DNA from: Asterochloris sp. CNOR1
Taxonomy: Eukaryota > Chlorophyta > Trebouxiophyceae > Trebouxiales > Trebouxiaceae
Direction of reading: 5' to 3'
Assembly: GCA_963969365.1 (NCBI GenBank)
Contig: OZ017747.1
Span: 1 to 64,000 of the forward strand
Length of the DNA: 64,000 nt
The notes below the pieces were generated by a model. It saw only the letters and a program-made list of their open reading frames with translations, was not told where the DNA came from and ran no database searches. Each line of letters opens with the position of its first letter. Within the stretch, counting starts at the first letter, position 1. A program made the translations under genes and the position numbers. Of this stretch, positions 1 through 64,000 are shown piece by piece.

Positions 1-414
1 CCTAAACCCTAAACCCTAAACCCTAAACCCTAAACCCTAAACCCTAAACCCTAAACCCTAAACCCTAAACCCTAAACCCTAAACCCTAAACCCTAAACCC
101 TAAACCCTAAACCCTAAACCCTAAACCCTAAACCCTAAACCCTAAACCCTAAACCCTAAACCCTAAACCCTAAACCCTAAACCCTAAACCCTAAACCCTA
201 AACCCTAAACCCCAAAACCCTAAACCCTAAACCCTAAACCCTAAACCCTAAACCCTAAACCCTAAACCCTAAACCCTAAACCCTAAACCCTAAACCCTAA
301 ACCCTAAACCCTAAACCCTAAACCCTAAACCCTAAACCCTAAACCCTAAACCCTAAACCCTAAAACCTGAACCCTAAACCCTAAACCCTAAACCCTAAAC
401 CCTAAACCCTAAAC
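1..414. repeat. Telomere array (CCCTAAA)n, left chromosome end
   Basis: About 58 head-to-tail copies of CCCTAAA, the C-rich strand of the Arabidopsis-type TTTAGGG telomere, in the orientation expected for a left chromosome end. The array is nearly perfect. Variant units occur near 208-217 (an extra CCAAAA) and 361-370 (AAAACCTGA), and it decays into unique sequence at about 411-416. Chlamydomonas-type TTTTAGGG is not the unit here. No subtelomeric satellite or transposon separates the array from the first gene. Confidence 0.98.
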
Positions 415-473
415 CGCATTTTGCTCCGCAATCCTGGCCCGAAACCCACACTCTTTGCCCCCCAACCAGCACC

Positions 474-3400
474 ATGGGAAAGGTGCAGTTTCCCAGCCCT
501 GCCTGTTCCTGCCTGCCGTGCTGTCCTTGTTGCCAGCTTGCTGCAAGGAGTTCATGATCTCATTTGCAACCTGCAGGAGAAGACCCACCTGAACATTGTG
601 GTTATTGGCCACGTGGACTCTGGCAAGTCCACGACCACTGGTCACTTGATCTATAAGCTGGGTGGCATTGACAAGCGTGTCATTGAAAAGTTTGAGAAGG
701 AAGCTGCCGAGATGAACAAGAGGAGCTTCAAGTATGCCTGGGTGAGTGCCCCGCTAGCGTCTGCTGATGCCATGTGTCCTGCAGATGCCTTCTCATGCAC
801 CTTGCAGCTGCCTGGGCAGGCCTGCTACTGCATGAACAGGGCTGCAGGCTCTCTTGAGGGTGTTGTATTTTGCAGGTGCTAAACAAGCTCAAGGCTGAGC
901 GTGAGCGTGGTATTACCATCGACATTGCCCTGTGGAAGTTTGAGACCCCGAAGTACTACTGCACAGTCATTGACGCTCCTGGGCACCGTGACTTCATCAA
1001 GAACATGATCACAGGTAGGCTTGCAGGCCTGTTCTGGTCTGTCGTGGTCTCAGGGAGGAGCAACAGGCCTCAAAGCTGTGCACTTCAGCTGGGTGAAAAT
1101 GAGTGAATTCTGCAAGTTGGCAGCGGTGCTTGCTCCAGCTCGGCCGTGCTCATGTGTTACTGCACAGTGTTCAGGCAGCAGGGAGCTCAACAGCTCATCT
1201 GGAGGCTCAAAGCACAGTCCAGTGTCTTGATGTCATGCTGTTGTGTTGTAGCATGCCTGCTACATCAACTGCAGAGTGTGACCCGCTAGAGGCTGATCAC
1301 ATGCAGGAATTTTGCCTGCTGTGCCCCACTGTGTAGACATCTGGCATGGAAAAACGTCGCACTTTGTCTGCATGTCGCCAACCCCTTCTGACATTGCCCT
1401 GCAGGCACCAGCCAGGCTGACTGCGCTGTGCTCATCATCGATTCGACTCCTGGTGGTTTTGAGGCTGGCATCAGCAAGGATGGCCAGACGCGCGAGCATG
1501 CCCTGCTGGCCTACACCTTGGGTGTAAGGCAAATCATTGTGGCCCTCAACAAGATGGATGCCACTGAGCCCAAGTACGACCAGAAGCGGTACGATGAGAT
1601 TGTGAAGGAGGTCGGCAACTACATCAAGAAGGTCGGTTACAACCCCGCCAAGGTGAGCTGCCTTCAATGTGCATGCTGCTGTGCTTGCAGAGGCCTGTCA
1701 GTATGCCCTGTCCAGGTGCCTGCTGCCCTGCAAACTGTGAGATGTTGCCAGTGTGACGCCAGCTTTGGAAGGCCTGTCCACCTGGCCTGCATGCCTTTGC
1801 GGCAGCATCTTTGATTTGCAGACTTGACAGCATGCAGCAGCAGGGCAGCAGCATACAGGGATCCTCGTGAGGAACAGGTAGCCGGCGCCAGTACACTGCC
1901 TCCTCGCTTGGTAGTGCAGTGACCAGCTCAGCACTTTTGATTTGCCCTGCACGCCCCAGTCACAATGAGGCCCCATGCTGTGCTGCAGGTCAATTTTGTG
2001 CCCATCTCCGGGTTTCAGGGGGACAACATGATTGAGAGGAGCACCAACATGTCGTGGTACAAGGGCCCCATCCTGCTGGAGGCTCTGGACCAGGTTGATC
2101 CCCCCAAGCGGCCGTCTGACAAGCCTCTGCGCCTGCCCCTCCAGGTGAGCGGTGCGAAGGTTCCCGTGCAAGATGTTATGCCTGCTGTTCTTGCCCTTCA
2201 AAGCTCTTGTGGTGGGAGCACCTTCCCATCGTGGGAGCGTACACATTAAGTGCTGCTTAGCTGTTGCCAGGCCTGCACAAATGCTTTGATAGATTGAAAG
2301 AGCGGAAGCAAAGGGGTGTAAATTCATCTCATGAGTGTGTCATTGTTGTGGCTGATTTTTCCACATGTGGCTTGTAGGACGTGTACAAGATTGGCGGCAT
2401 TGGAACGGTGCCTGTGGGCCGTGTAGAGACCGGCGTCATTAAGCCCGGCATGGTGGTGGTGTTCGCACCCTCAGGTGAGCTTGCTGCAGGCTTGCACGGC
2501 TGCAGCTGCGTTCACTTACCATTCTCTCAAGCAAGCTGCCTGCCCTGCAATCGTCTGGTTGTGCCTCCCATGGTCCATCTATCTGTTGCAGAACGTGTGG
2601 CGCGGACCAGCTAAACGTCTTCTTCACGCTGCCAGGCTGTTCATGCTGCTGAGCTGGTCCTGCAGGTGTGACCACTGAGGTCAAGTCCGTGGAGATGCAC
2701 CATGAGGCTCTGCCTCAGGCACAGCCTGGAGACAACGTTGGCTTCAATGTGAAGAATGTCTCCGTCAAGGAGCTGAAGCGTGGGTTCGTCTGCTCTGACT
2801 CCAAGAATGACCCCGCCAAGGAAGCCACCAACTTCACGGCGCAGGTCAGCCTCTGAGTGCGCCTGTGCGCTGCATTGTGATCGTCTGTTTCCACTTATTC
2901 ACTGCTCAAGTGGATGGCCTTATCTGCACTGTCGCCCTGCTGTCCAATCACTGGCCTCAGTCCGTTTCCAGTCACGCGCTGCTCAAGCGGGGGGCCTCAT
3001 CTGCACTGTTGCCCTGTCTACGCATCGGCCTTAGTCCCTGCTCCCACATGTCTAATAGTGCCCCTGTCCATGAGTACGGTGACTGATGCAGCATCTGGTG
3101 CTGGCATGTGGCGGGCTGCATCAAGACAACTGAAGCTGTCCAGGCCTGCCAGCAGCGCATCAATGAAAGTCAGAAGCGCCTGATGACAAGCTGGCTGCTG
3201 CAGGTCATCATCATGAACCACCCTGGCCAGATAGGCAACGGCTATGCCCCTGTGCTGGACTGTCACACAGCCCACATTGCTTGCAAGTTCTCTGAGATCC
3301 AGACCAAGATTGACAGGCGGTCTGGCAAGGAGCTGGAGGCTGCGCCCAAGTTCATCAAGAATGGTGACGCAGGTCAGTGCTGCTGCAGCCAGCATTGTTT

Positions 3401-3753
3401 GTGGGTGTCTCTCTGCGATGTTGCAGTGCTGTGTTGTGCTGCTTGCTCTGACGGTGAGGTGAGGAGCTGTGCCCTGCAGCCACAGACTGGTCACAGCCCC
3501 TCAAGCAGGCTTAAGATTTACAACGCGCCTCTTAGCACCCTTAGCCTCACCCCCTTGCCTTTCCAATGCTGCAGCCTATGTCATCATGGTGCCCACAAAG
3601 CCTATGTGCGTGGAGAGCTTCACTGCCTACCCTCCTCTGGGCCGCTTTGCTGTGCGGGACATGCGTCAGACTGTGGCTGTTGGTGTCATCAAGGCTGTGG
3701 AAAAGAAGGATGTGGCCGGCAAGGTCACCAAGGCTGCTGCCAAGAAGAAGTGA
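474..3753 (+). CDS. eEF1A: Translation elongation factor 1-alpha (eEF1A)
   Basis: GTPase that delivers aminoacyl-tRNA to the ribosomal A site in the cytosol. Nine coding exons: 474-482, 577-741, 876-1014, 1405-1652, 1989-2144, 2378-2474, 2666-2844, 3204-3372 and 3575-3753. Phases agree and give 446 residues, the family's usual length. The first coding exon is only nine bases (MGK); the next opens [19 protein letters not shown], containing the P-loop. G-motifs DAPGH and NKMD are present, as are the domain 2 and 3 hallmarks [13 protein letters not shown] and [20 protein letters not shown], and the lysine-rich end. No inactivating change is seen. Green algae carry either eEF1A or EFL; this is true eEF1A. 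The start codon lies about 60 bp from telomeric repeats, so any conventional promoter would have to lie in the telomere or in intron 1. It converges on the EF-hand gene. Confidence 0.97.
2899..3045 (+). repeat. Two-copy ~75-bp tandem repeat inside eEF1A intron 7
   Basis: Within intron 7 (2845-3203), a block starting CTGCTCAAGTGGATGGCC at about 2900 recurs in degenerate form from about 2971 (GCTGCTCAAGCGG). Both copies share TCATCTGCACTGT-like and CCTGCT-like segments. It appears to be a local tandem duplication and has no open frame of its own. Confidence 0.7.
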
Positions 3754-4449
3754 CTGCCCAGTGCGCAAGCCCCCGGGCTTTGTGGCTGCTTGCACTCTGC
3801 CCTGCAGAAGCAGCAGCTCTCTCCCCAGGGGTGCCTTGCGGCAAAAGCGCCCAACTGACACAGAGGAGGCCCACAGTAGGGTCAGCGCCGCGCCTGAGGA
3901 ACACGAGAGGTGCCAGAGCAGCGCAGACGTGGTGATGTGTGGCCTCATGGGTGGCATGCACACTTGAGGCAGTCTTGCTTAGTAATCTCTGACGAGTACA
4001 TGGAATTGATAGTTACAGTGTTAAGGACTGCAAGACAATTCATCGAGCCAAATTTGAAGCGCTGATGAAGACTGTCAGCCCCTCCGCATCCCTCATTCCT
4101 CTCTGTAAGGTACTAGTTAGTTTAAGCTGTGTCTCAAGTGCTCCCTGTGATGGATTGGGGAGCCGCCTGAACGTCGCAGCTGCATATTGTCAACAGCGCG
4201 TTTCCCCTCCTGCTGTGAGATTTGCAAAATCCTGCACGTCATTGCATGTTGCATCACAATATCTTGGCATGAAGAGAGATAACGTAGCCAAAAGATCCTC
4301 TCTACTTGTCTGTGAGGCGCCCAGCCTGCTTGGCAGGGCAGGGAGGAGATGCACTCATACAGAGTATCCAGCAGGCACACAGGTACCAAGAAACAAGCAC
4401 AGTCTGAGGCGTGGCTCACAGCAGTATCTGGTGTGTGGCCTTGCAGGGA
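3754..4449. other. Convergent intergenic region eEF1A / EF-hand gene
   Basis: These 696 bp separate the stop codons of eEF1A (plus) and the EF-hand gene (minus). They should hold both 3' UTRs. A TGTAA, the polyadenylation signal typical of green algae, occurs at about 4104-4108 on the plus strand, but one pentamer is weak evidence. I see no gene, repeat or structured RNA here. Confidence 0.5.
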
Positions 4450-6603
4450 CTACTCCTTGCCTTCATCAAGCAGGCTTGACAGTGATCTTTGGCTTGCCTT
4501 GAAGGAGATGCGCCCATCTCGGTCCAGGTCGGCCTCCTCCATCACAGCACGCATGTCCTCATCGCTGACCTGCAGCAGGGGTGCTAGCAAGCTTGAACAC
4601 CCAGGCACTGCCAGGCAAGGCTACATTTATGCATGGGCACAGGCTGTCCGAGCAATCGTGGTATTCAGGGGAGGCAATACTGGCTATAGTTTGCAACCAC
4701 TGCAGCAGCTCAGGTGCAGCAGTTATTCAACTGCTGCTCTAGAGGATTGACCTGACAGTGGGAACTTGACTGTAGCCTGGCTGTGAGACCATTTTGCCAG
4801 AAGATTTTCTTGATCCTGACTGGGGCCACATGCAGATGCCGAGGAGCACATCTCTATGCGCAGGCAGACAGCTTGCAAGCTGCGCAAGGAGCTTCACTGC
4901 TGCACTGCTGCCAGGGCTCGATGTGTGCCTGCTGTTCAAGGCTGCTGATGGCAGAATCTACTTGCATCAGCAAGCATGCTCCAAGGGTTTGCTGCGAAAA
5001 GGCACCAGAGCAGCGCTGCAGAGCTGCCACATCTGCTCCCTCTGCTGCAGAGAGGTCTGCAATCTCTGAGCAGTGTCAGCTGCCACCCCACCGCCCTACC
5101 TCCCCAACGCCTGGCAGCTTGCCCAGGGTGCTGCGCACCAGATCCAGGTCTGCATGCCCGCTGCCTGAAGGGTCCAGCGCCTTGAAGGCCTCCACAATGT
5201 GGTCCTGTCCCTGGACACAATGACAGGCAGCAGATTGCAGGGCGGCCTGGCCTCAGGTCTGCATGTTTGCTGCCCGCACGACAGCGCCCTGAAGGCCTCC
5301 ACCAAGTATGCCCGCCCCTGGACGCATTGACGTGACTGAGAGGGCTGCACGACTGAGAGGGCTGCACACAGATTCAAAGGGCTTTGCGTAACTGACAGGG
5401 CTGCACACGACTGAGAGGGCTGCTGATCTGATCTGGGTGCCTGCCTGCAGAATCCAGCGCCCTGAAAGCTTCCAGATTACACCAACTGACCGCATCCCGG
5501 CACACAAGGCGGACACAACCTTTGCAGGGACCAAAGGCAGACCTGCAGAGGTGAACAGGCCTCTGCAAGAGTTAGCAAGGACATCCTAAGATGCTGGCAA
5601 GTGGCAGAAGGGAAATCTGCCAACAGGGCTGTGCAAAACCAACCTCTTCCTGCGGTAAGGATCTGCAGGGTTCACAGGAGTCGGGTGGCTTCCAGGGCTG
5701 CAGCCAACAATCAGGGATCCTCCCTCCAGCAGTCAGCACTTGAGAGGTCTGAGGCACGTGGTGCTGCAGGCCACTGCGTTAGCATCATAAGAGACATAGC
5801 CTCTGAGGCTGCCCACTGCTGTATTTATATGAAAAGTTGATGTATGTATGTGCTGTGCGAGAGGCTGAGCTGTGAGGGCAAGCAGGTAGTGCCACGCTGG
5901 CGGTGGCCCGACTCAGACACTCGTGACGAGCAAGAGTCACGTGGAGCCGGGTGCACATTGCTAAGCACTGCAGAGCTCTGCGCCAAGCATTGGTGCACCC
6001 TGGCCATCAAATGTGTGTGGCAAGAGGACTGCGCCCCCGCAGTGAGACTTCCTGCCTTCCGGCCACTGACAGTAAGCAACAGAGCCGTGCCCCTGCACCG
6101 AGCCTTGCTAGCCCCCGGCCAGTCACAGTATGCGGCAGGGTCGTAGTCCCGCAGCTGGTGGCAGTGTGCTGCAGGCTTGTGGCTCTGAAACGAGCTTTGC
6201 TGCCCACCAGCTGGTGACCCCGTGCGGCTGATGTGAGAGCCTTCTTATACCCCAGTCACCTCCAGCGGCGCAGCATTCAGCACTTCCAGGATGAGATCCA
6301 GGGTGACCTCATTGCGGTTGTCCAAGATGGTCCGGAAGTCCCTGGCGCTCAGGTCAGGGAAGAAGAGGCGGGCCAGGCGCAGGACGTCTGGGCGGGGCAC
6401 GCCATGCATGCCTGCAAGGCGGCCATGGCAGCTCAATGCGTGCCCCTCCTGCTGCTTTGATGGCTCTAAGGACTGCATCTGCGCTGCAGTCTCCGTGGTG
6501 TACTCATGCCAGCACAGGGTGCAGCACCTTGAGGGTTCATGATCAACCATGCCCCTTGAACGTCTTCTTGAGTCAGCTTCTGAGGTACCAGGGACTTGGA
6601 CAT
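4450..6603 (-). CDS. Small EF-hand (calmodulin/myosin-light-chain-like) protein
   Basis: Four exons on the minus strand: 6603-6528, 6411-6260, 5210-5100 and 4569-4450. Phases agree and give 152 residues (150 if the alternative acceptor six bases further is used). The N-terminal half (LTQEDVQGAW, FFPDLSARDF) resembles the degenerate first lobe of small EF-hand proteins. The C-terminal half holds two EF-hand-like helices and loops, FKALDPSGSGHADLDL and EADLDRDGRISF. Loop 2 has Asp at positions 1, 3 and 5 and Gly at 6, but neither loop has the usual Glu at position 12 (Leu and Ala instead), so calcium affinity may be weak. Possible roles are a Ca2+ sensor or a myosin/dynein light-chain-like subunit; no specific orthologue is assigned. 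It diverges from NHX across 123 bp. Exon 3 has two decayed copies in the intron upstream of it. Confidence 0.82.
5245..5500 (-). repeat. Two decayed copies of EF-hand exon 3 in the preceding intron
   Basis: Minus-strand translation at about 5312-5250 gives LVEAFRALSCG and at about 5495-5440 gives LEAFRALDSAG. Both match the real exon 3 (IVEAFKALDPSG, 5210-5100). The short flank GTCCAGGG..GGAC also recurs. Loop residues are lost, and spacing to the real exon is about 100 and 280 bp. This is best read as tandem exon duplication followed by decay. Confidence 0.75.
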
Positions 6604-6726
6604 GGCTGGCAGCTGGGACCAGTGAGTGTAAGCAGTGTCACATAGGCATGTCGATGACCTAGCGCTTGCAGGAGCAGCTCATGTGGAGCTGATTTCCATC
6701 ACATCAGAAAATTTTGGTCTGTTGCA
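6604..6726. promoter_or_regulatory. Divergent promoter gap EF-hand / NHX
   Basis: Only 123 bp separate the start codons of the EF-hand gene (6603, minus) and NHX (6727, plus). The gap must contain both 5' UTRs and core promoters unless there are untranslated upstream exons. I see no clear TATA box; this is inference from spacing. Confidence 0.55.
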
Positions 6727-9700
6727 ATGGATCGCCTGGTGGACCGGCTGGTGGAGCAGGCACAGGCCAATGCCAGCTCTAATGCGACAGCACCAAGTGC
6801 TCCGGATCCAACACAGGAGCAGGTGCATGACGATGTGGTAGAAGCAACGAGCTTCAACACAGGTGATTATTGCCTGTGAAAGTACAGAGCACTGAATCTC
6901 GCTTGGAACTACTTCTCTCCTCTGCTTGCGTATCCACAGTATTGAGGAGTCGCACACTGGTCTGCAGGGCTGATGGTCACCATGATGATTTTGTATGCAT
7001 CTCTTGGCCACAAGATCGCTGCCAAGTAAGCAGGGTTCCTTGTCCTTGAAAGACCGCAGCTGGCAATAAGCATCGTGTGGAGTTGACAAACCGCAGCAGG
7101 ACACGCCTGCCTGGTGCTTTTTAGAGGCTCTGCGTCTATGTCTCTGTGGTTCCTCTGCAGGTCAAAGTATGTCGGGGAGGGCAGCGCAGCCTGCATGCTA
7201 GGCCTCTTCACAGGCCTGTGCATTCTCGTCATGCAGAAGTATCTCACAGAGGAGGCTCTGCACCAGGTGTGTGGAATGTCTGCAGTGCACAGTGTGAGCC
7301 CTGCCTAATGCAGAGGCATTCTTGAAAGCCTTTTTATACAAGCGAACAGGATGCCTGTTCCCGAGGCATTTCCAGCTGCCCTTGCAGCATTGTCTGCTCA
7401 AAGCCTGACTGCAAGCTGGGACACAGACTTTCTTCTGCCTGCAGCTCCTGGTGTTCAACCCAGCGGACTTTCTCACGTGAGTCTGGCAGCCTCTTCAAAT
7501 TTGGGCCATGCACAGCGCTATGCAGCTTGCCACGCCTGCAGCCACAGGCTGCTATCCTCCTGCGCAAATTGCAGAGGGCCCTCTGCCTCCAACTTCTGCT
7601 TCTTGGCTGTAGGTACCTGCTGCCTCCCATCATCCTGTACGCAGGCCTGTCAGTCAAGAAGAAACAGTTCTTTCGGAATGTGCTGACCATCAGTGCATTT
7701 GGCGTTCTGGGCACCTACATACAGTTCACCATTATGGCCCTTGTCCTGTTTGGCTTCAGCAAGCTGCCCAATGTCCTAAATTTTGCGGTGAGTGGGTGAC
7801 TATGTACCTGTGAGGAGATTATTGTGGATGGGGAGGACTAGTACTAGTTGTGGGGCTGAATGCAAGTGGTCTGCTGCTGCAGCTGCAGTGCTTGTGTCGG
7901 GCTACCTTCCTGGCGTCTAAAGGCATACCTGCTGCGCACAGGGCACAGCACCCTGTACCCTGCAATGACTGCATCATGCAGATGGTTTTGCGGGAGCAGC
8001 TCAATCAGTATGTAGGCTTTCTGCAGCAGCATAGTTGTTTGGAAGGGAAGCGCAACGCTGCACCATGGCACAAGTGCTCTTTGCAAGTGGCAGCTTGATA
8101 AGTGGCAGCTTGACAAGTGCATTTTGCAAGTGGCAGCTTGAGGCGCCTGTACAGGTCAGAGGTCAACATGAGTCTGCCTGCAGGACTGTTTGGCGCTGGG
8201 GGCCATCTTTGCAGCCACAGATTCGGTCGCCGTGCTGCAAGTGCTGAAACAGGATCGCAACCCGTTGCTGTACAGCCTAGTGTTTGGGGAGGGCGTCATC
8301 AACGATGCCACAGCCGTGGCGCTCCTGCGAGCCGTGCAGGTACGCTGCACTTGTTCATGCTTCAACAACTGTGCTGAGGCCGCATGGCTTTGGTGCACAA
8401 GCCTTGACTTCCCTGAGTTGCTCTACATTGAGTGCTGATACGTCTCAATTGCTCCATCTTGCGCAACATGCTTGCTGGTCAGCACTGAGAGGGGGTGATC
8501 TGCACACCAGAATAGCTTGCAGCACTGATGTCCACCAGATAGGCGGCCGGGATGCTCAGAAAGGTTCTCCCCACATCAATCTCTTACAGGCAGCTGCTGC
8601 TGCTGCACCCAGCTGAAAGGCAGCGCATTGCCCCTGGTCTGTGCGCTCAGCGTCTGTGCCTCATGGTCAAGCCCTTTGGCCGCACCATGCCTTTTGCTCA
8701 TTCTGCAGGCACTGGGCAGTGGTCTGGAGGTGGAGGGCACTGCTGTGGTGGCCATCTTTGGGCGCTTCCTGTATGTCTTTGTGGCCAGCCTGATGGTGGG
8801 CGTTGGCTTTGGCCTGGGCACAGCCATCTTGCTCAAGGTCCTGCGCAGTCACAGCGCGCCACAGGTTAGCCAATGCAGATGCTTAGTGGAAGTCACAGCT
8901 GGCTCCAATGCTGGCTCCAGCTGTGGTCAGCAGTTCCATACTTAAGTTGCCGTGTGGACAGCTGGGCAGGCTGCCCGTGGCAGCTTAGCCTTTGCACAGC
9001 TATGCTACAATGTGGTCTTGCCAACTGCTTTCCTTTGTCCATATCAAAGCTTGCTCTGCCTTTCCCTGCAAAGCGACACTCAGTCAAGCTTCAAACACTG
9101 CAAAGCATGTAGCAATACCGTGTCGCCATGTTTGCTGCTGCCCTTGTGCCAGAACATTCTTGCATTGCCAGAGACACATACAGTGCCCGCCCATGCAGGA
9201 CACTGGTCGTCTCATCTGCCCAACACCACGTGAGACTGGCTCCTCAAGTCCTGAATAACAACAGCCGCTGCAAGGCATTCTGTTCTCTGTCTGCAGGTGT
9301 GTCTGCAACCAGGAAAACATGTTATCATGCAACAAACAACTCACCATCAGGAGGCTGTCAATTCCATGAACCTTGTCTCCTGAACCTGCAGGAGGTGTCC
9401 CTCATTGGCCTGCTGGCCTACCTCTCCTACCTGGCAGGCGACTGGCTTGGCCTGTCAGGCATTGTGGCCCTCTTCTGCTGCGCTGTCACCATCTCCCACT
9501 ACGCGCTGCACAACGTGTCGTCCATGTCGCGGGTGACCACCATCAGCGCTTTCCAGACGCTGAGCTATGTATCAGAGGGGGCCATCTTCATCTATGTAGG
9601 CATGGACACCCTGGACCCCCTTAAGTGGCAGGTAGGCAGCACTTGCCGTTTCCAAACCCACTCAACAGGGTGCAGTCGTGCCTGTGCATGAGCAGTTGTA

Positions 9701-12700
9701 AGCTCAAAGGCAGCCATCTTCATCTAGGTGAGCAGAGACCCTCAAGTGGCTGTTGGACCAGCGTTTGATGTTCAGACCTCTCAGCGGCGGCAGGACACAC
9801 AAGCCAGTATGTTGTCACTCTAAAGTGGCAAGTGGTGTGCACCTCTTCAGTGGCAGGTGGGCTGCAGGGTCATGTTGCTCCATTGCACTTGCTGGAGATG
9901 CAGCTCACAAGTTGTGAGGCAATCTCTGCATGCATCATGAAGCGGCAGCTGAGCATGGTGGCAGGTGAGCAGCAACGCTGATGGGTGGCTGGCCTGTACA
10001 ATGGTGTCTCAGTTGACACAAGTGGTGAGACTGGGAGGGGACGCCAGCACCTCTCAAGGGCAAGACCAGCACTATCTCCCTGGAACCTTGGGCCAAGGTG
10101 GGGCCCTTCCGTGATGCTTGTCAGAATAGGCCTGCATGGCTTGAGGCCCTGCGGCAGGAGCTGGTCATGCCTGTGGCCATTGCATCTTCTCATTGAGAGG
10201 GGGATGAAAGGGACCGCAACACCTGGGGAGTGATGTGCTCATCACTTCACTGAGAGCTGGTTCATCAAGCAGCAGCCTTGATACTGAGGCCCCAGCTGGC
10301 TTCATGAGAGCAGATGCTCCTCAACAGCTATGACCTGAGCCCCTTAGGCATGCATATCTCCTTGACTCTGCTGACCGAGGGTGGCTGACCCATCAGGCCG
10401 CCTCTTTAATTGTTGGCGGAGATGCTCCAAGCCTCTGCATCTCCTGCAATTTTGTGCACATCTACTTGTGCTGACTCGGTGGGCCTTTGCCTGCAGAACA
10501 CATACCTCTTTGAGGCAATGTGGCTATTCTGCGTACTGCTGGTCCTCCTGCTGCTTGGGCGTGCTGCCTTCATCTTCCCCATCAGCTTCTTGCACAACGT
10601 TTGGTCGCGTGAGAAGCTTGGCCTCAAAGAGATGGTGATCATCTGGTAAGGCCCAGAGACTGGGTGCCGAAAATGCTCCCGCCAAGACTGACAAGTATGT
10701 GGTTGTCTGGTCAAGGCTGCTTGGGCTGCTGGGTTTGCAGTGTAAAAGAAAATAGTTTCAGTCTTTTGCACAAGGTTGACTTGATTGGAGCCAGGTGGGC
10801 TGCCCTGGGTTTGTTCTGTTTGGAATGAGCGATGCTGAGCCTTAAAGGTGTCGGTCATCGTTGGGTGAGGCAAGCATACTGTGTCCCAGAGCCACAATTG
10901 TGCCGAGTCTCACATATATAGATGCTAGTTAGCGCTGGCAATTGAGCTGAGCTTGAGCTGGGCTGTTGTTTGAGGCTCAAGGCTACACACAGCCCTGGAG
11001 TGGTTGCTGTGCAGGCTATGCAGCTGGATTGCATGGGGATGAGGTCTGCTGGGCTTAGGCCTGCTACCTGCCAGGCCTGGGGCTGGCTTTTGTAAAGCGG
11101 TGATTTTGCTATGCATGAACTCACGCCCTCTTCCCTCCCACAGGTGCAGCAGCCTCATGCAGGGCCCCTCTACCAGGGCTGTGAAAGCTGCCACCTCATT
11201 CTGCATGGCTGCTCATTGACCAAGGCACCCTGCAGGTACGCTGGCCTGATGCGTGGCGCCATTGCAGTTGCCTTGGTGTACTACTACTTTGACCCGCGGG
11301 GCCAGGCTCAGGACTCCCACCGGGCGACCATCATTGCCACCACTCTGCTGCTGGTGCTGTTCAGCACTGTAGTCTTCAGTGCCGCCACCAAGCCTCTGCT
11401 TGAGTTCATGTTGGGGCCCCAAGGTGAGTGGTGGAAGGCGCCCCCAGCACGACTTGCTTGGCTGTCACCAAGCTCATACAAGAGTGCATGGTAGTTTGTT
11501 GCAAGGAGGTGTGGGCACAAGTGACATTCTTCTGCGGTTGCTGATTCAGCAGCGTTGTCTCCAGCGCCTCTGCAGAGGTCTGGTTCGGTACTGTTCGGGC
11601 TTACCAGCTCAATGCTGGCAGGTTACCTTTGCTCTGACGAGGCGCTGTTGTCACAGTGGTGGCATCCTGAATGGTGAATCATGCCTGCAGATGAGGTTTG
11701 CCCTTGAGGGCAGCATGACTCCACAGTGCCTGCTGTTGTTGCTTCCTCAGATTTCAGCTGGCGGCTTGCCATGACACCTGGACATGGCAAGACCTGCAAG
11801 ACCCCAGAAATAACGCAGCAGTCTCTCAGCTCAGCATCCCCTTGAGACGATGGAAGGCCTGCGCTTGTCAACGGTATGTATGCACTGTGTGCAGGTGTTC
11901 AGCCAGACTCGCCTGCAGATCGTGATGCCCTTGGGTCCCTGGGCAGCGGGCGGATACAATCGCATAAGGACCGCTTCGGCAACGCATTATACACAGTAGT
12001 GAGCTGCTGCACAGTTATCCGCAGATCACTGTTGCTTACTTAGTACAGGATCCACTTGCACACGCGCAGCAAAGAGGAGGGCCATGCATGTATTGCAACG
12101 ATGTGAATCGAGTGCCCACTTACTTGCGAGGTGGAGGGTGAAGGGGAACATCAGCCAGATGCTGCCACCAGAAGGTTGCAGGAGCTCTTGTCTGGTCCAG
12201 ACCTGCCTGCATGTTGCATGAGAGTGAGGCATGCTGCAGGACTGCAAGCATGCTGCTGCAATGTGCAACAGGCATGCAGAGGACGGGGCAGCAGTCTTGG
12301 GTGCACGCTGCACGAGTTTCAACAGGCATGCAAAGAGCAGGGCGGCAGCCTGCAAGTCACAGGTGAGGTTGCGATCAGGATGTCACCATCAGCATGCCGC
12401 TGTTGCGATCTGCAAGTCGACGCATGCAGGCCGCACACAGTCCAGCTCTCTGTAGGTCCAGCACTCGTCAAGCAGTGCCCACAGGGACAGCCTATAGGAG
12501 GCGGCCACCAGCCATGACGTGCCAGCTGCCAACACATACCAAACTCCTCTGTCTGCAGGTGATCTTGGATGCTGGTAACAGACACACAGGAAACATCTGC
12601 CATGCTCTGCTGGTCAGCCCACCAAGTCCACATACCGCCTCTGCAGGTGACCATGGAGCCTGGGGATGAGGTGGCCAACCACCTGGGGCCTGGGGAGCTG

Positions 12701-13891
12701 GTGAAGAGCCCCCTTGGCCAGGGGGGCCCCTCCCTGGCGCTGCTGGACGGGAACAGCGCTGCCGCCGACATGGAGGAGGACAAGAGTGAGGATCAGCGGA
12801 GGCGCCTTCTGGAGGGCAATCAGGTGGGCTCCTGGCCTGCGCTGGCGCTCTGCTGGCTGGCATGTATGGCTGCTCTGGGCAGGGCTGGAGACTGTCTCAG
12901 ATTTCTAACGTATGCGCCGTACGGTGCTGCTGATGGGCGCCGAAGAAAGAGAGGGCCTGCAGAGGCGTCTTCTGAACAGGAACCAGATGGCGGGGGTGGC
13001 TGCATTGTGAGTGGCAAAATGTGCGTGTGCGTATTGTGGCAGGAGCTGAGCAGAAAGGGGCATTCTGAACCCAGTTGATGGATCAGGTAAATCACCAGGC
13101 TGGAGTGCTTTCTTAGAGAGCTGTGGTTTGGCTGCCTACACGGAGGACAGCGACACTGTGCATGACGCTGTTGCTTCTGCCTGCAGGCCTCCGATGCATC
13201 AGAGCAGGCAGAGATGGAGCAGCAGCAGGGAGCCGGCCGGCAGGGGCAGCACCAGCGCCCACGCATTTTGCACAGCTCCAGTGGCCTCCATGTCCCGCCC
13301 TGGGGTGCCACCAACGGGTTCGCCGATCCTGCCGGCCTCGACTCTGCCACTGCTGGGGGCGGCGCCACAGCCGGCCACAACGCTGGCATCGAGCTGTCAG
13401 AGGGGGCTGCGCAGCGCCTGCGGGCCCTTCCCCTGCCGCACAGAGCAGCTGCTGCCACCCCCGCCGCCCATCTGCCGCCACAGCTGCAGCCAGAGTTGCA
13501 CCCGCAGCATGAGCAGCCCGCGCAGCTGCTCACAGGCAACGGCGAGGCGCCCCTGCACCCCCTGCCAGGCAGGATGCTGCCGCCGCGCAGCGGCGGCAGC
13601 AGCGCTGTGCCCGGACGCGGGGGCGGGTCGCAGCAAATGACACCTGCCCCCAGCTTAGGCGACCTGTGGGGGCTGGCAGATACGCAGCAGCCCAGGGCAA
13701 GCAGCCAAGGTGACATGCGACGGCCGCTAGCATCGCCCTTCGCACCCTTCATGCAGGGCTCTGGGCAAGGGGCCGCTGCCAGCGCTGGTGTGGCTGCAGA
13801 GCCAGATGTGCAGCAGAGTGCGGGGATGCAGGGGGACCCTCTCAGAGGCCCCTTAGACCGGCAGACAAGCTCGGTTTCAGGTGCAGTCTAG
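6727..13891 (+). CDS. NHX: Vacuolar-type Na+(K+)/H+ exchanger (NHX1-like)
   Basis: Cation/proton antiporter of the CPA1 NHX family, expected in the vacuolar or endosomal membrane, exchanging lumenal H+ for cytosolic Na+ or K+. Thirteen exons: 6727-6862, 6968-7025, 7161-7266, 7445-7476, 7613-7787, 8184-8339, 8709-8864, 9392-9631, 10497-10645, 11236-11423, 11895-11998, 12647-12823, 13187-13891; 793 residues in phase. Diagnostic segments: TYLLPPIILYAGLSVKKKQFF (amiloride-binding region, slightly altered), GAIFAATDSVAVLQVL, SLVFGEGVINDATAV with the transport Asn-Asp pair, AGDWLGLSGIVALF, EGAIFIYVGMD, YAGLMRGAIAVAL. These follow plant vacuolar NHX order, not the NHX5/6 branch. After about residue 500 comes a roughly 290-residue tail rich in Gln, Gly, Ala and Pro, much longer than in plant NHX1 (about 540 residues in all). 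Exon 2 (a short first membrane segment) is the least certain. Confidence 0.9.
9711..9860 (+). repeat. Decayed copies of the NHX exon 8 end inside intron 8
   Basis: The real exon 8 end and donor (about 9578-9641) read GCCATCTTCATCTATGTAGG ... AAGTGGCAGGTAGG. In intron 8 a truncated copy appears at 9711-9755 (GCAGCCATCTTCATCTAGGT then CCTCAAGTGGCTG). Two further short echoes of the junction follow at about 9821 (TAAAGTGGCAAGTGG) and 9849 (CAGTGGCAGGTGGG). They are non-coding and carry donor-like GT dinucleotides. Confidence 0.75.
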
Positions 13892-14705
13892 ATATGCATG
13901 ACAACTCAGCCCCATTCAGACTCAGCTCTGCATGAGCTGCTCACCGCAGAGCATCTACTGCTTTACCTTAGACATTAAGTTTGTGCTTCATGGCCCTGAG
14001 TGCACCCTATTCATGTATCACACCTATGCTTCATGACAGCAATTTTCCGAGTATGGGGTTTGCTGTCATGCAGGTGTGGGCAAGTGGTGGCAGCAATTTG
14101 ACAGCAAGTACATGCAGCCCGTCTTTGGGGGTCCAGCTGCAAGTGGCGTGCAAGAAGTCATGGCCACAGCAGCTCCAGTGCTGGACCCCAGTGCACCGCA
14201 GCCCTTTTCTCAACATGTTCAGCACCCACCTCAGTGACGCACACATAAGAGAACACTTTGCACAACAAGTCAGTCATGTTTGTTTGATTATTGCTTGTCC
14301 CATGCATAAGGTCACTGCCTCTTGCTGGCATCCGGCATGCAGCTTGCTTCTAGCAGTTGCCCATGTATTTTCTCAAGACACTGCATATGTGTCCCCAGAA
14401 GTGCCCTGTGCTTGCCAGGCCACTAGCAGCAATTCTGCAATCCTGGTTGTAAAACTCTGCAAGGCACATCAGTGTTCAGGTGGCACCAGGTCTGGCAAGG
14501 AGCTGTAAGAGCTCGCTGGCAGCAGCGACAGGAAAGAAGAGTTACAGACGGCTTAGTTGAAGTATACACACTGGAATTCAGCACACGCAAAGCTCTAGCA
14601 GCGTGGCACCAAGGCTGCTCTCGGCCAAGACTTTATGGCAGACTAGCAATGGCTTGCTATGCCAGCCTGGGGTCCAGTGATGAGCATGAGGCATCGTTAT
14701 GGCAT
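13795..14705 (+). repeat. Duplicated block A: NHX 3' end plus flank (source copy)
   Basis: The last ~100 bp of NHX coding sequence and the following ~800 bp recur in the same orientation at 20285-21200. Shared strings include GTGCAGCAGAGTGCGGGG, TGGCCACAGCAGCTCCAGTG and CTGTGCTTGCCA. The non-coding part of this block (13892-14705) otherwise shows no gene. Confidence 0.85.
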
Positions 14706-14719
14706 TGAGGTTTAACCGC

Positions 14720-16245
14720 TTGCCTCTGGCAAGTAGCAGCTTCAGCACCACTAGCCACATCGCTGAAAGCGGCATCGCGCAGAGCTTCTGCGTACAGGGA
14801 GCGCATGAAGTCGCTGGCCCTGCGAGACCTTCTACCAACCGAGGGCGCAGGACGTCGCTGGCGGTGGCTCTGCGCGTGAGATCCAGCAGGTGGGGGCGCA
14901 GGTAGTCGCTGTCGGGCTCAGCCTCCATATGACTGGAGTCTGCAATGTTGATGAAAGAGTGGCTCTCAGGAGTGATGAACCAACGTTGGAATGTCACGTG
15001 GCAGACCAGTTCCAGTGCCTCTCTCTGCACATCACTGCTCATGCCCGTCGCCAGCAGCAACAAAGCTGGCTGCACCATGTAATATTATAATCAAAATATT
15101 ATAATGGAGCAAGTCCAGCATGCTCTGGACCTGAGTTGCCACACCGCCTGTGGCCTCTCAGCCCCATTGCTTTGAAGAAAAAACCCCAAGAAGGCGTCCC
15201 CATAGAGGCGCAGAGGTCACTCATCAGTGACTGCCTGCCCATTGGCTGCATGCATGGGCCTGCAAAGCAGCAAATCTGTACTTTGTACTTTCCAGCCCCC
15301 GTGGGCTGCAGCTTCTGTTGCAGAACTGAACACCTCCAGTAGTGCAGCGGATCCAGCCAGGTCCAGATTCATGCCAGCGGCCCTCTGCAGCTTGACGTTG
15401 GTGGCATGCGTTGCCGTTAGTTGCACCTGACTGCTGTGCCTTAGTGTGCAATGCTGAATCGCCGGCGCGTGGCACTGTCACTGCAGTAAGGTGACTGCAA
15501 GTGCCGCTTCAATTGCTTGGCATGTTGCCGTCTTGTGACAGTGCTAGGCAGGCTCTTGGGTCCATGCTTGGTGTGCAGAGCACCCCTGGCGACGCAGCAG
15601 CGGTGCCTGTCACAGCCAGTGTGGCTGCAGTTCAGGGGCGTGTAGACTGCTCTGGCAGTGGGGCAGGATGTGAGGGGCAGTCCACACAGTGCTGAGGCAC
15701 ACTGCTTGCAGGCAAACTGCATGGAGCAGGCACCCTCAGAGCAGGCCAATGCACGTATGCAAGCTGGTGCAGGCTCGGCGCACCTTGCAGGAACATCAGA
15801 CGGCACCTGCCAGCGGATAGAGCAGTGCACATGAGCAAACACCCACATCGTACCCCTGAGCACAAATCCAAGGCATCAAAGGGCTCAGGGTAGCGCACCA
15901 GTCGGCAGCTGGCAGCACATCTAGCAGGGTCGTACAGCAGTGCACGTGACGAGGCACCCACAGGTCACCATACAGATGCAGGTCAACAAGAGATCAGCGT
16001 ACCTTGCTGGTGGCTGTGCTGCCGTCAGTGTCCTCCTGTGGAGTAGAGTTCTCAGTGTGGCTTGCACTAGTGGTTGCAGAGCTACCCCACGTGGTGGCTC
16101 CTGGCACAGCCTGTGCGCCAACGCTCTGAGCAGCTGCGTGTGGTGCCTGGCTGCGGGGTGCAGGCGGGCTGGTTGGCTGTGTGGCACCAGGGACATTGAT
16201 AGCCTCTGAGGCAGCCTCAGTCATGTCGTTCATGCCAGCAGTCCT
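14720..16245 (-). pseudogene. Truncated copy (B') of the middle of the 1,778-aa protein gene
   Basis: On the minus strand this region matches the exons and introns at 24.7-26.4 kb of the large gene at 21.3-33.1 kb. Shared elements are the end of its long exon 7 (AHTEKS/TATSK-like residues, then a canonical GTACGC donor where the intact gene has GTTCGC), the exon 8 equivalent near 15.3 kb, the CATCAACATTGCAG acceptor with DSS..AEP of exon 9 near 14.94 kb, and an SD.MRSL-like exon 10 start near 14.8 kb. All later exons are missing and the frames are interrupted, so it is a relic fragment with no promoter end. Confidence 0.78.
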
Positions 16246-16870
16246 TCCTCGCCGCTGCAAATCTACTGCTGACTTTGCAGTGCCTAGCCATGAAGGGCTC
16301 AGAGTGCCAGTCCAGGTGGGGAACGTCCTGCTGATCCCTAGCTTTGGCGGCGTTGACACACCTGCAAGAGCACTCACGAAGTGAATGAAATGGGGCTCCC
16401 ATCCTTGCGCCATTGACGAGGCTGACACATGCAATTGCCTGACCCAGCACTTGCTCGTCCGTTGACATGCCTGTGTTCGCCGTGCCAGCAGAAAGGACTC
16501 AGAGATGATTCCAGCTGTCACGATCGCAAACGCGGCAAACAAGGTAGGGTGTCAGATAGCATCAGCAGGCAGGGAGCCAGATCCAGGGCAGCCAAAGAAG
16601 GGCAGGGCACATTGTTGTATTGAGGACAGACCTGGACACATCAGCCTGAGGAACGCATTAATTAATGCAAAGCAGGGGTTCCTGTCCTCAGCAACTGCCT
16701 GGGGGCCCCATCTGGCCAAATGACCACGAGCCTCACACATGTGACAACCCAGGCTGGGCCAGGTTGGCAGCCATTCCCTGACTGCATCTGCTCCAACTGA
16801 GACCTTCGAGTGGCCGCTGTTGCAGCAATCTTGGAGCCCAATGTCTGCTGTTTGCTGGCAGCACGGGTCC
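16246..16870 (-). pseudogene. Fragment (D') of the ankyrin-like gene and its upstream flank
   Basis: Minus-strand sequence at 16246-16470 matches the N-terminal part of the repeat gene at 19.06-19.88 kb (CRCVNAAKARD here, CRCSKAAKAGD there). The match continues into the upstream flank (16.5-16.8 kb against about 19.9-20.2 kb, e.g. TCAGAT.GCATCAGCA). None of the 27-residue repeats themselves are retained. It abuts B' directly at about 16245, which marks a rearrangement breakpoint. Confidence 0.65.
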
Positions 16871-16899
16871 ACCTCAGCACAGCCTCCATGTGCAGCTTC

Positions 16900-19030
16900 A
16901 AAGCACTCAGTATTGCTGTCTCCAAATCTTATCAGCAGTCAATAGGCAGGCAGCAGGTTGTCGTTGGCACCATCCAGCCGCAAGCAGGGGGCCCCATGCG
17001 GGATGCATGCTCGTTCAGCTGTGGTATTTTTGCAGAAGGGTCTTTATGTCCCTACTCAGGTGGCAAACCAAAAATGGCCTGCAGCCAAGAACGTATTGGC
17101 CCTGCAGCAACTTTCGTGCTGACATAGCATCAGCTTCATGAGGCCATTACTTGCTGCATTTGATGCTGCCCAGAGGCAGGGCTGCAACATGCATATCTCT
17201 CAGGCTGCAGCGTCTCTGACAGCACAAACATGGTCCCCGTGGCCCTGCTGCATCTGTCAGCAGCCCAATCAGATGTGCACTACATACCCCTCTAGAAGCG
17301 CCTGGGAATGCAGTCCAACCAGAGCGGCAGCGTCAGGGTTGGCAGCAGCCACCAGGTGCTGGAGTGCACCAGCCTGGATGCCACAGATGAGTTGTATGTA
17401 CCCTGCATGGCTGTCACTGCAGTCATAACATTTTGACAAAGACATCTGAAGGTGGCATTCATGTCCCACCGCGTCCCGGGGCCTCATATGAGGCCGGCTC
17501 CTGCAAAAGCTCCTCATCTGTGTGCCAGTCTGGCATGGCCTATGTTGCCACAGATGAGAGAGCGAGGCTGTGGCTGCAAATCGCAGAGTGAGGCTGTGGC
17601 TGCAAATTGCAGTGCCGCACAGCCCACCAACACGAGATTGCCCCTCAGCAGGTGCCGGCGTGCATTCAGGTGTGAGAAGTGACGCTAGAGCAGGCTGTAA
17701 CAGTAAGGGCTAGATCTCTGACATGTACCCGCGGGTCTTCTTGGCAGCGCAAGATGCAGTCATCTGGTGGGGTGCCAATTGTCCGTGGCATCCAGCAGTC
17801 TTGTGATTCTGCATTCAGAGTGTGATTGTTTGCGATTTTGTATAAGCCAGGCTGGCACTGCCTGGTGTGCCGTCTTCTTGGCCATCAATTGAAAAGAGCT
17901 TGCACAAGCAGGGCAACCACAACTGCTGTGGCCGTCTTGTGAGCTTGGGTTCTTTGGTGCAGGCACAAGGGCGACCCACCATCAAATTGAGCTGCCGCCT
18001 CAGCAGGAGTCATTGGACGGCTCAGTGCGGGCAACCACGCTCTGGCAGCACAAGATCAGGCCGACAGTCATTGCACAAGCTCAGGCCAGACTCAGTGTGT
18101 TGGCAACTGCCTGGTTGGAGGGTGTGGCGGTGCAGCAGTGGCAACACCAGCTGCGATTTAGAGAGCTATGCTGGTTGTAGCAAAGTGCAGGGGTCCGGTG
18201 GTGACACAGCTAGACCTGCAGTTGTGGGTCAGTGGCAGCTGTGTATGCTTTACGAGCTGCAAGAAGCGACCTGGGAACTGGAACGCCCCTGGCATTCTGC
18301 AGCAGCTTCCCCGTATCTGGATCCAGGCCAGCCACAAGCACCAAAAGTCACTATGCAGGAGTTAGATTGCGTCCACAGCCTGTGCTCTGGCGCTCTGGCA
18401 GCTTGTGCTGGAGGGCCAGGAGGTCTTTGGTCAGCAGATGGACCCAGGGCAGCTACAGCTCACGCTGCAGCTGGTGAGGACTTTGCAGATTGCGACGGCC
18501 ACTGCACTGCATTTCAATTCCAGGCAAGAAGTGTTTTCAGGTGCTGTGGTACATGGTTGTGAAATGATGCAAGCATTGCTGCCTGCAGTGGCCTGTAAGA
18601 CACAATTTGTCCTTGAGATTTGCAGGAGCTATCTTCAAGAGCTTTTCAATGTTTTGCATGCAATTTGTTGTACAATGTCCTTCAATTCTGTTGACATAGC
18701 CAAAACCTGTTTTGCTGTAGTCCTTTGCAAGTCTGCTCAAGCAACAACAGCTCTAGGTCAATGCCAGAGTCACAATGGTCAGCACAACTTTGTGGGGTGT
18801 CCTGACAGGCAGAGCTGCTCTGAGTGAGAGAAATGCATATGTCATCTGTGTTGCAGCGGCACGAGCCTGAGCAAGGCGGCTGGCACTCAAGGGTGCGTGC
18901 TGTTGCCGAAGGAACACCAGCACCCTGGGGCGGACGTTGTGCCTCTCCAACACAGATGACCCATGTGACCACCAAGGGCAGGGAGGCTGCTGTTGACGAG
19001 ACCACCTCAAAATTTCAAGATGATTACGGA
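16900..19030 (+). pseudogene. Decayed copy (C') of the gene at the right window edge
   Basis: The plus strand matches 62.6-64.0 kb: GCAGCGTCAGGGTTGGCAGC, GCATCAGCTTCATG.GGCC, TGGCAACTGCCTGGT and CAGTGGCAACACCAGCTGC are shared in order. A recognisable coding block at about 17.99-18.16 kb reads ESLDGSVRATTLWQHK, against ETLDGCGQALTLWQHK in the source. The block corresponding to AVLHLAAAHPDGHYVPLQKH carries an in-frame stop at about 17.29 kb, so this copy is a pseudogene. It extends beyond what is visible of the source gene and, at 18.36-18.48 kb, keeps LVLEGQEVFGQQMDPGQLQL, probably the sequence that follows the window's right edge in the intact gene. Confidence 0.75.
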
Positions 19031-19058
19031 TAGCTGCCCCACGATTCGTGAAGCTATC

Positions 19059-19875
19059 TCATGGGCAGCCATGTTGGCGCAGCCACTTTAGAATGCTGAG
19101 GTTGTTACTTTTAGCAGCTGCACTGCAGGCTCCTGGACTCCACTGACAGCCATGCTGGTGGGCAGACTGCAGCACTGCCATGTGGCCACCTCTGGCTGCA
19201 GCCTCGCACGTGCTTGCGCTCCAGGCACAGCCGTTCTGGTGGGCATACTGCAGCACTGCCAGGTGGCCCCCGTAGGCTGCAGACTCGCACGTGCTCGAGC
19301 TCCAGGCACAGCCGTTCTGGTGGGCATATTGCAGCACTGCCAGGTGGCCCCCTTGTGCTGCAGCCTTGCATGTCCTTTCGCTCCAGGCACAGCCATTCTG
19401 GTGGGCATACTGCAGCACTGCCAGGTGGCCTCCTTCGGCTGCAGCCTCGCACATACTTGCGCTCCAGGCACAGCCATTTCTGGTGGGCATACTGCAGCAC
19501 TGCCAGGTGGCCTCCTTCGGCGGCAGCTGCACAAGTGTTGCCATCCCATTGGCAGCCCTGCTCCTGTGCCCACTGCTGCACAGCCAAGTGGCCTCCTGCT
19601 GCTGCCCCTTCGCATGTGTGTTGGCCTAGAGGAATGTCCTGCTGGCGCAACCACTGCAGCACCTCCAGCTGGCCTCCTCTGGCTGCGGAGAAGCAAGTCT
19701 GCTCACGCAGAAGTTCATCATCAAAATGGTGAGCCCTTGACTGCAGGAACTGCAGATCCCCAGCTTTGGCGGCTTTTGAGCACCTGCAGGCGAAATCCTG
19801 AAGTAAGTTGGAATCCGGTCCCAATTCTGAGGTACTGACAAGGCTACACATGCAACGGCCTGACACAGCACTCAC
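19059..19875 (-). pseudogene. Short-repeat ankyrin-like gene, one frameshift
   Basis: The minus-strand ORF from 19875 opens with a Cys/Ala-rich segment (KAAKAGDLQFLQSRAHHFDD). It then runs through about eight tandem 27-residue (81-bp) units of the form AAAxGGHLAVLQYAHQNGC, ending LKWLRQHGCP at a TGA (19061-19059). This is the short ankyrin-like repeat family abundant in amoebae, algae and large-virus genomes, usually a protein-binding scaffold. One extra T at about 19477-19479 makes one unit 82 bp instead of 81 and shifts the frame in mid-array; everything before and after stays open. That could be a recent lesion, a sequencing error or a polymorphism. Its upstream part is partly copied at 16.25-16.87 kb. 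Confidence 0.72.
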
Positions 19876-20284
19876 TCATTCACTGTCTGGTACCTCAGGT
19901 ATGCTGGCATGTGAGCTGCAGGATGCAGGTCGCAGGAGGCTCCTATGATAACCCCTGAGCCAGCAACAACAAATCAGTCGTACTTGCCGCTTTCATTTTG
20001 AAAAGGCTGGGGCAAGAATGGTAAGGTATCAGATCGCATCAGCAAAAGTTGTGAGCGGGGGTAGCAGCCCTGGACTCCCCAACAAACCAGAGATGAAGCA
20101 CCGCATCACACCGGCGTCATCAAACAGCAAGCTGCTGATTGGGAATTGCAGTCAGGTTCCCCCTGGCTCTGGCCTGCCACTGCTGCTTACTACTGTGGCT
20201 TACGCTGCTCAATCAGACTGTTGCAGTGGAGGCACTGCCTGAATCAGCTCGGATTGCATGATGGAAGCTAGCCAGGGAGCTGCA

Positions 20285-21200
20285 GAGCCAGTGTGCAGCA
20301 GAGTGCGGGGATGCAGGGGGAGACCCTCTCAGAGGACCCTTAGACCGACAGACGAGCTCAGTCTCAGGTGCAGCCTAGACAGTTCAACCCGAGAAAGACT
20401 CAGCCCTGCCTGAGCCGCTCACTGCAGAGAACCTATTGCTGCATCTGAGACAACTTGCTTGTGCTACATGACAGCAATTCTATGAGTATGGGGCTGGCTG
20501 CAGTGCAGGCGCGGGCAAGTGGTGGCAGCAATTGGACAGCAATGTACATGCGCCTGCAAGCTGCGTGCAAGAGATTATGGCCACAGCAGCTCCAGTGCTG
20601 GATCCTTGTACCCTGCAGCCTCTGTCTCACATCGCGTGCATATAGTCAGCACCCACCTCTATACCGCACCCATAAGAGAACGCTTTGCGTGTTCAGATTC
20701 TGTCACAGAGTGGCCTGCCTCTGATAGGCGTGCTTCAGGTCTGCCCTGCCTCAAGTCTAGGACCACAAGTCACTTCAAGTTTGATATTGCTCGCCCTACT
20801 GTTGAGGTTACTGCCTTATGCTGGCATTTAGCGTGCAGCTTGCTTCCAGCATTTGCCCATGTATTGTCTCAATACAATGCAACAAAATGCTTGTCCCCAG
20901 AACTGCCCTGTGCTTGCCAAGCCACCAGCAGCAATCCTGGTTGTACAATATTTACAAAGCGCAATATTGTTTAGGTGTGGGCACCAGGTCTGGCAAGGAG
21001 TTGTAAAAGCTTGCTGACAGCAACAAAAGAAAAGGGGACTACAGGCAGCTTGTCAAAGTGTACACACACAAACTCTTTAACACACGCAAGCACTTTAGCA
21101 GCATGGCCAGCAGAGTGGCTTTCGGCCGACGCTACAATTGCAGATTGGCTATAACACCGGCATGGGGTACAATCTTGAGCCTGAGGCATTAGCATGGCAA
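20285..21200 (+). pseudogene. Duplicated block A': NHX 3'-end fragment and flank
   Basis: Direct copy of 13795-14705. The NHX coding remnant at 20285-20385 is out of frame relative to the original because of small indels. The downstream flank matches through TGGCCACAGCAGCTCCAGTG and the ACACACGCAAGC region up to about 21200, just before the 3' end of the large minus-strand gene. No independent gene is visible. Confidence 0.82.
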
Positions 21201-21332
21201 CAATTTTGGTGCAGGGGCTGGTTTCGCCAGTTGGGCTAGAATGTCTAATGCCATGTGGGGGAGGAAAGAAAGCATGATGCTGTTCTCAGGCAAAGATGAG
21301 TGAGGAGCAACGAATTGGAGTGTCAGGCGACA

Positions 21333-24300
21333 TCAGTCTGACAGGTCAGACAGGTCTACGCACTGGTCCACATTTGGAGCAATGACCAGCCTCTCCAGCT
21401 GAGTCTGGGCAGCTGCCAAGTCAGCCATGTTGCCAGCTTGAACCTGTAACACAGGGTGCCAGCGTCTGAGCCAGCCACAGCAAGTTAAGGAAGACAAGCC
21501 TGTAGCGTATATTTCAACATGCTCGTGAACAGGAGCTAGTCAGTCACAGCGATACAGGCCCGACAGCACCTGAAACCTGAAAACATTGCCATGAGACTGA
21601 GAACCACCTGGAGCAGCTGAGGCCCGGTGCCAGCAGCGCTGCTTGTCGACGGCAGGTCGCCGCTCCGGTCCTGCAGGGTCAGGGAGACCTTGCCGTTCCA
21701 TTCCCCCACAAAGCTTGCCAGGAAGCTGCTTCCAGTCACCTGCATGATTGCAGGGCAGACGCACATCAGGTGGCTGCACCCTACACATTCAAGGGCCAGG
21801 CACATGATGGCTGGTGGCAGATTGGGAGCCCTGCACAACCACAGGGCCGGCATGGGTTGGCTGCAGGCAGTTTTTGCACCTTGCACAGTTGCGGACCAGG
21901 CACAAGTCATGACTACAGGCCAGTGATTGCCCTCTGCACAGTTGCAGGGCAGGCGCATATCAGCTGGAGGTAAGTGGCTGCACTCTGCGCAGTTGCAGGG
22001 CAGGCACATGTCGGCTGAAGGCAAGTGGTTGCACCCTTCAAATTTGCAGCGGAGGTAGGTGCGGGCTGGAGGCAGGTTCATGTGTGCCGCACGACTGCAG
22101 GGCAGGCTGAAGGAGGCTGGGAGTAGGCTATTCAGGAGGCTGACATCCCAGCAGCCTCGTAAGACTGTTATCACATCAGCTACAACGTACAAGCTGTCAG
22201 CAGAAGTGTAAGAGGCAAGTCATCCTGCAGCCTGTTGGTGAAGCAGGCCCTTCGAAGCCCCCCAGCAGGGCAGGGCACAGGCTGAGACAGTGAGACTGGG
22301 GTCTGCCCACCGAGAGCAGTGCAGTCAGGCATCAGTCTGTATGAGGCATGGCTTCTCACCCGCTCCCGCACAGCAGGGTCTGCCGCAGACAGGTCCACAG
22401 TGGTGACATAGGCGTCTGTGCCATCCATGCGCTGCTTCTTGGTGGGGCTCTCCTCATGTGAACTGGAGGCAGCAGACGCCGCCCGCTTGGTCCTGAACAT
22501 GAAGAAAAAGCACGCTCAGGTAGGCAAGCCCCGACTCGACTGTCTGCAGAGATGAGGTAGCCAGTACAGCTTGCAGCAGCTGGCAACTTGGGCCGCTTGC
22601 TGCACCAGCAAAGACGCAGCTTGGGGGACCCAGCAGGGAGGTCAAAGGTCCTGTGTGGACATGCAGGTGCATCCGCAGACTGGACGCATGGCTGGTGCAC
22701 AGGCCAGCCTCTGTGCTGCCGCTATCCAACAGTCCTACGCTGTGGCGAGGGCTTCTTGGCTCTTTGCCCATGCAATTCGTCTACAATGACGCATAGTAAT
22801 AGGCAGAAAAGCCAAGACTGCATTCTGCAAAGATGCCTGCGACCATTGCCTGGCCAAGGGCATAGGTCGGCAGGGCTGGCGCCCTACTGCAATATAATTC
22901 TTCAAACAACATGCGATGGATGGGAAACAGAGACATCTCGCGGCGGCGGGGGAGGGGAGGGGGGGCCCATCAACATACCGCTCGGCTATGAGCCAGCTAA
23001 TAGAAGATCTCTGCTCGATGTGGCTGTAAGCGGCAACCAAAAGCACAGGCTGATGCAAAGACTGGTCCAGAATCCAAGGGAGGGAGGTGGAGACCAGGGG
23101 GCTGTCCAGGCCCCTGGCACTGCCAGGCTTGTTGCATGGAAAGGTGTGCAGCCAGCAAGGGGGGAGTCACCTGGTGAAGCTCTGGAAGGCGCTTACTCCA
23201 ATGCTGATGGCGGCTTGCTTGATCCCCTGGGCTGCGGCCACCACACCTGCAACATGATCAGCTGGAACATGACCTGTCGAGTCTGGCATCTACATATCAA
23301 GTGTGCAGTCACTCATCGACACCTGGAGCAGCAGTGTGGCACAAAGCATCACCGCAACCTTCCCCTGGGCGCAGCATCAATGCATGAGGGCTCTCCAGCA
23401 GAGTTGAGACCTACATGATGTGTGGTTCAGCAGGGTCATGAGCTGCAGGAGGTGACATCAGAAAACACCACCGCAATTGCACAGGGGAGGTTGAGGCGCC
23501 CTCTGCAGCTGTGGCACACTAGTACCAGCAACGACAGGCCTGCTGCCCCGCAGGTGTCTCAACTATCTCATCTAGGCGGCTGGAGACAGGGCTGACGCAG
23601 GGCCTTGCCGGGCGGCGCCCAGGAGCTGCGCCGGTGCGGCTTGCCCTAACCCCTGCAGCCGACCCTGCGTAGCTTACGGCTGAACCCAGAGCTCTCCCCG
23701 CATGGTTCAGGGTGTAAGGTCTAGGGAGTAGGTCTGGGCAAACAGCTGACACGCACCTGATGCAGGGCCGCGCCCCAGGCGGCGCCCATGGTGGCGCGCC
23801 CAAGACCCGTGCCGATGCGGCTTGCCACACCCCCTGCGGCCGCCCCTGCGCAGCTTCTGACTGCACCCGGAGCTTTCCGCGCGGTGCCCCCGGCGCCTGC
23901 AGCCGCCGGCGGCCCTCCTGTGGCTGCCCCCGCTGCTCCAGCTGCTGTCAGAACCCGAGTCAGAGGTGCTGGTGAGCGAATCAGTGGTGACAGCCTTTGG
24001 CGGCGCGGGCTGCTCGTCGCTCCCTGCGGGGCACATGGAACTGATTCAGAGTAGTCAGCAGTGGCATTGCCTCAGTAGACCAGTAACAGGACGCAGCTGG
24101 ACGCTTTCTGTGACATTGCTGTACAGGGGAGGCAACAGAAGCATGGCTTGTACAATGCAGAGTGCTTTCAGCACTTTGGGGCATGCTGGGCTGACCAGAT
24201 TCTGCGAGTAAGATTGGAGTGCAGTGCTTTGAGCGGGGCGCAGTTCGTAGCATTGGGCCATAGCTCCACATTGGGACAAAATCCGACACTTGTGGCTTGA

Positions 24301-27300
24301 CTGGTTCCCCCCTATGCATGCCAGAACAGACAGCAAAAGAGGGGGTGTGCACTTGCAGGGGCCCATGCACCACACCAGCAGCCTTACCTGTGGAGCGCGG
24401 CTGGCGGTGCAGCCCGAGAGGGGGCTCGTCCTCGCTGCTGCTGCTGATCACGGCGTTGGTGCGGCGCCTGGGAAGCTGACGCAGACCCTCCTGCCACTCC
24501 GTCCCCTCATCCTCACTGTCGCACAGCAGGGCTGTGACTGCTGTGGCGCGATCACAGCCCACCACACCCAGACCTGGCAGGCTCTGGCCCTCCTCCATGT
24601 TGCCTGCCGCCTGGGCAGCTGTCATTGAGGCAGCAGTGGCCCCATCCCTGCCTTTGCCATGTGGGTCGTCATTGGGCTCATGCAGAAACCCATCTTCGCT
24701 GCCTGCCAGCTGCGCAGCAGTCTGTACAGCAGCAGCTGCCCCACCACTGGGCACGTCGCTGGTGCCGGCACCGTGCAGAAGATGTCTCAACAGGGAGTGC
24801 ATGTAGTCGGGTCTGACCGTGCCATTGATGGCTCCGGAGGGGATGCTGGGGGCTGCTGCCTTCCTCCTGCAATGCACGAGACCATCACGACAGCGACAGG
24901 GAGGCATGCATGGCAAACACCTGCAAGTAATGTCTCCCTCTTACAACAAAGTCAAGCGCTGCGCTCAGCCACCACACATGGCCTGCTTTGCAAAGCATGC
25001 AGTCAACTTACATGCTGCCAATGATGTGCATGGAATGTGCTGACAAATTGCCTTGCAGCACTGCTTTGCCTGGTGTGCCCTCAGCAGACTTGCTGGAAAT
25101 TGTGCTGTCACTGAAGTTGCGTCACATGCCACATGTTACTCTGCATCACATTTAGTGGGCACACATCAGCTGCCAGTCCCGTGCAAGCACTTGCCTGCTA
25201 ATGGGCTCAGCGTCTTCATCACTGGAGTCTGCAATGTTGATGACAGGGTGGCCCTCAGGGGAACCTGTGACGTCACGCGGCAGACCCAATCCTACGCCTC
25301 TCCCTGCACACCACCACTCACGTTCGTCACCAGCAGCAACAATGCCTGTTGCATCATGTAGTGACGCAACTGCAGCATGCTCTGGACACAGAGATGCATC
25401 ATGTAGTGACACAACTGCAGCATGCTCTGGACACAGGGATGCACCATGCAGTGACACAACTGCAGCATGCTCTGGACACAGGGATGCATCATGTAGTGAC
25501 GCAACTGCAGCATGCTCTGGACACAGGGATGCACCATGTAGTGACGCAACTGCAGCATGCTCTGGACACAGGGATGCCAATCCGTCTGTCGCCTTTTGGC
25601 CCCATCGGCTCCAGACAGTTTCCAGACAGCGGTCCCTCCAGAAGCCCAGAAGGTTGATATATCAACTGCCTGCCCAGTGGCTGCGTGCATGGGCTTGTGA
25701 AGCAGCAGTTGCCACCTGGGAGACTCACCTGGTAATCTTTGGCCCCTCTGGGCGCAGGCTGCTTGAGCAGCTTTGAAGGCCTCCTCCAGGGCAACCTCAG
25801 GGTCCGACTCCCTGCCAGCGCCCCCCTGCAGCGTGACACCGCTCGTTTACGTTGACTTGTTGTGAGCCTGGGTGAGGATGGATGTGAGGGGCAACTCATG
25901 CACACAAGGCTGAGGCACACTCCTTGCAGGTGAACATAGAGGTTGGCACTGCATGGAGCAGGCGTCCTCAGAGCAGGTCAGTGCACAGATGCACACAGGT
26001 GCAGGCTCAGCGCACCTTGCTGGAACATCGCTCGGCATTTGCCAGGAGGTGAGGTGGAGCGTTGCACATGAGCAGACAGCAGACACCCACAGCGTACCCC
26101 CGAGCATGAGTGCAAGTCAACACAGGCTCAGTGCGGATTGCTGGCAGCTGGCAGCACGTACAGCACGGTCATGCAGCATTGCACTATTCTGGCACCCACA
26201 ACAGGTACACAGAAGCTCAGCGAACCTTGCTGGTGGCTGTGGTGCCATCAGCGTCCTCCTGTGCAGCAGACTTCTCGGTGTGGCTTGGGCCAGTGGTGCC
26301 AAAGCTACCCCAGGGACCCGATGTGGTGGCCCCTGGCACAGCTTGCGAGCCACCGCTCTGAGCAGCTGAGCGTGGTGCCTGGCTGTGGGGTGGAGGTGGG
26401 CTGGTGGGCTGCGTGGCATCAGGGTCGCTGATAGCCTTTGAGGCAGCCTCAGTCGTGTCGCTCATACCAGCAGTTTTCTCGGCAGCAGCCTGGGCAGCAG
26501 CCTGAGCGGCAGCCTTGGTGTCGGCTGGAGGAAGGGACTCCACAGAGTCTGTGATGACTGCATTGCCCTGCTGGCCAGCCTTGTCCGCCGCTGCAGACTG
26601 GCTGCTGCCTTTGCTGGGCCTGGCCAGGGTGTCTTGCAGCGGGTGGACAATGTCTGGCAGCAAGTCTGGGATGTCTGCTTCCTTGCCAGCAGCCCTACCC
26701 GCAGCTGCAGGTGAAGCAGCCGCGGGACTGGAGTGGGGCAGGCCAGCAGAGTCCGCCTCCTGATCATCTGGCTGTCCTGCTCCGCCTGGCCCACACCTGG
26801 ACGTCTCAAGGTGTGCCTGGGTGAGGCCCTGCAGGCCTTGCCCGCCCTGCCAGGTGGAGGCCGGGGGGGAGCTGGCCAGGACGTTGGCGTTGGCCCCCAG
26901 GGCGTCCACAAGGGAGGCCATCTCCCCCTGGCTGAGATCTGCCCCAGGAGCAGCCAAGCGCACACCCTCGCGGCTGCTGGCCTGCAGCCTGCCCCTCTGG
27001 CTCCAGCCTGCCTTCAGAGCAGCGGCCGAGCGCCCTCGGCTGTTGGCAGGCTTTCGGACCCCCTGGGTTGGGCCTGAGTCAGGTGATGCGGCAGAGCGCC
27101 CACGGCTGGCCCCATGGGCCCAGCCTGCCTCAGCACCAGAGCGCCCGCGCCTGGCCCCCTGAGCCCAGCCTGCCTCATCAGCATCAGAGCGCTCAGGAAT
27201 GGTGATCTGACCACTGGCCCCAGCGCTCACATCTGCCTCAGGGACTGCAGGGCGGCCGCGGCTGCTGGGCTGGGGACTGGCTGCCAGGGTCTGCCCTACC

Positions 27301-30300
27301 TCAGGGGCAGCAGCAGAGCGCTTGAGGACGGCGGCTCGACGGTCTGCCAGCCTCCGGCCAGCCTGAGGCATGCCGCCCAATCTCCTTGCCACCCGCTGTG
27401 CAGCAGCCGCAGCTCTGTTCCTCTCCCTGCGTGCTTGCAAGGCACTGGCCCACGAGAGTCTCGCGCTGGCTGCCACGGCTTCGATGTGATTCTCATCTGC
27501 CAGAGAAGGCAGAACCATCTCTGGACCTGAAAAGGGGTTTGCAGCCATGAAGTCAGCAGCGCCTGGAGCCATGCTGCCCTCTACGTGTGTCCCAGTTGGC
27601 CTGAAGCCGGGCCACGTGACCTCTGCCTGCAGCTCTGCCTCAGCAGCGGCTGCCACTGGGCTGTGCTGCTGCGCACCAGCGGCGCCGACTGGAGGTGCCG
27701 GGGTGCCTGCCTCTGCCGCTGCGAGCTCCTCAGCAGGCCCAGCCCCTGCAGCAGCACCAGCCCCAGCAGCCTCAGCGCTGCCCGCCTGCCCTGCTGCAGC
27801 CCCAGCAGCCTCAGGGCTGCCCCCCTGCCCTGCCGGGGCCCCAGAGCCTGCCCCCGCAGCAGCTGAGCCGCCCTGGTCAGGCCCAGCCCCGGCCGCACTG
27901 TCGGGCTCGGCACCCTCTGCGGCGCTGCTGCGGCGCTTGCCTGGTGGGAACTGCGGTGCATCTGAGGCTGCCTGGCTCAGGAGACCCCTGCTGCCGCTGC
28001 GTAACAGGGTGCGAGGCCTACAATTTTCTGCCAGCTGGGACTCTGCAGCGCAGATGTGGTCAGCTCAGCAGCATTCACAGGTGCAGGCAACTTGGCACCC
28101 TGACCGACCATCTACAGATGGCTAAGCAGCCTGGATAGGCTGGTTTGGCAGAGGTGCCCGACATCGGAACATGTCATCCAGCAATGCTGAGACCGTCGGC
28201 CTTGCATGAACTTCAGCAAAAGAATTGCATACATGCTGTCAGAGCATGACATTGGCAGCCCGTCAGCAAAGGTCATGACGAGGCTGCCACCCAGTTGCAA
28301 CAGGCTCACAACAGTCAGTCCTTGTGCAAGGCCCTGCATTGTTGGGGGCCAAACTCAACTCTCATGGCTGGGATGCAGCGCCACCTGGTGCAAGGCGGTG
28401 TAGAGTCGGGGCCGGAATTTCACACCCCATGGCAGGATGCGCATCAAGCAGGTGCAAGGTTCTGCACATTTGGGTCTGGACTCACCAAAGCTGTCTCTCA
28501 TTGCATTGACTCGCTCCAACTCAGCTGCAAGATGTCGCCGCCTGCCTTCATTGCTTCCAAAAGGGCTTGAGACAGGCACCCCTCGGGACGCTCCGCAAGC
28601 ACTGGCCGCAGGCACTGCCTGGGCAGGAGGCGCCTCCTTGCGGCGCTCGACGATGCCAGCAGCAGGCTGAGTGGCCGCTGCCCCTTCAGCAGGCTGAGTG
28701 CCTGCTGCCACAGCCTCCTTGCGGCGGTTGACAGTGCCAGCAGCAGGCTGAGCGCCGTCTGCCACGGCAGCAGCTGCTATGGCATCCCCTGCCTGGACAG
28801 GCGGCGCCTCACTGTAGCGCTCAACACTGTCCGCAGCCGCTGTGATGGCGAATCCTGCCTGGGCAGGCGGCCCCTCCTCAAGCTGCTCAACACCGCCAAC
28901 AGCAGGCCCACTCCCTGCCAGCGCAGAGGCCTCCATGGCGCTTGACAGGCAATGCAGCAGCCCGTAGCTGTACTGAGAGCTGCCACCAGCGACAGGCGTG
29001 TCGCTGGCTGATCTGCCTGCCCCAACGAATGCACCTGGGCTGCTGTCGTGCCGGCATGGCAGCGCGTTCACCAGCAGCAGGTCGGCGTGGGGCAGGAGGG
29101 GTGGGTCAAAGGGGTTGGGAAGCTCTGCAGCTGCAGCTGACCCGCCACCCAGATCAGGGCGCCAGCTTGAGCAGCTGCCAACACCTCCCACTGCCAGCCT
29201 GGCAGCATCATGGGGAGGAGAGGGCACGGGGGGAGAACCCGCCTGCTCAGCAGCAACTGCTTTCATTGGCATGGCAGCCTGCGAGTTGCTGTTGGGGCCC
29301 ATGAACCCCTCGAAGACACAAGCCATAGGGCCCCTGGCAGGGCCGCGCGGCAAGGGCTCCTCATCAGAGTCTGGGCGCTCCCAAGACGGCCTGCAGGCAG
29401 TTAGGGCCGGCTTGGCAGGGTGCAGGTCAGCAGTGAATGGGGATTAGCCACCCTGGACATTGCTGCTGGTGTGTGGGTGCACCTCACCAACTGCCAGCGC
29501 CGGGCGAACAACCAGGAGGCAGGTCAGGCCACCTTGGCCAGGTGCAGCTCAGCATGACCATTGCTGCTGCTGGTCTGCAGCAGGGTGCACTCCAGCAGCG
29601 GGCAAGCGCTTCACAATCGGCAGGCAGCATGGGCCAGCTTGGCAGGGTACAAGCTCTCCTTGAGACGGCCTGCAGGCAGACTGGGCCAGCTGGGCAGGGT
29701 GCACGCGCAATTCAGACGGCCTGCAGTCAGATTGGGCCAGCTTGGCACCGTGCAGCTCAGAGGTGGACGGGCAGTGGGCTAGCAGGGATACTGCTGCTTG
29801 CGTGCAGGGGGATGCGCTCCATATGCAGGTGCAGCTGACATGGAATGCTGCACACTCAAACTTGATATAAAGGGTCCGCAGACCGGAGATGCTGAAAGTG
29901 GAGCAGGGTATGCCTGCTTTTGGAGCACATGAAAATTTGCTGTGGAAGGGCTGTCAACGCAGGATGATGCAAGATCGGCACCTTGGACCAACCAGCCTTG
30001 GCAGCATTTTATGAAGGTGGCACTTCATGCAGGTTGGCACAAGCTCAGCAGCCTTGGACCCACAAAGAAGTCGCTGTACTCACCCCTCTCTGGCCACAAT
30101 CCTCTCCACCACACTGTTTGCCCTCTCCCCACCACAATCCGCTGGTGGGGCTCTGCCAGCTGGTCCCGCCTGCCCGCCAACTGCCGGCTCTTGAGGGCCG
30201 GCATCAGCAAAGGTGGACAGCAAGGAGACTGGGCCCCCGCCACTCGGCACTGGCAGAGCAGCAAGGTGCTGCCCAGCGTCGCCGCCCAGTGAAATCAGGG

Positions 30301-33091
30301 GGGGCAAGGGCCCAGCATCGCTGCCCAGTGATATCAGGGGGGGCAGGGGCCACAGCTGACCCCAGGGCTGGCGCTGCCTGGAGTGAGTCCCAAGCTGCGC
30401 AGTGGCGTTGCCATGACCAGCCAGCCGCGATGGGTGTCCAGGGTTGGCTGACCTAAAGGCTGGGAATCTGGCTCTGCGGATCGGGGGAGGCTCGTCTCTG
30501 CCTGCCTCGCAGATGGCGGCGCTGTTGGCTTGTGCAGCCGCCTCTCCCCCAGCGGCCAGCGGGCTGACGGCCTGCCGCCACGTCACCACCGCCTCCCTGT
30601 TCCCACTAGGCGACCCCTTGCTGCTGCTGCTGCTCGAGGAGCCCTCGTCGGTGCTGCTGCTCCTGCTGGTGGCCTCGCTGTCGCTGGTGCTGGCCGCATC
30701 GCTGGTGCTGGCCGCGTCGCTGCCGCCGGATGTGGCCGCGCTGCTGCCGCTGGAGGTGGCACCCTCACTGGAGGAGCTGCTCCAGTCGCCGGCGGTGGTG
30801 ACCCTGCTAGGGCTTGCGCTGCGCGTGGGGCGCCCCTCGCCAGAGTGCTGGGACTGTGTGGGCCTTGGAGGGTGCCAGCTGGGGCTGTCCAGCGTCGGGG
30901 AAGGGTCCTCTGTGGACGGCTCGCTCTCAGCAGCATCAGCAGCCACCTGCTCGGCGCTGTCATGGCCAATAGAGGGGGGGCCCAGGCTGAGCGCCGCCAC
31001 CTGCTGAGCTTGCGGCCTCTGCTCGACCTGGAGAAGAGCCAGATGTCAAGGCGGCCAGCATAATTGGTTGCATCACACAAGGCACCGTGGGCTCAGCCAA
31101 AAGTCAGCCCAAGAGCTTTGGCAAACAGTCAACGCAGTCTGATGCAGACTGCTGTGCAGCGCAACCACACTTGTCCACACACACAACACAGCAAGGGGTG
31201 TGATTCCAGCAGCTCCAACTCCTGCCCTCTTCAGCTAATCCTGAAGGGCAACACAGTGTGCAGCACTGCCCGAGGCTTGTTGAGTGACAGCATCCAGTGA
31301 GGCCCACCTGCGGCTCGGTGCAGTGCGCCTGCTCAGCAGCAACATGCTCTGATACGGGGGCATCTGGTGCCGGCTTGTTTGGACCATCCGAGCCTGCAGT
31401 ACCCTGGCTGGCGCTGAGCCTCTGCGAACTGGGGGTGGCTGTGAGCTGGCTACCTATATGCGCACCTGCATGTGGATCAGGCCATCAGTGTGCTCAGTCT
31501 GGTTGCAGCGGTGCCTGTGACGCTTGCCAGCTGGTCACCTAAGTGTGCACCTGCTGAAAGCAGGCAGTCTACTTGTTAAGTATGCAGCAAGATCTGTGGG
31601 ACCTGCCAGCTGGCCTTGTATGCGTAGACCTGCATCTGCAGCGGTTAGTCAGCCTGTTCAGCATGCCACATTGTCTTTGGAACTTGCCAGCTGACTGTTC
31701 AGATGCGTGTGCAGAGCAGACTGCCAGCCTGTTCAGCATGCAGCGTGGCATGTAGCACTGAGCACAGACAAGCACACCGCACAGCAACCCTGTCCCAGCT
31801 CTGCTGGCAGCTTGACAAGGCAGACTCAGCACCCCTCAGAGGAGGCGCAGAGGACCCTGAAGGGTTTCAGCTGCTGCCTCAACAGCACGCACGGCGTGCT
31901 GTTGATCTGAGACAGCAGGGACCTCCACCTGCGCAGCTGGCTTCCTCCAAGCACATACATCCTGAGTGCTTGGTTGCAAAAGGATCAGGCAGCAGGCCTC
32001 AAGTCCTGGGATCGAAAGAAGCCCATACGGGTGCAGCCCAACACACATCTCCTTATTTTTCACTAGACTCTCCAAGGAAGGACCCCCACCTGCCGGCTGG
32101 CTCCCTCCCAGGCAGCTGCCAGGAGCCCCCAGGGGTCCCGCTGCATCATCGCAGAGCTCCACCCCTGGCGCAGGGGAAGCAGCGCCCACACTCCGACTAT
32201 GGCTGGCTCTGGGGTGCCTGGCCGGGAGGCCTGCACCCAAGCCTGCAGTAACACAACACAGCAGCTCCTTCCCACAAGACGGCGGATGACAGAGCCAAGC
32301 TTCTGCTGGGGCGCAACAGGGTGCACAGTGTTCTGAGTGAACGGACGGACCACAAGCAACCAATAACTTGGTGGTGCGACACTTCCCACTGTGGCGCAGT
32401 GTTTTGACAGGAGGGGGGCACACTTCACTGAAACGCAGTCCAGAGCTCAAAACAGGGATGCGCTGGCTATATGCCCTCAAGTAAGTGCAGCTGTGGAGGA
32501 GGGGGGCAAGTGCTGGGCAGATCTGCCCCTCCCTGCTGCAAACCCTGTTTCTCTCGACGCATGGAAGACACGCTGAGTGTGCATCAGTGTGTGATTATCT
32601 GAGGACAGCTACAGACTTCCCAGAAGGGGCAAGATGGTACAGAGGCAGCACCAACCCACCTGAAGGTGCCACAGAGCTTGAGGCTGAAGCTGACTGAGCG
32701 GCCCTCTGCACAGCATGGACGGCAAGCTCAGCAAGCATGTGAACGGCATGCATGACCTGGGACCTAGACAGACACAGCATGTGAACGGCATGCATGACCT
32801 TGGACCTGGACAGACCACACCAGGAAGCTGGCACAGCAACTGCAGAGGCGATCTGAGGCGCCGGCAACCTCTGGTTTTGAATGGCATGGCAGGGGCAGAG
32901 TGTTGCAATGCACAGAGCCTGCTTCTGTGGAGCAGATCCATGCTGCGCTGGGAACGTACCTGAGCTGCCTTTTTGCGAGATGTTAGCTTTGTGTAGCAGT
33001 GTTTGAGGCTGCAAACCGCAAGCCCCACAGCGATGAAGCCTGATACGTCTTTGGCATCATGGAAGAGGATGTCCCAGGTCAGGCCCGACAT
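21333..33091 (-). CDS. Large unrecognised low-complexity protein (1,778 aa)
   Basis: I do not recognise this family. Fifteen exons chain with consistent phases: 33091-32960, 32705-32660, 32242-32090, 31393-31308, 31027-30084, 29390-28486, 27967-26226, 25825-25729, 25228-25195, 24866-24388, 24023-23757, 23246-23171, 22492-22360, 21739-21608, 21443-21333. The N-terminus (MSGLTWDILFHDAKD then GFIAVGLAVCSLKH) has one short hydrophobic stretch, a possible membrane anchor. Residues about 130-1500 are Ser/Ala/Gly/Gln-rich and probably disordered, with acidic serine runs (SSSSEDE, CDSEDEGTE) suited to CK2 phosphorylation. Folded-looking pieces come last: GVVAAAQGIKQAAISIGVSAF, a basic SPTKKQR, FLASFVGEWNGKVSLTLQD, and the end ERLVIAPNVDQ..LSDLSD. 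Intron 9 appears to be GC-AG. The exon 7 start and exons 11-12 are the least certain. A truncated copy lies at 14.7-16.2 kb. Confidence 0.65.
23583..23880 (-). repeat. Two-copy ~180-bp tandem duplication at the end of exon 11
   Basis: The minus-strand segment at about 23880-23757 (GAAAGCTCCGGGTGCAGTCA through GCGGCCCTGCATCAG) recurs at about 23700-23583 (GAGAGCTCTGGGTTCAGCCG through AAGGCCCTGCGTCAG). The first copy forms the 3' part of exon 11 of the 1,778-aa gene. The second lies just beyond the donor, inside intron 11. Confidence 0.75.
25345..25577 (+). repeat. 45-bp minisatellite, about five copies
   Basis: CTGCAGCATGCTCTGGACAC recurs at exact 45-bp spacing from about 25369 to 25549, with only a few substitutions among units (ATGCATCATGTAGTGACGCA and close variants). 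It lies in intron 8 of the 1,778-aa gene. The homologous place in pseudogene copy B' (about 15.1 kb) has a single unit, so the array expanded after or outside the duplication. Because 45 is a multiple of three, several frames stay open and mimic a coding repeat. Confidence 0.9.
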
Positions 33092-33618
33092 GGCTTAGAT
33101 CTTTTGCTCAAGCCTGCAGAAGTGCAATCACAGGTGAGCACTGCATGTTGGCAGTCCTGCTGACCAGCTTTGTCGCTAGGCTGGCCCTCTAGTCCGGACT
33201 TGAGGACATCAGCTGAGACGTTCCGACAGCTATGGCGCGTGTCGTGACGAAGACAGGCTCCGTGCTCACCAGAGTGATCGCCAGTTGCAGCTCGATGATG
33301 AAGGTGAGCAATGCCCGACCCTAGAGATTCGTCAGGTACAAGCACGGGGCATGTCCCCTTGTGTGAGGCCTGTTGATTTCACTACAGGTCGCAACTCGAT
33401 GTGGTTCTGCCTGTAGTGCAAATGCAAACATGTTGACCTACCAACATCATCTGACGCCAGCATTGGGAGCAGCATCATGAAAGCTTTGCAGAGATCAGTT
33501 CTATGCTCAGCTGACATGCTTGACAGGCTCCAGTGCCGTTCAAGGGTAGGGACCAATCAGCCATACATCACATTCTGATCTCAAGGGCCTGTGCAATGTA
33601 GCTGATTACAGCAGCTGG
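33092..33618. promoter_or_regulatory. Divergent intergenic region, large gene / MT-RFK
   Basis: These 527 bp separate two start codons and should carry both promoters. A short minus-strand ORF at 33556-33442 (MVPTLERHWSLSSMSAEH) ends at a good GTAGGT donor. The next plausible acceptor does not keep frame with the MSGL start at 33091, so I treat it as a possible upstream ORF or non-coding leader exon. No TATA box is obvious. Confidence 0.45.
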
Positions 33619-36600
33619 ATGCAGGCATTAGCGCATCGTCATGTGAAACAAGCAGCAGATGGCCTAGACGCACACAATGCTGCTCAGGCTGAGGCCTTTG
33701 ACCCATTGTCAGCAGCGGACTTCCGTCCTGAGCCTCCTCCCGCTGTGCTCAAGGTGCATCCAAGTCTTCCTCGCCTTCTGCACGCCTCCTAGACTGTGAG
33801 CTTATCCACGCAGCGTGGAAGCAGCAAGCAATTCTCTGACCACAATCTCTGTGGGCTGTGCAGAGGCTGGATTGCATAGCGTCCGCAGCGCCAGGCCTCT
33901 GCAGCACCTCTCGGGTCATGGACGTGGATATGTGCCCTGGCTGCCTCATCCCCCACTTGCAGGCAAGCCTCTGGCGTTGAGGCCTGCCTGCCCAGCAATC
34001 AGGCAACCCCCTGGCTGTACCAGCTGCTTGCCAGCCAGTCCTGCCTGCCCCTGCGCTTGACGTGAATGCCGTGACTGAGTTTGCCCATGCTTCTGGGTGG
34101 TGATGTGCAAGGGCTGCTCAAGGGCACTTGGCTCTGTGCAAGCAGGAGATGCTCCCGTAATATTGCAATGCTGGATCCTGTCATCCGGCGCACAGCAGAA
34201 GCAGCTGCTCTGTGCTGCCTAGTCGTGATGTGAGGGAGATCGTGCACCCTTCAGCAGCCGTCAACCAGTGTCCTGCCTGTGTGTCCAGCGCTGGGACCTC
34301 GTCTAGTAAGCTTAGACAGTCTGGCTTCATGGCACCCATTGCCCTGTGCTGCGTGCAGGCTCTTGGCGTGCAGGATATATTGGCTGTACAGGTCTCTCGC
34401 AGATTGCTGGAAGAGTTTCTCAAGAGGTAGGTTTCAGGGGAATGTGGATGCTTCAGGGGTATGCTTGTCCTGTGTGTACACTGCAAGGTTTGTCTGCTTC
34501 TCAGAGGATGTCTGCTCTGATAAGGTTGGCCTCCTGCTTTGCATTGCTAGCCGGTACTGTGCGTCTACACTAATTCGCTGTGTGTGCAAAGCCTGCGGTG
34601 TTTGTTCATGATCTGGAAGTCCTGCAGTACAAGTGCAGCCTTGCTTGCCACCACACCCAAGCACCGCTCAGCCCGGTTCCGGGCTGCAGGAAATCAGCAA
34701 CGGGCCTCAGCACAAGCGTTGAAGGCGCTGCCAGCTAGACGGCTGCTGTACTTGCCTTACAGGTCTGGGCAGCTGATTGTGGGCTTTGTGCACCAACCTA
34801 TAACCAACTGTTGATTTCTGGCCTTCCCCCAACATGCCCCTGCCGTAGGCATGAGGCTGCTGGTAGAGCACACATCTTGTCGCTGCCATGCAGGGGCCAA
34901 CTTTCATCATCTTGATGTTGGCTGGCCATGGCGCTGCATGCATGCCAGGAGGTCCACTGCTGCCATGTCCACGGCCAGATCAGCAGCAGGCCCTGACATA
35001 AGTTCTGGACATGCTGCCAGCCTGATAGGTGCTCTGCATGCCTCTACAGGTACGGGCGACTCAGCTTGGACAGGGCAGCAGGCAACGAGCGCCAACTCCG
35101 CACGTTCTATGGAATTGTGCAGAACCTGCCGGCCTATCAGGTGAATCTGCCAGCACACTTGAACCCCTCCTTTAATCTTGTCTGGGTTTGCCAGCAGGGC
35201 TAATCAGTGCTGCCAAATTGCAGCCTTGTATCTCCAGAGATGTGCTGGTTATTTCCTGTTGGTTCAGCTCCATGTCATGCTACCCATCCTGTGGCGCTGC
35301 TGCTGTACCTCCCTAATCTGAAAAGAGCTGCCTTAGAGTCCCTATTGACGCTGCATGCTGCTGCCATCATTGGAGTACTGGGGGTCGTTGTCAAGCAATT
35401 GCACATGACCCCAATGCAAGACAGCTGCCTGCAGAGAATTCCTTGAGCGCTGCATGCTGCTGCCATCAAAGGAGTACTGGGTGTCATTCTCCAGCAATTG
35501 CACATGACCCCAATGCAAGGCACCTGCCTGCAGAGGGTCGGTTTGACGCTGCATGCTGCTGCCACCAGCAGTCTGAGAGGCACTGTTTTGTGGCTACCAT
35601 TCCCGGCCTCAGCCCCATGCAGCTGCCGCAGGGACCCTTTGTGGCCATTTGCGCTGGTTGCTACCAGCAGAGCAACCCTTCCCAACCCCTTTGCACCGCA
35701 CAGCTGCAGCAGGGTGTCTGTGACGCTGCATGCTGCTGCCACCAGCAGAGCATCCAGCACCTCTTCCCAGCGCCCTAGCTCGCCCTGTGCTCTCTGCAGC
35801 TGCAGCAGGGGCCAAGTGGTGCTGTGTGCTTGTGCTGCCTTCACATGAGGATCCTCTAAACAGACAAGCACCCCCACTACAATTGCTGCAGGCTCACCCT
35901 GGTTGGCATAGCAGTGCAACCTCTTCCCAGCAGTCTTGCTCACCCCATGCACTCTGCAGCTGCCTGCAGGGGCCCTTTGACGCTGCCTTCTTCAACATTG
36001 TCTTTGGACTTGTTGATGACCAGAGGGACACACTGCTGCACACGGCGCTGCTGCTTAAACCAGGTCTGCTCATGAGAACAGATGTGTGCACTGCCAAGCT
36101 GCCTGGTGTCATGCAAGGTACCTGTATTGCCATCTGCTGCTCATGATGGGACTGTACAGTGCTGCTCATGCAGAGGCAGCCATTGCGAGTTGCTGGCTAG
36201 CACTCTCAGGCTGTGTCATGGCAATTCAGAACAATGCATTGCCACAATAGCCTGCGTGTGATAGGGCTGCCCAGCCCAGGTGCTGCTGCATGGCTAGCTG
36301 CTGGCTGGCCCCAAGCACTGCGCCATGCTTGCGGTCAGCACAGGACAGTGCAGCACGTCAGTGTGCTGCACGAGCAGCCCTAGCCGCCTTTGCCTAGCTC
36401 TAGTTCACTACTGGCACTCACAGTCCTATGCTAGCCCAGCTCAAGCTGCAACTGCTTTGAAACCTCACGCCTGCTTCACCCTTCCTACTTCTAGCTCCCG
36501 CTGCGTTCTGACATACACGTCTACCAAAAACCCTTTGCCAGCATCAGCTCATCTGTGTGCAGGCGGCTATATTGTGTTGGGCAACTGCTTGGGCAGAAAG

Positions 36601-39170
36601 GGCATCTCAGACCTCGAGGCAAAGTACCCAGACCAGGTGGGTGGGCAATCCTGGGTTGGTTTGCAAAGCTCTGTACTAAAGAAGCTGGCCCCTCTCTGAT
36701 GGCTCATTGGCTGCCGTCTGCACAGGGTTCTCCAGTCAGAGAAGGCTGATAGCGCTTGCTGCTGTCGTCTTGCAAGTTTTGGGTCCCTCATGCCTGCCAT
36801 CCATGCCTCTTCAGTTTCCGTGATTCCTCCTATGTGTCTGTGTGCAGCACCTCTCCACAGTCCAGCCCTCTGCCTGTTTGCCTTCAGATTCTTCAGAGTC
36901 TGCACGAACTGCCAGACAGGGCTGTGCTGGAGCAGTTGATCTGGGACCTGCCCCTGCAGCTGGTGGACTGGATTGACGAGGCAGCCCTGTACTGCGCTGT
37001 CCTCCAGGTGGGCTGCTCTTGCTCCCTGCTGATGCACGTGTCTGCTGCATGGTAACTGCAGACTGCGTTCTGCAGACTGCTTGCACGCAGCTCCACGTGG
37101 TGCAGTGGAGCCGTCCTCTTCCTTGCAGCCTCAGCCCACCTGTATCTGCAGAAGCTCAGCAGGCAGCGCATGCCTGCAGCAGGCCTCAGTGTCGCCTGAG
37201 GGGCGCCCTGCTGCCGCTCGGCAAGGACTGGCAGCACTGTGCCCTGCACTGTTGATGATGTGGACAACAGCGCTGTGCAGACTGCTGGGCTCAGGGCTCC
37301 CTGTTCTGCAGTATTCGTCCCCTGCTGCCCTCAAGGCATCCTGTGCTTGCCATCTCACTCAGAGCACAGCAAGCAGCAGATGCCTGCACCATGTGCCTCT
37401 GCGCTGGCAAGTGCTGCGTTGGCGGATGCTGCGGTGGCAGACGCAGCGGTGGCAGACGCAGCATCCTGCCTATCAGCTGACTGCAATGGTTACATCACTG
37501 TTGTGAGCAGGCCACAGCTGGGTGTCCGACCCGTGATCAATAATGTTTCGTCGATGGTGCGCTGATGCTGACACTGCTGCATGCCTGTGCAGGTCCCAGA
37601 GGGGTACGTCTTTTCCAGGACGCCCCTGCGGCTACATGGCAAGGTGACCACTGGGTTCCAGCGGGGCAGCAAGCAGATGGGCTTCCCCACAGCCAACCTG
37701 CCACCGGAGCCCCTGACTGAGGAGCTGGAGGGCCTGCCCAAAGGGGTGTACTTTGGGTGAGCCTGCACCCCGCTCTATGTAGCACCCCACTTCACATGCC
37801 ATGCTGGCCCACTGCCAGTGCTCAGCTTTGGGTGAGCCTGCCTCTTGCTGGGAGCAAGCAGTCTCCTCTCAGGCACACCTTTCTGAGTAGACATGCTGCG
37901 ACCCTGACACAGCTCTGCTTTAGCTGAGCCTGCATCTTTCTGAAAGCGAGCATGGTCCCACAAGGAGCCGTGCTGGCCGCCTCATAGGGCTCTGCGTCGG
38001 GTGAGCCTGCCTTTTGCTGGGGTCAGATATGTTTCACCAAGAACTCTTTCCCTGAGAAGCCATGCTGGCCGCCTCACATGGGCTCTGCCCTGGTTCGCTT
38101 TGCCTCTTGCTGGCAGCAGCCATACTGCTTCCAAGAGGAACCCTCTGAACCGCCACGCTGGTCTGCCACCAGGAGGCTAGTGTGGGTGAGTTTGCCCCTC
38201 CAAGTGCTTGAGGTGACCCCTCAGGGGCAGCCATGCTTGACAAGCGCAGACGCCCTTCTCATCATCATGCAGCATTGTGACGTCGCTGCGCTTATGCAGG
38301 CTCTGGCCCTTGAGAATTGTAAGGAGCACACAGGCATCAGACATGAGACAGTCAAGCGACGCTGCCAGCTGACGTAGAGCCCTGCGCTGCAGGCGGCTTG
38401 CACTGAACCAGGGCGGGTGTGCCAGCCAAGCTTGGTGTCAGTCAATCCTGGCATCACTGAACAGGGGCTCCTGTGCTACAGGTGGGCTGTGCTGAACAGG
38501 CAGAGAAGTGGCATGCCATGCAGTCTCTGTGCTGGTGGTGGGCTGTGCTGAAACGAGGATCCCGTGTGCTGCAGGTGGGCTGTGCTGAACAAGGAGAGGG
38601 GTGGCATGCCACCCAGTGTCTGTGCTGGTGGTGGGCTGCGCTGAAGCAAGGATCCTGTGTGCTGCAGGTGGGCTGTGCTGAACAAGGGGGAGCATGCTGG
38701 CGTGGCGCACAAGATGGTGGTGAACGTTGGGCAGAACCCGACTGTGAACGCACAGGATGCCCCACTGACAGTGGAGGTGCACATCATGCACGATTTTGGG
38801 GCAGACTTCTACGGCGAGCCGGTGCGTGTGGTGGTCACAGGCTTCATCAGGTGGGCATCACTGATTGCATGTGGAGCTGATTTGCACGTGGCCTGCAGCA
38901 GCCATGTGGTCGCACACACGACTGCTGGCGCATGCATCTGTTGCAGACATGCCCAGTGCACACAGCGAGGCAAGGTGCTCATGGTCCAGCAGCTGCCTGG
39001 CAGAGCATAGACGTTTCCTATACACATGCTGCAGGCCAGAGATGAAGTTCACTGGCATTGATGCTCTGATATCCCGCATCAGAACCGACGCTGGCATTGC
39101 CAGAAAGCAGCTTGACCTGCCAATGCACCAGAAGTATGCAAGCGATGGTTGGCTTCTGGATTCTCATTGA
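33619..39170 (+). CDS. Methyltransferase-like domain fused to riboflavin kinase
   Basis: Ten exons, 387 residues in phase: 33619-33753, 33864-33962, 34359-34426, 35050-35140, 35970-36063, 36563-36636, 36888-37007, 37593-37756, 38668-38850, 39035-39170. The C-terminal ~160 residues are a riboflavin kinase (riboflavin + ATP to FMN): GFQRGSKQMGFPTANL, GLPKGVYFGW, MVVNVGQNPTV, HDFGADFYGEPV and the final RIRTDAGIARKQLDLPMHQKY. The first ~225 residues follow a class I SAM methyltransferase layout: AHNAAQAEAFDPLS, then VMDVDMCPGCLIPHLQ where motif I should be, ILAVQVSRRLL for strand 2, GPFDAAFFNIVFG for motif IV, LLKPGGYIVLG. Motif I has lost its GxGxG glycines, so SAM binding is doubtful. The same mRNA appears to encode both parts, since exons 7 and 8 join in phase 0 (AVLQ/VPEGY). 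Intron 2 uses a GC donor (GCAAGC). Confidence 0.85.
35350..35760 (+). repeat. ~100-bp tandem repeats in MT-RFK intron 4, echoing the exon 5 acceptor
   Basis: CTGCATGCTGCTGCCA recurs at about 35351, 35450 and 35549, and again near 35727. The first two units share GCAATTGCACATGACCCCAA. The junction of one unit, CTGCCTGCAGAGGGTCGGTT followed by TGACGCTGC, resembles the true acceptor and exon 5 start at 35962-35985 (CTGCCTGCAGGGGCCCTTTG then ACGCTGCC). The array therefore looks like repeated copies of an intron-exon junction that then decayed. Confidence 0.72.
37820..38200 (+). repeat. Echoes of the exon 8 donor in MT-RFK intron 8
   Basis: The true junction (about 37749-37766) reads TACTTTGG/GTGAGCCTGC. 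Near-copies follow at about 37825 (GCTTTGGGTGAGCCTGCC), 37919 (TTTAGCTGAGCCTGCATC), 37996 (GTCGGGTGAGCCTGCC) and 38182 (TGTGGGTGAGTTTGCC), spaced about 75-95 bp apart or multiples of it. Several retain usable GTGAGC donors. Confidence 0.75.
38478..38682 (+). repeat. 93-bp tandem repeat duplicating the exon 9 acceptor
   Basis: The acceptor and exon start CAGGTGGGCTGTGCTGAA occurs three times with exact 93-bp spacing: acceptor positions 38482, 38575 and 38668. Only the last gives the riboflavin kinase frame. The spacing keeps the reading frame, but entering at 38575 meets a stop before the real exon, so the upstream copies act at most as decoy acceptors. Confidence 0.85.
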
Positions 39171-39435
39171 GGTTCGACCTTCATGAAATCAACAAGGGAA
39201 GCTGATAGAATGGCAATTGTCTTGAACTGAAGGCATTGAGCTCATGCGCAGATCAGGTCAGAGATGGAGTGCTCCAGATGCTTAGGCTTCTGCGTCAATG
39301 TACAGCTGCTTGCCACAGCAAGAGCTTGGTGCGGCGTAAGCTATCAGCCAGAAACTCTGCATGGCGCGTCCCAGCGCTTGGGGGTTTTGTAGGTCAGAGC
39401 ACTGCACGGAACTGTCAATGGACCAGTGGCTGTGA

Positions 39436-42449
<3,014 letters not shown>

Positions 42450-42775
42450 GATTGCCGCTGGCCTGCTGCTCTCAGGCTGGGACAGAGCAGCAGGCGATTG
42501 CTGGGGTTCTGGGGGATTAGACCATGCTCATGCAGCAATCAGCAGAGGAGCTCGAACACAGCAGCTGTGGCCGACGACTGAAGCAGCCAGGTCGCGAAAA
42601 TCTGCGAGCTCCCCTGCGGCTCACACTGTCTGACCGAGCTGATCTCTGCCACAGGTAGTTGCTGCAGCCGGCCCTACATCTTTCGCAAGTTTTGTCCAGG
42701 CAGCAGGAAGGGGACACCCAGCCAGCACCACAGCAGCTGCTGAGGGCCTAGCCCAACAGATCAGCCCCTGCCATC
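42450..42775. promoter_or_regulatory. Divergent promoter region PP2Ac / eIF4A-III
   Basis: 326 bp between the two start codons. It should hold both 5' UTRs and promoters. I see no ORF, repeat or clear TATA element. Confidence 0.5.
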
Positions 42776-45700
42776 ATGGCTGGCATGGAGGTGGAGGACA
42801 TCCAAACAGTGGAGTTCAAGACCACCAAGGGGGTGCAGGCGCTCAAGACCTTTGAGGAGATGAACCTCAAGGAGGGCCTGCTGCGCGGTATCTACCAGAT
42901 AGGCTACGAGAAGCCGTCTGCCATCCAGCAGCGCGCGCTGCGTCCCATCTCAGAGGGACGCGATGTGATTGCCCAGGCGCAGTCCGGCACGGGCAAGACC
43001 TCCATGATTGCACTGGCCTGCTGTCAGGGCGTGGACCAGCGGACCCGCGAGTGAGCGCTGAGGTGTTTTGTTCCTGCTGGGTGTGTTTTGGCTGGAATAG
43101 CTTACAATGGGGTGCTCACAGTGCTTACCGTGTGTGGCTGTACAGCAGGTGCTGCCCCCCTGCAGCGGGCACGAGAAGGCAGCATACGTGCAGAGGGCAG
43201 CAGCACAGCTTCCCTGCAGAGTTCTGCTGCGCTTGCCAGCTCCATGCGGCTTGCCTGACAGCGCTCATCGCTGGTGCCTGTGGGGCAGATAGACGCCCTC
43301 AAGGCGCTGGCTGTGTCACACAAAGAGCTGTCTGTTACCATTGCTGGGCAAGCATACGGGCTGGCCCGCCCCGGCCACCTCTGGTCGCACCAAGACTGGG
43401 CTGCTCGCCCACTTGTTGCTCACTGACGCTTGTCGCTGTCACATGCTTGCAGGTGCCAGGCATTGGTAATGTCCCCTACGCGTGAGCTGGCCACCCAGAC
43501 CACCACCAACATCGGGACTGTGGGCGAGTTCTGCGGCATCCTGGCCCACACCTGCATCGGCGGGAAGAGCATCAGTGAGCGGACAGCCAGCAGCCTGCAA
43601 ACCACCACGCTGCCTGCAGCCCTGCCTCTCTGTTGAAGCAACGAGCCTGCACTCTGGTAGGGGCGGGGGAAAAGCAGCCCCAGACAGACCTTACAGCTCC
43701 TGCTGCATGTTGGGCAGGTGTCTAGGGACCAGGGTTTGGTGAACCTGGCTGCACTGCTCATGTCACTGCTTTCAGGAGCCGCTGCTGATAAGTTGCACAG
43801 CACTGGGGTGGCTCCTCTGAGTGGCCATCAGTGCCAGCTGCTCAGGTCTTAACCTGGAGCTGCCAGCTACACACCCCTCTCCAGGCCTTGCCAGATGCTT
43901 GGTGGGGAGTCCCCTGCCAACTGAGCTCCACCCTTTGACATCAATATGACTGCGGCATAGGCATCCGTGTCGCTATGACGGCTGCATCCGAGCACATGTA
44001 TAGCTGTGGCATAGGCATTGCTGTCGCTATGTTGGCTGCAGCGGAGCTTTGTGATTGCTCTGGCATAGGCCTCTCTGTGGCCATGGTGGCTGCAGTGGAG
44101 CATTGGTTCAGCTGTGGCACAGGCATCCACGTCACTGTGGTGGCTGCAGCAGGGCAGCTGCCTGACCATGCGCACTCTCACCTGAGTCCTGGCACATCGC
44201 TGTAGTGCTGTGGATTCATCTCATGTCAACACCATCAGTGTGCATTCCCCTGGTGCTACATGGCACTGAAGTCACCATGCCGCAAGCTCCGCCCGGCTTA
44301 CATTTCACCACGTCTGACCTCAGACTGCTAGGTGCCCCACCTGAAGGCAGCACCAGGGAAGCAGCTGGGTCCTTTGGGCTTGACCATTCTTGAGTTTGCA
44401 GACTGTCACTTGCAACAACAACGTCTGCACAAGTGTTGTTATGTGGCCGTGCCCTCAGCAGACCTCAATGAAAGTCGTGCTCCCAGCTCCAGTTTTTGCC
44501 TCCCTGTCTGCTGGCAACGACATCAACATCCTGGAGCGCGGCGTGCACGTTGTCTCAGGCACCCCCGGGCGCGTATTTGACATGCTCAAGCGCAAGGCCC
44601 TGCGCACGCGACACATCCGGCTGCTGGTGCTGGATGAGGCTGACGAGATGCTGTCCAAGGGGTTCCGGGACCAGATCTATGACGTCTACCGGTACTTACC
44701 GCCTGAGACACAGGTGTGCTGACCTTTTTGCCTGAAACAGAAGTGGAACAGCGCTGACCTGCTGTGAACTACTTATAAGACATCCTCATCCACTGTGATC
44801 AATTTGCAGGCCCGGGTCCACGCAGTGGCACCTGGTGTGCAAGCACCCAGCAAGCTCTCATGTGCTCAAGGCTCTGCTTTGTCTGGCTTTCCTCAGCCTT
44901 CTTGCACTGTTTGAAAGCTTCAGAAAGCAGCTTCCCTACACCTGCAGGTGGTCATTGTGTCGGCCACGCTGCCCCATGAGGTGCTGGAGATGACCCACAA
45001 GTTCATGAATGACCCAGTGCGTGTGCTGGTCAAGCGTGATGAGCTGACTCTTGAGGTGGGCGGGGGCGTGGGCGGTGACATTCCACTTTGACTTGTGTGA
45101 TCAGGTGCTCCCACCACTGCAGCTGCTCCAGGCGTGGAGGGTCTACTCGGGTTCAGATTCACGGCTCCTCTGCCATGGGGGGCTGGCAAGAGCATCAGCA
45201 GTTCATAATCAAGGCTCAAGGGGTGCAGGGCAGAAAGGCCAGCAGCCTCGACGCTTGCCGGCGTCAGGCAGTATGCAGTCTCCAACACCTGAACTGGCAG
45301 TGCAGTGCAGCAGCACCTGTGTCTATGAACCACAATGCCGTTCAGAGATGCCTCCTTTGTGGCTTAGCCCAGCTCGGGCCATGTCTGACCCGACGCTGCA
45401 GATGATTTCACAGCCCTTCCGTGCTGCCCAGAATGCAAGGCCCTTTCAGCGTATTCCAATCTTTTATTAGGCTGAACTATGCCAACTTGTTGCTTTAAAG
45501 GGCATCAAGCAGTTCTTTGTGTCAGTGGAGCGTGAGGAGTGGAAGTTCGACACGCTGGTGGACTTGTATGACACCCTCACCATCACCCAGGCAGTCATAT
45601 TTGTCAACACCAAGCGCAAGGTGGACTGGCTGGTGGCCAAGATGCGGGAGGTCAGTGACTTGCGCCGAAGTAGCTGAGTATTGCCTGTCCAGAAACATGC

Positions 45701-47492
45701 CTGTACTGCCAGCTCGGTGTTCTCACCCCTGGAATGAGGCTCTAAGATGCCAAGTTGCAGAAGCATGTTCATGGAAGTGTCAGTCTCCAGCAAGAGCTGT
45801 GAAGGTTCCCTGTCCCCTGCCTGCAGCAAAACTTCACGGTGTCGTGCTTGCACGGCGACCAGCCTCAGGAGGAGCGTGATGCCATCATGGAGGAGTTCAG
45901 GTGGGTCAGAGCCGCAATGCCAGCCTCTGCTGCAAGTGTGGGCTGGGGGCCAGGGGTAGTGAGCATGCTGCAGGCTCTAGGCACATCATGTGTGGTTTCA
46001 GGTAGGTCAGAGCATCAACGCAACCTTCTGCTGTTGGCCAGGCTGGATGAGGGGTTCATGAAGTGCGACATGGGGCTTTGAAGTCGTGATCACTCAGCCC
46101 ACCATCATGTTTATATAGTGCTGGAAACGCAGCCTGGCAGCTCCTTCAAGACAAGCACAGCTTGCTTGGGGTGTGAATGCTACTCATGTAGACTGTGCCA
46201 GCGGTCATCGTGCTGCACCTGCACAATGCCTCACGCAGCCAAGCACCTTCTGAGACTGTGGTGGCCTGCTCGCAGGTCGTGCAAGTCGCGAGTGCTCGTT
46301 TCTACAGATGTCTGGGCCAGAGGCCTGGACGTGCAGCAGGTGGGCAGTGAAAGCAGTCATCACCTTTTGCTGAGGACACTGCAACCTTGCTTTTCTTTTT
46401 CCTTTCCTGAGCTGCACAGCTGCTGCCAGGCTGTGCCCCTTATCAACGCAGCTGCAGCAACCCTGGGTGAATCTGAGAGCATGCCAGGCTTGGACAGGCA
46501 GCAGGCTTGCCAACAGGCTTGGACTTGGCACTGCCAGGCTGTGATTGGTCTGCAGCAGCACCCCTGACTGTCTGTCTTGCCTGCTGCACAGGTGTCGCTG
46601 GTCATCAACTATGACCTGCCCAACAGTCGTGAGCTGTACATCCACCGCATTGGGCGGTCTGGCAGATTTGGGCGCAAGGTTAGCTTGTGTCCCGGTTGTG
46701 CGTGACTTCAAAGCTGCCTGCATCCCGCACGATGAATTGGGCGCCCTCTGGCATTCCTGCGCATTGTCTTGGGCGCTCTCTGGCGTCTGTGCGCAGTCTG
46801 AGTTCTCTGGCCATGTATAACTCCAAAGCTGCCTGCACTCCTGTGCAATGGAGTGGACATTACAATAGAGTAGGCGCAAGGACAGCCCGAGCACATGCCT
46901 GCCTGCTGACTGGAGCTGCCTGCACCCCTGCATGATGGTTGGGGCTCTCTGGCCGACTGCACTCTGGCAGAGTTGGGCGCAAGGGCACCCCAGAATCTAC
47001 ACCCTGAACCTGCTGCAAGTCCAGCAGCTGGTGCTGGTGCAGCATTCCTGTTGCTGGCACTTTGTGCAATGTGCGAGCTCTCCTGGCCCATGTGCGTCAT
47101 CTGCATGTCTGAACGGTCAGGTCATGGCCTGCACCCTTGCATGCTATCCAGATGATGATGGCACTCCCTGGCCTCCATGCTGGCAGCTTCAGCCAGAACT
47201 GCAGCTGCAGGAGTTTATGCTTTGCTAGCGACGCTCTGCAGCTCATCACCGCCCGCTGCTGCAGGGTGTGGCCATCAACTTCGTCAAATCAGACGACATC
47301 AGAATTCTGCGAGATATTGAGCAGTACTACAGTACTCAGATTGATGAGATGCCAATGAACGTTGCAGACCTGGTGAGTGCAGCAGTGCTGACCTGCCTTG
47401 CGCATGCTGGTTTCTCAGGAGATTGTGCCCAGACTGGTGGCCAGTTGCCCCATACATTGCTGATGCACACTGTTCCTTGCCTGCAGATCTGA
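42776..47492 (+). CDS. EIF4A3: DEAD-box RNA helicase eIF4A-III (exon junction complex core)
   Basis: Nuclear ATP-dependent RNA clamp of the exon junction complex. Ten exons: 42776-43050, 43453-43574, 44493-44713, 44948-45055, 45501-45650, 45827-45900, 46276-46339, 46592-46678, 47265-47372, 47487-47492; 404 residues in phase. Motifs in order: [12 protein letters not shown] (Q motif), [77 protein letters not shown]. The end [20 protein letters not shown] then MNVADLI is diagnostic of eIF4A-III rather than eIF4A-I. The last exon codes only Ile plus stop. With the only AG acceptor available for exon 3, about seven extra residues (IIFASLSA region) follow CIGGKS. Convergent with NAC beta across 277 bp. 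Confidence 0.95.
45995..46025 (+). repeat. Echo of the exon 6 donor in eIF4A-III intron 6
   Basis: The true exon 6 end and donor (about 45893-45920) read GAGTTCAGGTGGGTCAGAGC followed by CGCAATGCC. About 105 bp downstream, 45995-46020 reads GTTTCAGGTAGGTCAGAGCA followed by TCAACGCAACC. Both keep a usable GT donor. Confidence 0.7.
46700..47010 (+). repeat. Echoes of the exon 8 end in eIF4A-III intron 8
   Basis: The exon 8 end TCTGGCAGATTTGGGCGCAA (about 46659-46677) recurs at 46963-46982 as TCTGGCAGAGTTGGGCGCAA. Shorter versions lie at 46735-46760 (TTGGGCGCCCTCTGGCATTC) and 46767-46790. A second shared element, AAAGCTGCCTGCA, occurs at about 46711 and 46824. Confidence 0.72.
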
Positions 47493-47769
47493 CTTTTGAC
47501 GGCTTCACCTGACAGACCAAAGCTGAATGCCTGCTGCTTCTTTCGCCTGCCCCAGTGACTGCCCCCCTTTCAGCAAGCCCCTATACAAGCTGGTGCAAAG
47601 TGCGAAGTATACCAATGGGGGTTTCAGGGTTGGCATTCCCCCGGCGAGCTGCAGGGTCCCCCATTCTTTTACACTGTTCACCACTGGCAAGCTGCTGAGT
47701 CTCGCAACAGGTACAAAACTGGTAGTGACACGCCTTTGCAAAGGGAGTGTGCTTGGGGGCTAGTTGCAT

Positions 47770-50677
47770 CTATGAGTCAAATGTCTGGCCGTCCACAAGC
47801 TCAGGCACATCTGCAGGGCAAACAGAGCATTTATGTCAATCACATTGTTGAACGTGCTTGATCATTGCTGTCTCTGCTACAAAGGCCATTGGGGCAAGCA
47901 ATGCAGCAGTAGCCAAGATGGTGCGAAAGATTAGAGGCAATGCATGCGCCAGACAAGACCCAGGGCAAGGAGGTCCAGTGGTCAGGGCCCCACAGTACAG
48001 CAGCAAAGCAAGCAGCCACTGCAGATCTGCAGTAAGCACCTACTGTCACAGCCAGACCAGAGCTGTATTGCAACGCGTGTGGGGCTTGCTGCCTTCCTCA
48101 TCATCATCCTCTGGCACCCCAACACGCCCTGCTGCTTACACTGCCACACAATTCCAGACTTATGTGGGATGAAAACTCACCATCTTCCTCCTCTGACACC
48201 TCAGCCACTGCTGCTGGCGCCCTGTTACCACCGCCAGTGCCACCGCCGCCTCCTATGCTGCCACCCTGCAGCATCACCAAGCAACTTTGCCGCATCCACA
48301 TATTAAAACATGCAGATATGTCAGCTGCCAGCGCCAGCGCTGCCCCCCACGCTGCCACCCTGCAGCAGCACCACAACATGTCTTACACAGCTTCAAGCAT
48401 GCTTGACATGTCAGCTGCAGCAGCCAGCAGGCTCATGCTGCCACCCTGCTGCAGCGCCACAACAAGATGGTCCTCATGGCACAGCTTTTCAGACATGCTT
48501 GATGTGTCAGCTGCAGCAGCCAGCAGGCGCATCCCATGCTGCGACCTGCAGCGGCACCACCACAAGCTTGGCTCTTGGTCGCACAGGTCTGTTGATAGGG
48601 CTCTGCGTAGCAAGTCAGCTGCAGAGGGGGGCAGGCCTCCATTGAGGCCGCCACTTGGCGGCAGCACCACAGCAAAAGTCGCCTCATGGTCTCTCCGACT
48701 TTGTAGCTCTGCAGCTGCAGCCCAGTAGGCTTGCCGCTGGAGGTTTCTGGGTTGTGCAGACTCTGCTGCATGTGCCTTTTGCAGCTGCACCGGCCTCAAC
48801 ACCAGGCCCCCTTGACTCTTCAGCAGAGCCTATTCTGACTTGGCAAGATAACAGGTCCCTGCTGTATGCACCTCATGCAATGGAATGTCTGTTACCAACC
48901 TAAAGAAAAGAAACCCAGCCTTGCCAGACCAGATGTAAGAGATTGCCACCCCAGCCGTTTTTGCCAAAAGCTGCGCTGGGCCACACCCCACTGCCAAGCA
49001 CCTCGCCCAACAGTGCTCTGAGCAGGCCTCTCAAGCTGGTCGCTGCCCCTTCTAAGAAGTGCTGCGCTGGACAGCACCAGACCACAACACGTCCCTCATG
49101 TAACGAAAGAAACAACCTCTCAAGACTGGCCGCCCACCTGCATCTGCGCATGCAGATTCCTCATCTGCGCCATGTTCTCCTGCCCCAGCTGGGGAATAAT
49201 GTTGGGGAACAGCTCCTGCAGCTCTGCAGGGGCAGGGGCAAGCACAGGGGTCAGCATGAAGGCTGCACCGTCCTGACACTGCTTACTGGGGAGGGGGGAA
49301 CCAGTACATGAAAGCCAGCTTTCAAGCTGCACCACGCCAGACCATAGTAGCTGCAGCAGGTGCACGGTGCGTGTCTCGGGGCAAAGAACTCCAATTTCAG
49401 TGTAGGCCAGTGCTCCGTGCTTGCCAGAAAGCCCCTGAGACAGGCCTCACAGCTCTCTGGGCTTAGCTGCGTCTTGTTGGAGAATGCACTGGCAGGTCAG
49501 CACAGTGCAGGCTCTGCTGCTCTGCGGCCTCTCTTGAGGTGCCAGCAACCCTGAGGAGCAACAGCGTGACAGGACCGCCTCTGCGAATGATCGGGCCAAG
49601 AAGCGCTCAAGTGACTTACTCTTGGTCTGCGAGGGCCCGCTGACGACATATGTGTTGGCCGCAATGGACGCTTGCACTGCAGCAGGGCGGAAAGGTAGTC
49701 AGTGGGCGCCGTACAAGCCAGCGCCACTGCTGGCCGTCTGCACCTCCAACATCTGCGTGCTAAGATCACCGGGAGGGGTTTGACATAGTACTGCACTGCC
49801 TGTGCTGGGGCGACATGAAGCAGAAGCACATCTGCACAACTGGCAGGGGACAGACCAGCACTAATCCAAAGCCCGTCTCGATATAACAGGGGAACCTTCA
49901 GCAGCTTGTGGGCGCTGGCAGGGGACAGGCCAGCACCAAATCAAAGCCTGCCCCACTCCAAAAGGGAACCTTCAGCAGCTCGCGAGCGCCAGGTGCAGGC
50001 AGCTGCTGCACATACAGCAAGGCAGACCCAAGAAAGTGGGATCCCTTGACCACACCCATGCTGCACTTTCACCAGAGCAGCCACCCCTTGAAACAGCAGC
50101 GATGACAAGCACCCCATGCTGCCCCAGTGTCTCATTTCCAAAGGCCTGCCACTCCCCCCACAGGCAGTGTCAGCAGCAGCAAAGCATCTGCCATTGTGTG
50201 GCAGCAGCAACTGGCCTAGAGGCCGGCGGGGTCCCCACCTTTTGGGTTGGAGAAGTGGATGACTGAGTCCGCCATGAACAGATTGACCTCCTCAATGCCT
50301 GGGATGGTATTCACACCCAGGCGCTTAAGTGTGTTCTGCAACCGCTTGTCATCGGTGGAGGTGGTCTTGTGCACAGCCTTTTTCTTTCTGCAGGGCATAA
50401 GGCAGGACTGAAGGTCTATGTGGTGCTTGCCACAGCTGTTTAAGACACATGGGCTGCTGCAAGCCCAGCATTTGGGTTGCTGAGAGATACTGCTGGAGCC
50501 TGTGCGGTCTGTGTGAAAGTTGATGGCAACTTAAGGTCCAGAGCAGGTTGACGCTGTCCCAGAGGGCTTGCTGCCTGAATGCCTGACATGTGACATGCTG
50601 ACTGCCCACCTCCTCACTGTGCCTTTGCCCCCAGTGCGCACAGCACTGGCCATCTTCATGAGGCGTTCCCTATTCAT
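47770..50677 (-). CDS. BTF3: Nascent polypeptide-associated complex beta subunit (NAC beta / BTF3)
   Basis: Ribosome-bound chaperone subunit that pairs with NAC alpha at the nascent-chain exit. Six exons: 50677-50610, 50387-50239, 49676-49620, 49223-49138, 48265-48181, 47810-47770; 161 residues in phase. The N-terminus has the ribosome-binding basic motif [18 protein letters not shown]. The NAC domain follows: [72 protein letters not shown]. The C-terminal tail has a Gly run ([13 protein letters not shown]) and an acidic end [17 protein letters not shown]. Length and order match plant BTF3. It is divergent from the next gene across about 180 bp. Confidence 0.95.
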
Positions 50678-50853
50678 CTGCACCAGACACCAGCATCCAG
50701 TTCAGCATCATGTTGCAGGTGGCAGCAGCCAGATCGCCATGCGGCCATATACTGCTCACCTTGTCGGGACAGCCTCCGGTTAGAGACCACCAGACAAGCA
50801 GGGATCACGCCGGCCTCGGAAATTCGTCAAGACTCTTGGGCAACTCAGGTCTA
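50678..50853. promoter_or_regulatory. Divergent gap NAC beta / right-edge gene
   Basis: 176 bp between the NAC beta start and the first candidate ATG of the plus-strand gene. If the plus-strand start is really further in, the gap is up to about 420 bp. The core promoter is inferred from gene layout only. Confidence 0.4.
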
Positions 50854-53800
50854 ATGGCGACTCAGGTCTGATCTGATACCCTCATCTGATACCTCAAAGC
50901 ATTGACTTTGCGTTCATGACATGCTCATAGTAGCCTGGCCTGCTCTGGTCATGCAAGCTTGCCTGGCTGCACGATGATTTGCATCTTGGTGGGTATGGAG
51001 GACTATCTTAAAGAAACTCAACTGGTGAATGCTGTGTGTGACCATGACTTGACTGCACCTTGATGCACAGTTTGATTGACTTGATTCATTTCCTTGCAGA
51101 TCTCTGTGCTGCAGCAGGCTCTGCTCAGCATTTTAGCAAGGAAAGGGCTGCCTGGCAACCCCTTTCCCATCGTGGCCGCCCTGCTGGAGGCTTACACAGA
51201 TCAGAGTGTCCCCTGGAAAGCGACCGATGCCCAGGTACATATGTGCTGCTCACAGCAGCATACCGCATTGCCTGCTGAGTGTCCGACGAGCTTCTGGCCA
51301 GGCATCAGCAGAGACATTGCCCTTCACATGTGGGACCTTGTCAGCTGCAGCTTTGTAAGGAGGGCGCAAGCAGCTCACGGCCGCTGTGGATGGCGTTCCT
51401 GTTGTGCCTCCCTGCCTGCAAGCGATGGACCTGTGCCTCACCCAGTGGCCCATACTGCAGGCCACTTGCCCCATGCAAGCAGCTGCTACAGCATGGACTT
51501 CTGCCTAATCCCTCCCATCCTGCAGGCAACTTGCCCCATGCAAGCAGCTGCCATAGCATGGGCTCTCCTCAGCTCTTGTCAGCAGCCTGCTAGATAGCTC
51601 AAGCTCCTCTTGGCAGCAGTGTGGCCACCACCAGCAAGGCCGCTACAGTGCAGGCAGTCGCGGGTCCTCACTGCTCCACAGCCTGGAATGCAGTGCTCGT
51701 CACAGCGCTCTTAGCAGCTGCAGGGTGGCAGTCTGGACACGCCAAGCTTCGGCGGCCCTCGCTGCCACAGCTCCTCGCTGCAGCAGTTGCACCAGCTTGT
51801 GTTGCAGCAGCAGAGGGTCTCAGACCCAAATGGCGGCGCAGCTGCATGGCTGTGGCCCCACTGGCTGCACAACTCTGGGCCCCTGCTGCAGGTGGCAGCG
51901 TCCCTGGACGGAGGAGGCGTGGTTGAGGTGTTCCCACCGCCCTTTGCTGGCCTGGCACGGCGCAGCGACTTCCCGCACGCCTGGGGCCTGGCCCACGTGC
52001 TGCCCTGCACCAGCTGCACAGGTGCGCCACCTGCCTGCACAGGAGTGGCCCGGCAGCACTTCCACGGCGGCGCCAGCTGCCCCTCACTATAGGTCACGCT
52101 AAATCAGAGCAGCCAGTGGATGGACAATGCCAGCCCCCTAGTCCTCAGCAGCAGTTCTGATCACCAGCTGAGCTGCTCGGCAGTGACATCTGGCAGCACT
52201 GAGCTGCTTGGCACCTCAAGTGGAGCAGAAGTTCTCCTGAGGTCTTGAGGTCGCAGAGGCCTGCACAGTCCACCAACCGGCTGCTCTGTATCAGCTGCGT
52301 AGGGAGAGGCGTCATCTGCACATGTTTGGTCACCCGGGACTCTCTGTGGCTGCTTCGACTGGGCACAACATGCGCAGCGTCAGCCTCAGCTTCCTATTGT
52401 CATCAAGAGATGCACACTGCCAGTCAGCGCTCGGCATAGCCTGTAGCACACCCTGAGATCACAGCTCTTCACCTGTGCTAGCTGAAGCGACGCAGACTGC
52501 CAGGCAGGCTGGGCTCATGGGTCACCTCCCGCGCAGGCATGGACATGATCCGGAGGGTGGTGGCGGCAGACCTGCCCTCAGGGTTCTGGCCCCATGCCCT
52601 GCCCCAGCAAGTTAGTCACGATCTGGTTCTGCAGCAGATGGTGTCACTGCAGGTGAGCTGGTGGACTGCAGGGCCACACTTGGTTCACTTATGTCCTGGG
52701 CAGCTGGTGCTGCAGCAGGTGGAATCCCTGCAGGTGAACTGCCTGCCGGCCATACAGCTACAACCTGTAGCATTGCAGGAGGGTTTATTTGGTCTCGCTG
52801 CCTTAACGGCAGCTGGTGCTGCAGCAGGTGGTATCAATTCCTGAAGGTCAGCTGCCCTGCTGGCCAGGCACCAGGCCTGCAGCAGGTCAGCACGCCGCTG
52901 TGACTCTTCCTGTCAAGTCAGCATCTCATGCTGCAGCACATGGAGCGCTTGGTGGCCATCCATGGTGAGCTGCCCTGCTGGCCATGCAGTGTGCTATGCA
53001 GAGACAGAACGCCACCCCACCTCTCTGTGCCCTGCCAGCAGCGGGTGCTGCAGCAGATGGTGTGCCTCTGGGTGAGCAGCACTGACGGCCATGCAGTGGG
53101 CCTGTAGCAGCCCTAAAGGCCACTCATGGTCCTCTACAGCTGCATTGGAGCCTGCCCTGCCTGGTTGAGCCCCCCTGCCTCCAGGTTGAGGCCACAAAAG
53201 GAGGGCTGTGCAATCTGATGCCTGAATACGGGTGTGTTGAGGAATGCTGTCAAGCAAACCCTGATGAGAGCCAACAGTTTAAACTGCACCGTCCTTTTCC
53301 AGGTGGGCAGGTGACCGCTCAGTGACTGAAGCAGATGCTGAGCCATCTGGGAGAATTGTATGAGCAGGACCATTTGATTACGCTGTGCCATCATGTGCAG
53401 GGCAGGTGCTTGCACTACCAACCCCAGTGGCAGCCCTTCCCGCCCCTGCACCTGCGCTGCGACATGGCGGCAACGGCAGCCACTCTGGACGCAGCGCTGG
53501 TTGCCTTCGGGCGCCAGATTGCGCTGGACGCTGCGGAGCTGGGCCTCAGCGGGAAGCACAGTGTGCAGGAGATTGTGTTGCAGGTCAGCTGCGCTTGGGC
53601 GCTATCGGGCCTCGGATGCCTTGTGAAGGTGGCGCCTGAGATAGCCACTTCCAAGAAGGACTGAAGGCCAGTCGAGTCACTGCATGGCATACTTCTCTGT
53701 ACACTGCAGTTTGCTGCTGAGCAGCTGGGACCAAGTGGGCTTCCCGCAACAGTGAGGCTTTGCCCACTGACACAAGGTGCCTTCTTGTGCCCTTCTGCAG

Positions 53801-56800
53801 GTCAATGAGTATACTCAGAGGCAAGACATGTGGTCCAAATGTCGATATGTTGCACTGCCTCAGCCGCAGGGGAACCAGGAATCATTATTTGTATTCTTGC
53901 TCCTGGTCGCGCCTCAGGCGGCCAGCACCTTGTTTGCAGAAAGTCTGTGGCCCTATGCTGGCTCTGCTGGTGGTTGAGCTGCCACACCCACCTTCTGCAG
54001 GGCACCGTCATAGGGGCCACGCTGCTGCCTCCAGATCAGAGGCCTTTGCTGGGTTGCCCAAGTGCAGTGGCTGCACTTGAGGTGTGACCAGCTCTGAGCC
54101 GTCCTTTGCTAAAACAGCCTCAAGCAGTACTTGCTCTCAGTCACCTGGAATGGTGTGCATTGCACGCTTCAAAACTCGGCCACCAGACCCTCGACAGCTG
54201 CCTGCAGGAGGCGGCGGCGCCTGATGGCTCGCTGAAGCCCCCCAGCGGCGCCGTTGACATAAAGGTGCTGACTGATGGAACACCTGCTCAGGTGGCAGCC
54301 CTGCTCAAGCCAGTCATCACCAAGGGTGGCCACGTCGTCTGCCGCGCCGTGGTGGCCCTCAATGTGCCTGTCATGGTGTCAGGGTGAGTCACCTGATGCC
54401 CCCCACATGGAGAGCGTTGAAGGAGAGCACACATGCTGGCTTGCCTGATGGCTGGGGCTGTCAGCTGCAAATCCACTCAGCTTGGGAACCCTTTTGTGAT
54501 ACAGATTGATTGAGGTCTGCCAGTATCAGTGCGCAAGTGCCAAGCACCAAGTCAGGGCAGCTTAGCCAAGGTATTGGCTCATGCAGAGATTCTTCCTGCT
54601 CCTGCTCTGCCATGCATCCCGCTTGAGGTCCGCTGGGGTCAGTGGGTGGTGCCTCAGTGCCAAGCATCATGTCGGGGCCGCATAGCTGGCTCATAGGCAC
54701 ATGCAGAGGTCCTGCTGCTCCTTGCAGGGCATATGTGCATGCTCTGCTTCTTTGCAACATGCCTGCAGCACTGCTGCGCCCTGCCAGGTTGCCCCAAATG
54801 TGCACAGCCCTGCTGGCACCAAGTGCAAGTTTTGCTGTTGTCACCAGGATGCCCACAGCATAGCTGCACCCTGTCAAGCTGCCTTGACAGCGCACACATC
54901 TGCAGGCGGCAAGCGCAGGCTCTGCCGCTTTCTCGAAGCACAGGCAGTGCAGACGCCCCGGCCAGGCTGCCTGAACAGCAGGCAGTCCTGCAGGCAGCAG
55001 ATGCGGGTTCTGCTCATTTACCAGAGCCCAGGCAGTGATGCCGCCCCTGCAAGGCTACCTGAATTGCACACGTCTCCGCAAGTGGCCGGCGCAGGCTCTG
55101 ATCCCCTACCAGGACACATGCAGTGTTGGTGCCCCTTGCAAGGCCGACTTGAGAGCACACTTTCCTGCAGGTGGGAGGCACTGAAGCTGGTTTCCAGGCG
55201 CTGGGATCTGAACTCAGGCAGCCGTCGGCTGTGCTCCTCTGTGCATGCACCCCCAGTGTTGCTGCTCTGCTGCTGACTGCCCTGAGAGCACACAGTTCTG
55301 CAGGTGGCAGGCGTTTTGTTTAGCTCCAGGCAGGCGCAGGCTGTGCGCTCTTCCAAAGGCACCCGCAGTGTTGCTGCGTATGGTTGGGCTGCCCTGACTG
55401 AGCACATCCCCGCAGGCGGCAGACGTCATCGTCAGTCCCCGTGCACACGTCCAGGGCCTGCCTGCCTGCCACCAAGACCTACCACCTGCACTTCATCGCT
55501 GGCAGCAAGGCCAGAGCCGGCGGCATCCCCAGCTTTGAGGCCTTCGGCAGTGCGCCGCATGCGGCTCTGTACAGCGGCATCTTCCTGGACGAGACAGCTG
55601 CGAAGTCCTATGTCGCGTTGGAGGGCACTCTTCCGCTGTACAGGTCAGTCCTTTTTATTTTGACAGGGTTGCTAAAGCTTTCTTGCCAGGTTGGGTAGAC
55701 ATAGGGCTGTACAGGTCAGGGCACTGCTTTCTGGAGCGACTTAGCTCCTGCGCGGTGTGCTGTGGAAGAGCTTACGACGATCAGTCTGGAAACTGGTGGC
55801 TTGCTTCACATCCAATTCTGGGCAGTCTCCTCACTCGCGCTTCATGCAGCGGCGTGCTAGCTGCCTTGCTGGCAGGCACAAAGGCTCTGACGGGCCACAT
55901 GAACCAGATGAAGGGGGTTTGTTTTGCCAGACTGCCTCCAATGTTGGCACGTGTGCTGCAGACCTTGCTGTGCACCAATTGTGGCAGTGGATCGCATGCC
56001 TTTCTCAGAGCAGTCCCAGAGCACTCCAAAGCACAGCACAAAGTGGGCGCCATGGTATTCCTGGCACTGCTGGACAGTGGTGCGCGTTGCATCGGCTGCT
56101 GCTGCGATCCTAGGCCTGACTGCTGCACGGCATCCTCTAGACATGTCTTCACTTCACTTGCCTGGTGGCAGGCAGTGGTTTTCGCCGCACAACGCAGTTG
56201 GTGCAGGAAGAACCTGAGGCTGCCTGCCGGCTGCACGACAGCTCTCACTGAGACTCTCTGCGCCTTTCAGGCAGTCCTCATGGAGACTCTCTGCACCTGT
56301 AGAGCAATCAAGCTTGACCAGACATGTCATCGCCGCAGCAAGGCTGCTGTCAGTGGGTCCGCAACAGGGCCACTCGCGTGACTGCTGCAGCACGGCTGCC
56401 CCCAACATGCAGCTCCCGTCGAACAACCAGTCTCAAACAATTTTTCTGACTGCCGCAGCAGAGCCGCCCTTGGCAGAACCCTTGACTGCCCAGCAAAGTC
56501 GCCCCCCTGACTGCTACAGCAAGGCCCTGCCCAACAGAACCTTGACTGCTGCAGCACGGCTGGTCCCAGTATGCAGCTCCAGCTGCAGCGCTTGGCCTCT
56601 GACTATGCCCAGGGTGATCGCCTGGCAGCCTTTGGGACCCTGCTGCTGCTCCTCCAGCTCCAGAGCAGCCCTGCAGCCGCCCTGCTGGCCGCTGGCCGCC
56701 CTGCTGCTGCCCAGGGTATGCTTTTGCACTTGCCTTGCATGTGCCCTCCCGTTTCCTGAGTCCTGTGGAACTAGGAAGGCACAACACTTTCTGTTTCCTA

Positions 56801-59800
56801 TGTCATGGTTCCTCTGTTTAAAGGGTGGAGGGTCCTATTCAGTACTTGACAATCTCATATTGTGACTGCAGCTGAGCAGCCGCTGCTGTCAGATCTGGTT
56901 CTGGAGCATGCAGTCCTACCTGAGGGCCAAGTGCAGCAGGCAGCGCAGGTGCGACTCACCACTGCCAATGACACCATTGATCAGAGCTTCTTACATGGCA
57001 TGGCTTCTGTGACATTGCACAGTAAAAGCCTTTGTCAGCCATGATGCAGCACCTTCTGCCTTGTATACAAGCAGATGGCAGCTCTCCCTGCTACTTTGCT
57101 TGCTTTGTTTATGACCCTGAGCAGCTGAGCAGGGGGTCCATGCAGGAAAGGTTTTCTGCATTTCCAGCAGACCCCGCTCCAAGCCATGTCTGCTGCACAC
57201 TGCACCCTGGGGTTGGGCAGACTCATCAGCAATGTGCACTGAAGGCTGAGTATGTACATGGTATATGACCGCAGTGCAGCCTGCAAGCTTTCACCCCTTC
57301 CCTGCCGCAGCAGCAAAGCTGCACGCATGGCCTGCTCAAAGACCTCTACCCTGATGATGCGGGCTGCGATCCTTGCTGCTGTACCTGGTCACACCCAAGT
57401 ACTGGCGGCCTACAGTGCCCCGCTTTCAGCTGCCAACCACCCTTCTGCTTTATTGCAGGTGCATTGGCCTGCATAGTGCACTGGGTGGTGCAGCACTCGT
57501 GCAGCATGCGTGGCTTGCCCCCACAGCCCCTCTGCCCTTCCGCAGGTGGCGGTGCAGCTGCTGCGCTTGCTCAGCAGCCAGGCAGCACATCTCAGGGGGC
57601 TCTCTGAGGAGCTGGCTGTGCAGCAGTGGTTGGCAGAGGTTGATGGACGCACTGCGCCCGATGCTGTGCCTGCACAGGCAAGCCTCTGGGGATGCTGCTC
57701 ATGGCCAACAGCAGGCAGCTCAACAGCTCTGCCAGTCCCAGTGGGGCTGTGGTCAGGCCAAGGCTGCACACCTGGGCTCTGTGCTGCACCATGCACACTG
57801 TCTGGGACAGATTTGTGTCATTGACATGCAACTGCGTCATGTAGTGGGAAGCATGACTTTGGCTGGCTATGCATCAATTGCTGATCAGTTCAGCTCGCCC
57901 AAGGCTCTAGGTGGTTCAATGGTGCCAAGACACATCTGATCCTCACCTCCTGGCTGCCTGCAGCTGCGGCAGCATGCAAGACACCACCTGGCAGATGTGG
58001 CCTGGCGGCTGAACGTCATGGCACAGCAGCCTACCAATGCAGGTCTGTGCACAGAGCTCTCCAGCATGTGGCACTCTGGCGAAGGATTACCGCCTGCCAG
58101 GCCGAGTGGATGCACACCCTTGCAGCAACCTGAACAAGTGGCACTGAGCCCTGTTGCACCGGCACAAGCAGCAAAGAAGTGCATGGCATCAGATGGCCTG
58201 CTCAGCCATCCATCATGAGGCGCCAACACGCATTGCGACTGCACACCTGGGTCAGGCTCAGCTGCTGCAGGTCTGTGTAGACGCCCTCACAGCTGTGGGA
58301 CTCAGGATGTGCTTTGTGGCTGTGCACCTGTGAAAGGGGAACCCCTAGGTGTGATGATAATGACACGTTTCTGGCCCACACAGCATTCATGGTGCAGCAA
58401 AGAGCCCAAGTGTGCGTTGCGGCTGCGCATCTGGGTCAGGCTCAGCCGTTGCAGGTCTGTGAAGGGCACCCGCACAGCTGTGGGAGTCAGGATGGGGCCG
58501 TGCACCTGTGAGAGGGTCATCCCGAGGTGTGCATGAGCTGATCACATTGCAATGCGGCGGCGACTGCCTTTTAAAGCCCTCCAAAAGCTGGCAGAGACAT
58601 GGATGTACATTCCTGTCTCGCTGGTCGTTGGAAGCTGTGGACTCCTGTTCCACCTGCCCTTGCAATGGCCTGTCTTTGGCAGTGCCCTCTCATTCCTCCC
58701 TCACATGTTGTGCAGGGTGTGGGCAGGTGGTGAGGGATCTCTGCAGCCAGCTGCAGGCATCGCTATTGGCTGAAGCAGCAGTGGAAGCGGCAGGGACAGC
58801 TGCCGCTGCGGTCGCACCTGCACAGCCATCAGCTGCTGCCCAGCCTGATGCTCCGGCAGAGCCCGATGCTGCTCCCCTGTCACAGCAGGTGGGTGCTAAT
58901 CCAAAGGCTGGCTGGGCATGTATAGTCTGGCAAGAAGTGAAGCTGCACTGCACTGCCAGCTTGACGAGTGTGAGGGCACTGCAGGTCTGGCCCATCTTGT
59001 TGTAGCTCCAGGCAGTGAGCGCTACACTGCCCCCTTGACAGGTGTGCACATGATTGCAGGTCTGGCCCATCCTACTGCAGCTCCAGACCTTGCTGGATGT
59101 AGCTGCCAGCGGGGCTGAAGCCAGCGGGCTGCTCCGCTGCCCTGAAGTCGGCACATACGCCAGCAGCCTGCAGGTGCGCTTTCAGCACCGGCCTTCACAG
59201 ATTCCTGCCTTCAGCATTTTGCGTGACCCCCTCCATATGATTGCGCTTGGCACGCAGGTGCTTGGAAGTGTAGTGAGTGATGTGGGCAGATTGGGAGGCA
59301 CTGGGGTCACCAACTGCTTGAGATTGTAGTGGTGCTCTGGCCATCTTCAGATGGCATTGGGCTAACAACTGCATGCAGCATTCACACAGCCCTGCCTTGC
59401 ACTGGCTCTCACGCTGCTCACGCGGCTGCCCCCAGCATGACATCTGTACAGGCTGGCAGGCTTCTGTCGTGGCTGATCTGTGGTTGCATGCCTGAGCACA
59501 AGTACTCCCCCGCCCATTAACTCAGCCGCTCGCCCTCCCAGTGTCCCACCACTCCCGGGTTGATGTCCTGCGCTTTGCCTCCCGACAGACAACGAGTGGT
59601 GCCATCCTTGGCCCCTCATCAATCGGTTGCAGGGTCACAGTCAATACCAGCAGGCAGTCATCTACGAACCAACTGATGCCAAGGTGTTGCCTGCCTGCAG
59701 CTGGCCTGGAGCACGGCAGCAGCATCACTCATCCCCATGGACAGGCTGGAGGATGTGGTTCTGGACACGGTCTATTCGGTGGAGTCGGCAGCGGCAGAGT

Positions 59801-62800
59801 TGGTCCAGCTGGGTGAGCACCAGGTGGCAAGCAGCCCAAGGTCTTCAAAGGTTGCTCAGCTCTGAGGGCAGCAGCACTCATAGCACGCCACCTTGGCCGC
59901 CACCAGAGCCTCCGTCAGCCGGCAGATCAGCAAGATCTGCACGTCACATGCTCTGCCCACCTGCTAGCCCCCAACAAACTCCGTGGTGTTGGGAATCATG
60001 TTTTCGAAACCACAGGCAGCCCCTGTGATATGCAAGGCTGCATTGATGCAAACAACTGCAGCACCCAGCGGGGCTGCTGCCTCGAGGGTGGACTCCATGA
60101 GCAGTCAGTGCTGCTTGATGTGCAATCTGCCATGCAACTGCTGGGTTCAAAAACAGGCATTCTGCTACAAGCTTGAAGGATCAGTCAGCTGCCGCAATTG
60201 ACGCGATTCTGCTGGGTGTTTAGCTCTCAAGTCCACCTTCTGAGGTAGCTTCCCTGCACAAGGCAGCATCCTGTCATTGCTGCAGGGCAACTACCAGAGC
60301 CACTGAGCTGTGAGGGAGTCAAGGTCATGTACAGTCTGAGCACGGGGTGAGCCTGGCTATGGCTGCTTGCACAGGACCTTCCTGTTGGGCGGCTGTTGCT
60401 GTACACCAGCACAACAACAAACTTGCTGCAGCTGGTGTCGATGTGTGCTGAACGCAATGCTGTCTTTTGAGATGTCTGTCTTGGAGAGTCATGACAGACT
60501 CAGAAAGGCACCCAAGAAAGGCACTGCGCACCATGTTGTGCTCTACTGTTGCAGGCTGCATGAGGCCCTGCAGAGGGTTTATGGACTGCTGAACAGCCTG
60601 CCAGTGCCGCGCAACCCCTACCCTGCAGTGCTGCGGATCATGCGCTGGCATCAGATGGCGGCTGCAGGTCGGCAGGTGGGCTCAGGGCAGAACAGAACGA
60701 GCATAGGGTCATTCTGGCCAATGCCAACGGTGTTGTCGTCAGGTCTGTCAGGCTTGCACAGTAGACTGTGACCATCATTGTGGCAACAGAATGCTACTCA
60801 AGTGGTTTCCACCGTGCCCATCAGCAGTCTCCTGACGCCTGGCCAGGGGAGTAGGCTTTATGGTCTAGCAAGGCGTCAGGGACTGCTGACAAAAGCAGTG
60901 GCACCCTTGAGTAGCCCCTGCTCAAAGATATAGTGAGCAAGGCCGCTGCCAGATGTGTAGGAAGCCATGCTACCTGCAATTTGGGTGTAGGGGTTACCCG
61001 CCTGCTTCAGGAATTGGCCGCAAGGCTGTTGCCGGATGTGCAGGAAGCAAGGTTGAGCATGTCACTGACTCCCGTGTCGCTGCACAGGGGACTCCGAGCC
61101 AGAACAACCTGTCCAGGCTGCCTGGCAGCGACTTCATGTATGCTGCCTCTCCCCAGCAACAGCACAGACAGCCAAGGTTGCCGGGCGGCATGAGGAGGCA
61201 GAGCTCGCTGCAGCCATCAGAGATCGAAATGGACGACGCGCCACAGGTAAGGCAGTGCAGCACAAGTCCTGCTCATCAGGCATGGTACCCTACTCCTGAA
61301 GGTATGCCGAGCCTTTGCCGTTCTGGCCAAGCAACTGCTGGCGGTCCCCACCAGAGCTTCCGTCAGGTGGCCACAGCCAGACGCTTCCGCTGTGCCACCG
61401 CTGTTGCTTGGTGCATCTGAGGCAGTCGCAGTGCTTTGTGCTCACCTCTACGACGGGCTCTGCAGGTGTTTGGGTGCTACTCAGCTGCCCAGTATGTGGA
61501 CTCTGCGCATTGCCAGCACATAGCCAGTCAGTTTCCAAGCCTGCTGACCTCAAAGTCCTGGAAGCAAGGTGCCTATCAGGTCAGCAATGAAGTAGAGAAA
61601 CACGGCACCATCTCAGGGCCATGAGCTTGTTTACAACAAATGCAATTCAGCATGCTGTGAGTACACCTTCATGTCTTCAAGGCCACCGGGCTGCAAGCGC
61701 CCAAGGTTGCTCCAGGCAGGCTCCTGCCCATCTGTACACTGACAGGCTGTGAGGGCAACAGCATGCCCCGGCCGTTAGAGAGCCAGCAGCTTCCTGCTTG
61801 GGTCAAGCTGAGTCGCCAGGACAGGTGTGCTCAACACCATCAGTTCAATGAAACTGCAGGTGGAACGCATTGCCACCCTGCTGGGGGCAGCCTGCCTGGG
61901 GAAGTTACATGCCTGCTCTCAGCAGGACTCTAGAATCAGCAGCAGTGGCACTCAAACCCAAGCACAATACCGTCATCTGCTAGTCAGCGAGGATATCTAC
62001 CTTGTGTCAGGTCAGCAGTCTGCACACCCTGTTTGCTGGAGCAGCTCTCACTGGGTCATTTTCTCAGCTCAGGACTGCCAAGCTAGTCTTGTCCACCGTT
62101 TGAGACAACACCACACCTGCAGAGGTTGTCCTCTGGTCACCTTGAAGCCCAGCATGGGAAGCAGAGCTGCTCTGTTTTGCAGGGCCTGACCAGGCAAAGG
62201 CAGCAGCCATCTTCAGTGCAGCAGCTGTGGCGTGGTGCCAGGCACTGAAAGATGGCACGCACCTCCTGCATCACATGCAGGCGAGTCTCATGTTTTGCAT
62301 CATTCTTGTTCATCAGCACCTGGGAAGCCCTGTTGTGGCATGCATGCGCAGCCCAAGCCATAGAGCGCTGCACAGGCCTTGCAGGCTTGTTGATGTCAAG
62401 GACCTTGGCTGGCTGCCACAGAGCCCATGACCAATGGGTGATTCGCACCCAGTTGAAGTTGACCAAGCTGGACTGCAGGTCTCTGATGACGTCACCATCA
62501 CCTGGATGGAGCTGCTGCACCGCCCTGTTGCAGTTGCCAACGCTCTGAAACGAAGGTGACAGGCCTGCCTCGACAAGTCACACCTATACTTCCAGACGCC
62601 TTGTGGCAGAGAGGTCTCTGCGTCTTGTTTCAGCTGGCAGTAGCCTAGGTTGGCATGCAGCCAATGAGCCAGCTGCACCCGACTGCTGAAAGTTGCATGC
62701 TATAGCATCAGCTTCATGCGGCCCTTGCATGCTGCGTTTTATGCTGCACTGTGACAGGCTTAAAAGAGTGCTCCGTCCCCTGAAGCTGCAGGCTTGCTGA

Positions 62801-64000
62801 GGAAACAGACATGGATGCTGTGGCCGTCCTGCATCTGGCAGCAGCCCATCCAGATGGACACTACGTGCCTCTCCAGAAGCACCTGTGCTTCCAATTCCAG
62901 CAGAGCAGCAGCGTCAGGGTTGGCAGCAGCCACTGGGGACCAGAGCGCACCACCAGCCTGGACGCCCCTGGTGAGCTGTATGTGCTCTGCACTAGTGTCA
63001 GCTGCGGTCACGATGCACTCGTGTTTTGAGTTCCTGAAAGTGCCAACAAGGTCCCACAGCTACTCAGGGCCACATATGGGGCCAGCTTCAACACAACTTC
63101 CACATCTGTTGTGCCAATCTGGCATGCCCTGTGTTGCCAAGGACGAGAGAGTGGGAGCTGTGGCTGCAGACTGCGGTGCCGCACAGCCCACCATGACAAC
63201 ACTGCCTCTCAGCAGGCGCAGTTGTGCATGCAGGTGTGAGCAGTGACGCGAGAGCAGGCTGCGGCAGTGAGGGCTGGACCTCTGATGTGTACCAGCGAGT
63301 CTTCCTGGCAGCACCAGATGCTATCATCTGGCAGAGTGCCAACAGGTTCGTTGCATCCAGCAGCCTTGTTAAGCAGCATCCAGCACTAAAATTTTGCCGT
63401 CGCACTTTCAGCCTGGCAATTGCCTAGCGCTGCGTGTGCTGTCTTCTTTGGCCATCAGTTGAGGCAAAGCCAGCACAAGCGCAGCAGCAACTCCTGCGGT
63501 GGCCATCTTGTGAGCTGGGGTGCGCTGCTGCAGGCACAGGGGCGACCCAGCACTCCCACTTCACGTTCAAAATGAGCTGCAGCCGCGAAAGGAGACACTG
63601 GATGGCTGCGGGCAAGCACTCACGCTCTGGCAGCACAAGCTCATGCAGGCAGTCATCGCGCAAGCTCCAGGCAGACTGAGTGTGCTGGCAACTGCCTGGT
63701 CGGGCGGCGTGGCGGTGAGTCAGCAGTGGCAACACCAGCTGCTACTGGAGGGTGCCCTCTGATGTGCAGGGCTTTCTGTGTACCCAGCTGTCATTGAGAC
63801 ACTGGCAAAGCGCAGCGTGTGGTCCACCAGCTGGACATGCTTTTTTGGGCAAGTGGCAGCTACGGATGCTATCCGATATGCCAGAAGCGTCCCAGGACCT
63901 GGAACGCAACCGGCATTCTGCAGCAGATGCCTGAAGTCTGCATCCAATGCAGCAACAAGCACCAGTCTGTCACTGTGCAGGAGTTGGAGAGCGTTCACAT
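50854..64000 (+). CDS. Long unrecognised multi-exon gene, running off the right edge
   Basis: I do not recognise the product. Candidate start is ATG at 50854 (MATQ then a GTCTGA donor); 51100-51234 follows in phase (ISVLQQALLSILARKG). Other strong coding blocks: 51724-52021 (SDPNGGAAAWLWPHWL), 52537-52610 (MDMIRRVVAADLPSGFWPHA), 53460-53582 (ALDAAELGLSGKHSVQEIVL), 53803-53875, 54210-54384 (IKVLTDGTPAQVAALLKPV), 55415-55642 (KTYHLHFIAGSKARAGG), 56570-56715 (LQRLASDYAQGDRLAAF), 57546-57677, 58730-58888, 59740-59812 (MDRLEDVVLDTVYSV), 60554-60675 (ALQRVYGLLNSLPVPRNPY), 61090-61247, 61466-61580, 62811-62975, 63570-63710. The blocks at 54.2, 55.4 and 56.6 kb join in phase, supporting one gene. The helical, Leu/Ala-rich composition suggests a large scaffold or tethering-type subunit, but that is a guess. 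It could also be two genes. A decayed partial copy lies at 16.9-19.0 kb. Confidence 0.5.
52620..53070 (+). repeat. Repeated LQQ-type exon echoes in the right-edge gene
   Basis: Five related segments of the form (G/C)TGCTGCAGCA(G/C)(A/G)TGG occur at about 52630, 52708, 52816, 52929 and 53047. Most are followed closely by GTGAGC or GTGAAC-like donors and then CTGCC(C/G)GCTGGCCA. The one at 52923-52964 reads HLMLQHMERLVAIH and looks like the real exon; the others are probably decayed tandem copies of it with its donor. Confidence 0.6.
62600..64000 (+). repeat. Source copy of duplicated block C
   Basis: This end of the right-edge gene matches 16.9-18.4 kb in the same orientation over both exons and introns, including AGCATCAGCTTCATG and the TGGCAACTGCCTGGT coding block. 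Here the block at 62811 (AVLHLAAAHPDGHYVPLQKH) is open, whereas the distal copy carries a stop. The homology continues to the edge of the window. Confidence 0.75.

Follow-up and report, generated by a model that had tools for sequence, protein, structure and literature searches.

Copies of exon edges within their own introns in an Asterochloris genome: a probable outcome of uniform local duplication and unequal decay

The window, a stretch of 64,000 nucleotides from Asterochloris sp. CNOR1 (contig OZ017747.1), includes an EF-hand gene, an NHX gene, genes for RFK and eIF4A-III, and a further gene towards its right edge. The C-terminal piece of the EF-hand gene model matches EF-hand_7 (E 8.3e-9), the RFK model matches Flavokinase (E 4.1e-33) and the eIF4A-III model has DEAD and Helicase_C domains; for the first 520 residues of the right-edge model no Pfam family match was found. 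Introns of these genes contain short copies of the edges of neighbouring exons, which we call echoes (Table 1). An earlier note on this DNA had described such a signature at each of the genes, and own-exon copies do align at every locus that it named. Echoes were scored with a banded local aligner with a drop-off rule, and source exons were taken from the gene finder. In RFK intron 8, the pair 38457–38594/38548–38687 reaches 493, and NHX is the weakest case. In the right-edge gene, the exon end at 52623–52660 has three aligned copies, reaching 53096.

Table 1. Source exons, echoes and related duplications at the named loci of the window
Feature	Position	Strand	Basis or source
EF-hand gene exon, source of acceptor-side echoes	5100..5210	-	gene finder
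Echo of EF-hand exon head and acceptor	5254..5331	-	source 5145-5224, score 182, 76% identity
Second EF-hand echo	5441..5474	-	source 5161-5194, score 104
NHX source exon	9392..9631	+	gene finder
NHX exon-end echo	9704..9742	+	source 9572-9612, score 97
Weak second NHX echo, exon end and donor	9842..9866	+	source 9617-9641, score 81
RFK intron 4, internal 97-bp tandem duplication, without a confident exon	35321..35567	+	
RFK intron 4, further weaker acceptor echoes	35509-35557 and 35618-35641	+	
RFK intron 4 echo, acceptor and head of exon 35970-36063	35745..35831	+	pairs with 35906-35992, score 163
RFK intron 8 array, acceptor and head of exon 38668-38850, period 91-93 bp	38457..38687	+	
eIF4A-III source exon	45827..45900	+	gene finder
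eIF4A-III echo, exon end and donor	45984..46033	+	source 45883-45932, score 118, 76% identity
eIF4A-III exon-end echo in a later intron	46963..46984	+	source 46658-46679, score 99
Right-edge gene source exon	52537..52652	+	gene finder
Right-edge echo 1	52704..52741	+	84% identity to exon end 52623-52660
Right-edge echo 2	52813..52854	+	79% identity to 52623-52660
Possible fourth right-edge echo	52930..52989	+	by eye; 3' part alone aligns (52964-52989, score 76)
Right-edge echo 3	53044..53077	+	source 52625-52658

The copies are specific to their own gene. In a 7×7 matrix of the named exon edges, scores were 93–174 against the own intron and 35–64 against the other loci. Since own scores lie this far above the others, the copies do not represent a dispersed element. 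The statement of the earlier note that each set matches its own neighbouring exon, and is neither a dispersed introner nor a transposon, is thus supported, also by mismatched-intron controls; the comparison that it had named as a possible refutation, own-junction similarity against similarity to the junctions of other genes, came out in favour of own junctions. Introners (PMC9860276) are likewise recurrent intron sequences found genome-wide, but they repeat one sequence across genes, whereas echoes match their own gene; introner identity was rejected on the same matrix scores. It could also be argued that shared splice consensus and CTG-rich composition generate such matches by chance, and CTGCAG is indeed frequent (3.55 per kb against 0.31 expected from independent bases, about 11 times). 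This reading is contradicted by the matrix and by further controls, and we regard it as extremely improbable. Probes matched other introns in about 1% of cases and reversed or complemented own introns in 0–2.4% (at most 251 of the 541 introns were used in the mismatched and reversed controls). Moreover, pairs scoring at least 95 at distances of 15–500 bp numbered 77, 46 and 68 in the window, C1 and C2 samples, as opposed to 0–2 per sample in bands of equal width at 1, 3 and 8 kb. Local pairs are nearly all in direct orientation (105 direct and 1 inverted within 600 bp at a blastn score of at least 40).

The echo signature extends far outside the window. Across the 264 kb sampled, a 50-bp probe spanning the donor was compared with its own intron, using a 1% threshold derived from mismatched introns. 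Above-chance matches were found in 49 of 291 introns and, in the held-out contig C9, in 10 of 48. Local duplications cover about 10% of predicted intron bases; the gene finder labels just 4–6% of the sample as intergenic compared with about 26% published, and part of the "intron" background is therefore probably intergenic. Among the matches listed from the open-licence literature, titles and abstract openings contained no description of exon-edge echoes.

The echo copies look neutral. Over 46 echoes, the exon side shows an identity of about 0.75, as against about 0.6 for the intron side, a figure given without a random baseline. Differences in the exon part were distributed over codon positions as 178/942, 182/929 and 239/930 (0.189, 0.196 and 0.257), and indels fell within the exon part in 28 of 84 pairs, so that neither measure revealed the coding constraint expected of a functional tandem exon. 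A functional role, either as alternative exons or as decoy splice sites under selection, finds some encouragement in the good donors kept in several echoes, for example in the right-edge copies and in the eIF4A-III echo at 45984–46033, where the donor reads CAG/GTAGGT. However, the donor GT is retained in 26 of the 46 echoes, which equals 0.76 squared, the neutral expectation; codon positions 1 and 2 differ almost as much as position 3; and the JGI Astpho2 NHX protein skips the echo, fusing the end of exon 9392–9631 directly to the next predicted exon. Selection on the copies is therefore very unlikely to account for them.

The focus of echoes on splice junctions is real. The donor probe exceeded a probe offset by +50 (49/291 vs 26/320, up to 320 introns being compared; Fisher P 0.0012), the exon-edge peak exceeded the proximal intron, and among all pairs retained for the placement test (210 of 244) an exon or junction was involved in 102, compared with 48.9 under uniform placement. 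The earlier note had seen here a genome-wide habit of local tandem duplication at junctions, with CTGCAG/GTGAGC serving as microhomology. Such mutational hotspots, with duplication starting at donors and acceptors, would be in line with all three excesses, but the more recognisable units point the other way. Contiguous pairs are placed uniformly: 21 of 71 touch exons vs 17.2 under uniform placement (P 0.195), as do 4 of 17 isolated contiguous pairs with identity of at least 0.82 (2.7 expected). Their breakpoints, assessed in 50 contiguous pairs, show no concentration at junctions (9 of 150 within 8 bp vs 10.0 expected), and the proposed microhomology found no support, with CTGCAG at 4 of 150 breakpoints (4.2 expected) and GTRAGY at 2 of 150 (1.4 expected). 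Thus, widespread local, direct and often tandem duplication is supported, whereas its aim at junctions is not, and hotspots appear unlikely, although samples this small may conceal a modest preference for junctions. Breakpoint overlap had a median of 5 bp in 15 pairs vs 0 in a microhomology-free simulation (P 0.022), which is weak evidence for short microhomology of no fixed motif; overlaps would also be lengthened in arrays with three or more copies.

The echoes are probably best explained by uniform local tandem duplication that ignores splice sites, combined with slower decay of those pairs that contain exon sequence. In this Asterochloris genome, short units, most of them between some tens of bp and about 300 bp in length, would be duplicated in tandem locally throughout non-coding DNA. 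Where a unit straddles an exon edge, the edge would remain functional and under selection in one copy, while the other would be left in the intron to decay neutrally. The intron parts would decay in both copies and soon become hard to align. Because only one of the two exon parts decays, what remains visible would be a short, seemingly detached exon-edge echo, and the identities of about 0.75 and 0.6 on the two sides fit such single and double decay. Edge-bearing copies would then probably stay recognisable longest owing to preservation of the exon, and therefore splice sites may only seem to be duplication hotspots. Under uniform duplication, the excess among pooled pairs must likewise reflect slower decay.

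Simulations, comprising 25 runs of parameter sets that were chosen by hand rather than fitted, some of them repeated, indicate that a donor peak can arise without targeting, because pairs with a conserved exon copy decay more slowly, provided that young copies are scarce. With exons conserved and few young copies present, simulated uniform duplication gave match frequencies of 0.163 at the donor, 0.085–0.114 in the interior and 0.123 at the acceptor, the real counterparts being 0.168, 0.060–0.086 and 0.108. Both sets with few young copies in the donor comparison reproduced the peak, a point against hotspots, and it was absent from the constant-rate simulation (0.117 vs 0.115). Young copies would have been lost or would no longer be produced. 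The contiguity of isolated intron–intron pairs is also as expected of tandem units: 67% were contiguous (aligned length at least 0.8 of the distance, n=52), and the tandem simulations gave 66–80% and 55–67% across runs. The agreement is incomplete. The ratio of exon edge to proximal intron was 1.82 in real data (95% interval 1.29–2.68), compared with 0.90–1.14 in constant-rate and 1.01–1.36 in scarce-young simulations, and the exon-side fall-off was steeper (0.045 at −75 vs 0.092 simulated). The donor excess itself consists of short, weak alignments; at a score of at least 120, the edge/interior ratio over 428 introns was 0.57 for donors and 1.07 for acceptors. Pairs reaching a score of 120 made up 39–42% of real and 52–85% of simulated ones. 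With the 22 exon–exon pairs of the 244 set aside, 30% of the 56 isolated exon/junction pairs were contiguous, against 43–76% in simulations. The shorter exon pieces of the echoes, and their more spaced look than simulated, are left unexplained by uniform duplication. Three simulated sets that rejected long exon overlaps gave junction echoes far below the observed level.

These discrepancies could hint at a separate short-patch process, perhaps local template switching, in which 25–60 bp around a splice junction is recopied 60–300 bp away within the same intron and in direct orientation. Such a process would account together for the donor peak, the spaced appearance of the echoes and their short exon parts; as a mutation mechanism linked to splice sites, it would differ from the known kinds compared here. 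The aligned length was below half the distance in 54% of the 56 exon/junction pairs, compared with 15% of the 52 intron–intron pairs and 11–31% in simulations, and the exon parts of echoes are short. In addition, a test with shorter flanks detected almost no homology beyond spaced pairs (9% and 8% of 89 for junction/exon above the 95% control). On the other hand, with longer flanks and milder scoring, homology was about what simulated old tandem units show: at least one flank was homologous in 23% of 75 spaced junction pairs (chance 5%, simulated 27–34%) and in 19% of the 31 isolated ones (simulated 22–27%). Template switching might also be expected to yield inverted copies, and the local copies are nearly all direct. 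We therefore give short-patch copying a low probability, at best on a par with hotspots, and spaced echoes seem better read as old tandem units. Even less credible, indeed hardly so, is that the introns themselves were gained by tandem duplication of exon segments (the AGGT model), with echoes as the duplicate halves. The tail of exon 1 did resemble the 3′ end of the intron above the 99% control in 9 of 362 cases, as did the head of exon 2 and the 5′ end of the intron in another 9 of 362, and a few pairs align an exon end with an acceptor; but comparing the tail of exon 1 with the head of exon 2, where the model predicts no similarity, gave 8 of 362.

If uniform duplication with unequal decay is right, a mutation process that is in fact uniform can seem targeted next to conserved sequence: pairs with one copy under selection stay visible for longer, and exon edges mimic hotspots. 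Correction for unequal decay would then extend to other searches of exon flanks, such as those for duplications, introners or scars of intron gain. A good share of this alga's intron sequence, the still recognisable tenth included, may have been made by local duplication, and duplication at exon edges would supply spare splice sites.

Echoes share features with several known systems. Tandem genomic duplication as described in PMC3443670 creates an intron whose ends resemble exon sequence in register; both there and here, sequence holding splice-site-like motifs is duplicated in tandem, but the in-register test was no better than its control in our data. In tandem or mutually exclusive exons (PMC9013439, PMC12343006, PMC6071210), a copy of exon sequence likewise lies within a neighbouring intron, whereas echoes mostly comprise the exon edge rather than the whole exon and lack coding constraint. 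Small tandem duplications from break repair in mouse and human cells (PMC8355091, citing work on rice by Vaughn and Bennetzen 2014, PMC4020087) come in versions with more and with less junction microhomology. They differ from the pairs described here, which are mostly diverged and whose age is inferred; in both cases, short direct duplications lie close to their source. Break repair or slippage may be how the Asterochloris duplications arise.

The window comes from the start of contig 2 of a 21-contig assembly that totals 56,383,464 bases. The window opens with 415 bases of (CCTAAAC)n repeats, which we take to be a telomere. The NHX protein encoded in the window shares 97% identity with a protein of the JGI genome Astpho2. 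PMC6652019 attributes this genome to Asterochloris glomerata, the green photobiont of the lichen Cladonia grayi, and outlines it as 56 Mb in size, with 56–62% GC across 98% of it, ~9 introns per gene, ~5% repetitive DNA and ~26% intergenic DNA. Beyond the window, the analysis covered two 100-kb stretches, one from contig 1 and one from contig 2; a further 40 kb, from contig 9, served as held-out sequence. Gene models are predictions of a self-trained gene finder working from sequence alone, which placed 34 genes and 541 introns in 264 kb, with the donor consensus CAG/GTGAGC and the acceptor consensus CTGCAG/G. Only 4–6% of the sample was called intergenic, which implies that gene models are merged, that some 'introns' are intergenic and that some short exons are false. 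In the JGI protein, the NHX exon end that has echoes runs straight into the next predicted exon. Domain searches identified riboflavin kinase, DEAD/helicase C and EF-hand domains in three other models, and none in residues 1–520 of the right-edge model. CTGCAG occurs 938 times in the 264-kb sample (3.55 per kb, ~11 times the base-composition expectation), a total that includes splice acceptors.

We call an echo a decayed copy of an exon edge within the neighbouring intron. Seven exon edges (in the EF-hand gene, NHX, riboflavin kinase introns 4 and 8, two eIF4A-III introns and the right-edge gene) score 93–174 with their own intron and 35–64 with introns of the others, in agreement with the earlier note that the copies match their own gene and are not a dispersed introner element. 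For a general survey, 50-bp donor windows (−35 to +15) were matched to the following 300 bp of their own intron, the pass level being the 99% level of mismatched introns. Donor windows passed in 17.1% of 251 introns, or in 49 of 291 under slightly different inclusion, and acceptor windows (−15 to +35) in 32 of 297, a weak donor surplus (P 0.041). Entirely intronic windows passed in 5–9% of cases, and own introns reversed or complemented in 0–2.4%. In held-out contig 9, 10/48 donors and 6/48 acceptors passed. Own-junction similarity is therefore enriched over mismatched introns, so that the lack of enrichment by which the earlier note would have been refuted did not occur, and the exon-edge observation is confirmed and wider than claimed.

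Local tandem duplication also proved widespread, as had been proposed. At distances of 15–500 bp, pairs scoring at least 95 numbered 77 in the window and 46 and 68 in the two 100-kb samples, whereas equal bands at 1, 3 and 8 kb held 0–2. Within 600 bp, 105 pairs were direct and one inverted. At a score of at least 85, local pairs contain 17,094 of 165,749 predicted intron bases, and 67% of 52 isolated intron–intron pairs are contiguous tandem units (aligned length at least 0.8 of the distance between copies). The density of local pairs in the 64 kb of the window, which begins at the telomere-like array, is about twice that of the 100-kb samples.

Arrays and other features located in the window
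Feature	Position	Remarks
Gene model	577-3753	Plus strand; adjoins telomere-like array; by eye, presumably elongation factor 1-alpha
81-bp tandem array	19066-19686	~4.7 copies, 88% matches; mostly within predicted exon 19210-19783 of minus-strand gene
45-bp array	25350-25577	5.1 copies, 95% matches; mostly within predicted exon 25165-25549; among the most alike arrays in the window
54-bp array	43945-44156	Early eIF4A-III intron; part called exon (44042-44139) by the gene finder, probably falsely
Inverted pair	57766-57822 / 58359-58415	82% identity over 57 bp; the only one outside the telomere (blastn self-comparison, E <= 1e-3)

The interpretation in the earlier note was thus half right, as its remaining parts, that duplication targets splice junctions and that the CTGCAG/GTGAGC junction sequence assists it, found no support in direct tests on contiguous units. 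These touch exons in 21 of 71 cases against 17.2 expected under uniform placement (P 0.195), in 13 of 48 isolated cases (10.3 expected) and in 4 of 17 isolated cases with identity of at least 0.82 (2.7 expected). Their breakpoints lie within 5, 8, 12 and 20 bp of a junction in 6, 9, 14 and 20 of 150 cases (expected 6.6, 10.0, 15.0 and 23.9), with CTGCAG at 4 (4.2 expected) and GTRAGY at 2 (1.4 expected). The three tests gave no sign of targeting, and their small samples leave room for a modest preference. Over all pairs, including spaced ones (aligned length below half the distance), exon or junction involvement is well above uniform expectation (102/210 against 48.9); since contiguous units are roughly uniform, the excess resides in short, spaced pairs.

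Differential decay could produce such an excess. In an intron-only pair both copies would decay, while in a pair with a conserved exon mainly the non-exon copy would, and this slower decay would make short, spaced pairs favour exon edges. By the pair criterion, exon-tail echoes occur in 46 of 541 introns, with identity of ~0.75 over the last 40 exon bases and, uncorrected for chance similarity, ~0.6 over the next 30 intron bases. The donor GT is retained in 26 of the 46, as predicted by 0.76 squared. In 84 exon-to-noncoding pairs, differences at codon positions 1, 2 and 3 number 178/942, 182/929 and 239/930, and 28 pairs have an indel within the exon part. A third-position excess such as that seen (P 0.0004) is expected if the exon copy has also changed at silent sites, and the echoes look neutral. 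When uniform tandem duplication was simulated with conserved exons and a scarcity of young copies, pass rates were 0.163 at the donor, 0.085–0.114 in the interior and 0.123 for the acceptor (real rates 0.168, 0.060–0.086 and 0.108); a second scarce-young parameter set gave 0.189 (donor) and 0.158 (acceptor). A constant-rate simulation produced no peak (donor 0.117, +50 0.115).

Uniform duplication does not account for everything. Exon parts in the data are shorter than those in the simulations (0.045 against 0.092 at −75; 0.025 against 0.070 at −100). Adding selection against long exon overlaps to the simulation shortened its exon parts, but most junction echoes then vanished. Isolated exon/junction pairs (n = 56) are 54% spaced and 30% contiguous, compared with 11–31% and 43–76% in simulations. 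The ratio of donor exon-edge peak to proximal intron is 1.82 (1.29–2.68), against 0.90–1.14 for constant-rate and 1.01–1.36 for scarce-young simulations. At scores of at least 120 the donor edge/interior ratio drops to 0.57 (acceptor still 1.07), so the donor excess is due to short, weak alignments. A first test with shorter flanks found almost no homology past spaced pairs; longer flanks revealed it on at least one side in 23% of 75 spaced junction pairs (simulated 27–34%, chance 5%), which favours old tandem units, though not strongly. The remaining misfit leaves some room for short-patch re-copying of exon edges within the same intron, which we consider unlikely.

In fifteen contiguous pairs with identity of at least 0.84 the median overlap is 5 bp, whereas 179 pairs simulated without microhomology have a median of 0 (P 0.022). 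The overlaps, among them GCTGC, AGCA, CCTGCA, GCCCAGC and CAGAGCGC, share no fixed motif; those of 12, 18 and 47 bp are the longest and may represent arrays with three or more copies. The result weakly supports homology-assisted slippage or end joining in general, rather than the splice consensus.

Among known systems, introners were set aside on the own-intron and other-gene scores, and functional tandem exons because all codon positions differ and indels fall within exon parts. Intron gain by tandem duplication, as outlined in PMC3443670, was likewise set aside, in-register tests giving 9/362 and 9/362 against 8/362 in the control. Among the literature matches listed, none described exon-edge echoes as far as titles and the first lines of abstracts show. 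The process resembles the small tandem duplications by break repair in mammalian cells outlined in PMC8355091.
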